Shown here: positions 1 to 64,000 of the stretch, piece by piece
Position numbering within the stretch: position 1 is the first letter of the stretch
How the letters are laid out: every line of letters starts with the position of its first letter
Source of the DNA: Eubacteriales bacterium
GTDB taxonomy: Bacteria > Bacillota > Clostridia > Lachnospirales > Lachnospiraceae
NCBI GenBank assembly: GCA_030524175.1
Contig: JAUNHC010000005.1
Span: 110,506 to 174,505, forward strand
DNA length: 64,000 bases
Reading direction: 5' to 3'
Program-made: the position numbers and the translations under genes
Notes under the pieces: model-generated
Database searches by the model: none
What the model saw: only the letters and a program-made list of their open reading frames with translations
What the model was told of the DNA's origin: nothing

Positions 1-765
1 TCCTCAGACGGGCAGGAAATGTTCGATGCATCCGATGAGATATACGAACATATCCTCTGCAGTATCTGCCCCGTAAAACTGTCAAAGGCAGGGTTATGCT
101 ATAATGCCGAGACAAACAGTATCAGTGACCGTATCAGAGACTGGATCGTGGAAATGCCTGACCTTGGATTCCTCTTCCCCCTCTTCAACGACAGGAGCAC
201 AGACATCCACGGTGTCCTTTATTACTCCAAAAATGCCGAAGAGCTTCGAACTTCCTTTGTGGATGAAATATTTGGCTGCAATCCGCCCCTTTCGGCAGGC
301 GGCCAGCGGGATTCCTTTAATGCTCTGGTAGAAGAGACCCTGGGAGACTCCTGCAAATATGACACTGTAATAAATATCCATGAGAAACTTAATGAACTTA
401 TAGAGGCCCAGAAGGACGAACCTGAACCTGTGGTTCTGACAAAGTCTGAGGTGAAGCGGCTGTTTGAAGAAAGCGGTGTGGAGGATGAGAAGCTGGAAAC
501 CTTTGACCAGCAGTACGAAGTCACCGCGGGGGAAAAATCTTCTCTGGTAGCCTCCAACATTACAAACACGAAACGCTTTGAGATCAAGACTCCCGATGTT
601 GTGATCCATGTGGACCCGGAACGGGCAGACCTGGTGGAGACCAGAGTTATTGACGGCCGGAAATGCCTTATCATCCCTATGGAGGACAATGTGGAAGTGA
701 ACGGTATCAGAGTACATATGAATGAACAGAACAGCTTTAATGAAGAGGAGACTTTTGATGAATAG
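1..765 (+). CDS. DUF4317 family protein, 5' end cut by window
   Basis: The reading frame is open from base 1, so the N-terminus lies outside the window; 254 codons are visible. The protein is acidic and soluble with no membrane segment. It matches my memory of the DUF4317 family, a conserved Firmicutes (largely Lachnospiraceae) cytoplasmic protein of unknown function and roughly 400 residues. The stop overlaps the start of the following HAD phosphatase by 8 bases, which suggests translational coupling and one transcript. No catalytic motif is recognised. The family call rests on overall sequence resemblance, not on a diagnostic motif. Confidence 0.65.
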   Translation, partial: SSDGQEMFDASDEIYEHILCSICPVKLSKAGLCYNAETNSISDRIRDWIVEMPDLGFLFPLFNDRSTDIHGVLYYSKNAEELRTSFVDEIFGCNPPLSAGGQRDSFNALVEETLGDSCKYDTVINIHEKLNELIEAQKDEPEPVVLTKSEVKRLFEESGVEDEKLETFDQQYEVTAGEKSSLVASNITNTKRFEIKTPDVVIHVDPERADLVETRVIDGRKCLIIPMEDNVEVNGIRVHMNEQNSFNEEETFDE

Positions 766-1567
766 TGATAAGAAAATATTATTTTTTGATATAGACGGTA
801 CATTGCTGACTCCCCATCCCTTCACCGTTCCCGACAGTGCAAAACGTGCTCTTACCAAAGCCAGGGAACAAGGACACCTGGCCTTCATCAACTCCGGACG
901 GACCATGGCCATGATTCCCCGGGAAATTAAAGAGCTGGGATTTGACGGATATGTGTGCGGATGCGGCAGCCAGATTTATATGGACGGACAGCTCCTTTAC
1001 TCCAGTACCATTCCCAATGAACTCTGCCGGGAAACTATAAAAACAGTACGTCAATGCAAAGTTGCTGCCTTTTTTGAGTGCAGTGACAAGATTCTATATG
1101 ACGGTTGTGCAACTGCCCAGTCCTCTGTTATTGAGAGGCTAAAACAAACAGTTTCCGTAGAAGATCTGTCCCTGTACGATCCGCAGAAAGAAAAGACTTA
1201 TACTTTTGACAAATTCCTTGCTTTTCTCCAGCCGGAATCTGACGGGGAATCCTTTAAGGCATTCTGTGAGGAAAACTTCGTATATTTCGACCATGGAAAC
1301 CATACCTACGAAGTAACACAAAAGGGCTGCAGCAAAGCTACAGGAATACGTTTCCTTCTCCATCATCTGGGACTTCCTCTTGAGAGCAGTTATGCCTTCG
1401 GAGACAGCACCAATGACCTGCCAATGCTCAAATATGCGGGAAACAGTATAGCCATGGGCAATGCCATGGATGAAATTCTACCCTACTGCACTTATCAGAC
1501 AACGGATATCACTGACAATGGTATTTATAATGCCCTGTCACACTTCGGACTGATGGGCCAGGGGTGA
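758..1567 (+). CDS. Cof-type HAD-superfamily phosphatase
   Basis: The 269-residue protein has the HAD hydrolase motifs: DIDGT at residues 11-15 (nucleophile Asp11), a motif II Ser/Thr within FINSGRT near 43-49, and a C-terminal GDSTND motif near 215. A large cap between them is typical of the Cof/type IIB subgroup, which dephosphorylates sugar phosphates, phosphorylated vitamins or similar small molecules; the exact substrate cannot be read from sequence. A longer frame opens at 722, but the ATG at 758 has GAAGAGGAG about 8 bases upstream and gives the usual N-terminus directly before motif I. It overlaps the preceding gene by 8 bases. Confidence 0.88.
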   Translation: MNSDKKILFFDIDGTLLTPHPFTVPDSAKRALTKAREQGHLAFINSGRTMAMIPREIKELGFDGYVCGCGSQIYMDGQLLYSSTIPNELCRETIKTVRQCKVAAFFECSDKILYDGCATAQSSVIERLKQTVSVEDLSLYDPQKEKTYTFDKFLAFLQPESDGESFKAFCEENFVYFDHGNHTYEVTQKGCSKATGIRFLLHHLGLPLESSYAFGDSTNDLPMLKYAGNSIAMGNAMDEILPYCTYQTTDITDNGIYNALSHFGLMGQG

Positions 1568-1851
1568 TTTTAAGCTGTATAGCCTGAACAGGGATTCTGC
1601 CAACAGCCATAAGCCACAGCAGTTTCTCTTGGTATACAGAATTAGGCCTTAAATTTTGTGAATTATTCCGCCAGACAAATTCTATGTATTTTGTTCTATT
1701 CCAGGCAGTTGTGTAGTATAATATAAAGTGGTTCTGTCCTGTGTTCCAGTACAAGCATACTGGCCAGATTATATTAAATCTGTACACTGGCAGCCCCTTT
1801 ATCCGGGCTGTGACACAACTTCGGAACAAATAATTCCAATGGTGATAATAC

Positions 1852-2934
1852 ATGAATATTGTAAACAAAATAAAAAATACTGTATTCATAAACAGTTGTA
1901 CCAGATGTACACCTCATTACTTTACCTTGGTCATGCAATGGTCCTATTGGCTTATAATACTGTATTTTTTCTGCTATATTATCTTTACTGTGTACTTTGG
2001 CCTATCCATATATGGCGCTATTATAACTCCCTGGATACTGGCAGCCATCGTGTCTTTACATTTTATACGGCGTTTTCCCGGCCGGCGCCATCTGTTTCTT
2101 TATACCATCCTGCTTTTAAGCTGGCTGATATTTTTTGTGATCAATTTCGGATGGGACTGCGGAGGCCAGCATTTTATCATGCCTCTTATGGTCATTGTCT
2201 TTTTTTCTATATATGATACCATCCCCCGGAAGCTGTTGTTCCTGGGAATCCTTTTTGCATTAAGGCTGTATTTATTTTTTTATTGTATGAACCATACTCC
2301 CATTATCCAGTTGTCTGCTGTATCCAATGCTGTGCTCCAGATAATGAATACTTCTTTTATTTTTATACATATGGCTGTGGTCTGTCTGATTTTCAGCACA
2401 AATATTCAAAATGCAGAAAAACAGCTTATGATCTACAACCAGGAGCTTCAGAAACAAGCTTGCACAGACCCTCTTACCACTCTCCATAACAGAAGGTACA
2501 TGATGGATCTGTTGGAAAACCAAACCTCTGTAAAGCCTCATGACAGGTTTTGTGTTGCACTGGGGGATATTGATTTATTTAAAAAGATAAACGACACCCG
2601 GGGACATAATTTCGGTGACTTGGTTCTTAGGGAACTGGCTGAATTATTTAAAGATTCAGTCAAAGACAAAGGGTATGTGTGCAGATGGGGCGGTGAAGAA
2701 TTTTTCTTTTTCCTTCCTGATATGAATCTTGACCAGGCAAGCGAGTTTATAAACAGTTTGAATATCGCGGTGTCCAAACTCCCCATTCACGACAACGGCG
2801 ATCCTATCCATGTGACCATGACCTTCGGGGTGGAAGAATATGATTACCAATCCAGTCTCACCAATTTGATAAAAAGTGCAGATGACAAACTGTATTATGG
2901 TAAAAAACACGGAAGAAACCGTGTTATTTTCTAA
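1852..2934 (+). CDS. Membrane-bound GGDEF diguanylate cyclase
   Basis: The protein has 360 residues. Residues about 20-185 hold roughly five or six hydrophobic membrane segments with no recognised sensor fold. After a short coiled linker comes a GGDEF domain (about 205-360) with the active-site loop GGEEF at 280-284 and the upstream metal-binding D-x-D segment (GDIDLF). The acidic residues needed for c-di-GMP synthesis are present, so it is probably active. The RxxD inhibitory site expected just before the loop is not seen. It is monocistronic and faces the foldase gene across a shared terminator. A TATAAT at 1717-1722 lies upstream but has no good -35. The rest of the 284-base upstream gap shows nothing else. 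Confidence 0.88.
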   Translation: MNIVNKIKNTVFINSCTRCTPHYFTLVMQWSYWLIILYFFCYIIFTVYFGLSIYGAIITPWILAAIVSLHFIRRFPGRRHLFLYTILLLSWLIFFVINFGWDCGGQHFIMPLMVIVFFSIYDTIPRKLLFLGILFALRLYLFFYCMNHTPIIQLSAVSNAVLQIMNTSFIFIHMAVVCLIFSTNIQNAEKQLMIYNQELQKQACTDPLTTLHNRRYMMDLLENQTSVKPHDRFCVALGDIDLFKKINDTRGHNFGDLVLRELAELFKDSVKDKGYVCRWGGEEFFFFLPDMNLDQASEFINSLNIAVSKLPIHDNGDPIHVTMTFGVEEYDYQSSLTNLIKSADDKLYYGKKHGRNRVIF

Positions 2935-2940
2935 ACAGAC

Positions 2941-2970
2941 AGGGCATGTCCAACTTACCGGACATGCCCT
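2941..2970. terminator. Bidirectional terminator between convergent genes
   Basis: A perfect 11-base inverted repeat (AGGGCATGTCC / GGACATGCCCT) with an 8-base loop lies between two convergent stops. It is flanked by A-rich sequence on the left and T-rich on the right, so it can act on both strands. Confidence 0.85.
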
Positions 2971-2985
2971 GTTTCTCACTGATCA

Positions 2986-4260
2986 TTACTCTGCATCATC
3001 AGTATTTTCTGTTGTACTGTTATCCTCTGCATCTGCACCAGTGTTGTCTGATGTGTTGTCATCGGTGTTTTCTGCTGTATCTTCCTCTGTGTCAGCGCCA
3101 TCTGTATCGCCGCCTTCGTTCTCAGCATCCGCGTTTTCTGCGTCTTCCTCAGCAGCATCTTCCGTTCCTGCCGTGGTTTCCTCCTGCGGTGTTTCCTCTG
3201 TACTTTCAGGAGCAGCCAGAGTAAAGGTGTGGGTATCAGTGATCTTCAAAGTTTTCAGTACCTTATCCTCAACCTTGATGTCAGCTTCATCCATCCATTT
3301 ATCTGTAGTCTCTGTATAGAACTCATTCTCTTTCGTTGATTTAAGAGAAGCTTTCTTGGACTCAGTTGCATCCTCATCCAGTTCTTTGTCAAGTCTTACA
3401 ATATAATAGCTGGTGTCTGTCTCTATCAATTCAGGAGAAACTTCTCCCTCCTTCAGTTCTCTTAAGGCTGTGATCACCTGCTCCGGATATGCGGAAGAGC
3501 TTGCATCCTCGTCTTCGCTCTCATTTGTAGTGAAAGTTCCTTCCAGGGCTGTGTAGCTTTCATCCACTTCTTTTGCTGTCTCAGACATATCGGCTGAGGG
3601 ATCTTCTTTTACCTTATCAAGAATTTCCTGGGCCTGCTCTTTCTTTTTCGCAATATCTTCCTCTGTCAGTTCTTCACCGCTGGTGGATACGCTGACATAG
3701 GTAAAGGCAGACTGCTGTGCCTCTTCATCTGTGATTTCCACATTTGCCTCAGCCACTATGGCATCATGCACTCTCTCCCGGTAAGTCTCCAATTCAAGAA
3801 GTGTCTTCACCTGGTCCTCAGTCACTGCCAGAGCTTCTAAAGCTTCTTCATTATTTGCCGCCATAAAAGCTGCTGCTGCATCAGCGATCGCGGTCTGATC
3901 CTCTTCTGTGACCTCCACATTGTAATCACCGGCTTTTTCCTTAAGAATATACATAAGCTCTATCTGCTCAAGAACCTGCTTTACTGCCTGGTCACCGTAA
4001 GTTTCCCCTGACTCCTCATCAACTTCCTGGTCCCAGATCCCTGCCGCTGCACCTCCCATAAGGCTCTTATACATAGCATCTGTCTGAGCCTGCTGCTGCC
4101 GTGCTGCCAAGCTTACAACCCCCATAGGGATTTCTGTACCGTCAACCGTTGCTACTGTCTTTGTACCATCTAATTTTTTGTCTCCGCATCCCGTAAGCAT
4201 TCCTGCGGCCATCACTCCGGCCAGGGCTGCTACGGCTGTCCTTTTAGCTATTTCTCTCAT
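2986..4260 (-). CDS. PrsA/SurA-like foldase lipoprotein with acidic tail
   Basis: The ATG at 4260 has GGAGG five bases upstream; the frame continues to 4272 but that start would overlap its own ribosome site. The 424-residue product begins with a lipoprotein signal (MLTGC, lipid Cys at 25). The next ~150 residues are helical, like the SurA/PrsA N-terminal domain, and a divergent parvulin-like segment follows (roughly 205-310). Such proteins help exported proteins fold outside the membrane. The parvulin part lacks well-kept signature residues, so PPIase activity is uncertain and a pure chaperone role is possible. The last ~75 residues are an Asp/Glu/Asn/Thr-rich low-complexity tail. A promoter lies 72 bases upstream. 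Confidence 0.75.
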   Translation of the reverse strand: MREIAKRTAVAALAGVMAAGMLTGCGDKKLDGTKTVATVDGTEIPMGVVSLAARQQQAQTDAMYKSLMGGAAAGIWDQEVDEESGETYGDQAVKQVLEQIELMYILKEKAGDYNVEVTEEDQTAIADAAAAFMAANNEEALEALAVTEDQVKTLLELETYRERVHDAIVAEANVEITDEEAQQSAFTYVSVSTSGEELTEEDIAKKKEQAQEILDKVKEDPSADMSETAKEVDESYTALEGTFTTNESEDEDASSSAYPEQVITALRELKEGEVSPELIETDTSYYIVRLDKELDEDATESKKASLKSTKENEFYTETTDKWMDEADIKVEDKVLKTLKITDTHTFTLAAPESTEETPQEETTAGTEDAAEEDAENADAENEGGDTDGADTEEDTAENTDDNTSDNTGADAEDNSTTENTDDAE

Positions 4261-4331
4261 TTCTTCCTCCATTGTTACCCTATTTCATTTGTCCGGGCAG
4301 AAAAATGTCTGCTCAGACTATATTAGTAAAT

Positions 4332-4360
4332 AGTATAAACTTTTTTTGTGTTTTGAGCAA
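4332..4360 (-). promoter_or_regulatory. Probable sigma-A promoter of the foldase gene
   Basis: On the minus strand, TTGCTC and TATACT are separated by exactly 17 bases, about 70 bases before the foldase start. This is a prediction from consensus matching. Confidence 0.6.
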
Positions 4361-4441
4361 GATAATTCGGGAAAATACAAAATATTTCACAGATTCCACA
4401 TAAAACAATTCAACAAGCCTGAACTGTTGCAATCCCACACA

Positions 4442-7400
4442 CTACTCTTCCACCAGTTCCAGCAGTTCTCCCGCAAATTCGGTCAACGCACTGATTATAT
4501 TTCCCTGGTATTCCAACAGGAATTTCGGTTCCTGCTCTGCCTTAAACTGCAGGCCTCTGCGGTACTTTTCCATAAGTTTTGGGATTCCTGCAGGATTAAG
4601 CCTTGCCTTCTCATACAGGGTGATGCGGACTTCTTTTCCCATCTGTTTTATCTCTGTCACATATGCCTGATGAGCCAAAGCTTTCAGCCTGGCAATTGCC
4701 AGAAGGTTTAAAACAGCCTTTCCCGGCTCACCGAAACGGTCCAGAAGTTCTTCCAGCATATCATCGTAATCCTGCTGTGTCTCTATCCCTGCAATACGTT
4801 TATAGATGTCCAGCTTCTGGAATTCATTTCCGATATAGGAATCCGGAATAAATGCATCCATGTACAAATCTATGGTAGTCTCAAAGTCTTCCATGGTGTG
4901 GATTCCTCTGGCCTCCTTGACGGCTTCGCTTAACATTTTACAGTACAGATCATAACCAACCGCATTCATGTGTCCGTGCTGCTGGGCTCCCAGAAGGTTT
5001 CCTGCTCCTCTAAGCTCCAGATCCCGCATGGCGATCTTGAACCCGCTGCCTAAATCTGTATACTCCCTGATTGCAGCCAGACGTTTCTCCGCAGTTTCTT
5101 TCAGCATCATATTGGTGCGGTACATAAGAAAGGCATAGGCCGTTCTGTTTGACCGCCCGATCCGCCCGCGGAGCTGATAAAGCTGAGAAAGCCCGTACCT
5201 GTCTGAGTCGTGGATGATCATAGTGTTTACATTGGAAATATCCAGCCCTGTCTCAATGATCGTGGTGGAAACTAAAACATCAATGTCCCCGTTGATAAAC
5301 CCGAACATTACATTTTCAAGCTCTCTTTCACTCATCTGTCCGTGGGCAAAATCCACTCTTGCATCCGGGACGAGTTTAGATATTTTAAGAGCAACCTCAG
5401 CAATATCGTTTACCCGGTTATACACATAATAAACCTGTCCGCCCCTGCGCATTTCACGGTTTATGGCCTCCCGCACCGTCTCCTCATCATATTCCATCAC
5501 ATAGGTCTGAATGGGCATACGGTCCATAGGCGGTTCCTCCAGCACACTCATATCCCGGATACCGATAAGGCTCATATGAAGGGTTCTGGGAATGGGTGTG
5601 GCTGTCAGTGTGAGCACATCCACATCCTTTTTCAACTGTTTGATTTTTTCCTTATGGGCCACGCCAAAACGCTGCTCTTCGTCAATGATCAGAAGCCCCA
5701 GATTCTTATACTGTACATCCTTAGAAAGGACACGATGGGTGCCAATTACAATATCCACCTGTCCTTTTTTCAGATCCTCAATGGTTTTCCTCTGCTGGGC
5801 AGCCGTGCGGAAACGGCACAGAAGCTCCACTCTCACCGGAAACTCCTTCATACGCTGGACAAAGGTATTATAATGCTGCTGGGCAAGAATAGTAGTAGGT
5901 ACAAGGTAAACTACCTGACGGCTCTCCTGTACAGCCTTAAAAGCCGCACGCAGGGCAACCTCTGTCTTCCCGTATCCCACGTCACCGCACACAAGACGGT
6001 CCATGATCTTCTTACTCTCCATATCACGCTTGGCATCCTCAATGGCTGTAAGCTGGTCCTCTGTCTCCTCGTAAGGGAACATTTCCTCAAACTCTCTCTG
6101 CCATACTGTGTCCGGGCCGCAGACATAGCCTTCCTTTTCCTGGCGGACAGCGTACAGCTCCACCAGTTCTTTGGCAATATTCCGTACAGCACCCCGCACC
6201 CGGCTCTTTGTCTTGTTCCACTCCTGGGTGCCCAGCTTGTTAAGCTTGGGCGCTTTCTCCGTATCGCCTCCGGCATATTTCTGCAGAGCATCCAGCTGTG
6301 TTGCCAGGATATAAAGGTTACTGCTTCCCCGGTACTCAATCTTAATATAATCCTTGACGATTTTGTCTACTTCCACCTTTTCAATACCGCGGTAAATTCC
6401 AAGGCCGTGTTTTTCATGGACAACAAAATCTCCGATGGACAACTCGGAAAAATCCTGGATACGCTGCCCGTTATACGTCTTTTTCTTCTTCTTTTTCTTC
6501 TGCTCCTGACCGAAAATATCTGATTCGGTCATCACGGCAAATTTCACCAACGGATATTCAAAGCCTTTTTTTGCATGGCCGTAGACAACCATGATCTCCC
6601 CCGGCAGGATCACACGGTCATAATCCTGCCCGAAAAAAGCATTGAGACCCTCATTCTGCAGATCCTTTGCCAGCCGCTCCGCCCTTGTCCTGGAACCACA
6701 CAGCAGGGCAATCTGATACCCTTGCTTCTTATACTGGGTCAAATCCTTCACCAACAGTTCGAAACTGCTGTTATATGAATTGACTGATTTTACAGTCAGA
6801 TTGAATTTGTCTGTGATCTTCCAACCGGACTGCCTGGGTTCCAAAGCACACAGAGCCGTACAGTTGCGCTTATTCAGACCGCTCTGAAGGGCATCAAACC
6901 CGCAAAGCCATTGCTGGGGAAGATTCTGCTCTCCTTTTTCTTCCCTGTGCAGGCGACTCTGACGGTACTCCTCCTCGATCCCCTGCCCTTTTTCTGACAG
7001 ATGGTTGGGTTCGTCAAGGAAAATCATCGTTTTATCTTTGGGGAAATACTGAAGAAAGGATACCATATCCTTTTCTCCCAGTTTCTCAGCAGCAGGATAA
7101 ATGGTTATTTCATCCAGATTCTCCAGGGAACGCTGGCTCTCCGCGTCAAAGCTTCTCACGGAATCTATCTCATCTCCCCACAGCTCAATCCTCCACGGAT
7201 TCTCTTCTGTGAGAGAGTAAATATCAATAATTCCTCCGCGGATGGAGAACTGACCCGGCATTTCCACCTGTCCCACACGCTCATAGCCCATCTCCACAAG
7301 GCTCTTTTTCAATGCCTCCAGATCCATGGGGCTGTCATTTTTAAATCGAAGAAGGCTCTTCCTGATACTCTCAAGGGGCATGAGGAAATCCATACAGCCG

Positions 7401-7759
7401 TCCACACTGGTCACCACCGTGACCTCCTCCTGTTCAAGAAGGGCTTTGATCACTCTCATCCGCTGGCGGATCAAAAGATTACCATGAATATCTGCCTGAA
7501 AGAACAGCAAGTCCTTGGCAGGATAATATAAGACAGATTTATCATAAAAGCGGTAATCCTCATAAAGCTCCTTGGCCCGCCTCTCATCCTCCGCCAGGAT
7601 CAAACGGCATGGAAAAAGCCCGGAAAGCCCATACATCATATGAGCTTTCTGGGACTCGATACATCCGGTTATCTGTATAACGCCTTGATTTTTTTTACTG
7701 CTCTTCCATATTTCTTCAAACTCTGCAAGATTATGCAGAGGCTGCAAAAAAGTTTTCAT
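4442..7759 (-). CDS. mfd: Transcription-repair coupling factor Mfd
   Basis: At 1105 residues this is near the usual length of Mfd, the ATP-driven translocase that removes stalled RNA polymerase and recruits UvrA/B. Seen in order: an N-terminal UvrB-homology region, a CarD-like RNA-polymerase interaction domain (the segment with GDFVVHEKHGLGIY), Walker A GDVGYGKTE near 596-604, DEEQ near 693, TATPIPRTL, and the superfamily-2 helicase C-terminal motif GRIGRSNR, then the TRCF C-terminal domain. A seven-lysine run sits just before the CarD-like domain. It starts at ATG 7759 with GAGAGG upstream and is followed by the foldase gene after a gap holding that gene's own promoter. Confidence 0.97.
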   Translation of the reverse strand: MKTFLQPLHNLAEFEEIWKSSKKNQGVIQITGCIESQKAHMMYGLSGLFPCRLILAEDERRAKELYEDYRFYDKSVLYYPAKDLLFFQADIHGNLLIRQRMRVIKALLEQEEVTVVTSVDGCMDFLMPLESIRKSLLRFKNDSPMDLEALKKSLVEMGYERVGQVEMPGQFSIRGGIIDIYSLTEENPWRIELWGDEIDSVRSFDAESQRSLENLDEITIYPAAEKLGEKDMVSFLQYFPKDKTMIFLDEPNHLSEKGQGIEEEYRQSRLHREEKGEQNLPQQWLCGFDALQSGLNKRNCTALCALEPRQSGWKITDKFNLTVKSVNSYNSSFELLVKDLTQYKKQGYQIALLCGSRTRAERLAKDLQNEGLNAFFGQDYDRVILPGEIMVVYGHAKKGFEYPLVKFAVMTESDIFGQEQKKKKKKKTYNGQRIQDFSELSIGDFVVHEKHGLGIYRGIEKVEVDKIVKDYIKIEYRGSSNLYILATQLDALQKYAGGDTEKAPKLNKLGTQEWNKTKSRVRGAVRNIAKELVELYAVRQEKEGYVCGPDTVWQREFEEMFPYEETEDQLTAIEDAKRDMESKKIMDRLVCGDVGYGKTEVALRAAFKAVQESRQVVYLVPTTILAQQHYNTFVQRMKEFPVRVELLCRFRTAAQQRKTIEDLKKGQVDIVIGTHRVLSKDVQYKNLGLLIIDEEQRFGVAHKEKIKQLKKDVDVLTLTATPIPRTLHMSLIGIRDMSVLEEPPMDRMPIQTYVMEYDEETVREAINREMRRGGQVYYVYNRVNDIAEVALKISKLVPDARVDFAHGQMSERELENVMFGFINGDIDVLVSTTIIETGLDISNVNTMIIHDSDRYGLSQLYQLRGRIGRSNRTAYAFLMYRTNMMLKETAEKRLAAIREYTDLGSGFKIAMRDLELRGAGNLLGAQQHGHMNAVGYDLYCKMLSEAVKEARGIHTMEDFETTIDLYMDAFIPDSYIGNEFQKLDIYKRIAGIETQQDYDDMLEELLDRFGEPGKAVLNLLAIARLKALAHQAYVTEIKQMGKEVRITLYEKARLNPAGIPKLMEKYRRGLQFKAEQEPKFLLEYQGNIISALTEFAGELLELVEE

Positions 7760-7859
7760 AGAAACCTCTCAGTCTTAAAATAATACAGTCCCGGCCAACA
7801 CTGGTCTGCACAGTCCCTTTCCCTTGCACGGCCCTGACAGGATAACTGCCGCAGAAATC

Positions 7860-8468
7860 TCATACTGTCCCGGTATCAGAGGACTGCGTTTTGGGATTTG
7901 CCGGCTTACGGTTGTATTCATTCATTGCTGTATCCGCACCTCTTGAAATTATAGTCTCCACAGCATCTCCGGCTCTGCTGATGGTCTCATCCACCAGCTT
8001 TCTGTCACTGTCTGTAAAACGGCTGAGCACATGATCAGCCAGATCCCATCCTTTAGGTTTTGCACCTACGCCTACTTTAATACGCAGAAATTTGTCTGTG
8101 CCCAGCTGACGGATAATATCCTTGATCCCATTATGCCCGCCTGCACTTCCCTGCTTGCGGATGCGGAGCTGGCCCGGGTCCAGGTCGATATCATCGTAAA
8201 TAACTATCATCTCTGTCTCAGGGTCTATTTTAAAATAATTCGCCATGTCCCGCACTGGTCCGCCGCTTAAATTCATAAAGGAAAGAGGCTTCATGAGTAT
8301 CACCTTCTCACCGCCTATGATCCCTTTTCCGTACATGGCATTAAACTTTACCCCGCCCTGAGGAACCCGGTGTTTCTCCACCAGGTAATCAATGGTATCA
8401 AAGCCCATGTTGTGCCGGGTAGCCTCGTACTGTCTTCCGGGGTTGCCTAAACCAACTATTAAATACAT
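7860..8468 (-). CDS. pth: Peptidyl-tRNA hydrolase
   Basis: The 202-residue protein has the Pth signature: GLGNPGRQYE near the N-terminus (Asn9), RHNMGF with the catalytic His at 19, the KPLSFMNLSG segment, and VIYDDIDLDPG with the conserved Asp near 93. It releases tRNA from prematurely dropped peptidyl-tRNA in the cytoplasm. Gene order pth-mfd is a common Firmicutes arrangement. The start at 8468 has GAGGAGA 5 bases upstream, and the gene begins 13 bases after the preceding GTPase stop, so the two are probably cotranscribed. Confidence 0.96.
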   Translation of the reverse strand: MYLIVGLGNPGRQYEATRHNMGFDTIDYLVEKHRVPQGGVKFNAMYGKGIIGGEKVILMKPLSFMNLSGGPVRDMANYFKIDPETEMIVIYDDIDLDPGQLRIRKQGSAGGHNGIKDIIRQLGTDKFLRIKVGVGAKPKGWDLADHVLSRFTDSDRKLVDETISRAGDAVETIISRGADTAMNEYNRKPANPKTQSSDTGTV

Positions 8469-8481
8469 ATGCTCTCCTCAC

Positions 8482-9432
8482 CTAATTAAAGTACACCATC
8501 TCTTCTTCTAAGGGTTCACAAGGCTCTATGTGTTCCGCATAGAGCACGATCCCGTCGCCCTGGTATTCCATCCTTCTCTCAAAAGCAACCTTCGCAGTGA
8601 CATCCACCCATTGGCCTTCCGCAAGCTTGGGGGCATAAGCACTTTTCGTCACATACCCAAGGAATGTGGTGTCGTCGGCACAGCAGGTCATAGCTGTACG
8701 TCCCGGCACAAAAAATTTGCTTCCCATTCCCTTTGGCTTAAGAGCCCGGCCTTTAAAGTGTACGGTTTTCCCCACGTAAGTTTCCGGGTTATCCATAGCA
8801 TCCACAAACCAGATGCCGTAATCCTCCGGCAGAATATCTATGACGTCAGCATTTACATCAAAAGGCATCTCATCCTGGAAAATATCATCCAATTCGCCTT
8901 CCTCATCTTCAAAAATGATCTCAGCCCGCTGGTTTGCCACCTTGATCCCTCTGCGGTAGGAAGGAAGAGGATCTCCCTTTTTGCAGCGGTTAAAAACTAC
9001 CATATCGGCATTCCGCACCATATCCATGAAAATAGATTTCATATTTGCCATAAATATCTGGAAGGTACTGGCATCCACACAGGTGATACGCTGCTCAATA
9101 CCCCATCCTTCCGGCATCTTCATCTGTTCTAACTTGCTTACCAGCCACATGCCGTTATATTCAATGATCACACGTTCCGGCTGGTGGATAATATCCAATG
9201 AAGCAAGCCTTTCAGGAGTCAGATCTTCCTCCTTTTCTATTACTTCAATAACCGTGTTTGCCGCCTCCATGGCTTCCAGATCATATTCTGCTTCCCCTTC
9301 CTCGCAGAGAATAAGCAAAGTCTTACCGTCAATAAAAAAATAATCCTGCTGAATGGTAAAATTGAGAAATGAAGTTTTGCCGCTTTCCAAAAAGCCGCTG
9401 ATCAAATATATGGGAACTCTGATTTCGTCCAT
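8482..9432 (-). CDS. G3E-type GTPase with TIGR03943-like C-terminus
   Basis: The 316-residue protein has a P-loop GFLESGKTS at residues 13-21, as in CobW/HypB/UreG (G3E) GTPases, but the zinc-type CxCC motif of its neighbour is absent. The C-terminal ~90 residues (from YVGKTVHFKG) form a beta-rich domain containing TAMTCCADDT and resembling the TIGR03943/DUF1980 family. G3E enzymes hand metals to target proteins. The target here is unknown, although pairing with a histidine-rich CobW protein suggests zinc or another metal. The Lys and Thr of the P-loop are intact. Metallochaperone function is inferred from family and context. Confidence 0.75.
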   Translation of the reverse strand: MDEIRVPIYLISGFLESGKTSFLNFTIQQDYFFIDGKTLLILCEEGEAEYDLEAMEAANTVIEVIEKEEDLTPERLASLDIIHQPERVIIEYNGMWLVSKLEQMKMPEGWGIEQRITCVDASTFQIFMANMKSIFMDMVRNADMVVFNRCKKGDPLPSYRRGIKVANQRAEIIFEDEEGELDDIFQDEMPFDVNADVIDILPEDYGIWFVDAMDNPETYVGKTVHFKGRALKPKGMGSKFFVPGRTAMTCCADDTTFLGYVTKSAYAPKLAEGQWVDVTAKVAFERRMEYQGDGIVLYAEHIEPCEPLEEEMVYFN

Positions 9433-9463
9433 AATGTCCTTCCCTTCTGTTTTATGATAAGCC

Positions 9464-9607
9464 GTAACTATTCAGTACCTTCATAGTTACCGCTCCGCGA
9501 TGCACAGAAATGATGCAGAATGCATCATTTCGCGCTTGTATGCCTCGGTATTTTCATGCATAAATGCATGAAAACACCTCGCGGAATACTGCCTGCCGAA
9601 TAGTTAC
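9464..9607. repeat. Nested inverted-repeat element between the two GTPase genes
   Basis: A 144-base stretch is bounded by GTAACTATTC (9464-9473) and its exact complement GAATAGTTAC (9598-9607). Inside are two further perfect hairpins: AAATGATGCA/TGCATCATTT (9508-9530, 3-base loop) and TTTTCATGCAT/ATGCATGAAAA (9551-9574, 2-base loop), plus another ATAGTTAC at 9483-9490. The right arm covers the stop codon of the CobW-like gene. It resembles a small non-coding palindromic repeat rather than a simple terminator. Confidence 0.7.
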
Positions 9608-10644
9608 AATAAGCCAAACAATGAAGCCAGTTTATCTTCCGCAAGGTCAGCTCCGATCACACATAAACGCCCTGTATACTCAGGTGAACCGGTACGGATT
9701 TCTGTTTCTCCAGGTACCATGTCAAAGTAGATCCAAGTGCCGTCCTCTGCCGGAAGCATACCCTTCGCCCGCAGAATAGTACCGTAATCCCCGGACACAC
9801 TAAGCTCATCCAAAGCCTTCTCCAGTACCTCTCTGCTGTATTTCTTTACAGTCTCACGTCCCCAGCTTGTAAACACCTCGTCTGCATGATGATGGTGATG
9901 ATCATGACCGCAGCCGCACTCCTCATGATCGTGGTGGTGATGATCATGTCCATGGCCGCATTCTTCATGATCGTGGTGGTGCTCATGTGCATGCACATGG
10001 CCGCATTCCGGGCATACTTCTTCCTCCAGCATTTCTTCCTCCAGAGACACCGGATGCTCCATCACTTCCAGCAGTTTCTTACCATCCAGTTTCTCAACAG
10101 GGGTTGTTATGATCACAGCCTTTTTATTAATGCCCCTCAAAAGCTCCATTGCCTCTGCAGCTTTCTTCTCATCCACAATATCTGTGCGGCTCATAATAAC
10201 AGCCCCGGCATATTCTACCTGATTGTTGAAAAACTCACCAAAGTTTCTCATATACATCCTGCACTTTTTCGCATCCACTACTGTGGTATAGCTGTTCAGT
10301 ACAAGATCTGCCTCCTCTGCCACATCCTGCACAGCCTTGATAACATCGGAAAGTTTGCCTACGCCTGACGGCTCAATAAGAATCCTGTCAGGATGGTATT
10401 TTTCAACTACCTCTTTAAGAGAGGCACCGAAATCCCCTACCAGAGAACAGCAGATACATCCGGAATTCATCTCCCGGATTTCAATTCCTGCCTCCTTAAG
10501 AAAACCTCCGTCGATTCCAATCTCTCCGAATTCATTTTCAATCAGGACCACCTGCTCGTCCGCAAATGCTTCCTTGAGAAGCTTTTTTATCAGGGTTGTT
10601 TTGCCGGCTCCCAGAAAGCCGGAGATAATATCAATCTTAGCCAT
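9604..10644 (-). CDS. CobW/G3E GTPase with histidine-rich metal-binding loop
   Basis: The 346-residue protein has P-loop SGFLGAGKTT (residues 8-17), the family CxCC motif GCICC (62-66), and an SGVG segment near 100. A low-complexity insert between about 205 and 256 is extremely rich in His, Asp, Glu and Cys, with two tandem copies of an HDHEECG-containing unit. G3E proteins with CxCC and His-rich loops are zinc (or nickel/cobalt) chaperones. This one probably stores or delivers metal in the cytoplasm. A CobW C-terminal domain follows. It has a good AAAGGAG site and precedes the second GTPase gene across the palindromic element. Confidence 0.85.
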   Translation of the reverse strand: MAKIDIISGFLGAGKTTLIKKLLKEAFADEQVVLIENEFGEIGIDGGFLKEAGIEIREMNSGCICCSLVGDFGASLKEVVEKYHPDRILIEPSGVGKLSDVIKAVQDVAEEADLVLNSYTTVVDAKKCRMYMRNFGEFFNNQVEYAGAVIMSRTDIVDEKKAAEAMELLRGINKKAVIITTPVEKLDGKKLLEVMEHPVSLEEEMLEEEVCPECGHVHAHEHHHDHEECGHGHDHHHHDHEECGCGHDHHHHHADEVFTSWGRETVKKYSREVLEKALDELSVSGDYGTILRAKGMLPAEDGTWIYFDMVPGETEIRTGSPEYTGRLCVIGADLAEDKLASLFGLL

Positions 10645-10740
10645 ATCTGACTGCTCCTTTCAAATGTCAAATTTATATAACGTAATTTGACCAGGAAGTG
10701 CTTATACCCCCTGGTTCAACTGCTTTTATTCATCTGAATA

Positions 10741-10767
10741 CGGGGACATGACCCCGTCATGTCCCCG
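10741..10767. repeat. Perfect 12-bp hairpin
   Basis: CGGGGACATGAC and GTCATGTCCCCG flank a three-base CCC loop. It lies 38 bases past the stop of the short gene at 10805. It lacks a clear T-run on either strand, so it may be a weak terminator or an intergenic palindrome. Confidence 0.6.
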
Positions 10768-10804
10768 ATTCCTCTAATGTAATAATGCCTCAACAGCAAA
10801 ATGA

Positions 10805-11038
10805 TCAACCATTGATCATAAAGTTCATTAATTTATCAATGTCTTCCTTCTCATAAGCAACGATTTCCAGTTCCGGAATCTCTCCGCCGGAGAAAATGTT
10901 AGCCAGAGATACATACTGGGATAATTTAGATTTCAGGTTTAATCTGTCTCCCTCACCTGTTACTAATTCTACTTTGCCTGCACAGCTGTCAATTACCTGA
11001 AAAAATTTGTCTACATCTTTAATATTGGATACTTTCAT
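10805..11038 (-). CDS. Short conserved Lachnospiraceae protein of unknown function
   Basis: The frame opens at 11062, but the ATG at 11038 has AAGGAG seven bases upstream and is the likely start, giving 77 residues. The product is small, soluble and mixed-charge, with no membrane segment or metal motif. I recall near-identical short proteins in Lachnospiraceae genomes that carry the misleading automatic label polyA polymerase. Nothing here supports that activity. A consensus promoter just upstream and a hairpin just downstream make it a single-gene unit. Its function is not known to me. Confidence 0.75.
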   Translation of the reverse strand: MKVSNIKDVDKFFQVIDSCAGKVELVTGEGDRLNLKSKLSQYVSLANIFSGGEIPELEIVAYEKEDIDKLMNFMING

Positions 11039-11097
11039 GTTAATTCTCCTTTCAACATGCAATCATTAATTCAAATCAATTCCTGTTTTCGCGCTCA

Positions 11098-11126
11098 TTA
11101 TAACCCAAGTTTCCAGAAATTGCAAT
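11098..11126 (-). promoter_or_regulatory. Consensus sigma-A promoter for the short protein
   Basis: TTGCAA and TATAAT with a 17-base spacer on the minus strand, ending about 60 bases before the start codon at 11038. Confidence 0.75.
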
Positions 11127-11233
11127 TGTTTCTTATCCTAAATATTTCTTATAAATATAAGATTTTTTATACGTTTTCCCTACCGGAGAGCAAACTTCCG
11201 GCATTACGTCCTGATAAATACCCGGACAGACTG

Positions 11234-13117
11234 TTAAAACAGGAAAATTGCCACTCCATATGCAGGAAGAGGGTAGGCAAAAGAGAACTTGCGGTCATCG
11301 CACTCTTTTTTCTCTGCCTTATAAATTTTCGGCACAGTCATGCCTGTCTCGTCCATGATAAGCTTATACTGCTTCTTCCGCGGAACGCCCACACGGTAAT
11401 CCTCCCTGGCAACAGGAGTAAAATTGCAGACCACAAGAAGGTTATTCCGTTTCGTAGGAGAGTGGCGTACAAAGCTTAATATGCTGCGGTCCCCGTCATT
11501 GCTGTTGATCCACTCAAAGCCTTCTTTTTCATTGTCCATGGCATGCAATGCAGGGTATTTCTTGTAGAGATGGATCAGGGTCCTCACATACTCCTGCAGA
11601 TGCCTGTGGGCATCTTCGCCAAGAAGATACCAGTCCAGCTCACGCTCCTCGCTCCACTCTCTAAGCTGCCCGAAATCCTGCCCCATAAACAGAAGTTTTT
11701 TGCCAGGGTGGCAGAACATAAATGCATAACCAAGCTTTAGATTTTTAAATTTGTCATCCAGGTCTCCCGGCATCTTGTTCAGCATAGAGCATTTCAGATG
11801 CACTACCTCATCATGGGAAAGCACAAGAACATATTTTTCACTGTAAGCATATACCATGGAAAACACTATTTTGTGATGGTTGAATTTACGGAAAAAGGGA
11901 TCCAGCTTCATATACTCCAGGAAATCGTTCATCCAGCCCATATTCCATTTCAGGGAAAATCCAAGTCCGTCCTCCTCTGCCTTGCCGGTAACCATGGGCC
12001 ATGCCGTTGACTCCTCTGCAATCATCAGTGAACCATGATTTCTTCCCAGGACAACCGTATTCAGGTGTTTAAAGAATTCAATCGCCTCCAGATTCTTGTT
12101 TTCCCCGTATTTATTGGCAACCCATTCACCGTCCTTTTTACCGTAATCCAGGTAAAGCATAGATGCCACCGCATCCACGCGCAGACCGTCCACATGGCAC
12201 TCTTCCACCCAGAACAATGCATTGGCAATAAGGAAATTCTTTACCTCCGGGCGTCCGTAATTGTATATCTTTGTGCCCCAGTCAGGATGTTCTCCCTGTC
12301 TGGGATCGGCATGTTCATACAGAGCAGTTCCGTCGAAATTAGCCAGCCCATGTGCATCCTTAGGGAAATGAGCCGGAACCCAGTCAAGAATTACGCCGAT
12401 TTTCTGACGGTGCAGATAATCCACCAGATACTTAAAATCCTGAGGTGTGCCGTAACGGGAGGTAGGTGCATAATACCCGGTCACCTGATATCCCCAGGAG
12501 CCGTCAAAGGGATGCTCCGCTATCCCCATCAGTTCCACATGAGTATATCCCATCTCTTTCACATAATGTGCCAGCTCGTGTGCAAATTCCCGGTAATTAT
12601 AGAATCCTTCCTCATTGTCTTCCTCAGATTCGTGTTTTCTCCAGGAACCGGGATGAACCTCGTAAATTGCCATGGCATCAACTTTTTCATCGAAAGTCTC
12701 CCTGTTTTTCATCCAGGTGTCATCCTTCCACTGATAATCTGTAATATCAGTGATCCTTGACGCTGTCCCCGGACGTCTCTCCGCCTCATTGGCATAGGGG
12801 TCTGCTTTATAAAGCTCTTCACCGTTTATCCCCTTGATAAAAAACTTATACAACTGGCCAATCTTAGCCCCTGGCACAAAAACTTCGTAAACACCGATCG
12901 GGCCTGCCTTTGTCATGGGATTTGCCTCTGTATCCCACTGGTTAAATTCACCGATTACAGAAACCGACTGGGCATTGGGAGCCCAAACCGCAAAGTATAC
13001 ACCTTTTCTCCTGCGGTATGTTGTTGGATGAGCCCCAAGTTTACGGTATATATCATAATGTGTGCCCTCGCCGAACAAATATTGATCCAAATCTGTGAAT
13101 TTTAATCTCTCTCCCAT
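11234..13117 (-). CDS. glgB: 1,4-alpha-glucan (glycogen) branching enzyme
   Basis: The chosen ATG at 13117 follows GGGAGGTACTTCAG and gives 627 residues, the usual length; the frame extends to 13201 without a better start. It has an N-terminal CBM48/early-set domain (about 15-115) and a GH13 barrel with the nucleophile in GLRVDAV near 315, the acid/base in IAEEST near 366 and the transition-state Asp in LSHDEVVH. It makes alpha-1,6 branches in glycogen. It follows a second GH13 gene by 114 bases, probably on the same transcript. No glgA or glgC lies in the window. Confidence 0.95.
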   Translation of the reverse strand: MGERLKFTDLDQYLFGEGTHYDIYRKLGAHPTTYRRRKGVYFAVWAPNAQSVSVIGEFNQWDTEANPMTKAGPIGVYEVFVPGAKIGQLYKFFIKGINGEELYKADPYANEAERRPGTASRITDITDYQWKDDTWMKNRETFDEKVDAMAIYEVHPGSWRKHESEEDNEEGFYNYREFAHELAHYVKEMGYTHVELMGIAEHPFDGSWGYQVTGYYAPTSRYGTPQDFKYLVDYLHRQKIGVILDWVPAHFPKDAHGLANFDGTALYEHADPRQGEHPDWGTKIYNYGRPEVKNFLIANALFWVEECHVDGLRVDAVASMLYLDYGKKDGEWVANKYGENKNLEAIEFFKHLNTVVLGRNHGSLMIAEESTAWPMVTGKAEEDGLGFSLKWNMGWMNDFLEYMKLDPFFRKFNHHKIVFSMVYAYSEKYVLVLSHDEVVHLKCSMLNKMPGDLDDKFKNLKLGYAFMFCHPGKKLLFMGQDFGQLREWSEERELDWYLLGEDAHRHLQEYVRTLIHLYKKYPALHAMDNEKEGFEWINSNDGDRSILSFVRHSPTKRNNLLVVCNFTPVAREDYRVGVPRKKQYKLIMDETGMTVPKIYKAEKKECDDRKFSFAYPLPAYGVAIFLF

Positions 13118-13231
13118 CTGAAGTACCTCCCTAATTTCAATCCACAAGGATTGTCTTGGCGATTCCTCTCCCGTCTGTAGAGAAAGGGAGAATCCCCGCA
13201 TATATTGATAACACTTTTATATAAATATCAG

Positions 13232-14578
13232 CTATCCGATCGCTATGATCTGACTTTCATTGGGAAGTAACTTGATATGCAGCATATTATCCTGCACACT
13301 TACAGCTACCCCGTCAATGAGACTCTCACATTTGGATGCCGCAATGGGCATACGGATGTTGAGCTCCGCCTCATTTTCATCATTATTTACCGCCACAATA
13401 ACGCCTTCATCCCCCATGATCCTGGCAAATGCATACTGGCGGTTTGTAAGCAGCAGCTCCTGATAAGCCCCATTTGACAAAGCCGGCTGCTCTTTGTGAA
13501 TACGCCCCAGCGTACGGACCCACTCCAAAAGCTTAGGATCCTCAGCAGCCTCTTCCTCCAAATTCACAGAAGGACGCAGCGGGTCATCATTTGCGCCCTC
13601 TTTTTTCCCTTTGATCCCCCACTCTGAGCCATAATAAATGGATGGGATTCCCGGAAGGGTGAACAGAAGTGTATACACCGGATAAATATGTCCGGGAACC
13701 TGAAGCTTGGATGCAATCCTGTCCACATCATGATTGTCCACAAAAGAATACAGCTTCATACCTCTGTAAATACCGCCGTTCTGATCAAACTCTCTGCGGA
13801 TAGTATGGGCGATCTCAAAATAATTGTGGTCATTGTGACCGGAATACAAGCCCTTATGCAGTTCATAATTTGTTACACTGTCCAGCATTTCCGGCTTTAC
13901 ATACCGGCTGTAATCCCCATGGATCACCTCGCCCATAAGCCAGAAATCTTCCTTTTTGTCCCTTGTATAACGGCGCATTTCTTCCATGAAAGAAAATTCC
14001 AGACAATCTGCGCAGTCCAGACGGATACCGTCAATATCAAACTCATCGATCCAAAAGCCGATCACATCAAGAAGATATTCCCGAACCTTCGGCTCCCAGA
14101 AATTCAGGTTGACCAGCTCATAGCAATTCCTCCACGCCTCATATCCAAAACCGTCATTATAGGGCGTGTTCCATCCAAAATTAATTCCCTTATACCAACT
14201 GCAGTAGGGAGAATTCTCCCTGTTCTTCTGAATATCCTGAAAAGCGAAAAACTCACGGCCTGTATGGTTAAACACCCCGTCAACCACCACCTTGATTCCC
14301 CGCTCATGTGCTTCGTCCACAAAATGCCTGAAATCCTCATTGTCCCCCAGCCTTCTGTCCACCAGCTTATAATCCCTGGTGTCATAACCATGGGATGTGG
14401 ACTCAAATAAAGGCCCGATATAAATTGCGGTGCAGCCAAGGGAATCTATATGCGGCAGCCATTTCTCCAGCTCATCAAAACGATGCGTCACCTCTGTCTG
14501 CTCATTCCTTCTTGGTGCACCTGTCATCCCAATAGGATACATGTGATAAAATACTGCCTCTTCAAACCATCTGCCCAA
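13232..14578 (-). CDS. GH13 alpha-glucan hydrolase
   Basis: Translation very likely begins at a TTG (14578) eight bases after AGGAGG; the nearby ATG is out of frame. The 448-residue protein is an intracellular GH13 enzyme (no signal peptide) with DGVFNHTG, the nucleophile in GIRLDCAD near 185, the acid in GEVIHGD near 216 and FVDNHD near 281. It resembles maltodextrin-degrading enzymes such as cyclomaltodextrinase or alpha-glucosidase, but lacks their N-terminal domain. With glgB next to it, a role in remodelling or breaking down glycogen or maltodextrin is inferred. The exact bond specificity cannot be read. Confidence 0.88.
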   Translation of the reverse strand: MGRWFEEAVFYHMYPIGMTGAPRRNEQTEVTHRFDELEKWLPHIDSLGCTAIYIGPLFESTSHGYDTRDYKLVDRRLGDNEDFRHFVDEAHERGIKVVVDGVFNHTGREFFAFQDIQKNRENSPYCSWYKGINFGWNTPYNDGFGYEAWRNCYELVNLNFWEPKVREYLLDVIGFWIDEFDIDGIRLDCADCLEFSFMEEMRRYTRDKKEDFWLMGEVIHGDYSRYVKPEMLDSVTNYELHKGLYSGHNDHNYFEIAHTIRREFDQNGGIYRGMKLYSFVDNHDVDRIASKLQVPGHIYPVYTLLFTLPGIPSIYYGSEWGIKGKKEGANDDPLRPSVNLEEEAAEDPKLLEWVRTLGRIHKEQPALSNGAYQELLLTNRQYAFARIMGDEGVIVAVNNDENEAELNIRMPIAASKCESLIDGVAVSVQDNMLHIKLLPNESQIIAIG

Positions 14579-14601
14579 TACGTTGTCCTCCTGAATTCCG
14601 C

Positions 14602-14636
14602 CTGAAAGTCCCCTATGAACGGCAACTGACTTTCAG
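14602..14636 (-). promoter_or_regulatory. Leader hairpin upstream of the GH13/glgB operon
   Basis: A 9-base inverted repeat CTGAAAGTC / GACTTTCAG with a 17-base loop falls between the promoter and the TTG start. A smaller palindrome, TGACTttcAGTCA in outline, overlaps its right arm. It may be an operator or a 5' RNA structure. Confidence 0.4.
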
Positions 14637-14652
14637 TCATTCTATACTTTTT

Positions 14653-14681
14653 ATTATACCAACGCCCACTCTCTCCGTCAA
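14653..14681 (-). promoter_or_regulatory. Consensus sigma-A promoter of the GH13-glgB operon
   Basis: TTGACG and TATAAT with a 17-base spacer on the minus strand, about 75 bases before the TTG start. Together with the terminator at 14805-14849 it accounts for most of the 330-base gap. Confidence 0.8.
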
Positions 14682-14804
14682 TTAAAATTGAGGTAACAGA
14701 AGAAAGAATACTGGCCGTTATTGTTCTCTGGTAATATCCACGTTACCGGGCACGGAGTGTACAATAACTGCTGACCCCGCACAGAACCTTTATACCAAAT
14801 AATA

Positions 14805-14849
14805 AAAGAGGATAACCTTGCTGTTGTCTTTCAGTAAGTTATCCTCTTT
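14805..14849 (-). terminator. Terminator after the NodB deacetylase gene
   Basis: AAAGAGGATAAC pairs with GTTATCCTCTTT across a 21-base loop, and on the minus strand is followed by a TTTATTATTT tract. It ends the deacetylase transcript upstream of the GH13 promoter. Confidence 0.75.
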
Positions 14850-14908
14850 GCATTTAACTGTCTCTTAGGAAACCGGATATTAATTATTATGCGTATTTCC
14901 CGTTTTTT

Positions 14909-16186
14909 TTACTCACCGTCACTGTAGTCGTCGCTGCCTTCACCGTCATCGAAACCACTGTTGTCTTCTTCACCGTCAGTGTAGCCGTCGTCACCATTGT
15001 CATCACCGTCAGTGATATCGGTTCCGTCTGTATCCGTGACGCTTCCGTCATCAATACCGGAAGTGCCGTCACTTACGTTTCCTTCATATCCTGCAACCTC
15101 TCCTCTTCCAAGAGTGCTGTCCCAGAAGTCAACATAAGATGCGTTCTGAAGTGTCACACCCTTTGCCTCAGCCAGTTCACTTACCGTAACCAGCTTATAG
15201 CCTTGAGCAACCAGATCAGGTATGATCCTCAGCGCAGCGTTGACCGACGGCTCATGGATATCATGCATCAGAATAATGGATCCATCCGTCAAATCTCCGT
15301 TCATAACAGCATTGTAGTCAGCATCAGCATCCAGAGTATCCCAGTCTCGGGTATCCAGTGACCACATAAAGAACGGTTTATCGACAGTGTCAATAATATC
15401 CTGATTATAAGCACCATACGGTGCCCGGGCAACACTTGCAGGCTGTCCGCAGGCCTGGATCAATGCATTATCTGTATCCTCAAACTGCTTGGCCACATCG
15501 CTTAAGTCCAGATTGGTAAGCTGGGGATGATTCCAGGAATGACTTCCTATTTCACATCCAATCTCTGCCATCCGCTTCACAGCATCCGGAAAACTGCCCA
15601 CATTCTGACCCTGCATGAAGAAGGTCGCGTGTGCATTATTCTCCTCCAGACAATCCAGAAGCTTCTGTGTGTACTCTCCAGGTCCGTCATCAAAGGTCAG
15701 TGCCAGCATAGGACGTTTCTTCTCCGGATTGTAAGAGCCGTCATCATTGAAATAATAGTCCTTAACACCCTTGGCAACCCAGCCGGTCTGTAAGTGTCCG
15801 TTATTGTCAAAAGAATATGTAACGCCGTCGATCTCCTGAAATCCTCCGGCATAATAAGTTCCGTCCGCATTCTGATACCAGCGGCCATTCTCATCCTCGT
15901 GCCATCCCGGTGTCATTGCCGAAACCTTACCTATGTCTCCCTTACCCTTAAGAGGCTGGCGTATAGCAGCGTTCGGATCCGCCTCGGCGGTCTGTGCCTG
16001 TACCTCCACAGGTTTCCCTGCTTCTTTTCCCCCAACACGGTTAATGATGGGAAAAATAACACCCCGGATGACAAAAACCAGAACCAGGACTAATGCCACT
16101 GCATATGTAGCCAGTCTGGTAATCCTTCTTATCATCATCTGGCGCTTTTTTCTGCGCATTCTCTCACGCAAAACTCTTTTATCCAT
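14909..16186 (-). CDS. Membrane-anchored NodB polysaccharide deacetylase
   Basis: The 425-residue protein has a basic N-terminus and one membrane segment (about 24-45), so the rest lies outside the cell. Residues ~90-150 hold two or three short aromatic/Gly repeats of the choline/glucan-binding type (GWHEDENGRWYQ, GWVAKGVKDYYF). The NodB domain follows, with TFDDGP near 165, HSWNHPQL as the zinc His pair, RAPYGAYN and LMHDIH. Peptidoglycan or a secondary wall polymer is the likely substrate. The last ~50 residues are an Asp/Gly-rich acidic tail. It is monocistronic with its own promoter and terminator. Confidence 0.88.
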   Translation of the reverse strand: MDKRVLRERMRRKKRQMMIRRITRLATYAVALVLVLVFVIRGVIFPIINRVGGKEAGKPVEVQAQTAEADPNAAIRQPLKGKGDIGKVSAMTPGWHEDENGRWYQNADGTYYAGGFQEIDGVTYSFDNNGHLQTGWVAKGVKDYYFNDDGSYNPEKKRPMLALTFDDGPGEYTQKLLDCLEENNAHATFFMQGQNVGSFPDAVKRMAEIGCEIGSHSWNHPQLTNLDLSDVAKQFEDTDNALIQACGQPASVARAPYGAYNQDIIDTVDKPFFMWSLDTRDWDTLDADADYNAVMNGDLTDGSIILMHDIHEPSVNAALRIIPDLVAQGYKLVTVSELAEAKGVTLQNASYVDFWDSTLGRGEVAGYEGNVSDGTSGIDDGSVTDTDGTDITDGDDNGDDGYTDGEEDNSGFDDGEGSDDYSDGE

Positions 16187-16242
16187 CTTGTATCCCCACT
16201 TATTTAATATACAAAAATAGTACCTTTTCTAATATCAAATTA

Positions 16243-16271
16243 ATCATACAACATTTATCATGGAAATACAA
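16243..16271 (-). promoter_or_regulatory. Probable promoter of the NodB deacetylase gene
   Basis: TTGTAT and TATGAT with a 17-base spacer on the minus strand, about 60 bases before the start at 16186. Confidence 0.5.
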
Positions 16272-16376
16272 TGATATTTCATTAAAGATTTATTAATTTT
16301 CCCATCTTTGTTATTCTTAACCAAATTCATCTACATTATTCAGCAAAATGCACTATTTATGCCATATTTCCGGAAA

Positions 16377-17480
16377 TCAGATCACCTGTTTCAGCTCTAG
16401 ATCATCCGTCACCAGAAGGATATCTGCATCCTTCCCCACACTCAAAGAACCTACCTTGTCATAAATACCTATACTCTTAGCCGGATTCCTTGTAGCAGCA
16501 AAAATCGCCGTCTCAAGCGGTATTCCAAAAGATACCGCCTTGCACATACAATCATAAAGATTAGTAGCCGACCCTGCCAGCGTTCCGTTCTTCAGGGTTG
16601 CCTTCCTGTCTTTCATGGTAACCTCTTGTCCGCCCAGCTCATAGGTACCGTTCTCCATTCCTGTGGCCATCATGGAATCACTGATAAGAACCACCCTCTC
16701 ATCCCCGAAAATGCTGAAAGTTGCCCTTACAACAGAAGGATGGATATGAAGGCCGTCACAGATCAGTTCCACCATGCACTGAGAGTCGTCGGCTGCCGCA
16801 CCGATAAGCCCCGGATCTCTGTGGGCCAGAGGCATCATTGCATTGTAGAGATGTGTCACATGATGCGCTCCCCGTTTCATTGCTTCTGTTGAAACAGCAT
16901 AGTCTGCTCCCGTATGTCCCAGGGAAATACAGGTTTCATTATGGATTTCATCAATAAATTCCATAGCTCCGTCCACATTAGGCGCAAGGGTGACAAGCTT
17001 CACCATATTATTGCAGGCCTCGTTCAATTCACGGAAAAAGTCTACGTCAGGCCTGCGGATGTATTTCTCTAAGTGGGCGCCCTTTTTATTTACATCCAGG
17101 AACGGCCCTTCCATATTGATACCCCGGACACAGGCACCTCCCTCAACACCTCTTGCCCCTTCCAGTGTCGCGAATATTTCCATGAGCTGATCCTTTGGGA
17201 GTGTCATGGATGTGGGGCAGTATGAAGTAATACCATGACTTCTTTCATATTTTAAAATTGTTTTAAGCCCCTCTGTATCCGCATCAGAAAAATCATGTCC
17301 GAAAGCTCCGTGGCTATGGATATCCACCAGCCCCGGTATCACCTTAAGTCCTGTTGCATCCACAACAGTTTTATCTGTAACCTCATTTTCACCTGATGCA
17401 ATCTTATGGTTTTCCACGTAAATATCCTTCACCTGGAAAGTTCCGTCTTCCTGAAACACCTGACCGTTTTTTATAATCAT
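16377..17480 (-). CDS. nagA: N-acetylglucosamine-6-phosphate deacetylase
   Basis: The ATG at 17480 has GGGAGG seven bases upstream; the longer frame start at 17498 does not. The 367-residue amidohydrolase has the metal and substrate motifs of NagA: GLVDIHSHGAFG, an EGPF segment, SLGHTGADY, HLYNAMMPL and ISDSMMATGM with the catalytic Asp. It converts GlcNAc-6-phosphate to glucosamine-6-phosphate in the cytoplasm, feeding amino sugars to glycolysis or wall synthesis. nagB is not in the window. The gene is transcribed alone from a near-consensus promoter. A 12-base palindrome ATTTCCGGAAAT overlaps its stop. Confidence 0.95.
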   Translation of the reverse strand: MIIKNGQVFQEDGTFQVKDIYVENHKIASGENEVTDKTVVDATGLKVIPGLVDIHSHGAFGHDFSDADTEGLKTILKYERSHGITSYCPTSMTLPKDQLMEIFATLEGARGVEGGACVRGINMEGPFLDVNKKGAHLEKYIRRPDVDFFRELNEACNNMVKLVTLAPNVDGAMEFIDEIHNETCISLGHTGADYAVSTEAMKRGAHHVTHLYNAMMPLAHRDPGLIGAAADDSQCMVELICDGLHIHPSVVRATFSIFGDERVVLISDSMMATGMENGTYELGGQEVTMKDRKATLKNGTLAGSATNLYDCMCKAVSFGIPLETAIFAATRNPAKSIGIYDKVGSLSVGKDADILLVTDDLELKQVI

Positions 17481-17557
17481 CTTTCTACCTCCCGGCATAT
17501 TTTATATGTAATTATTCGTACATCCTTATTGCTCATCAATGTATGCCTCTGAATTTC

Positions 17558-17586
17558 ATTATAGGAGTTTATACCGAAAGTTTCAA
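17558..17586 (-). promoter_or_regulatory. Consensus sigma-A promoter of nagA
   Basis: TTGAAA and TATAAT with a 17-base spacer on the minus strand, giving a 5' leader of about 70 bases. It lies in the 342-base divergent region shared with the aquaporin gene; no convincing promoter was found for the other direction. Confidence 0.75.
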
Positions 17587-17822
17587 GGATTTATGCCATA
17601 CTCCTGGATTTTCCATTCCTGCTATGGTTACTGTTCTCTCTGTGGTCAATAATACACTTCCCGATGCAGCAGCGGACAGTTGCCTGCTTTGTTACTGTTT
17701 TACCTCTCCCCGGTATGTATTCACGAAATCATTCTCTCATCTGCGGAATTTGGATATATTTTATACTTTTTTCGTGGTAAACTTTTATTATAAAACATAC
17801 TTAAACAGGAGGGATTTATGTA

Positions 17823-18521
17823 ATGAACATGAAAAAGTATATTGCAGAGTTTATCGGAACCTTCACCTTAACTTTATTCGGGTGCGGTTCTGCCGCATTA
17901 AGCGGAGGTATCGACGGGAAGCTGGGAATTTTAGGAATCTCTATGGCCTTCGGCCTGTCTATCGTTGCCATGGCTTATGCTATCGGCGACGTGTCCGGCT
18001 GTCACATTAACCCGGCAGTTTCCCTGGCAATGCTGATGAGCAAAAAACTAGAATTAAGAGATTTCATCGGTTACGTAATTTCACAGGTATTAGGCGGCAT
18101 TGCTGCAGCCGGAGTTCTTTCCTTTATTATCAATTCCTCTTCCTCTCTTGGCAGCGTTGCTGAGACGGGTCTTGGACAGAACGGCTTTGGCTCCGCATCT
18201 TATACAGGACTTTCCATGGGCGGTGCTGTAGTTGTCGAAATCATTCTTACCTTTGTGTTTGTCATGACCATCCTTGGCGTCACCGCAAAAGCTAAAACCG
18301 GCACTGTGGCAGGACTTGTCATCGGACTATGTCTGGCATTCGTACATATCCTGGGAATACCGCTTACAGGTACAAGCGTAAATCCTGCAAGAAGCTTCGG
18401 CCCGGCGCTTCTGTTAGGAGGACAGGCCCTTTCCCAGGTCTGGGTATTTATTTTAGCACCGCTGGCAGGCGCAGCACTGGCTTCTATTGTGTGGAATGCT
18501 GTTTGTAAAACAGAAGATTAA
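17823..18521 (+). CDS. MIP-family aquaporin / glycerol channel
   Basis: The 232-residue protein has six membrane segments and both NPA loops: HINPAV near residue 62 and SVNPARSFGPALL near 187. An aromatic/Arg selectivity filter with Arg after the second NPA, the short loops and a length near 230 favour a water channel (AqpZ-like) over the longer glycerol facilitators, but transport of small polyols is possible. AGGAGG lies 9-10 bases before the ATG at 17823. It is the last core gene before the accessory island and has no obvious cotranscribed partner. Confidence 0.9.
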   Translation: MNMKKYIAEFIGTFTLTLFGCGSAALSGGIDGKLGILGISMAFGLSIVAMAYAIGDVSGCHINPAVSLAMLMSKKLELRDFIGYVISQVLGGIAAAGVLSFIINSSSSLGSVAETGLGQNGFGSASYTGLSMGGAVVVEIILTFVFVMTILGVTAKAKTGTVAGLVIGLCLAFVHILGIPLTGTSVNPARSFGPALLLGGQALSQVWVFILAPLAGAALASIVWNAVCKTED

Positions 18522-18622
18522 GAAATAGGACTCATCGGCTATCCTTATGATAGTTCCTGAAAATTCCTAAAATGTAGATAACATAGATTTTCGAGATTTT
18601 ATAAAATAGGTACATAATAATT

Positions 18623-18727
18623 AAACGCGCCTTTCAGCGCTGCGGCATTCAGGAATACAATGAAACCCTAAATGATTATCTTATAAAGTATAACAAAAAA
18701 AGATTAAAGTATCACTCAGAAATATGA
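18623..18727 (+). pseudogene. Remnant of an integrase-type (rve) transposase C-terminus
   Basis: The plus strand of this 105-base stretch reads, in one frame before a TGA, a run including EYNETLNDYLIKYNKKR. This resembles the end of the DDE integrase domain of IS3/IS481-type transposases, where a short motif of the type Y-N-x-K-R follows a helix. No upstream catalytic part is present, and the surrounding 388-base gap between the aquaporin and the GntR gene holds no intact gene. I take it as a relic of an insertion at the left edge of the catabolic island. The match is short. Confidence 0.45.
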
Positions 18728-18848
18728 ACAAAAAAACATAGACAGAATCTTGAATTGGCTGCTTAGTCAATTCACCAAAACGTCCGTGCCCCCACTCTTA
18801 AATCATTTATATCCAGCAATACTTTTTACAAAATAATATTAAAATAAT

Positions 18849-18885
18849 TGCCCTGTTTTGACATAGTTTTAGTCTTTACAGGGCA
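18849..18885 (-). terminator. Terminator after the island's GntR gene
   Basis: TGCCCTGT and ACAGGGCA flank a 21-base loop, and on the minus strand are followed by an AT-rich, T-biased tract. It lies 25 bases past the regulator's stop and marks the end of the island transcript. Confidence 0.65.
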
Positions 18886-18909
18886 CTAATGGGGGCGATT
18901 CATAACATC

Positions 18910-19605
18910 TCACTCACAAATTATTGTTTTTTCATATGTTTGCTGAGTATGAATCCTTGCCATCTTTGGTTTTTCAAATTCAATTAGAGTAGTACGTTCA
19001 ACCTCTATTAAGTGATTATGCAAAAGTGTTCGTGCCTCGCCATCGTCTCGCTTTCTTATAGCATCTATAATAGCCAAATGAGTTGCTCTGGATCTTTCAA
19101 AATGCTCCGGGTCCCTTGCCGTAATCCTATTGATTATTGCAAATTGGGCGAGCAAAGTACTATAAAAACCCCTAAGCCTGCTGTTACCGGCATATTCAAT
19201 AATTGCATAATGCAATTCCGTGTTGGCACTAAAATATTCCTCTGCCTGTGACTCTTTATTGAGATTCTGAAATTTAATTTCCAAATCGTCGAGTCTTTTA
19301 TTATCCATATAGATACATGCCTTAGAAATGGCATGTAACTCAAACATTATTCTGAGTTCAAATATCTCCTTAAGATCACTGATTGAGAAATCCGTCACAA
19401 ACGTGCCCCTGCCCACAAAACGGTTTACGATTCCTTCGCCTTCCATATGGTTAAGAGCCTCCCGCACAGGAGAACGACTAATTCCTAAAGTTTTGCTTAT
19501 ATCTGATTCCGACAGCAAAGATCCCATTGGTATATCGCCCGAAAGAATACCACTATAAATGTACTCATATGCCTTTGAAACAGCTGCCGAAGTTTGTTTT
19601 TCCAT
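18910..19605 (-). CDS. GntR/FCD transcription regulator of the catabolic island
   Basis: The 231-residue protein has an N-terminal winged helix (about 8-75) with the GntR signature SRSPVREALNHMEGEGIV and an all-helical FCD effector domain (about 85-215) with Asp/His residues typical of metal and carboxylate ligand binding (ELHYAII). FCD regulators usually repress operons for sugar acids or other organic acids and release DNA on binding an intermediate. The only transcriptional regulator in the island, it is encoded at the end of the gene cluster. A perfect 16-base palindrome 61 bases upstream is a likely operator, so autoregulation is inferred. Confidence 0.9.
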   Translation of the reverse strand: MEKQTSAAVSKAYEYIYSGILSGDIPMGSLLSESDISKTLGISRSPVREALNHMEGEGIVNRFVGRGTFVTDFSISDLKEIFELRIMFELHAISKACIYMDNKRLDDLEIKFQNLNKESQAEEYFSANTELHYAIIEYAGNSRLRGFYSTLLAQFAIINRITARDPEHFERSRATHLAIIDAIRKRDDGEARTLLHNHLIEVERTTLIEFEKPKMARIHTQQTYEKTIICE

Positions 19606-20140
19606 AAAAAATCTCCATCCTCCCAGACTGTCCGAAAACCCGTTGTTTCATTTGCTTTTCAGCCATTTTTGTATACAAAAAAGTGCCAAGTTGTCAGACT
19701 TCCGTCCATTAATAATTACCTGACTCAGGCTCTTCATGGCACCATTAAAACATATACAGTCAACAACTCCAAGTTTTTTCATCGCTTTCCTATTTTTCGA
19801 TGAAATAGAATATGTCAAATACTCACACATCCAACGAGTCGTAACACTGTTAAAGTTTATCTAAAGTAAATCCCTTTGTCAAGATTAAATTGGAAATAAT
19901 TAGCAAATATGAAAGGTGTAGCATGGATCTGGAGATGCTTCGCATTTCGTATTTTTGAACTACTGCTGACTGTAGCAAAGTCAGAAACCATCCCTACACG
20001 GCTATATCTTTTGTCAGCGTGCAAAGCGGAGGAGTGGAGAGGAGTGTTCCTCCGCTGACTGGCAACATCACGGCAGATGGTAAAATAGGCAGTACGGTTT
20101 CTCACTGAATAGAGTTCTAGACTACTCGTCCAAAACATTC
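19606..20140. other. 535-base gap upstream of the GntR gene, no convincing gene
   Basis: The stretch between the amidase stop and the regulator holds the palindrome at 19666-19681 and a strong hairpin, AGCGGAGGA / TCCTCCGCT (20024-20057, 16-base loop). Two short minus-strand frames (19648-19830 and 19857-20144) have no ribosome site and no recognised family, and I do not call them. The unusual size for this tightly packed cluster suggests a deletion scar or a decayed gene. Confidence 0.5.
19666..19681. promoter_or_regulatory. Palindromic candidate operator of the GntR/FCD regulator
   Basis: TTTTTGTATACAAAAA is a perfect 16-base palindrome centred about 70 bases before the regulator start. 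TTGTATACAA-type sites are known operators of FCD-subfamily GntR proteins. It shares the TGT-NN-ACA core with the palindrome at the head of the cluster (36609-36618). Confidence 0.6.
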
Positions 20141-20986
20141 TCACTTTATGGCTGTGTTCGATATGTTATGATAAACATCCGGCCTTCGTGCTGAAAAGAG
20201 GTGTAGTTCGTGAACTCCCGGTTCGATGATCACATCCTTCTGGTCAGCTAAATCAAGATTTATCTCCGCAGCAATAATCCCCTCTTCTTCCCCAAGTTCC
20301 TGCAGAACCGTTCCATTTATATCTATAATTTGCGAATGCCCGATAAATTGATATCCTCGCTCATTACCTATTCTATTTGCAGATACAACAAATACTCTGT
20401 TTTCACATGCTCGTGTACGATTAATAAACCTTGAGTAAGCTATACCTGCCGGCGGAAGATTGGTCGAATGCAAAATCAATCGTGCCCCCGAAAGAGATTC
20501 CTCTCTCATAGCCTCAGGAAACCGCATATCAAAACAGACAATCATTCCAATCTTTCCAAATCCCGTGTCAAAAACCGGAAGTGAATTCCCCCCTGATACG
20601 AACCTGTCGAGCCCGAGAAAAGAAAGGTGCACCTTCCTGTAAACATTTATCTTACCATCTGGCATACAATAAATGGAACTATTATATACTGTATCATCTG
20701 CCAGCTCAGACATTCCGAACATTATATTTATTCCCAGATCAACAGCCAATTTTGACATACGGCACACTGTCGGTCCATCCAGGCTCTCAGAAACAGAAAT
20801 GACCTCTTCCCGACTATGAAAGGAATATCCCCCTACAGCCGCCTCGGGAAATACAACTATATCAGAATTATATTTTTCCCTGGCTTGAACAGTCATACTT
20901 TCCATCTTACATATATTATATTCTTTATTAAATATTTTTATATCCATCTGCGCCGCAGCAACATTAACAATATTCCTACGTTCCAC
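20141..20986 (-). CDS. Nitrilase-superfamily amidase (carbamoylase-like)
   Basis: AGGAGG directly abuts the ATG at 20992, so the GTG at 20986, six bases downstream of it, is the likelier start (281 residues). The three catalytic residues of the carbon-nitrogen hydrolase family are present: Glu in FPEAAVGGYS near 47, Lys in YRKVHL near 117 and Cys in IVCFDMRFPE near 150. This family cleaves amides, nitriles and N-carbamoyl groups. A hydantoinase in the same cluster makes N-carbamoyl hydrolysis an attractive role, releasing ammonia and CO2, but a plain amidase is equally possible from sequence. The gene starts 19 bases after the upstream SDR. Confidence 0.85.
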   Translation of the reverse strand: MERRNIVNVAAAQMDIKIFNKEYNICKMESMTVQAREKYNSDIVVFPEAAVGGYSFHSREEVISVSESLDGPTVCRMSKLAVDLGINIMFGMSELADDTVYNSSIYCMPDGKINVYRKVHLSFLGLDRFVSGGNSLPVFDTGFGKIGMIVCFDMRFPEAMREESLSGARLILHSTNLPPAGIAYSRFINRTRACENRVFVVSANRIGNERGYQFIGHSQIIDINGTVLQELGEEEGIIAAEINLDLADQKDVIIEPGVHELHLFSARRPDVYHNISNTAIK

Positions 20987-21004
20987 ATCCATCCTCCTCT
21001 TTCA

Positions 21005-21775
21005 TTAGCCGATCATCGTGTCACCGCTATTAGGACAAATTGTCTGCCCAATAAACGCAGTAGCTTCATCGGATGCAAGGAATAAAACTGCAGGAGCTAT
21101 TTCCTCCGCCTCTGAATATCGTCCTAACGGAAGAGTTGGCTCTTTAGCTGCTCTCCATTCTTTGGAGACATGTTCTGTCTGCCCTATATCAACAGGTCCC
21201 GGTGCAACCGCATTGATCAAAATATTCGTCTTCATTCCCAATGCACCAAATTCCAAAGCCAATGCTTTTGTAAGAGCAATCACTCCGCCCTTTGCTGCCG
21301 AATAGGCAGACAACTCATTTCCGCCTTTCTGACCAAGCTGAGAGGCTATATTAATAATTCTTCCGCTTTCTGCATCTTTTAAGTAATGAAATGCTTCTTT
21401 AATCGTCACAAATAATGCGAACAAATCAATGTTAAGCATATCCTTAACTTCCTCATAAGAAATATCTATAAGTTTGCCCTGTACCAGAATACCGGCATTG
21501 TTAACAAGAATATCAAATTTCCCATATTTTTCTATTAGCGCCTTATACATGTCTCTTACTTCTTTTGCATTAGAGATGTCCGCTCTGAAAGCAAATGCTT
21601 CGCCACCGGCATCCTTGATTTCTTTTACAACGTCCCTAGCTTTTTCTGCACTGGACAGGGAAGTATAATTTACACAAACTTTACACCCCTCCTTCGCGAA
21701 TAGAAGTGCTATGGCTCGTCCAATACCTCTACTTGCACCCGTTATCACAGCTGTTTTTCCTTCAAGTCTTTTCAT
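21005..21775 (-). CDS. Short-chain dehydrogenase/reductase (SDR 1)
   Basis: The ATG at 21775 follows AAGGGGG; the frame continues upstream without a ribosome site. The 256-residue protein is a classical SDR: TGASRGIG nucleotide motif (about 11-18), NNAG near 91, catalytic Ser in NIASQLGQKGG and YSAAKGG as the Tyr-x-x-x-Lys pair near 158-162. An NNYTSLSS-like stretch after strand 2 (NYTSL) lacks an acidic residue and hints at NADP preference. It would oxidise or reduce a hydroxyl/keto group on the pathway compound. Its C-terminus PNSGDTMIG resembles those of SDRs 4 and 5, so these three are closer relatives. Confidence 0.85.
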   Translation of the reverse strand: MKRLEGKTAVITGASRGIGRAIALLFAKEGCKVCVNYTSLSSAEKARDVVKEIKDAGGEAFAFRADISNAKEVRDMYKALIEKYGKFDILVNNAGILVQGKLIDISYEEVKDMLNIDLFALFVTIKEAFHYLKDAESGRIINIASQLGQKGGNELSAYSAAKGGVIALTKALALEFGALGMKTNILINAVAPGPVDIGQTEHVSKEWRAAKEPTLPLGRYSEAEEIAPAVLFLASDEATAFIGQTICPNSGDTMIG

Positions 21776-21855
21776 TTTATTGCCCCCTTTATGATGTGCC
21801 TGCATAGTTGCAATACTTTCACAGTATTTCATCAGCAAAATGCTACCCTCTACGT

Positions 21856-22629
21856 TTAGATTACCTTTTCAGTCGGTTGCCCCGTCTTTACATCTGCTGC
21901 TCCGGTAATTCTCAAATGAGCACCATCTACATACCTTGCTTTTTCAGAAATAAAATAAATATATTCCGCAACAGCCTCAGGTGGGCACACCTCTCCGTAT
22001 ACACTCCAAAGTGGATTTGTATCAATATATTCCTGGGCTATTTCAGGTGTATTAGCCTCATACATAGGAGTATTTACTGCCCCCGGACACATAGCATTTA
22101 CACGAATATTGTATTTTGCGTAGTCCAAAGCCATTGCTCTGGTAATATTAACAACGGCTCCTTTGGCCGCACAGTATAGAGGCGTCTTCCAGTCTGCCAG
22201 CACTCCGGAAATAGAAGCGAGGTTCATGATCGAGCCTCCGCCATTTTCTATCATGTATGGAACAACTAGCTTTGACAATAAAAATATGGACTTTATATCA
22301 ACATTCATCATGTAGTCCCAATCTTCTACCGAAACATTATGCAAAAGTCCTGCATTTCTCGCTCCGGCATTATTAATAACAGTATCAACTCCCCCCATGA
22401 CTTCCATAACTTTATTATAAAGCATCTGAATGTCTTCCTTCTTAGAAACGTCACAGCACACAAATGTGATCTCACCTTTTCCCTCTGACGCTCTGCAATC
22501 TGATACAAGCTTAATACCTTTCTCTTCGTGTCGTCCGCAGCCTACAACATTCCATCCATGTTTGTAATAATATTTGGCTGTCGCACACCCCATGCCTGTA
22601 GTCGCGCCGGTTATCAATACTCTTTTCAT
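21856..22629 (-). CDS. Short-chain dehydrogenase/reductase (SDR 2)
   Basis: The ATG at 22629 is preceded by AAGGAG; the frame start at 22653 is not. The 257-residue SDR has TGATTGMG near the N-terminus, NNAGARN near 92, the Ser of NLASISG and an intact YCAAKGA active site. GCGRHEEKG after the second strand places an Arg where NADP's phosphate would bind. It is about the same length as the adjacent SDR 3 and shares long stretches with it (TRAMALDY, SGAxDVxTGxP-like tail), so the pair arose by tandem duplication. It retains all catalytic residues, unlike its partner. Confidence 0.85.
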   Translation of the reverse strand: MKRVLITGATTGMGCATAKYYYKHGWNVVGCGRHEEKGIKLVSDCRASEGKGEITFVCCDVSKKEDIQMLYNKVMEVMGGVDTVINNAGARNAGLLHNVSVEDWDYMMNVDIKSIFLLSKLVVPYMIENGGGSIMNLASISGVLADWKTPLYCAAKGAVVNITRAMALDYAKYNIRVNAMCPGAVNTPMYEANTPEIAQEYIDTNPLWSVYGEVCPPEAVAEYIYFISEKARYVDGAHLRITGAADVKTGQPTEKVI

Positions 22630-22680
22630 CGTCTTCTCCTTTTTATGTATCAAAACGAACTTATTCTGTTGATTCCGTAA

Positions 22681-23442
22681 TCATAATCCCTCATTTCTTG
22701 GTCCCCCTGTCTGAACATCAACAGCCCCGCTTACCGGAAGCAATACACCGCTGCAATGGGTTGACTCATCAGATGCAAGGAAGTAAACACACTTTGCACA
22801 TTCCATAGGTGTTCCCACTTTATGCATAGGATTAGCATTAGCAAAAAGTACCAATCTTTCATCATCATAATCAAATAGATCCGTAATGCACTCAGCCCCT
22901 GCGCATATACCATTTACCCGAATCTTATATTCGCCATAATCCAGCGCCATAGCTCTTGTTAAATCTGCAACGCCACCCATAGCCGCACAATATGCCGCCA
23001 TATTATATTCCCCTTGGAGACCTGATAAAGAAGCATTATTAACGATTGCTCCGCCGCCATTTTCCATCATATATGGGAGAAAAGTTCTTGTAGTAAGCAG
23101 TATGGATCTGAGATTGACTGAAAAAATTTCATCCCAAGCAGATTCGTCTGTAAGATGAAGCTGACCAAATAGCGCTACCTCTGCATTGTTAAATATTGCA
23201 TCAACGCCGCCTGCACACTCTATAACAAATGCTTCCAATTTGTCTATTTCTTCTTCTTTTGATACATCGCCTTCCATACAGAAAAACACTTTATTATATT
23301 TAATTCCAAGTTCTAATAATCTATCTCCAATGGGCTTCCGTCCAAATCCGACTACAATCCAACCTCTTTTCAAAAATAGTTCGGCAGATGCCTGCCCGAC
23401 CTTAGACGTAACATCTGTAATCAGTATTCGCTTCATGTTCAT
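22681..23442 (-). CDS. SDR-fold protein lacking the catalytic lysine (SDR 3)
   Basis: This 253-residue protein is clearly SDR-fold and a duplicate of SDR 2, but key residues differ. The glycine motif reads TDVTSKVG rather than TGxxxGxG, NNAG is NNAE, and the active-site Tyr is followed by C-A-A-M, so the invariant Lys of YxxxK is Met (codon ATG on the minus strand). The frame is otherwise intact with a good ribosome site, so it is not simply a decayed gene. It may be an inactive structural partner of SDR 2, or may bind something other than NAD(P). Both ideas are inference. Confidence 0.8.
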   Translation of the reverse strand: MNMKRILITDVTSKVGQASAELFLKRGWIVVGFGRKPIGDRLLELGIKYNKVFFCMEGDVSKEEEIDKLEAFVIECAGGVDAIFNNAEVALFGQLHLTDESAWDEIFSVNLRSILLTTRTFLPYMMENGGGAIVNNASLSGLQGEYNMAAYCAAMGGVADLTRAMALDYGEYKIRVNGICAGAECITDLFDYDDERLVLFANANPMHKVGTPMECAKCVYFLASDESTHCSGVLLPVSGAVDVQTGGPRNEGL

Positions 23443-23475
23443 CCTCCAAAATCTGTATTGAATAATTTAGTTGAC

Positions 23476-24981
23476 TTAAGCCGGCTGCTCAGCTAATTTT
23501 CCGCCAACTGAGTAACTTAGCACTTCCTCCGCCGTTGAATGTGCAGTGATTAATTCTTTTATTATTTTCCCTTCGAACATAATAAAAATTCTGTCCGATG
23601 AACTAAGCAGTTCCTCTGTTTCTGATGAAAACAAAATGATGCCGACACCTTTCTCCGCAAGCTTCCTTAAATTGTCATAAATTTCCTGTTTGGCTCCTAC
23701 ATCAACGCCCTTTGTCGGTTCATCTAAAATAATTAATTTTTTATCAGCTGCAATCCATCTTGACACTACTACCTTCTGTTGATTTCCCCCGCTAAAGGAA
23801 GTCACACTCAGATTAATATCATTCGGATGAACATTACATTCTTTCATCATCCGGTTCGCTATTTCAATTTCTTTATTCTTTTTTGCAAAAAAACCTATTT
23901 TATCCAGTGTGGCAGAAACAATATTACTCTTTGCATCAAGATTCCCTAAAAGTCCTTCCAATTTGCGGGAAATGGGGACATGACCAATACCATACGCTGC
24001 AGCCTGCAGGGGCGATGTGGGATGTATGTTCTTTCCCTCGAAAGTTATCTTGCCGTCATACTTTTTGTTGATTCCAAACAATGTTCTTGCCAAATCGCTT
24101 TTACCCGATCCCACAAGTCCGGCAAAGGCTATAATCTCACCTCTATGAAGCTGGAAGCTGATGTCACTGAATTTTCTTTCAATGCCAAGATGGCTTACCT
24201 CCAGCATAACATCATTGGGATCACCATGAGTTATCGCAGACTTTTTGAAAATATCAGCGCTCTTGCCCAACATGTAGTTAACAATCTCATCCATATTAAA
24301 ATTGTGAACATCTCCACTGGCAACAACATGACCATCCCTCAGAATACTAAGAGTATCACACACATCAAATACTTCTCCCATCTTATGAGTAATAAGCACT
24401 ACAGCAATGCCCTTTTTTTTCAGATTTCTTATAATATCATAAAGAATCTTTTCTTCAGATCTTGAAAGACTGGAGGAAGGTTCATCGAGAAACACAACTT
24501 TGGGTTTTGTATAAAGACACTTGGCGATTTCCACAAGCTGCTGCTTTGCGATTGGGAGATCCTTTACATAGGCATCTAATTCAACATCAATTTTATACTC
24601 TTCCAAATGCGCCTTAACAGCTTTTCTACACGCCTCCCAATCAATCATTCCCTTTTTCATCACGTAATTCTGATTAATTATATTTTCCATAACTGAAAGT
24701 GCATTAAACAAATTCAGTTCCTGAAAAACCATGGCGATTCCTTTATCCATAGCCTCTGATGGACTGCTGAATACAATCGTTTCTCCATTAAATTCAATCG
24801 ACCCACCCGTAGGTTGATGAATTCCTTGTAATATTTTTACTAAGGTTGATTTTCCAGCTCCGTTAACCCCAAGCAAAGCTTGAACCTGACCGGGGTAAAA
24901 ATCTACAGACACATCTTCAAGAACACTATTACTGCCAAAATTTTTGCAGATATGCTGCGCTGAAAGTATAGCTCCGAACAT
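23476..24981 (-). CDS. ABC sugar-type importer ATPase (RbsA/XylG family)
   Basis: The 501-residue protein has two tandem ATPase domains, as in the CUT2 sugar import family. The first has Walker A GVNGAGKST (near 38) and FLDEPSSSLS; the second has the degenerate P-loop GLVGSGKSD, signature FSGGNQQK and ILDEPTKGVD. The first half lacks a clear LSGGQ signature, usual for this family. It should power uptake with the permease at 28358 and the binding protein at 26873. Unusually, two SDR genes separate it from the rest of the transporter. AAGGAG lies seven bases before the ATG. No second permease gene is present, consistent with a homodimeric channel. Confidence 0.93.
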   Translation of the reverse strand: MFGAILSAQHICKNFGSNSVLEDVSVDFYPGQVQALLGVNGAGKSTLVKILQGIHQPTGGSIEFNGETIVFSSPSEAMDKGIAMVFQELNLFNALSVMENIINQNYVMKKGMIDWEACRKAVKAHLEEYKIDVELDAYVKDLPIAKQQLVEIAKCLYTKPKVVFLDEPSSSLSRSEEKILYDIIRNLKKKGIAVVLITHKMGEVFDVCDTLSILRDGHVVASGDVHNFNMDEIVNYMLGKSADIFKKSAITHGDPNDVMLEVSHLGIERKFSDISFQLHRGEIIAFAGLVGSGKSDLARTLFGINKKYDGKITFEGKNIHPTSPLQAAAYGIGHVPISRKLEGLLGNLDAKSNIVSATLDKIGFFAKKNKEIEIANRMMKECNVHPNDINLSVTSFSGGNQQKVVVSRWIAADKKLIILDEPTKGVDVGAKQEIYDNLRKLAEKGVGIILFSSETEELLSSSDRIFIMFEGKIIKELITAHSTAEEVLSYSVGGKLAEQPA

Positions 24982-25057
24982 AATTTTTCTCCTTTTTCAA
25001 GTTCATTAAATTTTATCTGTTAATCTTGTGTTCTATCAAATTTTATTAAGATATGTT

Positions 25058-25807
25058 TCATATCACATCCCCACAATTTGGCCTGAGAACCTGACCTACA
25101 AGTATATTTCCATCCGGTTCAGCTGCACAAAATACAGCTGCCGGAGAAACCTCCCCAACTTTGCCAAATCTTAATAAAGGCTGATTCATCTCCAATGTCT
25201 TAAGATAGTCCTTATCCAAAGGTAAGAGTATATCTGTATAAGTTGGACCAGGTGCCACTACATTACAATTTATTCCATAAGGAGCAAGTTCTCTGGCAAG
25301 TGATTTTGTAAATCCAATACTGCCAGCTTTCGCCGCCGCATAATGACACAGACCGTCAGGAGCACCTTTTTGCCCATGATTTGAACTTAAATTAATAATC
25401 CTCCCCCATTTCTGTTTCATCATATACGGCAAAACAAAATATACCATGAGAAACTGGCTCCTCAGGTTCGTTTTCACCGCATTGTCAAATTCTTCTATTG
25501 GCAATTCCCATATCTTGAACTGTTTATTATACCCTGCATTATTGACAAGGATATCAATCCTGCCGTATGCATTAATCATTGTATCAACCATTTTTTTGCA
25601 ATCATCGGTCTCACCTACATCCCCTTTGAGGATAACAGCCCGGCGACCCAAGCATTCTATCTCTTCTTTAAGAGACTGGGCATTTTCTATAGAATTTACA
25701 TAGTTGATACCAATATCAGCGCCTTCCCTGGCAAAATCCAGTGCAATTTGTCTGCCAATCCCTCTGCTAGAGCCAGTAACCAGTGCAACCTTATCTTTCA
25801 AACGCAT
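25058..25807 (-). CDS. Short-chain dehydrogenase/reductase (SDR 4)
   Basis: A 249-residue FabG-like SDR with TGSSRGIG (about 11-18), NNAGYNK near 90, the catalytic Ser in NLSSNHGQKG and YAAAKAG as the Tyr/Lys pair. The sequence after strand 2 (NYVNS) lacks an acidic residue. It ends in LRPNCGDVI, close to the ends of SDRs 1 and 5, so these form one paralogous group within the cluster. It sits between SDR 5 and the ABC ATPase, 77 bases after the ATPase start in coordinate terms, with GGGAGGGG before its ATG. A role in oxidising one hydroxyl of the imported substrate is inferred. Confidence 0.85.
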   Translation of the reverse strand: MRLKDKVALVTGSSRGIGRQIALDFAREGADIGINYVNSIENAQSLKEEIECLGRRAVILKGDVGETDDCKKMVDTMINAYGRIDILVNNAGYNKQFKIWELPIEEFDNAVKTNLRSQFLMVYFVLPYMMKQKWGRIINLSSNHGQKGAPDGLCHYAAAKAGSIGFTKSLARELAPYGINCNVVAPGPTYTDILLPLDKDYLKTLEMNQPLLRFGKVGEVSPAAVFCAAEPDGNILVGQVLRPNCGDVI

Positions 25808-25867
25808 AATATTCCCCTCCCTACAATATTAGAAGCTTTATCAGAAAAGTTTATCGCCAAGTATATA

Positions 25868-26620
25868 TTATCCAATATAGTAGCCGCAATTAGGAGATAA
25901 TACTTGCCCTACATATGTACTTCCTTCTGGATCACTGGCCAGCATAACTGACGTAGGGGATATTTGAAATGGTTCTGCTACTTTTTTCATAGGAGCCACC
26001 TTCAATATCATATCCTTCGTCTCTTTTTTCAGATTATTATAAGAATCTGTATTTAATGCTCCTGGTGCAATACAATTGACAAGGATATTTTTCGGCGCAA
26101 GTTCTCTGCCAATGGAACGAGTAAAACCTATAATTGCTGACTTTGCCGATCCATAATGAGAAAACCCGCCTGCTGTTCCTGGCAAAGAAAAGGATGAAGC
26201 TATATTTATAATTCGTCCCCAGCCATTTCCTATCATGTGGTTGACCGCAAATCTTGTTACAAGAACCGTGCTTCTGAGCGTGACAGCATGCATCTCATCC
26301 CAGATTTCCGGAGTCATATCAAAAATCGAACATTCCTTAAGCATTCCTACATTATTTACCAAGATATCAATTCTGCCCAACTCCTTGATCGCGAAATCTA
26401 CAAGTGCTTCAGCCTGCTCTGCAACACTGACATCAGCCTGAAAAATAACCGCCTTTCCCCCTATTGCTTCAATTTCTTTTTTCACAGTTTCAGCGGCTTC
26501 TCTATTACTTTTATAGTTTATACATACATCAGCGCCTTCCTTGGCAAAATCAAGAGCAATTTGTTTTCCCAAACCTCTGCTAGAGCCAGTTATAAGCGCT
26601 TTCTTTTTTTCCAGGCGCAT
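25868..26620 (-). CDS. Short-chain dehydrogenase/reductase (SDR 5)
   Basis: The ATG at 26620 has GGGAGG seven bases upstream; the frame start at 26635 would overlap it. The 250-residue SDR has TGSSRGLG, NNVGML in place of NNAG (Ala to Val, a tolerated change in some SDRs), the Ser of NIASSFSLPG and YGSAKSA with Tyr and Lys intact. It closely resembles SDR 4 over the N-terminal 60 residues (KQIALDFAKEGAD). It is the first SDR after the binding-protein gene, about 250 bases downstream of it, with a stem-loop in that gap. Confidence 0.85.
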   Translation of the reverse strand: MRLEKKKALITGSSRGLGKQIALDFAKEGADVCINYKSNREAAETVKKEIEAIGGKAVIFQADVSVAEQAEALVDFAIKELGRIDILVNNVGMLKECSIFDMTPEIWDEMHAVTLRSTVLVTRFAVNHMIGNGWGRIINIASSFSLPGTAGGFSHYGSAKSAIIGFTRSIGRELAPKNILVNCIAPGALNTDSYNNLKKETKDMILKVAPMKKVAEPFQISPTSVMLASDPEGSTYVGQVLSPNCGYYIG

Positions 26621-26787
26621 TATTTTTCCTCCCAATATGTAAAATTTATTGTTCAGACCCTTGAGCCGTCAATCATAAAGCTCTTCAATCTTTTTTAAGA
26701 CCTGGTCAATAACCCACATCTACCGCAAATAACGGAATTCCTATCGGTTTATCTTTCTTACATACATCATGATCAAATAGTGCATAC

Positions 26788-26835
26788 ACAGGCCATCACT
26801 GCCTTCTCTATAGATATTGGCAGTGAATAGCCTGT
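26788..26835 (-). promoter_or_regulatory. Two-part stem-loop after the binding-protein gene
   Basis: An outer stem ACAGGC/GCCTGT and an inner stem TCACTGCC/GGCAGTGA with a 15-base loop lie 38 bases past the stop of the binding-protein gene. There is no T-run, so it looks like an RNA-stabilising intercistronic hairpin or partial terminator rather than a full stop. Confidence 0.5.
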
Positions 26836-26872
26836 ATAAATGCTAAACCAAACCCCAGCTGAAACTAAAAAT

Positions 26873-27949
26873 TTATTCTTCTACAAACGGTGTCTGCAGG
26901 ACATATGCATCTGTATCATCCCACCCCCATGTGGGCATTGTGTCAATAGGAGTTAATCCCCATGCCTCATCAACATTACTGGAGTTGATTGGTGTTGCAG
27001 GGAAGAGTAATTCTTCCGGCACTTCATATCCATGAAGAATATCTACAGCCGCCCAGAAAGCAAGGGTACACATTGTATGCGGATTGTTGTTAGAAATTTG
27101 GTCGAGATATCCTTCCTGAACGTGCTGGCATCCAATAGCCTCACCGTCAACGGAAGCATAGTACATATGTCCTTCTTCACCTGCAGGAACAAGTCTTCCA
27201 AGGTCTGTAAGGGCCTGGACAATTCCTTGGGACAGGCAGTCACTGTGTGAGAAGATTGCATTTGCTTCCGGATGAGCTGTAAGCATATCGATTGTTACGT
27301 CATAAGCCTTAGATGCATCCCACTTAGCCTCTGTTGCAGCGATCAGCTCAACATTATCATAGGTTTCAAGATCAGCCTCAAATGACTGCGGACCACGAAG
27401 AAGAGGAATGTTCGTCGACATATCACCCATTACCTCGATAACCTTAAGAGTCTCGCCAGTCTCGTCAGCAACGCTCTTAAAATATTCTGCTGCAAGGTGT
27501 CCACAGCTTTCCTGATCTGTATTAACCATGCAGTCTACATGACAGTCAGCATCTTCTGCCATTGCCATGTCATAAGTAATTACCGGAATATCAGCCTCAT
27601 TAAGCTTTTTAACAGAAGATGCCAGTGCTGTTCCATCAAGAGGTTTAAGAAATACCAAATCAGGCTGCTGAACAATACAGTCCTCGATCAACTGTGCCTG
27701 AGCAGCGATATCCCCATCGGCATTTACTACTGTAAGATCCGCTCCTGCATCCTCGCAAAGCTGTGCAAGATAATGGTTTAGTATTATCTGCATATCTGTC
27801 TTTTCACTGTTAAGGATCAATGAAATTTTAAAACCTTTGAGAAGCTCCGATTTCTTTATTGGATCTTGTTCCTGTGCGCTGACTACTGTGCTCATTGACA
27901 GGCTAAGTACCAAAACTAAAGTTGCTGCTAAAGATACTAATTTCTTCAT
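26873..27949 (-). CDS. Sugar-type ABC substrate-binding protein without lipobox
   Basis: The ATG at 27949 follows AAAGGAGAG; the frame runs further upstream but without support. The 358-residue product begins with a classical Sec signal ending SMSTVVSAQ, then a type-1 periplasmic binding fold (Peripla_BP_4/RbsB-like) from about 40 to 340. A Gram-positive binding protein normally has a lipobox Cys to hold it at the membrane. I see none here, so it may be released, held by the permease, or stay attached by an uncleaved signal. It works with the permease upstream and the ATPase downstream. The ligand is unknown, with sugar-like molecules usual for the family. Confidence 0.88.
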   Translation of the reverse strand: MKKLVSLAATLVLVLSLSMSTVVSAQEQDPIKKSELLKGFKISLILNSEKTDMQIILNHYLAQLCEDAGADLTVVNADGDIAAQAQLIEDCIVQQPDLVFLKPLDGTALASSVKKLNEADIPVITYDMAMAEDADCHVDCMVNTDQESCGHLAAEYFKSVADETGETLKVIEVMGDMSTNIPLLRGPQSFEADLETYDNVELIAATEAKWDASKAYDVTIDMLTAHPEANAIFSHSDCLSQGIVQALTDLGRLVPAGEEGHMYYASVDGEAIGCQHVQEGYLDQISNNNPHTMCTLAFWAAVDILHGYEVPEELLFPATPINSSNVDEAWGLTPIDTMPTWGWDDTDAYVLQTPFVEE

Positions 27950-28357
27950 AGTTTCTTCTCTCCTTTCTGTTTCACAACTCTTACGCATTTACAAAAGCAC
28001 CAGGACCTGCAGACGTTTGTTTCATCCCATGTTCTGAGCTCAGTTACCACAACCCATTTTCTCAATCCCCAAAATTACCTACTGATCATTTTCCTCAGAA
28101 ATTCTGAGGAAATTACAGGATTTCTGCGGCTTGGAACTAATCCCGGCAATGTCAGGGTTCTCACCTCCTTTTGCAATAAAATTTCCAGATTTTTTTCTTG
28201 TTGGGATCAAGTTTGCTAAGCTGCTTCGCATTGATTTATAACAAACCTCTTTGGTTTTGTTATTTCAGTGGTTTATCCGGTTCACGAAACTTTATTGATT
28301 GTACTATCACACAGAAATCTGTCGAAAACACTTATTGCGAATATAAAGTCTCATCAA
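27950..28357. other. 408-base gap between permease and binding-protein genes
   Basis: No gene is called here. It holds a palindromic hairpin TTTCCTCAG/CTGAGGAAA (28090-28112), another hairpin ATAACAAACC / GGTTTTGTTAT with one bulge (28238-28263), and an isolated AAAGGAGGTGA (ribosome-site-like on the minus strand near 28167-28177) that is not followed by a useful reading frame. It may be the leader of a separately regulated binding-protein transcript, or contain a decayed gene. Confidence 0.45.
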
Positions 28358-29353
28358 TCAAAATTCTTTATTCCTCATGTTTGATATCGCATCAATGGCC
28401 ACAACTGCAATTACAATGATACCTTTTGCCATCTGCTGAACATATGTAGATACGCCAAGCAGATTCAGTCCATTAGAAATCATTGCAATCGTAATAGCGC
28501 CTACAAATGTACCAAGTACAGATCCAACACCACCCGTAAGACTAGTACCGCCAAGAACTGCTGCGGAAATAGCATCCATCTCCGTATTTGTCACCATTGT
28601 AGGTGACGCGCTCATGAGCTTTGATGTCATAAGAATCGAAGCAACACCGCAGTACACGCCAGAAATAACATAAGTAATAACAATTATTTTTGCATTGTTG
28701 ATACCTGACATCCATGCCGCCCTTGGATTTCCTCCCACTGCATATAACTTACGTCCATATTTTGTATATCTAAGAAGGAATGCGGTGATAAGGGTGATCA
28801 CGACCATAATGATAACAGGTCCAGGTATTACTCCAAATAAGTATTTACAAAAGATTGAATGTGTCTCAGGAAGGTTAAAAAGTGTAACCCCATTTGTGTA
28901 CCACTTGCCAAAGCCCTGGGTCACGTTGTTCATTGCCATAGTTACAACAAATGGAACCATTTTGAATACACCTACCGATATACCATTCAGAAGACCAACC
29001 AATGCTCCTATCATTAGCGCTGCTATAAGACAGAACCCCCAAGGAATACCTGCAAGCATCATAGAAGCAATAAGCATAGAGGTCATAATTACGTTACCGC
29101 ATACAGAAAGATCTATGCCGCCGGCAATTAGGATAAGCGTCATTCCCATGCTGATGATACCATTGAACGATGCAGCAATAAAAATATTCTTTATATTCTG
29201 GATGGAAAGAAATAATCCTTTTGAACCGGCGGTAAAAATTACAGTGATTAATAGTGTCAGAATGATCAGTCCTGTCATCTTCCCAAGTTTTCGTAATTTA
29301 AGCCCCTTTTTTCCAGTATTAACTGCTACAGAACCAGTCTGTTTTATGTTCAT
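28358..29353 (-). CDS. ABC sugar-type importer permease (RbsC family)
   Basis: A 331-residue membrane protein with about nine or ten hydrophobic segments and the BPD_transp_2 pattern of CUT2 permeases (RbsC, XylH), including the conserved cytoplasmic EAA-like loop around ISAAVLGGTSLTGGVGS near 265-285. It forms the channel of the importer with the two-domain ATPase at 23476 and the binding protein at 26873. GAGGAGG lies five bases before the ATG. It follows the hydantoinase gene by about 50 bases, so uptake and ring opening are likely coexpressed. Confidence 0.92.
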   Translation of the reverse strand: MNIKQTGSVAVNTGKKGLKLRKLGKMTGLIILTLLITVIFTAGSKGLFLSIQNIKNIFIAASFNGIISMGMTLILIAGGIDLSVCGNVIMTSMLIASMMLAGIPWGFCLIAALMIGALVGLLNGISVGVFKMVPFVVTMAMNNVTQGFGKWYTNGVTLFNLPETHSIFCKYLFGVIPGPVIIMVVITLITAFLLRYTKYGRKLYAVGGNPRAAWMSGINNAKIIVITYVISGVYCGVASILMTSKLMSASPTMVTNTEMDAISAAVLGGTSLTGGVGSVLGTFVGAITIAMISNGLNLLGVSTYVQQMAKGIIVIAVVAIDAISNMRNKEF

Positions 29354-29405
29354 TTGATCCTCCTCTTTATTCGACGTAATTTGTTAAATATTTATATACA
29401 GTAAA

Positions 29406-30767
29406 TTATTCAGACTCTTTTATCTTTGCATAGCGCGGGACATATCTGCCGTATCCCCGCTCTCCCAAAATCTTGTTGTCCTTCATAATGCGAGTTCCGC
29501 GTAAATAAGTCTCAACCGGCCATCCTTTAAATTTCCAACCTATGTAAGGACAAATATCGCTGATATAGTAAAGATCTTCCTGTTTTACCTCTCTTACAAG
29601 ATCCATATCAACAACGATCATATCTGCATCCGCTCCAACTTCAATGGTTCCTTTCTGAGGATAGAGACCAAAAATCTTTGCAGCATTGGTGCTTGTAACA
29701 GCAACAGCCTGATTGATAGAAAGTCTTCCTTCATTTACACCATTAAAAATAATGGGAAGCATAGTCTGTGTCTCTGAAGTACCTACGATCGCACTCCAAA
29801 TATCTTTCTTATCCTTGCTGCTTACATCGCCTGAGTCAGAACCTACAGTGGAAATGGTGCCGTCTGCAAGTGCCTTCCATAATGCCTCATTATCTTCCTT
29901 ACGACGAATCGGCGGATTTCTCTTATCTCTTACATTGTCACAATTATCAATATTCAGCACCAGATATTCCGGGCATGTCTCACCATAGCATGTAACACCT
30001 TCGGCTCTTGCCTTTATTATCTCTCCGGGGGCTTCTCTCGTTGTCAAATGTACAAGATACAGAGGACAGCCTGTAGGCTTGGCAAAGGAAACAACCTTTC
30101 GGATCGACTCAACCTCAACCCAGTTAGGTCTGGTATCAGTCCAATAAGGCTCAATCCCTTTTTCCATGAATTCATTCCTCAAAATATTGTATACATCATA
30201 GTTTTCAGCATGAATGCAGGCAAGTGCAGGAGCTGTCAACTTACCAATTTCCCTGAAACCGGCAAAGATAATACCGTCATCAATACCGGTAAGGTTTCCA
30301 ACTGCCTCAGTTCCCTTATAAGGAAGGTAGAACTTATAGCTGCAGATTCCTTTCTTTGTTGACATTTCTTCAATTTCACTGACTTCATTCATGTCAAAAA
30401 TACCTTCATGGAATGCAGCATCAACAAAAGCATGCTTCTCAAACATAGGAAGTCTTGTCTCAAGTTGTTCTATAAGATCAATCGGCTCATTGAGATAATG
30501 AATAATGGTTGTGATCCCTCCCGCTGCTGCTGTTTTTGTTGTGCACTCACAATCTTCTTCCCAATCCCAGTTTGGCCACTGTATATGGGCATGCGGATCA
30601 ATTCCGCCCGGCATAATATATTTCCCGCCCACATCAACAATTTCTTTTGCCTCCATGTTGTCATCTGTCCCGATATACACAATTTTTCCACCTTTGACAC
30701 CTATCGCTGCCTCATAGGTTCTGTCTGTAGTTACAATTTTCCCGTTTTTTAACAACAAATCAAACAT
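29406..30767 (-). CDS. Hydantoinase/dihydropyrimidinase-family cyclic amidohydrolase
   Basis: The 453-residue protein has the full metal set of the hydantoinase branch of amidohydrolases: HAH in GGIDPHAHIQ near 60, the lysine to be carbamylated in YKFYLPYKG near 148, His in ACIHAEN near 186, His in LVHLTT near 242 and Asp in VGSDSGDV near 315. These zinc enzymes open cyclic ureides or imides (hydantoins, dihydropyrimidines, allantoin) to N-carbamoyl acids. A nitrilase-type amidase at the end of the cluster could take the next step. The exact ring compound cannot be told from sequence; D-hydantoinase, phenylhydantoinase and allantoinase all share this pattern. Confidence 0.88.
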   Translation of the reverse strand: MFDLLLKNGKIVTTDRTYEAAIGVKGGKIVYIGTDDNMEAKEIVDVGGKYIMPGGIDPHAHIQWPNWDWEEDCECTTKTAAAGGITTIIHYLNEPIDLIEQLETRLPMFEKHAFVDAAFHEGIFDMNEVSEIEEMSTKKGICSYKFYLPYKGTEAVGNLTGIDDGIIFAGFREIGKLTAPALACIHAENYDVYNILRNEFMEKGIEPYWTDTRPNWVEVESIRKVVSFAKPTGCPLYLVHLTTREAPGEIIKARAEGVTCYGETCPEYLVLNIDNCDNVRDKRNPPIRRKEDNEALWKALADGTISTVGSDSGDVSSKDKKDIWSAIVGTSETQTMLPIIFNGVNEGRLSINQAVAVTSTNAAKIFGLYPQKGTIEVGADADMIVVDMDLVREVKQEDLYYISDICPYIGWKFKGWPVETYLRGTRIMKDNKILGERGYGRYVPRYAKIKESE

Positions 30768-30809
30768 AAGTTCTCCTTTCCTATTCCTTATTTTATTGAT
30801 ACTGTATTA

Positions 30810-32078
30810 TCAGAAGAGATTCCCGTTCTCATCAAATGTCATCTCTTCCGGATACCTGATTATTTTGACATTGGGATTGGTCTCTGCCTCAGTGATCATT
30901 GACTCAGAAATCCAAATCTGCCCTAAAGACAATGTATCCTTTATTCGTACCATTCTTATATTTTCTTTTTCGAAACCCGGTGCAGTTTTGATCGCAGCCT
31001 GTATTGCAAGTTTCTGATCTTCCATAACCATAGGGATACGAACAGCTGACGTAAGAGTAGCTGTCAAAGCGTTAGGATATGTAGCCTCCATATCGAACTT
31101 CTCGTAAAGCCGCCGTGTAGTCACATCCGCAACACCTATCCCATTGCCATTGCCATGAGTCTCATCTGTCAGATCAAGCACAACTGTTTTCTCAGGTCTA
31201 TTAGGACCATGAGCATAAGGACTTGCAAAACAGCCGGATACATGAGGATCCATCCCAAGTCCGCTAATATTTTTTCCTATTTTATCTACCACCAGTACGT
31301 CAATATCGCTGAAATATATCTTGGGCATCATAGACTTTGCTTTTGTAAGAAAGCTGGTTTCCGCTTTCTCAAAATCTTCAGGTTTTACAGCTTTGACGAG
31401 GCTGGTCTTATCAAACGCATTTTCTAAAATCGCAACGCCAAATAACACCTTTGAGTTATTTAGTATTCCATGCCCATACTTAAGGATATTATCAGCAATC
31501 TTTGCATACCCTTCCTGATGACATACTTCCGCACCAGCTTGCTTGGCCAGACCTATTGCCATCATTTTCATAAGCCCGCTTTCACAATGTCCTGTAAAAG
31601 ATGTGTGTGCTTTCACCCTATTTACTACTATGATCCCATCAGCCTTTGCTGCATAAGCATCTATCTGTATCGGTCTGTTATCCTCTGTCGTTCCAATGCG
31701 TTCTACAGTCATGGAAGATTTTATTTCGCAGTCCATAGTTTCCTGCGTTATACCCAAACCTTTTAAGACCTGAACCTGCCCCTCTGCTGTCGCACCCCCA
31801 TGGCTCCCCATAGCCGGAATAATAAAGGGTACTGCCTCACGTGATTTTACAGCATTTACAATAGTTCTAAGAATTGTGTCAATATTGCATATTCCTCTGC
31901 TTCCTGCCGTAATAGCAACGGACATACCAGGTTTAATACTATCAAGCACCTTTTCGTCTTCAAGCGTATCAGCAACCGCCTTCTCAACATCATCTATATA
32001 AGCTTCGTCAAAAAATTGTTCAACAAGAGCCATCTTAGGTATCGGTACGCATTTACACAGATCATTAACTACTCCCAT
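30810..32078 (-). CDS. LarA/DUF2088-like protein, possible racemase or epimerase
   Basis: This 422-residue protein resembles the lactate-racemase (LarA, DUF2088) family. The N-terminal half has the GSRGI and AMGSHGGATAEGQ loops that correspond to LarA's nucleotide-domain GTHR loop, and a central segment (KAHTSFTGHCESGLMKM) stands where LarA has its nickel-pincer lysine. The canonical GGRK motif is absent, so it belongs to a divergent subgroup and Ni-cofactor use is unproven. No larB, larC or larE is in the window. Neighbouring dehydrogenases suggest a role in changing the stereochemistry of a 2-hydroxy acid. It has AAAGGAG seven bases upstream. Confidence 0.65.
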   Translation of the reverse strand: MGVVNDLCKCVPIPKMALVEQFFDEAYIDDVEKAVADTLEDEKVLDSIKPGMSVAITAGSRGICNIDTILRTIVNAVKSREAVPFIIPAMGSHGGATAEGQVQVLKGLGITQETMDCEIKSSMTVERIGTTEDNRPIQIDAYAAKADGIIVVNRVKAHTSFTGHCESGLMKMMAIGLAKQAGAEVCHQEGYAKIADNILKYGHGILNNSKVLFGVAILENAFDKTSLVKAVKPEDFEKAETSFLTKAKSMMPKIYFSDIDVLVVDKIGKNISGLGMDPHVSGCFASPYAHGPNRPEKTVVLDLTDETHGNGNGIGVADVTTRRLYEKFDMEATYPNALTATLTSAVRIPMVMEDQKLAIQAAIKTAPGFEKENIRMVRIKDTLSLGQIWISESMITEAETNPNVKIIRYPEEMTFDENGNLF

Positions 32079-32097
32079 AGGTCAACTCCTTTAGACA

Positions 32098-33516
32098 TTA
32101 TTCATCAATGATTACAATGTTCAGCTTATCTGCAATCTCTCTGGCTTTTTCAATACTAGGTTCCACACGCTTTAGGATAAGCCTTGCCCCACCGCTGTTA
32201 ACTGATTCAACCATGGAATTAGCTTCTGTAGCATACACACTGATTCTCTGGATGCCAGGTTCATGAATCTTAATAATTTCCACATCCACACCTTTCGCTC
32301 TGGCCACATCCATACTATTCTTATATGCTTCCACATCACTGGTTCCATACCCATCTATAGCTGCCATAAGAATGCCTGGAACATTTATAGCTCTTCTGGC
32401 GAACATCTCATCATATATTTCTATTTTGACTTTTTTAACTTCGCCCTTTGCAAGAAAATGAGCTATGCGCGCACAATTCGTCGGCGAACCTACTCCAAGG
32501 CTGCTTCCTCCCACAACTGCATCACCAAAAGGCTGCGTAATAGGACTAGCCTTGGCAGCCAGCTGGCGGCTCTCTTGTATAGCTCTGGCGATAAGCTCCT
32601 GCTGCCGCTGCACTTCTTCCTCCTTGACTTCCTGCGGAATATACCAATCTACCTTTTCGTTATGCTTAAAGAATGGTTCCATATAATCAATAGTGATAGG
32701 AACTATATTTTTTGCGGAAGCTATATGGCATTGCGCCGCCATAGCAATCATTACATCTGCCGGCACTGTTGAAGGCAGCGAGGTGTACATGGAAAGCTGG
32801 CTGGCAAGTCTTCCTATAAGAATTGCTCCGCCAATATGTGTTGCACAAAGTCCAGGTACCATTACTCTGGGCGTACATGGTACACTTATTGTAGGGGAAA
32901 TTGCCAAAGATATAGCTCTTTCCATCTCCGCCGGTGTGCCTCCGTAAAGCTCTACAAAGGCTGCCGCCGTTGCTGCTGCTCCAGCACCAAAGCCCTCCAT
33001 ATTACAACCGGTAGTCCTCTTTCCAATTCTAAACATGCCGCCAGTCTTAAGAATTACAGCCATTACTCTGTGGTGCAGTTCAAAATCTTCAAACTCTTCT
33101 TTCATTGCCATAACAAAACCTGTATATGGACATGAGTCACCAGTTCCTGCACAAGGTCTTAAGCCAATTGAATGATTACCTACCTGAGCAGCAAGAGTAT
33201 AGGTGATCGCCTTGTTGACAAATGTATCCTCCACAATTTTGTGAGCATCCTCTTTTGCCAGGTCATTTCCAACACCGCCTAACAAAAAGCTACTTCCAGT
33301 AGTGGCCCCAATCCTCGCAGCTTCAAAATTATGCTGAAAAGCCTCCTCCATACAATTTGTAACTTCTTCTTTTGAAAGTTTAAGGCTTTCACATGCTTCT
33401 TCTATAATTACGTTACCGACACTCAATCCTGCTTCTGTGGCCACGTTAATGCACTCGCCTATAGTCATATGCCCATAGGTAAAACCTTTGTAACTTGCAA
33501 TTTCCGAGATGGTCAT
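32098..33516 (-). CDS. Iron-sulfur L-serine dehydratase alpha-like enzyme
   Basis: The 472-residue protein resembles the alpha subunit (SDH_alpha) of Fe-S serine dehydratases. It has a PCAGTGDSCP segment near 122, GCNMEGFGAGAAATAA near 171, and cysteines in VPCTPRV and PGLCATH near 212 and 222, which match the three cluster ligands of the family in order. It is longer than SDH_alpha (~290) and the C-terminal ~130 residues do not match the usual beta subunit. Its substrate is probably a hydroxy acid or hydroxy amino acid formed in this pathway. UPF0597-type cysteine desulfidases are an alternative family. It starts 20 bases after the RraA gene at 33538 in coordinate order. Confidence 0.7.
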   Translation of the reverse strand: MTISEIASYKGFTYGHMTIGECINVATEAGLSVGNVIIEEACESLKLSKEEVTNCMEEAFQHNFEAARIGATTGSSFLLGGVGNDLAKEDAHKIVEDTFVNKAITYTLAAQVGNHSIGLRPCAGTGDSCPYTGFVMAMKEEFEDFELHHRVMAVILKTGGMFRIGKRTTGCNMEGFGAGAAATAAAFVELYGGTPAEMERAISLAISPTISVPCTPRVMVPGLCATHIGGAILIGRLASQLSMYTSLPSTVPADVMIAMAAQCHIASAKNIVPITIDYMEPFFKHNEKVDWYIPQEVKEEEVQRQQELIARAIQESRQLAAKASPITQPFGDAVVGGSSLGVGSPTNCARIAHFLAKGEVKKVKIEIYDEMFARRAINVPGILMAAIDGYGTSDVEAYKNSMDVARAKGVDVEIIKIHEPGIQRISVYATEANSMVESVNSGGARLILKRVEPSIEKAREIADKLNIVIIDE

Positions 33517-33537
33517 TATACTGCCCTTCCTCTCTGC

Positions 33538-34212
33538 TTACTTTTCTTCAGTACATCCAAGAGCGTCGAACACTTTCTGGTAACCATAGATATCAAATGA
33601 AGATTCTCCTGCACGAAGCCTTCTCATAATATCTTTCTCTTTCTCTACTCTGGCTTCTGCTTTCCTTATTGTTTCCTCTGCTTCATCAAGAGGTACGCAA
33701 ACAACTCCGTCTGCATCTCCTACAATAATATCGCCAGGATTGACAATTATCCCGCCTATTGATATAGGATGATTTAATGTTCCTAAGGTTGCCTTCGCAG
33801 TTCCACTTATACAAATCCCAGATGAAAATACCGGAAGACCATGCTCAATGATTTCGCTGCTATCTCTTACTGCTCCAGAGAAAACCATTCCTCCGATTTT
33901 CTTTGCAATACACTCTACACAAAGCACTTCTCCGAATGGACCAGAGTTAACGGCATTTCCCATGTTTGCCACAATAACATCTCCCGGCCGTGCCATACTA
34001 ATCGCTTTGATAAGCATAATATTGTCTCCGGTATGACACTGAACAGTTAATGCTCGTCCTGCCACTCTCATCTTTCTGTCAAGGGGTTTAATTTTAGGGT
34101 CAAGTGCTCCTCTTCTTCCCATAGCCTCATGGAGCGTTGCTGAAGCCTGACCCTTGTATTTTTCAATCAGTTCATCTTTACACATGGGTCTTGTCTTAAT
34201 TATATTGATCAT
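33538..34212 (-). CDS. RraA-family aldolase/decarboxylase-like protein 3
   Basis: The frame opens at 34260, but ATG 34212 follows GAGGTGA by nine bases and lies just past the stop of the dehydrogenase gene. The 224-residue protein is an RraA/HMG-aldolase-fold member with GPFGEVLCVECIAK near 98, GGMVFSGAVRD near 120 (metal-binding Arg-Asp pair kept) and GDADGVVCVP near 175. The GPFGE motif is the version found in true class II pyruvate aldolases such as 4-carboxy-4-hydroxy-2-oxoadipate aldolase, so it is the best candidate of the three for aldol cleavage or oxaloacetate-type decarboxylation. The substrate is unknown. Confidence 0.78.
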   Translation of the reverse strand: MINIIKTRPMCKDELIEKYKGQASATLHEAMGRRGALDPKIKPLDRKMRVAGRALTVQCHTGDNIMLIKAISMARPGDVIVANMGNAVNSGPFGEVLCVECIAKKIGGMVFSGAVRDSSEIIEHGLPVFSSGICISGTAKATLGTLNHPISIGGIIVNPGDIIVGDADGVVCVPLDEAEETIRKAEARVEKEKDIMRRLRAGESSFDIYGYQKVFDALGCTEEK

Positions 34213-34231
34213 GTTTTTATTCACCTCATTG

Positions 34232-35176
34232 TCAAATTGTATATAAAGGTGCCTCTCCATTCATTATTCGAAGGGTATTGCTTATACAAAGTTCATAACC
34301 CCGATAGTAATTATCATATGTAGCAGCTCCCACATGTGGTGTAACGATTAGATTGGGAATATCCACACCAAACAACGGCTCTGATGGCTCAAATATATCA
34401 AAGGCAGCGCCCCAAATTTTTTTCGCCTTGAGTGCTTCCATTAATGCATCGCAGTCAACAAGTGCGCCTCTGGCCGTATTAATAATGATTGCATTCGGCT
34501 TCATTTTTGCAATCTGTTCTTTTCCAATCATATTATGGGTACTGTCAAGCAGGGGCACATGAAGAGAAATAATGTCAGCCTCCTCAAGCAGCTCGTCTAG
34601 GGATACATACTTACATCCCAGCAGTTCCTCATCCTCTGGTTTCATACGGAACACATCATAATACACAATATTCGCGCCAAATGCTTTCACCCTTTCCATA
34701 ACCTTTCTTCCAATAGTCCCGCTGCCAATAATGCCAACTGTCTTTCCAGTAATTTCATAACTGTCATGGCGCCAGGTCATAGTATGCCACTCTTTTTTCT
34801 TCGTGAAATAATCCAAGTCTACAATATGCCTGTATAAAGCAAGCATATCAAGGACTGCTAACTCAGCTACTGATGTAGAGTTAAACCCCTTACAAATAGA
34901 AATTGGGATACCCTTTTCCTTGGCACGGGCAACATCAACCATATCAACTCCAACACCCGTTCTTTGAATAAGTTTCAGATTCGGAGCTGCGTCAATAACT
35001 TCAGCAGATGTATGAAATGTAGTTACGTAAAATACATCTGCGTCTTTAATGTCACCTTTTTTCCCAATAGCAGGATTCCGGAAACGAAGATCTATGTCGT
35101 CCGGGCACATATCAATCAGCATCTTTTCCATATGTTCATTAAGAGTATCAAGATATAACGCTAAAATTTTTTTCAC
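34232..35176 (-). CDS. D-isomer-specific 2-hydroxyacid dehydrogenase
   Basis: It starts at GTG 35176, eight bases after AAGGGG. The 314-residue protein has the NAD-binding GIIGSGTIGRKV near 148 and the catalytic triad: Arg in NTARGALVD near 233, Glu in FDIFEPSEP near 263 and His in TPHVGAAT near 282. It is like phosphoglycerate, glyoxylate/hydroxypyruvate and D-lactate dehydrogenases. YYDVFRM after the second strand places an Asp for NAD. It would reduce or oxidise a 2-hydroxy acid such as glycerate, tartronate semialdehyde product or a larger sugar acid. It lies between RraA 2 and RraA 3 in the operon. Confidence 0.9.
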   Translation of the reverse strand: MKKILALYLDTLNEHMEKMLIDMCPDDIDLRFRNPAIGKKGDIKDADVFYVTTFHTSAEVIDAAPNLKLIQRTGVGVDMVDVARAKEKGIPISICKGFNSTSVAELAVLDMLALYRHIVDLDYFTKKKEWHTMTWRHDSYEITGKTVGIIGSGTIGRKVMERVKAFGANIVYYDVFRMKPEDEELLGCKYVSLDELLEEADIISLHVPLLDSTHNMIGKEQIAKMKPNAIIINTARGALVDCDALMEALKAKKIWGAAFDIFEPSEPLFGVDIPNLIVTPHVGAATYDNYYRGYELCISNTLRIMNGEAPLYTI

Positions 35177-35196
35177 TTGAATTTCCCCTTTTCAAT

Positions 35197-35874
35197 TTAG
35201 TTATTTCTATATTCTTTCGTCTGCAGATGGTGATATCCTGTCTTTTTTCTTGCTTCTCTGAGTGTAATTCCATTTTTCACATAATTACGTATTATATCTT
35301 CTTTTTTCTCTATATTCTGGGCTATTTCAAGGACCTCTTCTACCCTGTTATACGGAACTGCAAGACACCCTGTTTCATCTCCGAAAATCAAATCTCCGGG
35401 CATAACCTTGACACCTGCGATTGTCACCGGACCATTTATCTCCGCGACTTCCACTCTGTCCTTTCCGGTTACCATCCAATAATCATTAGAGAATATGGGA
35501 TATTTAAGAGTTCTTACCGCTACTACATCACGGCATATGCCATAGATAACGGTTCCGGCTATGCCTTTCATTTTCGCTGTCATAGCCATAATGTCTCCCC
35601 ACACAGTACAATAGTCACGACCACCGTTATCCAGTACACATACCATCCCCGGTTCTACATCGTCTAAAAAATCTCCCACAGTGCCCTTGACTTCTCCGCA
35701 TGGCATATACCTGACCGTAAACGCCTGACCACACATCACAACACCATTTACTATAGGTTTAAGATGATAAAACGAATTATTAAATCCAAGCTTATCCATC
35801 GCATCAGAAACACTGGTTGAATCTAATTTTTTATATGCTTCGATAATTGATTCATCTAATTTCTTAATTTCCAA
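35197..35874 (-). CDS. RraA-family protein 2
   Basis: The likely start is a TTG at 35874, 11 bases after AGGAG; no ATG is available near the expected N-terminus. The 225-residue protein begins with SVSDAMDKLG and has the family's LDNGGRDYCTVWGD near 100, and GTVIYGICRD near 127. In most members the latter motif reads V-x-D-G-x-x-R-D; here the first Asp is Tyr, while the metal-binding Arg-Asp is kept. GDETGCLAVP near 183 follows. RraA-fold proteins serve as aldolases, decarboxylases or RNase E inhibitors; the last does not apply here. Substrate and activity are unknown. Confidence 0.78.
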   Translation of the reverse strand: MEIKKLDESIIEAYKKLDSTSVSDAMDKLGFNNSFYHLKPIVNGVVMCGQAFTVRYMPCGEVKGTVGDFLDDVEPGMVCVLDNGGRDYCTVWGDIMAMTAKMKGIAGTVIYGICRDVVAVRTLKYPIFSNDYWMVTGKDRVEVAEINGPVTIAGVKVMPGDLIFGDETGCLAVPYNRVEEVLEIAQNIEKKEDIIRNYVKNGITLREARKKTGYHHLQTKEYRNN

Positions 35875-35898
35875 TTATGCTATACTCCTTTCCTGCCT

Positions 35899-36567
35899 TT
35901 ACTGTTTTAGCATGTTTTCATAATTATATTTTTTATCAACTTCCGCAGATGACATTCCAGATTTGATATCATTGCACATGGCAACTTCTTTTGCATATAT
36001 AGCTTCTGCTTTCTCTACTACTTCTTCAAGTCTTTCCTGTGGAATAAACACAACGCCTGTAATATCACCCACTACCACATCTCCAGGTCTTACCTGCACT
36101 CCGCTGAAAGAAACCATAACATTTGTCGCCTCTTCCATAATTCTCCCACGAGCTGTGATACATATAGTGCTTTTCGCATATACAGGAAAATCTAGTTCCT
36201 GACATTCATCCAAATCTCTGGCGCATCCATCGATAACAACTCCTGATATACCTTTGTATTTTGCGCCGGTACTGAGAATCCCGCCCCAGCAGTTCACATC
36301 TTCACGTCCGCCATTGTCTACAACAATAACGTCGCCTTCTTTAGCAGCTTCAATAGCGTTTATGCCCAAATGTGATTTTGATTTGGTTAGTCCGGCTGCA
36401 CATAATTTAACTGTAACGGCTTCTCCAATTATCTTTTTACAGTTCTCATACATCTTGTGTACACCAATGGAAGCTCCGTGAATCTCCAGTGCATCCATAG
36501 CGTCCGAGAGATTTGTAGTCCCAAGTTTGTCTATTCTCTCTCTCATCGCATTTGTAAGATTTCCCAT
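35899..36567 (-). CDS. RraA-family protein 1, first gene of the island operon
   Basis: The 222-residue protein begins NLSDAMDALEIHG and has VDNGGREDVNCWGG near 85-98, SGVVIDGCARD near 120 (full DGxxRD motif) and GDITGVVFIP near 180. It is closer to RraA 2 than to RraA 3. AGGGGG lies eight bases before its ATG, and a consensus promoter with an adjacent palindrome lies upstream, so this is the first gene of the long minus-strand transcript. In class II pyruvate aldolases of this fold the Arg-Asp pair holds a divalent metal and the enolate; this gene keeps it. Three paralogues in one operon may form hetero-oligomers or act on successive intermediates. Confidence 0.8.
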   Translation of the reverse strand: MGNLTNAMRERIDKLGTTNLSDAMDALEIHGASIGVHKMYENCKKIIGEAVTVKLCAAGLTKSKSHLGINAIEAAKEGDVIVVDNGGREDVNCWGGILSTGAKYKGISGVVIDGCARDLDECQELDFPVYAKSTICITARGRIMEEATNVMVSFSGVQVRPGDVVVGDITGVVFIPQERLEEVVEKAEAIYAKEVAMCNDIKSGMSSAEVDKKYNYENMLKQ

Positions 36568-36608
36568 AATTAGTACCCCCTAAATTAAAATGTGTTGTTG
36601 CATTTTTC

Positions 36609-36618
36609 CTGTCGACAG
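36609..36618. promoter_or_regulatory. Palindromic candidate operator at the head of the island operon
   Basis: CTGTCGACAG is a perfect 10-base palindrome just downstream of the -10 box, about 42 bases before the RraA 1 start. It shares TGT-NN-ACA with the palindrome upstream of the GntR/FCD gene and is well placed for repression. Confidence 0.5.
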
Positions 36619-36631
36619 CTTGTATATTGTA

Positions 36632-36660
36632 ATTATATAACAGAAATTCACAAATGTAAA
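36632..36660 (-). promoter_or_regulatory. Consensus sigma-A promoter of the catabolic island
   Basis: TTTACA and TATAAT with a 17-base spacer on the minus strand, about 65 bases upstream of the first island gene. Confidence 0.8.
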
Positions 36661-36686
36661 TAAGAAAATAGTATTATTTTTGTTTC

Positions 36687-36960
36687 AAGGAATTGTTTGA
36701 AGAAATACGTCATACACTTGTGATGAAAGATTTATATTCGCAAAGGAAAGAAACCATTGAAGAATCTTCGGAATTACAAAGGAGAATCGCGGTTTCGGAT
36801 ATACACAGATATTTTGAAAATCCTGAACGGAAAAGAAAGCCTGGCTTACATTTGCAGTATGAATTTTAAAAAGCTGGCAAAGATTAAAGCAAAGTGGCGA
36901 TTCCTGGGGGAAGAAGACCCGCTGAAATTTTCTATTTTATACGCAATTAAATTAATAAAA
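36687..36960 (+). pseudogene. IS1182-type transposase C-terminal remnant, frameshifted
   Basis: In one plus-strand frame the region reads EEIRHTLVMKDLYSQRKETIE, with the order and spacing of the IS1182 transposase pattern around the catalytic Glu (typically an R-K-E-T-I-E-R run). It then breaks, and the next frame continues with RFRIYTDILKI and ICSMNFKKLAKI, matching the family's end (A-x-x-N-L-K-K-L-A-K). The N-terminal two thirds are missing. At least one frameshift and several stops show it is dead. It lies directly beside the island promoter and marks the right edge of the accessory region. Confidence 0.75.
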
Positions 36961-36963
36961 GAA

Positions 36964-36998
36964 AAATGGCCCTGGGGTACAAATCCCAGAGCCACTTT
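36964..36998 (-). terminator. Terminator after the trigger-factor-like gene
   Basis: On the minus strand TGGCTCTGGG / CCCAGGGCCA (one-base bulge, 8-base loop) is followed by TTTTTCTTTTATT. It lies about 50 bases past the stop at 37046 and may also end transcription of the IS remnant on the other strand. Confidence 0.75.
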
Positions 36999-37045
36999 GT
37001 CTACAGTCTAAGCACCCATTTCGGGGGGCCGTATTTTTTATTTTA

Positions 37046-38404
37046 TTATTTTGCATTATCAGTATCATCTGCCGTTGACTGGTTTTTCGTACCGTCACTC
37101 TTATTGTCGCCGCTCTCAGCACCCTTATCCTGGGTATCTTCAGCTTCTCCGGTACTGCTGCCGGTCCCGGCATCCTCTTCCTCGTCTACGATCCCTTCGT
37201 CAATGCCCTTGCTTTCATCGCCGCCGTCGCCGCTTTCTCCCACAAGTTCGCCATTGGATACCTTTTCTTCTACTTTAGCATTTTCTACGACAAAGGTTTC
37301 GACTCTCATAAGACCTACAGCCTCATTTACGGCTGCCTGTCCATGCTGTGCCACAAGGTCTTCCAGGTCCTTGGCATTATAATTGCTGACCATCTGTTCC
37401 TGGATTTCAAGGCATTCTTTATCATCCAGGCTCATACCTTCCGCATCCATAATTCCCTGTACAATCAAATTCTGCCGCACTTTAGCTTCTGCATACTGCT
37501 TACACTGTTCCTCGAAATCATCCATGGATATCCCCTGAGACTCAACAAAATCCTCAAGCTCCATATTTCCCTGCTGTGCATAAAGAGTCATCAGCTTTTT
37601 GAACTCTGTAACAGCATTGTCCACATCTTCCTGAGGGTATTCCATTACCTCGGAATTATTGAGAATCGTACTCCACGCTGTACTTCTCAGATTACTCTCA
37701 GCGTTAGCCCTGGCAGTCTCTTCCAAATCCTTTTTGACACCTGCACGGTATTCATCTACAGTTGTATATTCTGTATTCTTGGCAACCCAAGCATCTGTAA
37801 GCTCCTGTACCCGGCGGAAGTTCTGCAGTGTGATCTTAAAGACTGCCGGCTGTCCTGCTAAATCTTCCTGAGGATATTCTTCAGGAAATGTCACATCCAC
37901 ATCCTTGGTCTCACCCTTCTTCATTCCGATGATTCCCTCTTCGAAGCCCGGAATAAAACCGCCGTCTCCCACAGTTATATCATAGTTATTGGCTGTACCG
38001 CCGTCAAAGGCTTCCCCGTCTTTTGTCCCCACAAAGTTGACTGTAACAAGGTCGCCCTCCTGAACAGTACCGTTCTTATCTGTCACTTCCTCAGCCTTAT
38101 TCTTCATTTCCGTCTGAATCTGTGCATCAATCTCGTCATCTGTCACTTCTTCTACAGTATTGTCAAGGACAAGGCCTTTATATTCTCCAATAGTGACATA
38201 TTTATCCACATTATCAACAGAAACCAGACGCGTCCCAAAGCTCTTAGGTTCCTCTGCCTTCTGCTCATCCTCTGTGTTATTCTCCTCCTGCTGTGTTTCA
38301 GTGCCGGACTGATTCTCCTCCTGCTTCTTACCGTCGTCACCGCAGGCTGTCATAGTAAGTGCTGCACACATGGCTAAAATAGCCAGACATGTCTTTTTCT
38401 TCAT
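37046..38404 (-). CDS. Trigger-factor-like PPIase lipoprotein with acidic tail
   Basis: The ATG at 38404 follows AAGGGAG; the frame start at 38443 has no site. The 452-residue product begins with a lipoprotein signal (TMTAC, Cys21), so it acts outside the membrane. Next come an FKBP-type domain (about 85-190; VTVNFVGTKDGEAFDGG and PGFEEGIIGMKKGE) and a trigger-factor C-terminal-like helical region (about 195-370). The ribosome-binding N-domain of true trigger factor is missing. It probably helps secreted proteins fold, like the foldase at 2986. The last ~65 residues are an Asp/Glu/Gly/Ser-rich disordered tail. It is transcribed alone. Confidence 0.85.
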   Translation of the reverse strand: MKKKTCLAILAMCAALTMTACGDDGKKQEENQSGTETQQEENNTEDEQKAEEPKSFGTRLVSVDNVDKYVTIGEYKGLVLDNTVEEVTDDEIDAQIQTEMKNKAEEVTDKNGTVQEGDLVTVNFVGTKDGEAFDGGTANNYDITVGDGGFIPGFEEGIIGMKKGETKDVDVTFPEEYPQEDLAGQPAVFKITLQNFRRVQELTDAWVAKNTEYTTVDEYRAGVKKDLEETARANAESNLRSTAWSTILNNSEVMEYPQEDVDNAVTEFKKLMTLYAQQGNMELEDFVESQGISMDDFEEQCKQYAEAKVRQNLIVQGIMDAEGMSLDDKECLEIQEQMVSNYNAKDLEDLVAQHGQAAVNEAVGLMRVETFVVENAKVEEKVSNGELVGESGDGGDESKGIDEGIVDEEEDAGTGSSTGEAEDTQDKGAESGDNKSDGTKNQSTADDTDNAK

Positions 38405-38577
38405 AAAATACTCCCTTCGTTTTCCGTTTTTGGAAAAAAACAAGCTTTCTCCTTAAACGTTCCTATGTGTTTTATACCACATTTCCGCTCAAAAAGAAAG
38501 CCTGTGTGTCTATTTCATTATTTTTTAAGATTTATAAATATAACAGTTTGGGCAACTCTGCCCTGTTAATTATTAGA

Positions 38578-39987
38578 TTACATTGGAGGTACCGGTTCCG
38601 GTCTCGAGGAATCCCACACTGCGGATACATCAAATAAATCACTAAGCATTTCAGGATTATAATACATACGGTATCCATCCAGGTTTCTTCTTCCCTGTCG
38701 GAAATACTGGTCAGTGATCTGTACCCAATACTGATTGGAATCCACGTTACAGTAATAGTCATAACCCCGGCTCTTATAATATGCAAACTTAGGATTATCC
38801 ATGGTATATCCCTCCCAGTTGCCGATATCTGCGCCGAATGCAAAAATGATCATATCTGTGCTGCCCAATATGGGGGCAACATTTGCTTCCCATCTCTCAT
38901 TATCTGTCTGAAGCTGTTCCGCACTTGAATCAGTGGCATTTCTATGCCCCCAGGTATGGCTTGCGAACTCCCATCCGTCTGCCTTCATGGCATCAGCAAC
39001 CGCAGTCGCCTGCTGTACTTCCTGTTCAAAGTTAAAATCAGGGTGGCTGTCAAGGAACTGCTTCTGGTCATCCTGCAGGTTCTCCCCGGTCTTATAGGCA
39101 ATATCTGTCCTGTAGCCAAAAACGCCGTTATATCCCGTCATAGCAAGAATCCCTTTCCGCCCATGATAAGAAAAATCAGGGTGTTCCTTGATAAAGGTAT
39201 TGAGCAGCGGCACCATATCATAATCACCTATAGAAACACTGCCGTCATCCTCAATATACTCACACTTTACTTCTCCGTTCTGATCCAGGACAAGTTTATT
39301 TGCGAAACCATCACCGTCCATATAATGATAATAACTCACATCATCCTGAGACAGTACAAAAGGAATCTTACCAGGCGGAAGCATTATCTTTCCCCGGCTC
39401 ATGGAACCATCCTCGTTCACTATCGCCATATCATGAGGACTTACAAGAACATATCCCTTGTCATACATGGACTGGGTAATCTTGTTAAACTCATCTATTG
39501 TTGTCATCACCTGATTATATCCGGCCTCATGGGCATCTCCGTCAAAAGCTTTGCTGGTATCCTTTATCAAAGTATGATAGAACACATGAGTTATCTGCTC
39601 AAGAGGATATTCCACACAGGTAGCCTTTGTATTTTCATACTCTGCCACAGCTGCTTTCATGTCCTCGTTGGATTCATAATCCGGCTGGCTCTTCAAAAGC
39701 TCGATGGCACCGTCGTAATCATACTGGACTGCTTTAAACGAAGCCTGTTCCAAAGGTGTTTTATCCCCCTGCTGCATGTCCTCTCCCGGTGTGTCAGCCT
39801 CCGGTTCCGGTTCTGGTTCCTCTGTAGGTTCCGGCTCCGGCACAGCCGTTGGTGTCACCGCCTCTGCCTTTGGCTTTTCATCCTCCTTGAACGGTACATC
39901 ATCCTGAAACGGCAGAAGACCACAGCCGCTTAGCAGAAAAGCCGCACACAAAGCAGACAATAGAATGCTGATTGTTTTTTTCTTCAT
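38578..39987 (-). CDS. NodB-type polysaccharide deacetylase lipoprotein
   Basis: The 469-residue protein has a lipoprotein signal (LLSGCG, Cys22), a Pro/Glu-rich linker and, from about 90, a region of ~50 residues with the TPR-like pattern YDGAIELLK. The deacetylase domain follows: SQDDVSYYHYMDGDG in place of the usual TFDDGP (the Asp-Asp pair is kept) and HTWGHRN as the zinc His pair, then FAFGADIGNW. Divergence from classical NodB suggests a specific substrate. It is a paralogue of the next gene, most similar over the last 400 residues. AAGGGG precedes the ATG at 39987, and the two genes are 36 bases apart. Confidence 0.8.
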   Translation of the reverse strand: MKKKTISILLSALCAAFLLSGCGLLPFQDDVPFKEDEKPKAEAVTPTAVPEPEPTEEPEPEPEADTPGEDMQQGDKTPLEQASFKAVQYDYDGAIELLKSQPDYESNEDMKAAVAEYENTKATCVEYPLEQITHVFYHTLIKDTSKAFDGDAHEAGYNQVMTTIDEFNKITQSMYDKGYVLVSPHDMAIVNEDGSMSRGKIMLPPGKIPFVLSQDDVSYYHYMDGDGFANKLVLDQNGEVKCEYIEDDGSVSIGDYDMVPLLNTFIKEHPDFSYHGRKGILAMTGYNGVFGYRTDIAYKTGENLQDDQKQFLDSHPDFNFEQEVQQATAVADAMKADGWEFASHTWGHRNATDSSAEQLQTDNERWEANVAPILGSTDMIIFAFGADIGNWEGYTMDNPKFAYYKSRGYDYYCNVDSNQYWVQITDQYFRQGRRNLDGYRMYYNPEMLSDLFDVSAVWDSSRPEPVPPM

Positions 39988-40022
39988 TATTTATTCCCCT
40001 TTCTTTTGTCCCCCTTGTTATC

Positions 40023-41750
40023 TCAGCCCATCGGCGGCACCGGCACCGGTCTCGCCGGATCAAATACCTCCTTGACATCAAACAAATCCTCCAATAATTC
40101 CGGGTTGTAATACATACGGTACCCATCCAGATTTCTTCTGCCCTGACGCAAATATCTGTCCCGCAGTTGTACAGAATATTTTCTGGAATCAACATTACAG
40201 AAATAATTATATCCCTGTCCCTTCAAAAATTCGTATTTATCACCGGAATAATCCTCCTGCCCGGCCATGTCTGTACCAAAAGCAAAAATAATGATATCCG
40301 TCCCCCCTATGATCGGATCAACATTATCCTTGAACCTCTGGGTATCACCCTGAAGCCGTTCAAGTGAAATATCAGCAATATTCTGATGTCCCCATGTATG
40401 GCTTGCAAAAAGCCATCCCTGCTCCTTCATAGCCTGGGCTACCTTCCTGGCACCTTCACGCTCTTCTTCCAGACTGAAATCGGGATGAGCATCAAGCCAT
40501 GCAACCTTGTTAGCGTCCAGGTCATCCGGGCGTGTCTCATAGCTGATATCTGTCCGGTAACCAAGAATACCGTTATATCCCGTTAATGCAATAATGCCCT
40601 TGGCCCCACGGTATGAAAAATCCGGATGTTCCTCCACAAATCTGTCAATAAGAGGTACCATATCATAGTCTCCCACAGAAATGCTTCCATCATCCTCCAC
40701 ATATTCATTACGCACCTTGCCGCTCTCATCGACCACAAGCTTGGTGGGGTAGCCGTCCCCATCCATATAGTGATAATAGCTCACATCATCCTGAGAAAGC
40801 ACAAAAGGGATTTTCCCAGGGGGCAGCATTATTTCTCCCGGAGTAAGGGTGCCGTCCTCGTTGGCTTTTGCCATATCATAAAGACTGACCATCACATAAC
40901 CTTTGTCATACATGATCTGAGTTATCTTATTGAACTCATCTATTGTTGTCATTACCTGATTGTAGTCACCCTCTTTATAGTCGCCGTCAAAGGCCTTACC
41001 TGTATCAACGATCATGGAATGATAAAATACATGTGTAATCTCCTCCAGCGGCCATGACACACAAGAAGCCTTCGCCTCCTCAAATTCCTTGACTGCCTGT
41101 TTCATATCCTTACTTTTGCTATAGGCAGGATCACTTTTCAAAAGCTCTATGGCTTTATCATAATCATATTGAGCAGCGTGAAATCTGGCGTCCGCAATTA
41201 TGGCACTGTGCTCTTCCCTATCCTTGTCAGACATAGCACCATCGGTTTGTAAAGCTTTACCCTTATCCTTGCCGCCAGCCTCACCCTGATTCTCTCCCCC
41301 GCCTGAACCAGCTCCAGGATCATCCTTTCCTCCGTCTGCTGTTCCTGCCCCTGAAACAACGGCGGTTTTATCATTTGTCCCCTGGACAGGCGTCCCGGCA
41401 GACAATCCCTGTTTTATTTTTCCGCCGTAAAAAACTGCGGTTAATATAACAGCCGCGGCCGCAACGGTCAGCACACCTGCTGCTATCCTCTTCCGTTTCC
41501 TCTTTCTGCGCCGGTTCTTAATCCGTTCCATTCGGATACGCCGCCTTGTCTCATAAGCTGCATCATCGCTGCCTGCATCATCACTGTCATCAGCCTCTTC
41601 CAGGAAATTTCCCGTATGAGGTTCTTTCTCACTTACCGGATTGGATTCATCCTCGCTAACCGAATTAAAATCTTCCTCACTTAAAGGAAGCTCCAACTCA
41701 CGGGAAATCATGTCATCCGGTTTCCTGTTCTCTGTTTTCATCTCCTTCAT
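40023..41750 (-). CDS. Membrane-anchored NodB-type deacetylase, paralogue of the next gene
   Basis: The start is uncertain: the frame runs to a TTG at 41813 (preceded by AAGGA) and the first ATG is 41750; I give the ATG. Counting from there the ~575-residue protein has an acidic cytoplasmic stretch, a basic KRKRK cluster and one membrane segment near 90-110, then a Gly/Asp/Lys-rich linker. The remaining ~400 residues match the lipoprotein paralogue: YDKAIELLKSDP, SQDDVSYYHYMDGDG, SHTWGHQN, FAFGTDMAG. The catalytic Asp pair and zinc His pair are kept. This looks like a tandem duplication with one copy lipid-anchored and one membrane-anchored. Confidence 0.78.
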   Translation of the reverse strand: MKEMKTENRKPDDMISRELELPLSEEDFNSVSEDESNPVSEKEPHTGNFLEEADDSDDAGSDDAAYETRRRIRMERIKNRRRKRKRKRIAAGVLTVAAAAVILTAVFYGGKIKQGLSAGTPVQGTNDKTAVVSGAGTADGGKDDPGAGSGGGENQGEAGGKDKGKALQTDGAMSDKDREEHSAIIADARFHAAQYDYDKAIELLKSDPAYSKSKDMKQAVKEFEEAKASCVSWPLEEITHVFYHSMIVDTGKAFDGDYKEGDYNQVMTTIDEFNKITQIMYDKGYVMVSLYDMAKANEDGTLTPGEIMLPPGKIPFVLSQDDVSYYHYMDGDGYPTKLVVDESGKVRNEYVEDDGSISVGDYDMVPLIDRFVEEHPDFSYRGAKGIIALTGYNGILGYRTDISYETRPDDLDANKVAWLDAHPDFSLEEEREGARKVAQAMKEQGWLFASHTWGHQNIADISLERLQGDTQRFKDNVDPIIGGTDIIIFAFGTDMAGQEDYSGDKYEFLKGQGYNYFCNVDSRKYSVQLRDRYLRQGRRNLDGYRMYYNPELLEDLFDVKEVFDPARPVPVPPMG

Positions 41751-41999
41751 TATACGCTTCCATTCTCCTTCACTATGGTGATATGTATCACGGATAGTAT
41801 AACCACCCGACAAAAATCTATCCTTGTCGAAAATTGTCGTATTTTAATTATAACTGCTTATAGTCCAAATTTCCACCATTTTCTGTCAGTGATTTCCCTT
41901 TCTGCCTGCCGAAGCATTGCAGTACCGGGATTCCCATTCAGCCAGCCATGTTTCTGCCTAAAAATCTCCTAGTTCTGATCACCTCTTTTCCGCACAAAA

Positions 42000-42043
42000 A
42001 AGAGAGCCTTTCGATACAACAAGTATAAACAAAAAGCTCTCTT
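42000..42043 (-). terminator. Terminator-like hairpin upstream of the NodB gene pair
   Basis: AAGAGAGC and GCTCTCTT with extra A-T pairing in a 28-base loop region are followed on the minus strand by TTTTTTG. No minus-strand gene ends near it, so it may be an attenuator in the leader of the gene starting at 41750. A second small hairpin GCAGC/GCTGC lies at 42071-42084. Together with the promoter at 42141 this is what the 476-base gap 41751-42227 holds. Confidence 0.5.
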
Positions 42044-42140
42044 ATTCTGTAATATTAAACTTTTTTCGCGGCAGCTAACGCTGCACTCCGGTCTGGGCTG
42101 AAATAACGGAAATATTGCTGGAAATAATTTGTTTTAATAA

Positions 42141-42169
42141 TTGCGTTTTATAGGAAATGATGGTAGAAT
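42141..42169 (+). promoter_or_regulatory. Probable promoter of the small membrane-anchored protein
   Basis: TTGCGT and TAGAAT with a 17-base spacer, about 59 bases before the ATG at 42228. Confidence 0.6.
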
Positions 42170-42227
42170 ATACTTCGCGTAATGGATTTTATTGCAGAAT
42201 AAATATTCCACATTTAGGAGGATGCAT

Positions 42228-42671
42228 ATGAGTACAGTAACGATAGTCCTTCTGGTCATCCTGGTTATCCTGATCGGCTTACTGATTGGCTTATATTTTT
42301 TCGGAAAAAAAGCTCAGAAGAAACAGGATGCACAGCAGGCACAGATTGAAGCCACAAAACAGACCGTTTCCATGCTGGTCATTGACAAGAAGCGGCTGCC
42401 GCTGAAACAGTCCGGGCTTCCTCAGATGGTCATTGACCAGACCCCGAAGCTTATGCGCCGTTCCAAGCTTCCTATTGTCAAGGCTAAGGTAGGCCCTAAG
42501 ATTTCCGTATTGATAGCAGATGAAAAGATTTACGATCTGATCCCTGTGAAAAAAGAAATTAAGGCAGAGGTCAGCGGATTATACATAGTAGGCGTCCGCG
42601 GTATCAGAGGTCCGCTGGAAGCTCCGGCTAAGAAGAAAAAAGGCTTTTTCAAACGGATGTTTAATAAATAA
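42228..42671 (+). CDS. Small membrane-anchored conserved protein
   Basis: The ATG at 42228 has AGGAGG six bases upstream; the frame opens at 42192 but that start is unsupported. The 147-residue protein has one N-terminal membrane segment (about 4-24), a short coil rich in Gln, Lys and Ala, then a basic beta-rich domain with a Lys-rich end (AKKKKGFFKRMFNK). I recognise it as a type conserved in Lachnospiraceae but with no assigned function. Its shape (single anchor, basic tail) is similar to YajC-like or other membrane accessory proteins, which I do not claim. It has its own promoter and terminator. Confidence 0.8.
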   Translation: MSTVTIVLLVILVILIGLLIGLYFFGKKAQKKQDAQQAQIEATKQTVSMLVIDKKRLPLKQSGLPQMVIDQTPKLMRRSKLPIVKAKVGPKISVLIADEKIYDLIPVKKEIKAEVSGLYIVGVRGIRGPLEAPAKKKKGFFKRMFNK

Positions 42672-42700
42672 ATGACGATACGTGTTCCCCAAGGGCACAC

Positions 42701-42741
42701 AAATAAACCGCTGCTGGATTTAATCCGGCAGCGGTTTATTT
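42701..42741. terminator. Strong bidirectional terminator
   Basis: A near-perfect 20-base stem (AAATAAACCGCTGC... / ...GCAGCGGTTTATTT) with one G-T pair and a one-base spacer at the tip, flanked by A-rich and T-rich sequence. It separates convergent genes. Confidence 0.9.
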
Positions 42742-42814
42742 ATTTTTGATGTTCACTCTGTGACCTACTGTGCAAACCCGGGATATTCCCGTCAGACAGC
42801 AGTTTTTATTTACT

Positions 42815-43261
42815 TTATAACGTAAACTCCTTTGAATCCTTCGGCTGTGCCTGAATCGCCAGGAAGCAGTCAGCCACATGCTGCTGGTTCATATCCAGTG
42901 CATAATCAACTTTCATATTAATGCTCTCTTCGCTCTCTTTAAGTTCCAGGTTCGTCGCAGCGATCCCCATCTGGAGCGTTCCGTAAGGTGTTGTATAATA
43001 CGTCATATTCTTCTTGCCCTGTTCAAAAACCATGTGGACATTGATCAGGCCTTTTTTTCTCACTTCCATACCCTTGGGGGACATCTTTATGTAATTCACT
43101 GTAGCCTGGGGGAAGTCCTCCATCATTTCCTCATAGCGCAGATAATGGCTGCCGTTACGGAAGTAATATTCCCCCGGGACCACGATCTCTACCGGTTCCT
43201 GCTGTCCGTCCTCGTCCAGCACCTGAAGCCCGCGCACATGAATCAACACTTCTTTTTCCAT
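42815..43261 (-). CDS. DUF1934 (YwiB-like) beta-barrel protein
   Basis: The 148-residue protein matches the DUF1934 family: a lipocalin-like beta barrel with the conserved LRYEEMMEDFPQATVNYIK segment and TTPYGTLQMGIAAT near 95. The family is widespread in Firmicutes and has no agreed biochemical role. The start at 43261 has AGGAG 7 bases upstream. The gene follows murI by about 10 bases, so the two are one transcript; it ends at the strong bidirectional terminator. No signal peptide, so it is cytoplasmic. Confidence 0.85.
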   Translation of the reverse strand: MEKEVLIHVRGLQVLDEDGQQEPVEIVVPGEYYFRNGSHYLRYEEMMEDFPQATVNYIKMSPKGMEVRKKGLINVHMVFEQGKKNMTYYTTPYGTLQMGIAATNLELKESEESINMKVDYALDMNQQHVADCFLAIQAQPKDSKEFTL

Positions 43262-43270
43262 ATGTTTCTC

Positions 43271-44092
43271 CTAAAATCTTTCTATATCGATCTTCTGTGT
43301 CATTTCCACATCATATGGCAGTATTGAGTTGGCAAAGTCCTTAAACTTCTCCGCAAGATCACTGACATAAAAACGATATGGAAATTCCTCTTGTTCCTTA
43401 CCGGCACTTAACAGGTTCTCTTCCTTTAATAGCCGTCCCAACTCCAGTGCCGTCTCATAAGCCGGATTCACCAGGCGTACATCATCACCCATCACCTGGC
43501 GTATGACAGAACGCAGCAGGGGGTAGTGCGTACAGCCCAGGATCAATGTGTCAATCTCTTTTTCCTGTAATTCTCTGAGATATCTGGATGCCACCTCAAT
43601 CGTTACCGGATCATGGAGCCAGCCTTCCTCCACCAACGGCACAAACAGAGGACATGCTTTCCCGATAACTGTAATCTCCTGGTCCAGCCTCCTGAGGTAA
43701 TCCTCATGAATGCCGGTTCCCACAGTTCCCACAGTTCCGATCACGCCCACACGTTTATTTTTTGTCTCCTGTGCCGCCACTCTGGCGCCCGGCTCGATCA
43801 CTCCCAGTATGGGAATATCAAGCTCGTTCCTTATTTCTTCCAGAGCAAAAGCACTGGCGGTATTACAGGCAACCACAATGGCCTTCACCTGCTGCCCCTG
43901 AAGAAAACGGATGATCTGGCGGGAGTACCTGATAATAGTCTCTTTTGATTTACTTCCATAGGGAACTCTCGCCGTATCACCAAAATATACAATCTTTTCC
44001 GAAGGAAGGTTTCGCATGATTTCCCTTGCAACAGTCAGTCCTCCCACGCCGGAATCAAATACACCCACCGGCGCATTTCTGTCTATTTTCAT
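43271..44092 (-). CDS. murI: Glutamate racemase
   Basis: The 273-residue protein has the two-cysteine active site of the aspartate/glutamate racemase family: VVACNTASA near 75 and LILGCTHYPLL near 188, with the N-terminal GVFDSGVGGLTV and FGDTARVPYGSKS. It makes D-glutamate for peptidoglycan. Start at 44092 with GGAG eight bases upstream. It lies just after the small gene that closes the germination operon, 40 bases away, and is probably cotranscribed with DUF1934. Confidence 0.96.
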   Translation of the reverse strand: MKIDRNAPVGVFDSGVGGLTVAREIMRNLPSEKIVYFGDTARVPYGSKSKETIIRYSRQIIRFLQGQQVKAIVVACNTASAFALEEIRNELDIPILGVIEPGARVAAQETKNKRVGVIGTVGTVGTGIHEDYLRRLDQEITVIGKACPLFVPLVEEGWLHDPVTIEVASRYLRELQEKEIDTLILGCTHYPLLRSVIRQVMGDDVRLVNPAYETALELGRLLKEENLLSAGKEQEEFPYRFYVSDLAEKFKDFANSILPYDVEMTQKIDIERF

Positions 44093-44132
44093 TTGTCTTT
44101 CTCCATCTCTCTTGGTTGTTCATTTCATTCTA

Positions 44133-44429
44133 TCACCAATCAAGGGCTTTCGCAAGCCAGAAGGAGATCTTCACTTTTCTCCCCGTATTACTTCCATCCA
44201 TATGCTCCTGGCTGCCGCCGGCTTGCTGCTCTGCATTCCGGCCGCTGTCAGACTGCCCGGATTCTTCCATGGGCTGCGCAAAACAGAACTTGGGATACAT
44301 AACTCCCCACCATGCAAGGGAATTGCTCTTTTCTATTTGTTCAGGCATCCCTGATGCCAGCAAAGCCGCTGCCAGGCCGGCTATGAGGGACACTGTTATT
44401 TTGTGTTTTCTATCTTTTAACCAATTCAT
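44133..44429 (-). CDS. Small secreted or membrane protein after the ger fusion gene
   Basis: The 98-residue protein is preceded by AGGAGG with seven bases to the ATG, so I regard it as real. It has a basic N-terminus and one hydrophobic stretch (about 10-27; ITVSLIAGLAAALLASG), consistent with a signal anchor, followed by a polar tail with a Gln/Ser/Gly-rich stretch. It is not a family I recognise. It lies 62 bases downstream of the GerAB-GerAC fusion gene, so a role linked to germination is possible by context only. Confidence 0.6.
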   Translation of the reverse strand: MNWLKDRKHKITVSLIAGLAAALLASGMPEQIEKSNSLAWWGVMYPKFCFAQPMEESGQSDSGRNAEQQAGGSQEHMDGSNTGRKVKISFWLAKALDW

Positions 44430-44490
44430 TTTATTCCTCCTGATAACTTCCTGTTACTTTATATCAGGAGTATTGACACCGGCTTGTATT

Positions 44491-46167
44491 TTATACCAGA
44501 AATACCTGTATTTCCTTATTTATAATACGTATTTCCGGAAGCTGGGGCAGACTCTCTGTCTCATACTTCTGGTGATACAGCTGCCGCAGTGTGACACCGC
44601 GCTTCTGTTCTCCCCCGTTCCTGTTCTCCAAAAGTCCCTGAACATACTCTCCCACAGACGTCCCCTGGCCGCCCTGCCACCTCAATACCTCCCTGGCATC
44701 TTCAGCCCGGAAAACATAAACATTTTCCCCTACAAAAGGCTCATCCTCCAGATATGCAAGAAGTTTCTGCCATCTCCCATCCTCTATTATCTCATTACTG
44801 AGAACAAGGATCTGCAGATGTCCCATATCAAGGTACTTTTCCTGGGACCGGTTATATACGGACTCTATCTCCTGAAAATCCGCCCCTTCTATGGTCAGAA
44901 CCTGGGCGCCGCCGTCCTCCTCAGATTTTCCCTGCCCTGTGGATTTCGGCAGATCAGGTGTGCCATAAGTGAGGGCAAAACCATTCTCATAGGCATCTGC
45001 CCCCAATGCCAGAGGATACATTCTTTTTTCCGGCTCAACACCAGCACAGCCGCCGAGAAACAGGCACATACATAACATTGCTGAAACGGCTGCCGCCGCC
45101 TTCTTTTTCCATCGTGCCTTTCCCCGGAACATCAGAAATAATTGTATCACCAGTAATCCCGGCACAAACACATACCATAAAAAAGCTCCGTAATAATCTT
45201 CTATGCCCATTCCTCCAAATTCCCATACAGACAGCAGATATATCACTGCCGCCATCCAATACCTTCCATTGCCCAAATGTGCTTTCCGAATCACCTGATG
45301 ACCGTAGTGCAGAAGACTCCCGATGGCAAACATAAGACTATAAAGAAGAAATCCCATCCACAGCACATCAAACCGTGCCAGAACATTTCCCGGAAGATTG
45401 GCCCCCGCCAAAAGCGGGAGTACAGGATACGGCTCAGCCAAAAGCCGTTTCCACCCGAAGACTGCGGGAAGAAGCAGCTGCATACCCAGAAGTATCCCTC
45501 CCAGGGTAAGAATCCCAAGAGCAGTGGGTTTCCCTGCACTTCCCTGTTTCTCCACATGTTCCAAGGCAAAGGGCAAAAGGCCTATGCCGGAAAAAGCACA
45601 CAAAATCCCATAAGTATTCTGAAGGAAATTTTCTCCTGTCAACTGTGACCCTGCCGCCATCTCCTGCAGGTAAGAAACCTTCCCCTGTCCCACACAGAGA
45701 ATCATCATCAGTAAAATCCCACCCAGAAGAAGCGCCCCCGAAACCTCGGCCATCCTGCCCCTACGCTGCATTCCCCTGTGGGTGCCCATGCTGCACACAA
45801 GAATGGCAAAGAAAGAAATCCACCTTCCCGGAACTCCGGTCACAAGGCTGGCAGGCACGATCGTCTCAAGAAGAGCCAGGAGATAAGCCCCGGTCAGAAG
45901 CACGTAAGCAATGAAAAACACACCTATAATTCTGGACAATATCCCGCCTGCAGCTTTCTTCAGATCAGTATAGTAAGGTGCAAGGCGGATAAGAAAAATC
46001 ACATAAAATGATAAGATTGCCAGGGCAGCCGCCGTACCTGCGATGCCGCTCACCCCCAAAACCCGCCCCTTGCCAAACAAGCAAAGCAAAAAAGGTGCAA
46101 GGAAGGTAAGAATAATCTGGCGGTAAAGCTGTCTGTGGGATATTCTATTGTTCTCTGCAAACTTCAT
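44491..46167 (-). CDS. GerAB-GerAC fusion germinant receptor subunit
   Basis: The 558-residue protein has two parts. Residues about 10-350 hold ten hydrophobic segments resembling GerAB (APC-type germination permease; starts with HRQLYRQIIL). Directly after a basic KARWKKK segment comes a second hydrophobic stretch with lipobox LFLGGCAGVEPEKRMYPLALG, the hallmark start of the GerAC lipoprotein, and then ~150 residues like the GerAC N-terminal domain with YLDMGHLQILVLS. The GerAC C-terminal domain is missing. GerAB and GerAC are normally separate. The start overlaps the GerAA stop by one base. It would serve in sensing nutrients during spore germination. Confidence 0.82.
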   Translation of the reverse strand: MKFAENNRISHRQLYRQIILTFLAPFLLCLFGKGRVLGVSGIAGTAAALAILSFYVIFLIRLAPYYTDLKKAAGGILSRIIGVFFIAYVLLTGAYLLALLETIVPASLVTGVPGRWISFFAILVCSMGTHRGMQRRGRMAEVSGALLLGGILLMMILCVGQGKVSYLQEMAAGSQLTGENFLQNTYGILCAFSGIGLLPFALEHVEKQGSAGKPTALGILTLGGILLGMQLLLPAVFGWKRLLAEPYPVLPLLAGANLPGNVLARFDVLWMGFLLYSLMFAIGSLLHYGHQVIRKAHLGNGRYWMAAVIYLLSVWEFGGMGIEDYYGAFLWYVFVPGLLVIQLFLMFRGKARWKKKAAAAVSAMLCMCLFLGGCAGVEPEKRMYPLALGADAYENGFALTYGTPDLPKSTGQGKSEEDGGAQVLTIEGADFQEIESVYNRSQEKYLDMGHLQILVLSNEIIEDGRWQKLLAYLEDEPFVGENVYVFRAEDAREVLRWQGGQGTSVGEYVQGLLENRNGGEQKRGVTLRQLYHQKYETESLPQLPEIRIINKEIQVFLV

Positions 46168-47651
46168 TATTCATCCCTCCTTTTCAGGCGTAAGCTTTCC
46201 TCTTTTCTGGCATATACCGGCCTCTGTCTTCTTCTGCGCAAAGGTATCCTGAAAATACCGTTCCCCACATCATGCTCCGGTTCCTTCTTTACAAAGGGAA
46301 CGAGATAAGGCAGTCCAAAGCTCAGCAGTCCCGCAAGATGGGAAACCGTGAGATAGACCCCAAGCACGATTCCATAAATGCCAAGATATCCTCCCAACAG
46401 CAGATAAAAATATTTCAGCAGCCGGAATGCAGAGGCAAATTCTTCATTTGGAATTGCCAGCGAGCCCAAGGCCGTTAACGCCACGATCATAACCACAATA
46501 GGGCTTACAAGGTTTGCCTCTACCGCTGCCTGCCCGATGATCAGACCGCCAACAATTCCGATGGCATTACCCAGGGAACCCGGAATCCGGACACCCGCTT
46601 CCCTGATAAGCTCAAAAGCTAATTCCAAGAATAATAGCTCCACCACACTGGAAAAAGGTACACCCTCCCTTGCCTCTGCAAAAGAAAGAATCAGGTTCGT
46701 TGGAAGAATCTGGGTATGAAAACGGATAACTGCCAGATAAATGCCCGGCAGAAGGGTTGCCGTCAGCATGGCAAGATATCTGAGCGCTCGAAGAAAGGAT
46801 GCCATCTCAAAACGGTTATACCAGTCCTCACTGCTCTCCATAAAACTGTTAAAAGCTCCCGGAAGAATCAGCGCCACCGGTGAATTGTCACACAAAATAA
46901 CAATCTTCCCGTTAAGCAGCTCCTGGGCCGCCCTGTCCGGCCGCTCTGTTGTCTGGAACTGGGGAAAGGGAGACAGCCAGCTGTCCTCTGTGAGCTGTTC
47001 CAGCATTCCGCTGTCCATGATCCCGTCAATCTCAAAGGTTTCCATCCGCTCCTTTATATCCTCCAGAAGCTCCTCGTGAACCAGATCGTCAATATACAGC
47101 ATCTGCACCATGGTGTTGGAACGGGTGCCAATCTGATGCTCCACCACCTTAAGCCTTGTATCACGTATGCGCTTCCGCACCAAAGCAGAGTTAGTCTTTA
47201 CACCATCAGAAAATCCCTCCTTGGATCCCCGGAGAACTTTTTCCGTCTCTGCCTCCGTGACACCCATGTTAGGATAACCCTTACTGGAAATTTTCATGGC
47301 CTGATCGTAACCGTCCAGGAAGAAAATAGCATTTCCTGCCAGCATGGCAGCAAAAGCTTCCTCCATAGTAGGAAGTTTCTTCACGTCAGCAATTCCAAGA
47401 CTGTTATTCTGAACAAACTCCTGGATTTTATCAGGTGAAACCTCCCAGAAATGATTCACCAGCTTTCCTATTGCAGAATCATCCAGCATCATATTGGAGA
47501 CAGCCACTTCAATATATACCATCAGACAGTCTACCTTCCGCTCATCCCCAAGCTTCATGGGCCGGATCAGAATATCAGCACAATTCTCACAGCGTTCTCT
47601 GATATATTTTTCATTCTCCCGCAGATTTGCGGAAATTCTCGTCTTCTCCAT
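46167..47651 (-). CDS. GerAA-type spore germination protein
   Basis: The ATG at 47651 follows AAGGGAAAGAAGG; a frame extension to 47822 runs through a terminator and is not used. The 494-residue protein has a soluble N-terminal region (about 1-280), with segments such as DCLMVYIEV and YIDDLV, then five or so membrane segments (about 285-440) containing LLPGIYLAVIRFHTQILPTNL and PGSLGNAIGIVGGLIIGQAAVEANLVSP in register with GerAA/SpoVAF. It is the A subunit of a germinant receptor in the spore inner membrane and is translationally coupled to the next gene. A sigma-G promoter was looked for but not convincingly found. Confidence 0.92.
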   Translation of the reverse strand: MEKTRISANLRENEKYIRERCENCADILIRPMKLGDERKVDCLMVYIEVAVSNMMLDDSAIGKLVNHFWEVSPDKIQEFVQNNSLGIADVKKLPTMEEAFAAMLAGNAIFFLDGYDQAMKISSKGYPNMGVTEAETEKVLRGSKEGFSDGVKTNSALVRKRIRDTRLKVVEHQIGTRSNTMVQMLYIDDLVHEELLEDIKERMETFEIDGIMDSGMLEQLTEDSWLSPFPQFQTTERPDRAAQELLNGKIVILCDNSPVALILPGAFNSFMESSEDWYNRFEMASFLRALRYLAMLTATLLPGIYLAVIRFHTQILPTNLILSFAEAREGVPFSSVVELLFLELAFELIREAGVRIPGSLGNAIGIVGGLIIGQAAVEANLVSPIVVMIVALTALGSLAIPNEEFASAFRLLKYFYLLLGGYLGIYGIVLGVYLTVSHLAGLLSFGLPYLVPFVKKEPEHDVGNGIFRIPLRRRRQRPVYARKEESLRLKRRDE

Positions 47652-47728
47652 ATCCTTCTTTCCCTTCGTATTTTTAGCGGCAGTATCCGCCTGATATATA
47701 AAACAAAGTGGAGTACTAGTATCAAAAA

Positions 47729-47756
47729 AAGAGAGATGCACTGTCACATCTCTCTT
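47729..47756 (-). terminator. Terminator after the GntR/ispE-side transcript
   Basis: AAGAGAGATG and CATCTCTCTT flank an 8-base loop, followed on the minus strand by seven T. It lies 23 bases past the GntR stop and separates it from the ger operon. Confidence 0.88.
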
Positions 47757-47778
47757 AGAATAACCAAATTCTGCTGTT

Positions 47779-48483
47779 TTATTTACGGTTTCCAAGCTTT
47801 TCCCTGGCTTCGTTCTCCGCACGTATGGACTGGATTATGGCAGTCCGCTGATTCTCAATATGCCTGAAGGATATCTCCTGAGCCCGTTCTACATCACGGT
47901 CCTTAATGGCCCTGGTAAGCTCATCATGCTCTTTCACAAGAACCTTTCTTGTCTCTTCCTCTTTGAGATATTCCACACGGTATCTGTAAATCTGTTCCCT
48001 GAGATTATTAAGCACCTGAAGAAGCCTTCGGTTATCCGAAGACTTGTATATGATCTCATGAAAAGTAACGTCTGCTTCCGCCAGACGCACCAAATCTCCT
48101 TCTGCCATTGTCCGTTCAAATTCCTTGGCAGCCACCCACAAGCGTCCCATGTCCTCCTCTGTCATACATGAGCACGCTTTCTGAATAGCAATGTTCTCCA
48201 GTGCGATGCGCACTTCCAGAACATCATTTAAATCCTTTTCTGTGATATTCGCCACCTGCGCTCCCCTGCGGGGAATCATCACCACCAGACCCTCAAGCTC
48301 CAGCTTGCGCATAGCTTCACGGATAGGGGTCCTGCTTACTCCGAGCCGCTCAGCCAGGGCTATCTCCATAAGTCTCTCCCCAGGCTTCAGCTCACCTTTT
48401 AAAATTGCCTGACGCAAAGTATTAAAGACTACGTCCCTCAGCGGCAGATATTCATCCATATGCACGGAAAAATCACTTGTCAT
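47779..48483 (-). CDS. GntR/FCD transcription regulator
   Basis: The ATG at 48483 is preceded by GGAGGAGA; the frame opens at 48534 without support. The 234-residue protein has a GntR winged helix (about 20-85; SRTPIREAMRKLELEGLV) and an FCD effector domain with EVRIALENIAI and FHEIIYK. It sits 75 bases after ispE on the same strand. This position next to ispE recurs in Lachnospiraceae as far as I recall. Its target is not evident; it is not close in sequence to the island's regulator beyond the domain pattern. Confidence 0.88.
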   Translation of the reverse strand: MTSDFSVHMDEYLPLRDVVFNTLRQAILKGELKPGERLMEIALAERLGVSRTPIREAMRKLELEGLVVMIPRRGAQVANITEKDLNDVLEVRIALENIAIQKACSCMTEEDMGRLWVAAKEFERTMAEGDLVRLAEADVTFHEIIYKSSDNRRLLQVLNNLREQIYRYRVEYLKEEETRKVLVKEHDELTRAIKDRDVERAQEISFRHIENQRTAIIQSIRAENEAREKLGNRK

Positions 48484-48558
48484 TCGTATCTCCTCCATTC
48501 GGTTCCATCCGCAGAACGCGGATCCGGCCAACATCTGTCACACACCTTTGGTTAACTT

Positions 48559-49416
48559 TTATCTGTTGTAAACTTCTGTGGCGAACACCGTCTTCGCCAG
48601 CTTACTGCTGCGCAGCATAGCTGCCGCAGCCTCCATCTTACCCCCGTCATCGAATATACCGAATACTGTAGGGCCGCTTCCGCTCATCAGCGCCTTAAGC
48701 GCGCCCCCCTCTTCCATCAAATCCTTAATCTCCTGGATCACAGGATATCTTCTGATAATTCCAGGTTCAAACACATTTCCCATCCTGGAGGCCATTCCGT
48801 ACAGGTCTCCATTGCGGATATCCTCGATCATTCCGTCAATATCCGGATGATTGCCAACATCTGACAGATCCAGATTCTCATAAGCCAGTCTTGTGGATAC
48901 GTTCACGCCCGGTTTTCCCACAAGTACGTAGCATTTGGGCACCTGAGGGATTCTGGTAAGCTTCTCTCCGATCCCCTCCGCCAGTGCAGTACCCCGCATA
49001 ATACAGTAGGGCACATCTGCCCCTACCTTGACAGCTCTTTCCATCAGCTCCTGTTCACTAAGTCCCAGATTAAACAGCCGGTTCACGCCCACGAATGCCG
49101 CCGCTGCATCTGAACTCCCGCCTGCCATTCCGGCAGCCACAGGAATAAACTTGTCAAGCTTTATGGAAATCCCCTCATTTACCCCAAACTCATCCATAAG
49201 TATCTTAGCTGCCTTATATACCAGGTTCCGCTCATCAGATGGAATATAAGGAAGATTGACACAAAGAGATATCCCTGGTCTCTCAGTCTTGTGTATATCC
49301 AGAACATCATACATCTGGATCGTCTGCATGATCATCCGGACTTCGTGATATCCGTCATCTCTCTTACGGAGAATATCAAGACCTAAATTGATTTTCGCCA
49401 ATGCTCGTAAACGCAT
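48559..49416 (-). CDS. ispE: 4-diphosphocytidyl-2-C-methyl-D-erythritol kinase
   Basis: A 285-residue GHMP kinase with the N-terminal AKINLGLDIL(x)RxDGYHEV, the ATP loop PVAAGMAGGSSDAAA near 90-105 and the C-terminal MSGSGPTVFG near 243. It phosphorylates CDP-ME in the non-mevalonate isoprenoid pathway. GGAGG lies five bases before the ATG at 49416. The following GntR gene is on the same strand and close. Confidence 0.96.
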   Translation of the reverse strand: MRLRALAKINLGLDILRKRDDGYHEVRMIMQTIQMYDVLDIHKTERPGISLCVNLPYIPSDERNLVYKAAKILMDEFGVNEGISIKLDKFIPVAAGMAGGSSDAAAAFVGVNRLFNLGLSEQELMERAVKVGADVPYCIMRGTALAEGIGEKLTRIPQVPKCYVLVGKPGVNVSTRLAYENLDLSDVGNHPDIDGMIEDIRNGDLYGMASRMGNVFEPGIIRRYPVIQEIKDLMEEGGALKALMSGSGPTVFGIFDDGGKMEAAAAMLRSSKLAKTVFATEVYNR

Positions 49417-49584
49417 AAGTCCCTCCGGTCGTCTTTTGTACTTTGTATACAGTATTCCTATATTTTCATTTTATATGATTTCCTGATAGATTTCAACCGT
49501 AAAATACCTTCCATTTTCAGGTTCATTTTCTGATTCCTGATATACACTTTCACTGACCTCTCTGTAACCAGTAACTAAATACCG

Positions 49585-51141
49585 TCAGCCGCCCACTTTT
49601 TTCACCAGAAGCAAGGGCTGGCTGGGATGCACCTCCTCGTCCGCCAGCTCGTTGAGAGACCGGATCTCATCCACAGTCGTGTAAAACCTTTTGGCAATAT
49701 CCCACAAGGTATCTCTGGGCTTTACGATATAGACTGTAATTCCGGGCATGCTCTGTATCTTTTTCATATCAAGGGGTCTTTCCTCCACCCTGTCAATTAT
49801 CAATTCCTCCTCACGGCGCATCACCAATGCATTCAGGCTTACCGTCGCCTTTACCTCTATCTCACTGCTGTCAACCATGGTTGTGGACAACTGCTCCAGA
49901 TCAGCCTGAAGATAATAAACACTGTCCTCTGTGATATCCCTTGCCTCAACCACATGGGTAAAGGGTATCATGGCCTCCATGGAGTAGAACGGCATGTCGT
50001 CATTTCCCACAATATATAATACCTTCATAAGGACGATTCCATCCACCTGTATGCCATTCTCCACAATCTTCGTCTTATCGATCTTCACCTTACCCTGGCT
50101 GTGACAAAGCTGCAGGATTTTCCCCTGTGTCTCCTTCACCTCCACCCTGTCCGAAAGCCTGCACTTGGAAAAGTTACGGATCAAAAGACTTTCCAAAGCC
50201 TCGGTATGAACCTGAGGGATACACTCTTTAAGAGGAGTGTACACATCCAGGATCAAATCATGCTCCTCCTCACGGTAAAGCTTCATATCCAGCTCCAGGA
50301 CCACATCCACATTCAGGAGACGCTCCTCCCCGTCCGCATCCGGCTTCACATCAATCCCCTGATGCATGACAGATACTTCTATATTCGGGATAAGCTCCTC
50401 TGTACAGCCCCCGCATTCCACCTCACCGCTGAAAGGAAGGGAGTACTCCAGCCACTGAAGAGGATTCCCCTCATCATCCCCCACATAAAGGGAAAAGACA
50501 AACAATTCCCCCTTAGCCTTCACTACATTATCCTCAGGCCGCAGATCCAGCCCCCTCACCTCTACGGTATGCCATAAAAGCTCCTGGATATTAGGCTTAT
50601 TGGATGCAAGGGTAATTTCGTCCTTGATGCGCAGTGTGTCTTTTTTATGTACACAAAGGCTCATCAGGCGTACCCTTTTCTTTCTCACAGATATATTGTC
50701 ATCCTGCAGTGACACGGGAAGCTGTATACCTGCCAGCTCATCCACTACTGCAAAAAAGGTCACAATGGCTTTTATATTCAGTTTCCTGGAATGGATCAGA
50801 TGTAAGCTTAAATCTTCTATCTCCCATTTCAGACACATTTTGTCGCCGCTGACAATGCCCTCAAGATTCAACGTTTCCTCCAGAGGGAGCTTGGCAGACA
50901 GGCTGTACACCTTTCCCTCCTCCTCGCCCACATAAAGTAAGTCCACGTTCAGGCTTCCCTTAATAAATGCATGGCCGTCATTGAGCCGCACCTCCTCCAT
51001 GGATACATCACCCTTATTCTGGATCATCCGTCCGATATCAGGCTTCACATCCGGAACATTATAATCAGCATCAAAAGTCACCTGGCTGGTAGCCTTACTC
51101 TTTACACGAAGCATCTGTACACTTTCTTTTCTTAATTCCAC
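49585..51141 (-). CDS. SPOCS (DUF3794) and LysM spore envelope protein
   Basis: It begins at GTG 51141, eight bases after AGGAG. The 518-residue protein has three repeats of the DUF3794/SPOCS beta domain (around 35-150, 170-290 and 330-440) and a C-terminal LysM domain (about 468-512; YIVKPRDTLWDIAKRFYTTVDEI). In Firmicutes such proteins lie in the spore coat or cortex and LysM binds peptidoglycan, as in SpoVID/SafA. Lacking a signal peptide, it is made in the mother cell. Its neighbours are a PrcB-like lipoprotein gene and ispE. Confidence 0.85.
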   Translation of the reverse strand: MELRKESVQMLRVKSKATSQVTFDADYNVPDVKPDIGRMIQNKGDVSMEEVRLNDGHAFIKGSLNVDLLYVGEEEGKVYSLSAKLPLEETLNLEGIVSGDKMCLKWEIEDLSLHLIHSRKLNIKAIVTFFAVVDELAGIQLPVSLQDDNISVRKKRVRLMSLCVHKKDTLRIKDEITLASNKPNIQELLWHTVEVRGLDLRPEDNVVKAKGELFVFSLYVGDDEGNPLQWLEYSLPFSGEVECGGCTEELIPNIEVSVMHQGIDVKPDADGEERLLNVDVVLELDMKLYREEEHDLILDVYTPLKECIPQVHTEALESLLIRNFSKCRLSDRVEVKETQGKILQLCHSQGKVKIDKTKIVENGIQVDGIVLMKVLYIVGNDDMPFYSMEAMIPFTHVVEARDITEDSVYYLQADLEQLSTTMVDSSEIEVKATVSLNALVMRREEELIIDRVEERPLDMKKIQSMPGITVYIVKPRDTLWDIAKRFYTTVDEIRSLNELADEEVHPSQPLLLVKKVGG

Positions 51142-51213
51142 GATTCATTCTCCTTTTCTGCAAATTCATGAGCGCTGTTCCGGAAAATTCTCCGCCAGCT
51201 GATTGTTAACCGG

Positions 51214-51621
51214 TTACTGGAACTGTACCGGTTCCTCCCGGTACTGCATCTTTATTACAATATACGGATAGGACGGCTCCCCTCCCTGACTGCTGTCCGA
51301 AGGGCCTAAAAGCTTCGTTGTAAAAAAAACAGCGGATTCAGACAGCGCCAGTTCCTCCACCTGAATACTATATCCACCGCTCATCTGCTGCCCATATCCC
51401 TTGATCAAATATAAATAATCCCCGCTTTGATAAGTCATCTGAAATTCTTTGGCCTTCTTTTCCTCTATAAGCGTCACCACCTCTTTCGGAATATCCTCCT
51501 GCTTCACAACCGTATAATCCAATGCCGTTTTTTGAGTTTCCTCCATATGGACAAACTGGCATCCGCTAAGCAACGTCATCACCACAGCCGCCAGACAAAA
51601 CAGGGAGACTGTCTTTTTCAT
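51214..51621 (-). CDS. PrcB-like small lipoprotein
   Basis: The ATG at 51621 follows AGGAGT; the longer frame start at 51684 lacks a site. The 135-residue product has a lipoprotein signal (TLLSGCQ) and, from about 70, a beta domain with GYGQQMSGGYSIQVEELAL and TTKLLGPSDS, which fits the PrcB C-terminal fold, in which a protein with this pattern accompanies surface proteases in other bacteria. No protease gene is beside it. It precedes the SPOCS-LysM gene on the same strand by 72 bases. Confidence 0.68.
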   Translation of the reverse strand: MKKTVSLFCLAAVVMTLLSGCQFVHMEETQKTALDYTVVKQEDIPKEVVTLIEEKKAKEFQMTYQSGDYLYLIKGYGQQMSGGYSIQVEELALSESAVFFTTKLLGPSDSSQGGEPSYPYIVIKMQYREEPVQFQ

Positions 51622-51742
51622 AATGCCACTCCTATCAACGTTACCGTTCACTCTGCCGGCACCGCGTTCTGCAATTCCGGACATCTGAACAGTAACCTGT
51701 CAGTTACTTAGTAATTATTCTATGTAAGAGGAAAAAGATTTA

Positions 51743-51771
51743 TTGCAACTATTTAAAAAATTACGTATAAT
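51743..51771 (+). promoter_or_regulatory. Consensus sigma-A promoter of plsC
   Basis: TTGCAA and TATAAT with a 17-base spacer, about 42 bases before the start region. Confidence 0.8.
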
Positions 51772-51812
51772 ATCCTTATGTGAACATTGGTCATTTTTGA
51801 CCTGGAAAGGAA

Positions 51813-52559
51813 ATGGATATGATTCGTTTTATATTTACCTGTATCGGAGTGGTCGGATTTCTGATACTCTCTATCCCGGTCCTTATCGTAGAATGGATCG
51901 TAGGAAAATTCTCCCCGCTGAAAAAAGATTTCAGCTCCCTGCGGATCGTACAGGCGGAATTCCGCTTTCTTCTGCGCATCACCGGAGTGGACGTAACTGT
52001 TATCGGAGAAGAAAACGTCCCTAAGGACAAACCTGTTCTCTACATCGGGAACCACAGAAGCTATTATGACATCCTGCTGACCTACTGCCACTGCCCCCTG
52101 CGCACCGGCTACATTGCAAAAAAAGAAATGCTGCGCTACCCTCTTTTATCAAATTGGATGAAATATCTGCACTGCCTCTTTCTTGACCGTGACGACATCA
52201 AGCAGGGTCTGAAAACCATCCTGGAAGCAATAGAAAAAGTGAAATCCGGCATTTCTATCTGTATCTTCCCCGAAGGAACCCGCAATGATAATGACAGCGA
52301 GCTGGACATGCTCCCCTTCCATGAAGGAAGCTTTAAAATTGCAACCAAAGCCAAATGCCCTATCATTCCTGTTGCCATGTGCAACACAGCTGAAATTTTC
52401 GAAGCGCATTTTCCCAAAATCAAACCCTGTCACGTAATTGTGGAATACGGAAAGCCCATCTATCCCGACGACCTGGACAAGGAAGACAAGAAGCATCTGG
52501 GCGCCTACACTCAGAACATCATACGGGAAATGATCAAAAAAAATGAGGAACTTATCTGA
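51813..52559 (+). CDS. plsC: 1-acyl-glycerol-3-phosphate acyltransferase
   Basis: The 248-residue protein has one or two N-terminal hydrophobic segments and the acyltransferase motifs NHRSYYD (HX4D, near 79-84) and FPEGTRN near 151. It makes phosphatidic acid in the inner leaflet. Either ATG at 51813 or the second one at 51819 could start it; the ribosome site GGAAAGG fits 51819 slightly better. It is transcribed alone from a consensus promoter and ends at a strong hairpin. Confidence 0.9.
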   Translation: MDMIRFIFTCIGVVGFLILSIPVLIVEWIVGKFSPLKKDFSSLRIVQAEFRFLLRITGVDVTVIGEENVPKDKPVLYIGNHRSYYDILLTYCHCPLRTGYIAKKEMLRYPLLSNWMKYLHCLFLDRDDIKQGLKTILEAIEKVKSGISICIFPEGTRNDNDSELDMLPFHEGSFKIATKAKCPIIPVAMCNTAEIFEAHFPKIKPCHVIVEYGKPIYPDDLDKEDKKHLGAYTQNIIREMIKKNEELI

Positions 52560-52600
52560 AACCAAAAGGATCCAATGCATACCGGCCAGGTATACGATCA

Positions 52601-52630
52601 GGAGGCCCCGGCAATTTGCCTGGGGCCTCC
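52601..52630 (+). terminator. GC-rich hairpin after plsC
   Basis: GGAGGCCCC(g)GCAA pairs with TTGC(ct)GGGGCCTCC with a one-base mismatch region at the tip. A short T-containing tract follows. Confidence 0.75.
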
Positions 52631-52692
52631 ACTTTATTGGCTTCTTCTCATTTTGGTCATCCTGTTCTGCCACCGGCATTTCACTAACCAGC

Positions 52693-52831
52693 AGCTTTAC
52701 GCTGACAGGTATTGCTTATTGATATTGCCACTGGCTTACTCAATGATATCGCTTACTGACATTACCCATTGGTATTGTCCTCTGACTTTACTCATTGATA
52801 TTGCCCACTGGCTTTACTCACTGGTATTTTT
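52693..52831. repeat. Degenerate 25-26 base tandem repeat
   Basis: At least four units follow head to tail: 52718-52742 (25), 52743-52767 (25), 52768-52793 (26) and 52794-52819 (26), with partial units at both sides (52693-52717, 52820-52831). The common unit is about ATTG-R-TATTGCC-C-ACTGGCTTTACTC in outline. It lies directly behind the collagen-like gene's 3' end, in the 286-base gap after plsC that also holds that gene's hairpin. It has no gene-like reading frame with a ribosome site. Confidence 0.75.
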
Positions 52832-52845
52832 AATGTGGCTGGTTA

Positions 52846-53832
52846 TCATAAGGATTTCCCCACAATGATCTCAGCATAATTCCAGGTAACGCCTTCTGTT
52901 TCATTTACCAGACGTAATGTACTTGGCAATCCTGAAGTCCCCTCACTCACCCGGATTACAGCGCTCCCATGGACACCCTCCTGAGTTCCTGCTGCCGGCA
53001 ATGTAACTGAGAACCTGGAATCCGGTACTGATTGACCGTCCTGATAGATTGCCATAGCCGCTGTCAACGGATATGTCCCTCCCTCAGAGCCTGTAACTGC
53101 ACCATTATAATAAACCATATAAAGACCGCTCTTATTGATAAGTATATCAGCAGAACCCTGGGAATGAGCAATACTGGAACCCTGCCTCTCAATATCTGCC
53201 CCAAAAACTACCGGAGCCCCTGCTGCCAGTGCCTGCGGTACCGCATTAGATGTGACAACATCATCCGGCTGATAAGCCTGACCTGCAGGGCCTGTAACAC
53301 CAGTTGCACCCCTGGGGCCTGTGGCCCCCGTTACTCCTTCCAATCCTCTGGGACCTGTGGCTCCCGTAGCGCCTGTCACGCCTCTCGGACCCACAGCTCC
53401 TGTAACACCTGTCGCGCCTCTCGGGCCAGCTTCTCCCGTGGCACCTGTCGCTCCCCTCAGGCCAGTTGCTCCTGTAGCACCTGTCGCTCCCCTCGGGCCA
53501 GCTTCTCCCGTAGCACCCGTTGCTCCCCTGGGACCGGTTGCTCCTGCCAATCCTCGCGGCCCTATGGGCCCCATGGCACCGGTAAGTCCCTGAGGGCCAG
53601 TGGGACCGGCAGCACCGGGAACTCCCTGGGGACCTTGGAGTCCGGTAGCACCTGTTACGCCGGGAACTCCCTGAGGACCTCTTGGACCTACCGGTCCCGG
53701 ACATCCTCTAGGCCCCGTTGCCCCGGTACATCCCCTTGGTCCTTCCGGTCCGGGAATTCCGCAGCCGCAGCCACAGCTGCACTCATCCACTTCAGAATTC
53801 TCATTGTTACAATTTCTTCTAAAAAAAGCCAT
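52846..53832 (-). CDS. Collagen-like spore-surface (BclA-type) protein
   Basis: The ATG at 53832 lies nine bases after AAGGAG. The 328-residue protein has a short N-terminus with a [18 protein letters not shown] segment, then about 165 residues of unbroken Gly-X-Y triplets (rich in GATGATG, GPRG) and a C-terminal beta domain of ~130 residues (C1q/TNF-like as in BclA). There is no signal peptide. This is the pattern of exosporium hair proteins, which form trimers on the spore surface. A sigma-K-type promoter upstream supports late mother-cell expression. Thr-rich triplets are likely glycosylation sites; a glycosyltransferase gene is adjacent. Confidence 0.88.
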
Positions 53833-53867
53833 GTACACTGTCTCCTTATGACAAACTCTGCTCTATC

Positions 53868-53894
53868 TAGAATATGTGTAAATTTTACAGATGT
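53868..53894 (-). promoter_or_regulatory. Putative sigma-K promoter of the collagen-like gene
   Basis: On the minus strand CATATTCTA matches the sigma-K -10 (CATAnnnTA), with AC 16 bases upstream as the expected -35. It ends about 36 bases before the ATG. Confidence 0.55.
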
Positions 53895-53913
53895 TACTTT
53901 CTTTTTTGTTCTC

Positions 53914-54975
53914 TTATCGAAAATAAACTTTATTCCGTAAATACTCCCTGCCGTTAGGTTTCCACTTCCCCGCTGACTCATGATAACTTCTGGCTCTTGC
54001 GATATTGCCCATTTTATAATAACAAACACTGAGCTGAAGGCAAGGCAGATATCCATAACAGTCCTCCAAAATAAAACCGCCTGCCTTATCCTTCTTAGGA
54101 ACCCGAAGCGCAGCCTCATACCAGAATGCAGCCTGCTCCCACAGCTGTCTGTCCAGAAAATGCTTGCCCAGATCACAGCACAGCTCTCCGCTTGGGATAC
54201 GGTAACATAACCCGCGCAGCAAAAAATCCAGAGCCTCCTTTTCCTGCCCAAGCTTATAGCAGCAATAAGCAGCCATCCTGCAGGCCTCCACCTGGTTTTC
54301 CACAAAGGCATCGCGGAAATCTAAAAATTCACGGAATTTATCCACAGCTTCCACATACATCATGTGATAATACAGCTCCCGTGCAAAATAATATATCTCT
54401 CTGGGGCCAAATTTTACTCCTCTGTGCCTCATAGACTGGTAAATCCGCAGATTCCTGTCACTGTCCCCCGCCTTCACCTTATGATGCTCAACCGATATAT
54501 CCAAATGTTCTATTTTCCCAAAAACAGTGACGGCTTCATGTACGCACCCCTCAAACCGGAATCCCCGGCTTCTTTTCAACAGCCTTTCCCTGTAATAAGA
54601 AAAAGTTGGCTGTCCCTCATCATCCATCCCGGTAACATACTTCAGCATAACAGCATCTACGCTTCCGTCCGCCTTTTTCTTCCAATCAAGAAGCTTCTCT
54701 TCCTCCCTGTCCCTCAATATGTCATCTGCATCCAGCCACATACAATAATCCATCGCTGCCCTGGAAAAAGAAAAATTCCGGGCAGCTGCAAAATCATCCT
54801 GCCACGGAAAATCATAAACTTTATCTGTATATTCCTCTGCAATTTCCTTTGTCCTGTCCTGTGATCCAGTATCCACGATCACAATCTCATCAGCCACATC
54901 CCGCACCGAATCCAGGCACCTGCCCAGCACAGCCTCTTCATCCTTCACTATCATACACAGACTAATCGTAACCAT
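53914..54975 (-). CDS. Family 2 glycosyltransferase with TPR-like tail
   Basis: The ATG at 54975 has GGGAGG five bases upstream; the frame opens at 54990 but that is before the site. The 353-residue protein has an N-terminal GT-A domain (SLCMIVKDEE, IVDTGSQDRT, WLDADD as the Asp-x-Asp-like metal motif near 85-90) and a C-terminal helical repeat region (about 200-350) resembling TPRs, as in SunS-type protein glycosyltransferases. It is next to the collagen-like gene and on the same strand, so a role in glycosylating it is inferred. Sugar donor unknown. Confidence 0.85.
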   Translation of the reverse strand: MVTISLCMIVKDEEAVLGRCLDSVRDVADEIVIVDTGSQDRTKEIAEEYTDKVYDFPWQDDFAAARNFSFSRAAMDYCMWLDADDILRDREEEKLLDWKKKADGSVDAVMLKYVTGMDDEGQPTFSYYRERLLKRSRGFRFEGCVHEAVTVFGKIEHLDISVEHHKVKAGDSDRNLRIYQSMRHRGVKFGPREIYYFARELYYHMMYVEAVDKFREFLDFRDAFVENQVEACRMAAYCCYKLGQEKEALDFLLRGLCYRIPSGELCCDLGKHFLDRQLWEQAAFWYEAALRVPKKDKAGGFILEDCYGYLPCLQLSVCYYKMGNIARARSYHESAGKWKPNGREYLRNKVYFR

Positions 54976-54994
54976 CCTGTCCTCCCACATAATT

Positions 54995-55522
54995 CTACAT
55001 AAAGCTGCTCACGATCCACACCGCAGCCCCCACTCCGGCAGTTGTGGCTAAAATTGCTCCAGGAAGAGTATACCTGGTTTTTTCTACCTTAACGGAACCA
55101 TAATATACGCTCATACAATAAAAAACACTTTCAGTAGAGCTCATAACGATTGCCGCCATTAATCCTGTGACAGAATCTGTGCCAAATTCCTTAAAAATAT
55201 CCAGCAATAATCCGGTGGCAGCGCTTGAAGAAAACATCCTGACCACAGTCAAAGGAACAAGATCCGGCGGCAGGCCAATATGCCCTGTGACCTTACCCAG
55301 CAAGTCTCCGATAAAATCCAAAAACCCCGATGCCCTCAGAATCCCCACACCCGTCATAAGACCGATCAGCGTAGGCACGATTCCTGCCACTGTTTTTAAT
55401 CCATCCTTTGCCCCGTCCAAAAAATCTCTGTAAATATCCCTACGTGAAAGCAACCCATACCCAACAACATAAAACAATAAAAAAGGTATCATAAGATTTG
55501 ACAGGTAAGAAAGTATTTTCAT
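54995..55522 (-). CDS. spmB: Spore maturation protein SpmB
   Basis: The ATG at 55522 follows AGGAGG by four bases; the frame extends upstream to 55588. The 175-residue membrane protein has the nucleoside-recognition (Gate) domain with IVPTLIGLMTGVGILRASGFLDF and AAIVMSSTESVFYCMSVYYGSV. SpmB acts with SpmA in core dehydration of spores. Unlike the usual adjacent pair, a hypothetical gene separates them here. Confidence 0.93.
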   Translation of the reverse strand: MKILSYLSNLMIPFLLFYVVGYGLLSRRDIYRDFLDGAKDGLKTVAGIVPTLIGLMTGVGILRASGFLDFIGDLLGKVTGHIGLPPDLVPLTVVRMFSSSAATGLLLDIFKEFGTDSVTGLMAAIVMSSTESVFYCMSVYYGSVKVEKTRYTLPGAILATTAGVGAAVWIVSSFM

Positions 55523-55736
55523 GAAACCTCCTGCCTTTTCCCTTATGATACCATATGGCTGACCATATTTAATTATTCCTGCAAACAACTGTCAAATATA
55601 ACTTAATTAACTCAGATACGTACGCAGGGCACACGATACCCTCTGACTTATAACACTTTTGCCTTCATAATAAAATCCTCACCGTTCACAGTCATACATG
55701 ACAACATGCCGCATATGCATACCCAAAACCTTACGT

Positions 55737-56153
55737 TTACAAACTGTCTATGATCTCACTGACCTGCAGCGCACAATCTCCCAGCGGGATCCATGCTTTC
55801 GACAGTTTTATGAGACACGACTCATCCGGAGTCTGGCCCGGATTGTCCAGAAACTCCTGAGCCAGTTTATATATCTCTTTCTCATTGGGTGTAATGCTTC
55901 TATTCTTCCTTGTCCCGGCCAGCTTTCTGGCATCCATTGCCTTGGATTTGATCAAACCATCCAGAATTTCTTCCATTTCATTTGTATATTTTCTCTCCCA
56001 GGCAGCCAAAAACAAACACTTACAAATCTCCCTGGTAAAAAAAGGTTCCGACTGCACCTTTTCAAACATCTCAATAAATCGCTTCTTATGCATTGCTGAT
56101 GAAAAGCATCTGTGCTTTGCCATTTCATCCACACAATAATCTCTCCAATCCAT
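55737..56153 (-). CDS. Hypothetical protein between spmA and spmB
   Basis: A 138-residue protein with AGGAGG ten bases before the ATG at 56153, so it is likely real. It is soluble, with a high share of charged residues, no signal peptide or membrane segment, and helical in outline (DEMAKHRCFSSAMHKKRF, FTREICKCLFLAAWERKY). Contains several Cys but not in a metal motif. I do not recognise a family. Location between the spmA and spmB genes suggests sporulation-time expression by context. Confidence 0.65.
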   Translation of the reverse strand: MDWRDYCVDEMAKHRCFSSAMHKKRFIEMFEKVQSEPFFTREICKCLFLAAWERKYTNEMEEILDGLIKSKAMDARKLAGTRKNRSITPNEKEIYKLAQEFLDNPGQTPDESCLIKLSKAWIPLGDCALQVSEIIDSL

Positions 56154-56245
56154 TGGTATCCACCCTCCTGCCAGCAGTATTTATGATTATTATAACAAAA
56201 TCAGTGGGGGGATGCCATAACTAACATAGATTCTTTAACAAATTT

Positions 56246-56872
56246 CTACACTTTTCCGCCGGATCGTGTCCTTTTATTCATAAACCAGCAGAAAGCAACC
56301 GCCGCTAAAGTACTGATACCGGTAGCTATAATCGCCGGCCCTACAATAGCGGCCGGCTGAGCACTTCCATATTGAGTCCTGTAGGCTATCATATTCACAG
56401 GAATGAGCTGCAGCGAGGAAACATTGATGATCAGAAAGGTACACATAGCCGGGCTGGCAATATGGGGTGCCCTTTTTCCATTGGTTCCAAGCTTTTTACA
56501 GTCCTCTTTGTTGATACGGTCAAGTTCCTTAAATGCCATAAGGCCGGACGAGGTACTTGCCCAGTTAAGCCCCAGAAGGTTTGACAAGAAATTCAGGGAA
56601 ATATATCTGCACGCCTTGGAATCCGGGTCAAGCTGAGGAAAAAGGAAACGGAGTACAGGACGCAGCCCCCGTGACAACTGCTCTACCAGCCCGGTCATCT
56701 CTGCAATTTTCATCATCCCAGTCCACATAGCCGTAATGCCGGCCATTGAGATACACAAAGTCACTGCCTCCTTAGATGATGAAATAGCAGCCTCTGTCAC
56801 AGCCTGCAGATTCCCGGTTATTGTACCATATAAAATCCCCAGCAAAATCATTCCGCCCCATAAATATGTCAT
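56246..56872 (-). CDS. spmA: Spore maturation protein SpmA
   Basis: The 208-residue membrane protein has the Gate domain with AGITAMWTGMMKIAEMTGLVE, NLLGLNWASTSSGLMA and MCTFLIINVSSLQLIPVNMIAYR, the recognisable SpmA pattern. With SpmB it is needed for full spore heat resistance and dehydration in Bacillus. The ribosome site (GGCGGA) is weaker than usual here. It comes first of the two in transcription. Confidence 0.93.
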   Translation of the reverse strand: MTYLWGGMILLGILYGTITGNLQAVTEAAISSSKEAVTLCISMAGITAMWTGMMKIAEMTGLVEQLSRGLRPVLRFLFPQLDPDSKACRYISLNFLSNLLGLNWASTSSGLMAFKELDRINKEDCKKLGTNGKRAPHIASPAMCTFLIINVSSLQLIPVNMIAYRTQYGSAQPAAIVGPAIIATGISTLAAVAFCWFMNKRTRSGGKV

Positions 56873-56945
56873 ATCGGTCCGCCTGATAATATTTGTTCTA
56901 TTTTATGGTGATTTACAAGACAATATGCAGCATATATCCTGCTGC

Positions 56946-57947
56946 CTAAACCCGTTTAATATAATCATGCCGTACATACCCTTTATACTTATTGGCGATC
57001 AGCACATGATACCAAAGCACCTTATCCTTTGCACGCTTCTCACCTATAACATCAACAAGATTTCCCGCATTCAAATAAGGATACCCTTTAATAGGAGCGT
57101 AAGCAATGCCGGCCCCTCGTCTCACATTTACACCGTTAGCCGTACACTCTCCAACCCAAACCTTATAGACCGGCTTTTTCACAGGAACCTTCAGTTTCTG
57201 TCCCACAAAAATTAAATTTACATCATCAATATGATTAATTTCCGCCAGCTTTTTCACTGTTGTGTCAAATTTCTCAGCAATTGCCGAAAGAGTATCTCCG
57301 GCCTTTACAGTGTAAATCTTATATTTTTCTTTATCATGATCCGGCCTGTCTCCAGAGTAATCCTTATAGAACACATCAAGATCTACATAACCCTGAATCC
57401 CGGGCACCTGCCCCTTGGAGCTGTATTGCCAGCCAACACCTACAGGCGGCCTGAGTGATTCAATCAAAATTCCTCTGTCGTTGTAAGAATAGGCTGCAAG
57501 CCAATATTCATAAGGAAGACTGGCTGTATCCAGAACATGATAATACCAGTCTGTATTACAGTAAATCCCAAACAAATATCCTCCATCAACAATAACCTTA
57601 CGGAAAGCTTTGACAATTTTTGTTATCATATCCGTGGGCAAAGTCCGCTGCCTACTCCATTCCAAATCATAAAAGACAGGAAATTCCAATTCGCGGCCCT
57701 TCAATACTTCCAGGACCTTCCTTGCCTCCTCCCTGGCCTCATCCTCAGAAAGCGCATAGCTGAACTTATAGACTCCTACCTTCACCTTATTATCACGGAA
57801 TCCTCTGTAATTACTTTCAAAAGTAGGGTCTAATATATTGCCTCTCTCCGTAATCCGCAGAATGGCAAACTTTATACCGCTTCCGGCAGTCTCCGAATAA
57901 TTAATTGCACCTGTATATGCACTTACATCAATTCCTTTAATTTCCAT
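56946..57947 (-). CDS. GH25 muramidase with LysM and SH3 domains
   Basis: The ATG at 57947 has GAGG six bases upstream; the longer frame start lacks it. The 333-residue protein has a GH25 catalytic barrel (about 3-190) with [16 protein letters not shown], the acidic pair in FPVFYDLEW near 100 and GWQYSSKG; then a LysM (about 215-258; [19 protein letters not shown]) and a C-terminal SH3 domain (about 270-333; [11 protein letters not shown]). It cuts peptidoglycan glycan strands. No signal peptide, so release needs a holin, another export route or mother-cell lysis. Sporulation neighbours make a mother-cell or spore role likely. Confidence 0.88.
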
Positions 57948-58134
57948 AAATATCCTCAATATAAATTTTAATATCATTTTAAAATATGCTGTTGGGGGAT
58001 TTTGGTTCGATCATATTCAGAGATATGTGTCAGTATAATCCAACGTATACGCAGAATAGAATTTTTTTCAATCAATAGCATCCTCACTGCAGACCTTTTA
58101 CAAGCCTGCCTATTAATAATACAGTAAACATAAA

Positions 58135-59640
58135 TCAAATTTTCCAATGGATATTTATACCCTCTGCTGATGCCTGGATATAATTGATCATCTTATCAAC
58201 AGCAAACCTCTTGCCGTCAAAATCTGCCGAATCCCAATCACTGATGTCAGCCACAATCTTTTCAAGCTGTTCCGGTGTAGCCACCTCCCCGGCTAAAAGC
58301 ATGATTTCATCAAGCTTTTCCTGTCTTATCCGGTCCAGTTCCTCAACTTTCCGGTTAATATACGTTGTCAATGCACCGCCTGCTCCCATCAAGGAATCAA
58401 CGAGCCTTGATATTTCCCCTTCCATTTCATCCAGTTCTTCAGTTAGTTTCGTAATTCTCGGATTCTGGTTGGCTTTAGTATATCCAAGAGGAGTCTGAGA
58501 ATCCCGCAGCTTTTGTACCATCTGTTTATAAACAAATACCTCCACATCCGCAGTATAAATCTTACCGCAGCCCGGACAGTTTCTGTTATTCAACCTCTTG
58601 GTACATCTAAGATATTGTCTACCCGAGCGGCTTTTCACACTCATTAAAGCATAACCGCAATGACCACATTTAATTTTCCCCGCAAGCCACGTATTCACAG
58701 CCCGCCGATTCGCTTTAATGGTCATATTCCCAAACAGCTTGATCCTGCACTGAAGCCAGATATCCGCCGGAACCAACCCCTCATGAGGTGCAACCACCAG
58801 CATCTGCCCTTTCAGACTTTGAAGCTTATCCTCTTTCACATTTCTTCCCTGATACAAATAGCACCCATGAACTCCGTCAAATTCCTCCTCCCCACTGGCT
58901 ATTACTGTCCCCTGACTCTTAAAAAACCTATACACATCCCTGTCCGCCCTGACGTACACCGGATTTCTCAAAAGCTGAGCCAACATAGGCCGAATCAGCT
59001 CCTTACCATGAAACAACACCCCTTCAGATGCAAAATACCTGGTAATATCCCCATAAGAAGTATCCGGCTTTACATACATATCAAAAATTTTCCGCACAAC
59101 ACAAGACTCCTCCGGCACCTCTGCCAGCCTCTTCGTATGGATTCCCTGCATCATGATCTCCTCAGCCCGAAACCCATAAGGAGGCTTCCCTCCCATCCGA
59201 AATCCCTTCTGACTTCTGGAATAATATGCATCACTAACCCTCTTTTGAATCGTCTCCCTCTCCAGCTGTGCAAAAACAATACATATATTAAGCATCGCCC
59301 TCCCCATAGGTGTAGAAGTATCAAACTTTTCTGTAGAAGAAACAAATTCCACATGATACTCCTGAAACAATTCCATCATATTCGAAAAATCCAAAATCGA
59401 CCTGCTGATTCTGTCCAGCTTATATACAATAACTTTGGCAACCTCCCCTTTACGAATATCCTGCAACAGTTGCTGAAGCTGCGGCCGCACCGTATTCTTC
59501 CCACTGTACCCCCGGTCCGTATACTCCTTAAAAGCACCGCCCTTAAGCTCATACCTGCAAAACTCAATCTGACTCTCAATAGAAATACTATCGGCTCTAT
59601 CCACCGACTGTCTGGCATAAATAGCATTAATACGTTTCAT
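58135..59640 (-). CDS. Large serine recombinase
   Basis: The 501-residue protein has a resolvase-type catalytic domain (YARQSVDR with nucleophile Ser12; YKLDRISRS near 75; QLERETIQKRVSD near 125), then the Recombinase domain and a zinc ribbon (CGHCGYALM...CPGCG, about 330-365), and a C-terminal coiled coil. Such enzymes integrate and excise phages, ICEs and cassette elements. No attachment site pair could be recognised by eye, and no other phage or conjugation genes lie nearby. It starts at ATG 59640 with AAAGGAGG and is divergent from the giant surface protein gene. Confidence 0.93.
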   Translation of the reverse strand: MKRINAIYARQSVDRADSISIESQIEFCRYELKGGAFKEYTDRGYSGKNTVRPQLQQLLQDIRKGEVAKVIVYKLDRISRSILDFSNMMELFQEYHVEFVSSTEKFDTSTPMGRAMLNICIVFAQLERETIQKRVSDAYYSRSQKGFRMGGKPPYGFRAEEIMMQGIHTKRLAEVPEESCVVRKIFDMYVKPDTSYGDITRYFASEGVLFHGKELIRPMLAQLLRNPVYVRADRDVYRFFKSQGTVIASGEEEFDGVHGCYLYQGRNVKEDKLQSLKGQMLVVAPHEGLVPADIWLQCRIKLFGNMTIKANRRAVNTWLAGKIKCGHCGYALMSVKSRSGRQYLRCTKRLNNRNCPGCGKIYTADVEVFVYKQMVQKLRDSQTPLGYTKANQNPRITKLTEELDEMEGEISRLVDSLMGAGGALTTYINRKVEELDRIRQEKLDEIMLLAGEVATPEQLEKIVADISDWDSADFDGKRFAVDKMINYIQASAEGINIHWKI

Positions 59641-59660
59641 AAAATTCCTCCTTTGTGTGA

Positions 59661-59689
59661 ATATTACTGACCTATATCTATTTTGTCAG
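59661..59689 (-). promoter_or_regulatory. Probable promoter of the recombinase gene
   Basis: CTGACA and TAATAT with a 17-base spacer on the minus strand, 21 bases before the start codon. Confidence 0.55.
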
Positions 59690-59775
59690 CACAACTACGA
59701 TAACAAATATTTAAGTATGTGTAAATTATTTTATCGGAGAAAAACAAATTTTGTTAAAAACTGTGCGAAATCACA

Positions 59776-59805
59776 TTGCGAAATTGTGTAAAATTAAAGT
59801 ATATA
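59776..59805 (+). promoter_or_regulatory. Probable promoter of the giant surface protein gene
   Basis: TTGCGA and TATATA with an 18-base spacer, giving a long leader of about 130 bases that is very A-rich. A small hairpin CCCCT/AGGGG (59916-59936) places the ribosome site AGGGGA in its right arm. Confidence 0.5.
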
Positions 59806-59945
59806 TAAGTATGATAAAAATAAACTATGCAGAATATAAAATAAATAAAAATTTTCATTTGCAATGCTAAAATTAAAATATCAAAATAAAAACGTCAGAA
59901 AAAATAAAAGTACAACCCCTCCACCACCCAAAGGGGAACTATAAC

Positions 59946-62900
59946 ATGACGAAACTAAAAAACACAAAGAAGGGCATGGCAAAAAAAGCGCTGAGCATCT
60001 CACTCGTCGCAGCAATGCTGGCTACTTCTAATGTTCCGGTTTGGGCTGCGGAGGATTTGTTCTCTGATGGCGCAGCTGTAGAGGCTGAGGTTGTAGAGAA
60101 TGCTGAAGTATTCGCACCAGAAGAAGAAACTGAAGATATCGCACCATTATCATCTGTTGTTGGACAGGGTGACTTAACTGTAAGTTTATCCGTTGACAAA
60201 AGTACTGTGACATGGGGAGATAAAGCAACAATCTCCGGTTCTATTGTGAAAAAAGAAGACGGAACTCAACTGAGCAACTGGAAATTTAGATGGTTAGACT
60301 CAAACGGCATTGCTGTAGTAAATGATGATGCTACAACAGTAGATGATATGAGTATAACTCCTGACAAAACTCTCGCTGGCAAAACATTAACTCTTTATGT
60401 TTATGATAATGCTGCAAATGCTGCAGATTATGATATTAATACCGGTATTACTGTAACCGTGGCTCAGAGAGATTTAAAAGATTTTACTTTAACTGCATCA
60501 CCTATATATAATGGCTTTTCACAGTCTGTTGCGAACAGTGCGGTAAGTGCTGTTACTGATAGTAAAAATGTAGCCGTTGCTGCAGCAGATTATACCGTAA
60601 CATCTACAAGTGCTGTAAATAAAGATGAAACTATTACTGTTACAGTTAGTGCAAATAGTGATTCTGCTTATAAGGGTAGTATCAGCAAAACAGTTAATGT
60701 TAGTGCAAAACCGTATGCAACAGGTGATATTATCGCAAGTGCAACTGAAGGCCAAAGTTACCAGTATACTGGTGCGAAAATAGCTATCCCATCAGATAAG
60801 GTTGCATTAACAGAATCAAAATCATCCAACAGTGGAGCTGATGGAAAGTTAAGTGGGGCCAATCTGTCTTCTGCTATAACTAAAGCAGAAACAAGTGCTC
60901 TGACCGTAGGAAGCCAGACTGTTGATTTAACTATTGATACATCAAAGCTGAAAAACTTTGTAGCAGCTGCAACACCTCTTCCAACATCGTTAACAACGAG
61001 TCAAAAGGTTACCATCACAAAACGTGATTTGTCTACTGCAGGAACTCAAGTTACAGTGAATAATGGAAAAATTCAAACAGGTACTACTGTTGCTGCATTA
61101 GCTGGATCACTCACTTTAAAAGGTATAGACGGCACTACACTTAATCTTGCAGCAAGCGATTATACAATAACTGCTAAAAATCCTTCAGGCGCAGATGTGA
61201 CAGCTTTAGATCAAACCGGTACATATACTGTTACCATTACTGCAACAGCCGCCGGAAACTGTATAGGAAGCCAGACATTTAATGTAACAACAGTGGGCAA
61301 TGTGCTTTCAGGAGCATCCGTTTCTAATGTTGCAACCTATAAACCAGTTTACACTGGAAGCGCGATTACCCCGTCCAAAGATGATTTAGGAACATTGACA
61401 GTTAGTGGGTCTGCCGGTTCTGAGGTTTTGCAGGCAAGTGAATGGGAGATTGTGAGTTATACAAATAACATTGACGCCGCAACCTATAACGGTGCCATTA
61501 GTGCAGGTTCTATTAAAACACAGGCATATGTAAACATAAGAATTTTAAGCGGTAAGTATACAGGAGAAACGTATGCATTGCCATTTGTAATTTCTCCATT
61601 AAGTGTACAGCCAGCTTATATTACAGTACCGGAATCAATTTCCTACAACAAGAATTATACTAAGGCAGAGCAGTACAATATCCCTGTCACAGTAGTGGCA
61701 AAGGATGCATCTGGAAAAGTTGTAAAAACTCTTTCTGATAGCGATTACTCTGTAGATTATTCTTTTGTAGATGGTGCAGGTTCTGCCACTGGTAATGCAG
61801 TAAACGAACTTCATGATAAAATCCATGCATCTGTTACTGTTACCAATAAAAACTATATTCTTGGCTCCACTGATGGAGTAAAGATTACAGTAAATGCTGC
61901 TAAAGATACAGAAATATTAGCTAAAGCCCTGGCAGATTCCATGCTTAATGTAAATCCTTCTACCTATACATATACAGGCGGAAAGATTACACCTAATTAT
62001 GCAGTTATTGATGGTCCGCTGGTTCTTTATAAGGATATTGAGTATAAAGAAGTAAGTGTAACAGATTCTGTAAATGTTGGTACCGGTACAATTAAAGTGC
62101 AAGGTATTGATCCTTATTATTCAGGAAATGCTACCGCAACTTTTGCTATAACAGCAGCAAAAACAAGCGATGTAAAAGTTGAAATATCAGATGAAGACTA
62201 TACTGGTAGACAGGTTCGTCCTCGTAGCTTTAAAGCAACTTTAAACGGAAATGATGTTACCAGCCAGTTTGAAATCGTATCTTATGGTGCAAATGTAGAA
62301 GCAGGAAAAGGTACCGTGGTTCTGAAAACTGTAGAGGGAAATAAAAACTTTACAGGTGATAATATCACTGCAGAATTCAATATTATCAAAGAACAGGTAA
62401 AGGCTGATCTTGATATTTATGACAGCAAGGGTATTAAAGTAACAGCGAATTATAGTGCAACTCTCAACAGCTCCGGACAGGTTACGGCTAATGGTTCCTC
62501 GAAATTTACATTCGACGGAAATGCAAAGACTTTTGCCAAAGCGTTATTGTCTAATCTTACAAAAACAAATAACGATAAAACGACTGCAACTTTAGATGAT
62601 TTTGAGATCAAATATGCAGATAATATTACTGGCAAGAAGGTTACCGCTGGTTTTGACAATATTGCTTATGTATACGCTGTAGCAAAAGATGGTGTAGGAT
62701 TTGCAGGAGCCAACCAGATTACTACCGCAGATGGTACAGTAATTAAGGGTGTTGTAGCAGCTATCCCATTCTCTATCGAATCTGTAGAATTTGTAAAACA
62801 AAATATATCTGTTAAGAATGGAACATATGCGGGTGGACTTCCCGTAAAACCTGAAATTCTTATTCAAATTGGCGGAAGTACATTAGTCGAAGGTACCGAC

Positions 62901-63863
62901 TATAAGGTATCTCTTAGCGGAGGAACTACTTATACCGATGTAACAAATGGAAAAGTCTTCGATGTTGTAATTGAAGGTATTAATGGTTATACTGGATCAC
63001 TTGTTTCTTCTACAACTACAGGTAACTCTTCACTTAAATGGGGAATTGATAAAAAGAATATCAATGCTTGCGACGTAAAAGCAGTTAATGGAGTTGTAAC
63101 TGTTATGAATGGTTACATTCCTGTTCCTCAAACTGAGTATACTGTAAAAGAGAATGATGACAAGACTTATACTGTAACAGCCAACACAACCTCTAAGAAC
63201 TATACTGGTTCCAAAACTGTAGCCGCAGAAGGACAAAAGCCAGAAGACAAACCGGCTGCACCAGTAATTACTGATGTCAAGGTTGCCGGAAACAAGGCTA
63301 CTGTTGTCCTTTCTGGTGAATCTGAAGGCGCCACAGGTTATGACTATGTTATTAGCAAGGATCGTAACTGTATCACTAGCAAAGACTATGATAAAGTAAA
63401 TAAGAATATCCTGACAACACAGACAGCATTTACTTATACACAGCAGGGAACTTATTACGCATACTGCCATGCTTGGAAACGTGTAGATGGTAAGAAAGTA
63501 TTCAGCGATTGGTCTAATGCTTATCCATTCGTTGTATCATCCATTACACCAGACCAGCCAGTAGTTACAAATGTAACAGTTAGTGGTTCAACTGTAAAGG
63601 TTACTTATACAAAATCTGCTAATGCCACAGGATATGATATCATTCTTGGATCTGCTGTTAAGAAAGTAAATGGTGAAAACCGCCCTGTAAATTACGGCAA
63701 ACTTGTAAAGAAAGTGACTAAAGGAAATACTGTTACTGCAACATTTACAAAGGTACCGAAGGGAACTTACTACGCAGGACTTCATGCTTACAACAGAACG
63801 AGTGAGAATGGAACTAAGGTTTTCAGTACATGGTCCAATACAAAAAAATTGACTGTTAAATAA
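59946..63863 (+). CDS. Large secreted repeat-domain surface protein
   Basis: The 1305-residue protein has a Sec signal (cleavage near Ala34-Ala35, VPVWAAED). From ~50 to 1085 it contains about ten beta-sandwich repeats, with recurring YTG and VTVxxxxYTV patterns and Thr/Val/Lys-rich strands like bacterial Ig-like or MBG domains. The last ~200 residues are two fibronectin-III-like repeats (about 1105-1205 and 1208-1305), each ending in W-S-N. There is no LPxTG, transmembrane anchor or S-layer domain, so attachment is unclear. Codons favour A/T third bases, unlike the flanking genes. AAAGGGGA precedes the ATG. An adhesin or extracellular-matrix role is inferred. Confidence 0.82.
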   Translation: MTKLKNTKKGMAKKALSISLVAAMLATSNVPVWAAEDLFSDGAAVEAEVVENAEVFAPEEETEDIAPLSSVVGQGDLTVSLSVDKSTVTWGDKATISGSIVKKEDGTQLSNWKFRWLDSNGIAVVNDDATTVDDMSITPDKTLAGKTLTLYVYDNAANAADYDINTGITVTVAQRDLKDFTLTASPIYNGFSQSVANSAVSAVTDSKNVAVAAADYTVTSTSAVNKDETITVTVSANSDSAYKGSISKTVNVSAKPYATGDIIASATEGQSYQYTGAKIAIPSDKVALTESKSSNSGADGKLSGANLSSAITKAETSALTVGSQTVDLTIDTSKLKNFVAAATPLPTSLTTSQKVTITKRDLSTAGTQVTVNNGKIQTGTTVAALAGSLTLKGIDGTTLNLAASDYTITAKNPSGADVTALDQTGTYTVTITATAAGNCIGSQTFNVTTVGNVLSGASVSNVATYKPVYTGSAITPSKDDLGTLTVSGSAGSEVLQASEWEIVSYTNNIDAATYNGAISAGSIKTQAYVNIRILSGKYTGETYALPFVISPLSVQPAYITVPESISYNKNYTKAEQYNIPVTVVAKDASGKVVKTLSDSDYSVDYSFVDGAGSATGNAVNELHDKIHASVTVTNKNYILGSTDGVKITVNAAKDTEILAKALADSMLNVNPSTYTYTGGKITPNYAVIDGPLVLYKDIEYKEVSVTDSVNVGTGTIKVQGIDPYYSGNATATFAITAAKTSDVKVEISDEDYTGRQVRPRSFKATLNGNDVTSQFEIVSYGANVEAGKGTVVLKTVEGNKNFTGDNITAEFNIIKEQVKADLDIYDSKGIKVTANYSATLNSSGQVTANGSSKFTFDGNAKTFAKALLSNLTKTNNDKTTATLDDFEIKYADNITGKKVTAGFDNIAYVYAVAKDGVGFAGANQITTADGTVIKGVVAAIPFSIESVEFVKQNISVKNGTYAGGLPVKPEILIQIGGSTLVEGTDYKVSLSGGTTYTDVTNGKVFDVVIEGINGYTGSLVSSTTTGNSSLKWGIDKKNINACDVKAVNGVVTVMNGYIPVPQTEYTVKENDDKTYTVTANTTSKNYTGSKTVAAEGQKPEDKPAAPVITDVKVAGNKATVVLSGESEGATGYDYVISKDRNCITSKDYDKVNKNILTTQTAFTYTQQGTYYAYCHAWKRVDGKKVFSDWSNAYPFVVSSITPDQPVVTNVTVSGSTVKVTYTKSANATGYDIILGSAVKKVNGENRPVNYGKLVKKVTKGNTVTATFTKVPKGTYYAGLHAYNRTSENGTKVFSTWSNTKKLTVK

Positions 63864-63896
63864 CTCAGTTTGGGTGATTAAAAAGATTCCTACAGT

Positions 63897-63929
63897 AAAA
63901 GAAGTTCGGTGTTATGCCGGACTTCTTTT
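63897..63929 (+). terminator. Terminator after the giant surface protein gene
   Basis: AAAAGAAGTTCGG pairs with CCGGACTTCTTTT (one G-T pair), 7-base loop, T-rich right arm, 34 bases past the stop. Confidence 0.88.
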
Positions 63930-63954
63930 CTGCTTTTACTATTACCAGTCAAGA

Positions 63955-63996
63955 CCACCGGCTTAGCCGGTGGCTTGCACTGCCCCTATAAGGGGC
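63955..63996 (+). mobile_element. Probable end of an IS200/IS605-type element, cut by the window
   Basis: Two hairpins lie close together: CCACCGGCT-t-AGCCGGTGG (63955-63973) and GCCCCT-ata-AGGGGC (63982-63996). This arrangement resembles the structured ends of IS200/IS605 elements. The transposase or tnpB would lie beyond the window, so this is only partly supported. Confidence 0.4.
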
Positions 63997-64000
63997 TATT

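Follow-up and report, generated by a model that had tools for sequence, protein, structure and literature searches.

A foreign-looking two-block gene island of a gut-type Lachnospiraceae-family bacterium as a candidate system for fermenting a nitrogen-ring compound

A run of 17 genes on the minus strand, from 36567 to 18910 of the window (the whole 64,000-nucleotide stretch that was analysed), comprises 16 enzyme or transport genes and one GntR/FCD regulator gene. We put at about an even chance the view that it is a two-block operon of foreign appearance carried by a genome of the Lachnospiraceae family, and hold with equal confidence that the promoter-distal (upper) block is a ring-opening module which would feed a conserved lower pathway encoded by the promoter-proximal (core) block. 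More tentatively, the operon could serve a new anaerobic fermentation of a hydroxylated N-heterocycle; this would parallel nicotinate fermentation without requiring B12 and would have swappable enamidase and hydantoinase modules under one kind of GntR regulon. An unexplained gene list is thereby placed in a testable biochemical frame, and the island predicts a new mode of nitrogen-ring compound fermentation, possibly a B12-free use of vitamin-like or other nitrogen rings by gut anaerobes. The core genes are listed below, where L001-L004 denote related loci.

35899..36567, minus strand: RraA1 (PF03737; 72-76% identity in L002-L004; nearest PDB entry 3k4i, uncharacterised)
35197..35874, minus strand: RraA2 (PF03737; 67-73% identity in L002-L004; nearest PDB entry 3k4i)
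34232..35176, minus strand: D-2-hydroxyacid dehydrogenase (PF02826/PF00389; 57-64% identity in L002-L004)
33538..34260, minus strand: RraA3, 4-hydroxy-4-methyl-2-oxoglutarate/CHA aldolase type (NF006731; 59-70% identity in L001-L004)
32098..33516, minus strand: Fe-S dehydratase, putatively of the 2-(hydroxymethyl)glutarate dehydratase type (PF03313, 29.3 against 26.4; 62-74% identity in L001-L004)
30810..32078, minus strand: nickel-pincer-nucleotide (NPN) isomerase group 22 of the LarA superfamily, LarA22 (NF052515, 521 against a cutoff of 400)

The enzymes named in an initial annotation of this DNA are all present (three RraA proteins, a LarA-like protein, an SDH_alpha-type dehydratase, a hydantoinase, five SDRs and a CN_hydrolase), but its title had left out the D-2-hydroxyacid dehydrogenase at 34232-35176. 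RraA3 resembles the HMG/CHA aldolase of the RraA fold, exceeding the NF006731 cutoff of 179 with a score of 191.3 and matching PDB 3noj at 7e-40, while RraA1 (93.2) and RraA2 (94) fell below that cutoff. Known HMG/CHA aldolases work in aerobic aromatic pathways, a setting unlike that of RraA3. At locus L137, RraA2 and an RraA3-like sequence adjoin a class I/II aminotransferase and an SDF symporter, which is compatible with action on a 2-oxo acid. Since relatives of RraA1 and RraA2 also occur in AcnX/aconitase-type clusters (L142-L144), these two may be general di/tricarboxylate enzymes. No RraA2 was found in viral contigs and no dehydratase in plasmids.

LarA22 belongs with NPN isomerase group 22, and its residues R61, H93, H158, K171 and K269 are at least 97% conserved across 61 sequences; the conserved candidate catalytic His and Lys are presumably equivalent to those of LarA, judging by their order. 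It had no sequence match in the PDB, and the LarC family (cofactor biosynthesis) is present in the genome. The island is a candidate physiological setting for this group, for which no description of activity was found in the literature searched; term searches of the main text found neither 'group 22' nor 'LarAH22' in PMC7583248, PMC11770544 or PMC12611868.

The full six-gene core (dehydratase, LarA22, RraA1, RraA2, RraA3 and 2-hydroxyacid dehydrogenase) was also found in L002-L004, which come from Clostridiaceae, Eubacteriales and Mediterraneibacter MAGs. Core genes lie next to LarA22 in 4 of 80 loci, and the core was not seen in the other 76, some of them short, so LarA22 alone is not specific to the pathway. 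Unlike the window, L002-L004 join the core to an enamidase, a 2-hydroxymethylglutarate dehydrogenase (Hgd-type) and two AA_synth (PF06684) proteins, and L003 and L004 additionally carry an NCS1 permease, a Zn-ADH and an isochorismatase-fold hydrolase; these last two loci have the regulator type and operator site in common with the window. The L004 enamidase matched PDB 2vun at 8e-162 (next match 1e-6), and PDB 3cky, '2-hydroxymethyl glutarate dehydrogenase', came first among 84 for its Hgd-type protein. In L003 and L004 the enamidase is paired with an isochorismatase-fold protein resembling RutB, and in L002 nitrilase-fold genes lie near it. L001-L004 showed no hydantoinase, no CN_hydrolase of the window's type and no SDRs alongside the core, which makes the joined operon a single sighting, and none of the hydantoinases in the four core genomes exceeded 35% identity to that of the window. 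In the stretches retrieved from L002-L004 the six core genes stand without hydantoinase or SDRs, so the island's genes do not form a single unit; given that the core has different partners in L002-L004 and in the window, the operon is taken as two blocks. That the core is a conserved lower pathway with an exchangeable ring-opening part is plausible, with the chances roughly balanced, and such a design would allow the lower pathway to be assayed before the substrate is identified.

Relatives of the dehydratase with 50-56% identity were found in 15 other genomes, 14 from a phylum search (15 of 398 including its own) and one from a class search (2 of 391 including its own). The neighbourhoods of 14 of these 15 look nicotinate-type, and by this test the enzyme falls in the 2-(hydroxymethyl)glutarate type. 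BLAST of the 15 extended loci, with queries drawn partly from one member (L103, whose B12-mutase-like, PrpF-type and isocitrate-lyase-type copies had their families checked), gave a B12-mutase-like protein, a PrpF-type isomerase and an isocitrate-lyase-type lyase in 14 each, an aconitase-type large subunit in 13, an Hgd-type protein in 12 and an enamidase-type protein in 11. The five LarA-linked dehydratases, including that of the window, form their own clade with support of 100/100. On these relationships the protein first annotated as an Fe-S dehydratase belongs with the 2-(hydroxymethyl)glutarate dehydratases known from nicotinate fermentation, and the core-bearing loci appear to make up a rare gene-set family akin to the one for anaerobic vitamin B3 breakdown.

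Nicotinate fermentation, reportedly the subject of work on Eubacterium barkeri by Alhapel in 2006, proceeds in its later part through Hgd- and Hmd-type steps. The route proposed here resembles it in these steps, in ring hydrolysis and in the 2-formyl acid. According to PMC9304392, a partly saturated ring is opened hydrolytically in that organism and a 2-formyl acid is involved. The Hmd-type dehydratase would also suit ordinary nicotinate fermentation in the island itself, yet this is highly improbable given that its 17 genes include no B12 mutase, PrpF-type isomerase, dimethylmalate lyase, aconitase-type protein (DmdAB), enamidase or molybdenum hydroxylase. The NPN isomerase, the 2-hydroxyacid dehydrogenase and three RraA proteins are there instead, a hydantoinase replaces the enamidase, and 2-hydroxymethylglutarate dehydrogenase is also absent. 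The upper block contains:

29406..30767, minus strand: divergent hydantoinase/dihydropyrimidinase-type cyclic amidohydrolase (TIGR02033, 335, below the cutoff of 393; PDB 1k1d, 5e-74)
28358..29353, minus strand: CUT2 importer permease (PF02653, BPD_transp_2)
26873..27988, minus strand: CUT2 substrate-binding protein (PF13407, Peripla_BP_4)
25868..26635, minus strand: SDR5 (PF00106; motifs intact)
25058..25807, minus strand: SDR4 (PF00106; motifs intact)
23476..24981, minus strand: CUT2 importer ATPase with two ABC domains (PF00005, 2 stretches)
22681..23442, minus strand: SDR3 (YxxxK replaced by YCAAM, glycine-rich motif gone; active site lost)
21856..22653, minus strand: SDR2 (PF00106; motifs intact)
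21005..21838, minus strand: SDR1 (PF13561; motifs intact)
20141..20992, minus strand: CN_hydrolase (nitrilase fold) amidase/carbamoylase (PF00795; PDB 1j31, 5e-44)

The ABC importer annotated initially is of the CUT2 sugar type, its two-domain ATPase, BPD_transp_2 permease and Peripla_BP_4 binding protein all being present, and the binding protein scored below every substrate-specific NCBIfam cutoff. SDR3 is possibly a partner of SDR2, and the start taken for SDR1 is probably too far upstream. The importer and the five SDRs would fit a different and rather unlikely explanation, in line with the polyol or sugar-acid part first proposed for the substrate, in which a sugar-like ureide is bound by the binding protein, a sugar-acid chain is the substrate of the SDRs and LarA, keto acids are cleaved by the RraA proteins, and the dehydratase has a hydroxyl of a sugar acid as its target. 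Some LarA22 loci do lie in sugar-acid-like clusters (labels assigned by eye from sequence), with CUT2/TRAP-type importers and UxaA-like or kinase/aldolase neighbours. However, while the CUT2, SDR and LarA families permit such a substrate, the best-anchored enzyme, the dehydratase, clusters with nicotinate-type enzymes and points to 2-(hydroxymethyl)-acid chemistry, and the sister core loci hold an enamidase and a 2-hydroxymethylglutarate-dehydrogenase-type protein.

The hydantoinase keeps the metal-ligand positions in alignment with PDB 1k1d; its closest relative among 291 class genomes is 39% identical, and identity was below 60% in every one of 998 plasmid records matched. Together with the CN_hydrolase it gives family-level support to the earlier proposal of a ureide or amide ring opener. 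Hydantoinase and nitrilase-fold hydrolase are a known pair in reductive pyrimidine and hydantoin use, and this pairing, with the physical separation of the two blocks, would suit nitrogen scavenging from hydantoins or dihydropyrimidines in an operon merely shared with an unrelated organic-acid pathway. This is unlikely, as both enzymes fall below the curated cutoffs of known pyrimidine/hydantoin enzymes (335 against 393 for dihydropyrimidinase; for CN_hydrolase 166 against 500 with NF040852 and 110 against 410 for N-carbamoylputrescine amidase), which leaves them outside the reductive pathway, and as sister loci pair a ring opener and an amidase-type hydrolase beside the same core. No aminotransferase for conversion of a beta-amino acid to a formyl acid was found in the island.

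In the preferred reading, the upper block (hydantoinase, importer, SDRs and nitrilase-fold amidase) would supply the lower pathway. An N-heterocycle would be taken up by the CUT2 importer, its hydroxyls adjusted by the SDRs and, judging by the families, a cyclic amide or ureide opened by the hydantoinase, after which the amidase would free nitrogen to yield a 2-formyl or 2-(hydroxymethyl) acid. Loss of water through the Hmd-type dehydratase would, by its relationships, give a 2-methylene acid. The nickel-pincer enzyme may invert a 2-hydroxyl at another chain position and the 2-hydroxyacid dehydrogenase oxidise the same hydroxyl to a 2-oxo acid, the family of each being established and their order presumed. 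RraA3, from its family, would perform a retro-aldol cleavage yielding pyruvate, and RraA1 and RraA2 might hydrate, decarboxylate or cleave a second species. The simplest chemistry occupying all core enzymes is perhaps a glutarate-derivative route to two pyruvates with no B12 mutase, a doubtful proposal whose exact intermediates are a guess: 2-hydroxy-4-(hydroxymethyl)glutarate would give 2-hydroxy-4-methyleneglutarate, then, by nickel-pincer epimerisation and oxidation, 4-methylene-2-oxoglutarate, whose hydration to 4-hydroxy-4-methyl-2-oxoglutarate would allow RraA cleavage to two pyruvates.

Literature searches turned up no characterised operon with this enzyme set, in agreement with the initial annotation. 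Riboflavin breakdown was rejected, the neighbourhood described in a 2026 Lachnospiraceae preprint (PMC12934955) being different (aldolase, oxidoreductases, riboflavin kinase) and the word hydantoinase being absent from its text. Literature on 5-hydroxynicotinate as a natural substrate, judged by the titles listed, was mostly chemistry or drug work, and that on free 4-methyleneglutamate-type compounds, also by titles, mostly omics studies; both were set aside. The regulatory features are:

36632..36660, minus strand: promoter-like site at the operon head (TTTACA-17-TATAAT, 11/12; top of 59 in the scan)
36609..36618, no strand assigned: operator-like palindrome CTGTCGACAG, immediately 3' of the -10 box
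18910..19605, minus strand: GntR/FCD regulator (PF00392, PF07729; TTTTTGTATACAAAAA in its own upstream region)

As to the single head promoter claimed earlier, the best-scoring promoter-like site (11 of 12) does stand at 36660-36632, the operon head; the scan as a whole gave 59 sites, about as many as shuffles (51.2, sd 7.3). TGTCGACA occurs once in the window and stands directly behind the -10 box there and in L003 and L004; when the upstream 100 nt were shuffled 2000 times, it turned up in 2, 5 and 1 shuffles, respectively. TTGTCGACAA is present in L003, L004, L137 (twice) and L142, while L001 has the variant AAGTCGACAA and L002 the variant TTGTCGACGC; the exact 8-mer is absent from L001, and L002 has a partial site only and no GntR match. 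The regulator is 50-55% identical to those of L001, L003 and L004. The common TGTCGACA palindrome behind the -10 box suggests one regulon, in which the GntR protein would repress the head promoter through CTGTCGACAG. A looser operator pattern allowing one mismatch occurs in the window about as often as expected by chance (5 against 5.06) and misses the 36609 site because of its A/T flanks. About ten further loci, of LarA22 or nicotinate type and without the core, also contain TGTCGACA. A riboswitch was rejected, the single Rfam match (E 0.13) scoring 17.3 bits where the gathering score is 50, as was a structured element in the 369-nt gap (z -0.93).

Spacing is mostly short, as first annotated, with gaps of -29 to 76 nt and three exceptions, 237 and 369 nt flanking the binding-protein gene and 535 nt ahead of the regulator. 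All 17 genes have GC3 values of 0.31-0.38, against 0.45-0.52 for the 6 genes examined in the flanks. This foreign composition, with the head-promoter palindrome common to related loci having the same kind of regulator, supports the description as a catabolic island with one regulator. The near-equal GC3 of the two blocks (0.344 and 0.346) is compatible with joint arrival, and separate origins were rejected on that basis. The dead transposase pieces said to bound the locus were not borne out by Pfam, plasmid and own-genome searches of the tested edge stretches: four edge peptide pieces gave no Pfam transposase match, two of them had no match in plasmids, and 19606-20145 had no DNA match among plasmids, while 18522-18910 was examined by translation and eye only. 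The edge stretches were not repeated elsewhere in the genome with the exception of 36907-36975, close to the flanking terminator, of which a repeat was found (70 nt, 84%).

The island comprises 17 genes on the minus strand, running from 36567 to 18910, in two blocks.

Order of the genes in the island
Genes 1 to 6, minus strand, core: RraA1, RraA2, D-2-hydroxyacid dehydrogenase, RraA3, SDH_alpha-type dehydratase, LarA-like protein (LarA22)
Genes 7 to 11, minus strand, upper block: hydantoinase, CUT2 permease, CUT2 binding protein, SDR5, SDR4
Genes 12 to 17, minus strand: CUT2 ATPase, SDR3, SDR2, SDR1 and CN_hydrolase of the upper block, then the GntR/FCD regulator

The ten upper genes are contiguous, as are the six core genes. 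The enzyme and transport genes listed in the initial annotation (three RraA, LarA-like, dehydratase, hydantoinase, five SDRs, amidase and importer) and the GntR/FCD regulator were all found; the D-2-hydroxyacid dehydrogenase, which makes up the 16 enzyme and transport genes, does not appear in the title of that annotation. The spacing, which it had called mostly short, does lie between -29 and 76 nt apart from 237 and 369 nt flanking the binding-protein gene and 535 nt ahead of the regulator. Searches of stretches at the island edges did not confirm the transposase pieces it placed there. GC3 is 0.31–0.38 across all 17 genes versus 0.45–0.52 in six flanking genes, and the block is therefore foreign in composition. 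The annotation knew of no characterised operon with this gene set, and the open-licence papers searched likewise contained no description of one.

Using the LarA protein as query gave 448 relatives, and 80 loci were examined. Further core genes lay beside LarA22 in four of them, L001–L004, some of the remaining 76 being short. The complete six-gene core is present in L002, L003 and L004, with identities to the window of 72–76% for RraA1, 67–73% for RraA2, 57–64% for the 2-hydroxyacid dehydrogenase, 59–66% for RraA3, 62–69% for the dehydratase and 53–57% for LarA22. The Lachnospiraceae locus L001 has the dehydratase (74%), LarA22 (65%), GntR (55%) and RraA3 (70%), its sequence starting within the dehydratase gene so that core content beyond that end is outside its coverage; it contains L082 (2276 nt, genome G414, same family as the window). 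The upper part of L002–L004 holds an enamidase, an Hgd-type (2-hydroxymethylglutarate-dehydrogenase-type) protein and two PF06684 proteins; L003 and L004 add an NCS1 permease, a Zn-ADH and an isochorismatase-fold hydrolase, and within a few kb in L002 lie two nitrilase-like genes, one of them checked in Pfam. The L004 enamidase matched PDB 2vun (Enamidase) at 8e-162, the next match being 1e-6, and 3cky (2-hydroxymethyl glutarate dehydrogenase) was the top of 84 PDB matches to the Hgd-type protein. Of the set that the annotation called conserved, LarA-like, three RraA and dehydratase occur together in L002–L004; hydantoinase relatives above 35% identity were not found in the four core genomes searched. 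The joined two-block operon has been seen once only.

PF06684 (AA_synth) also adjoins enamidase and Hgd-type genes in 8/15 of the loci L098–L112 around dehydratase relatives. We know of no described role for this protein in ring opening.

In the upper block, the hydantoinase aligned to PDB 1k1d keeps the metal-ligand positions of D-hydantoinase, scores below the D-hydantoinase cutoff (335 versus 393) and has a closest relative of 39% identity among 291 class genomes. SDR3 has YCAAM in place of the YxxxK of the other SDRs and lacks the glycine-rich motif; these losses suggest that it either is inactive, as is probable, or acts as a partner of SDR2. The CUT2 binding protein attained no substrate-specific cutoff.

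The enzyme families and their relationships are shown here. RraA3 scores above the cutoff of the curated 4-carboxy-4-hydroxy-2-oxoadipate aldolase model (191.3 versus 179); RraA1 and RraA2 fall under that cutoff, and their nearest structure is the uncharacterised 3k4i. RraA2 relatives occur in 3/230 family and 3/206 class genomes (E <= 1e-40, own copy counted). One, in L137, accompanies GntR, an SDF symporter, an aminotransferase and an RraA3-like sequence. Another, at 7992–8700 of L138, is broken into two frames beside an RraA3-like gene and is probably decayed or misassembled. L142 (with UbiD) and L143/L144, adjoining stretches of one contig, carry RraA2 and RraA1 relatives within AcnX/aconitase-type clusters. 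These neighbourhoods suit a unit acting on 2-oxo or hydroxy di/tricarboxylates. The order of the reactions, their substrate and what RraA1 and RraA2 do in the pathway are inferred. The window's genome has a fourth RraA-family match outside the island (G000:C34:6719-7201).

LarA22 exceeds the NF052515 cutoff (521 versus 400), had no phmmer match in the PDB, and shows conservation of 97% or more for Arg61, His93, His158, Lys171 and Lys269 across 61 sequences. These residues agree with the two-histidine mechanism described in PMC12611868. LarC is present in the genome.

The dehydratase, narrowly above the Pfam SDH_alpha cutoff (29.3 versus 26.4), had no convincing match among solved structures by sequence search. 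It is rare, being found in 1/64 genus, 2/397 family, 2/391 class and 15/398 phylum genomes (E <= 1e-20, with the window's copy counted every time). The class and phylum searches gave fifteen others, 50–56% identical to it. Around these, in the nicotinate-type loci L098–L112, a B12-mutase-like protein, a PrpF-type isomerase and an isocitrate-lyase-type protein each occur in 14/15, an aconitase-type subunit in 13/15, an Hgd-type reductase in 12/15 and an enamidase-type protein in 11/15, counted with queries taken in part from L103, whose copies of the first three were verified to family. The poorest locus, L102, has only enamidase-type and NCS1-like proteins besides the dehydratase. Pathway names for these cluster genes follow those of Eubacterium barkeri. 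The enamidase step yields (S)-2-formylglutarate, according to PMC9304392. LarA22 and RraA1–3 had no matches in the 15 loci (E <= 1e-15, half coverage), and a 20-row maximum-likelihood tree puts the LarA-linked dehydratases, five in all, in one clade (support 100/100) separate from the 15 nicotinate-type ones.

The top promoter-like site of the scan is at the island head, followed by CTGTCGACAG at 36609–36618. The equivalent place has TTGTCGACAA in L003 and L004, AAGTCGACAA in L001 and TTGTCGACGC in L002. We read the CTGTCGACAG/TTGTCGACAA-type site as a putative operator for the GntR that these loci share. The 64-kb window holds a single copy of TGTCGACA, and in 100 nt upstream this sequence arose in 2, 5 and 1 per 2000 shuffles (window, L003, L004). 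It is found 22 times in 1.82 Mb of other loci, a count that takes in L134 and L145, which are pieces of the window, the doubled stretches L135/L137 and L141/L143, and some ten loci of LarA22 or nicotinate type without the core. TTGTCGACAA is in 6/147 loci: L003, L004, L137 and L135 (same place), L142, and L012, which is not a core locus. Of the two L137 sites, one lies where the GntR frame has its 5' edge, the other ahead of RraA2; that of L142 precedes GntR. A looser operator pattern matched the window at chance level, the 36609 site not being among its matches. The 369-nt gap ahead of the binding-protein gene (27989–28357) contains a hairpin, TTTCCTCAGAATTTCTGAGGAAA, and at 28319 an operator-like CTGTCGAAAA with two mismatches to TTGTCGACAA; its overall fold is not unusual (z -0.93).

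Beyond the island, 37046–38443 (minus strand) encodes a trigger-factor-like protein with FKBP and Trigger_C (TIGR00115, 199.9 > 180.2). Its start resembles that of a lipoprotein by eye, and for this reason it is perhaps a surface-anchored foldase. The two adjacent proteins at 38578–39987 and 40023–41813 (minus strand) seem paralogous by eye, and Pfam matches the former to polysaccharide deacetylase (29.3 > 23.1).
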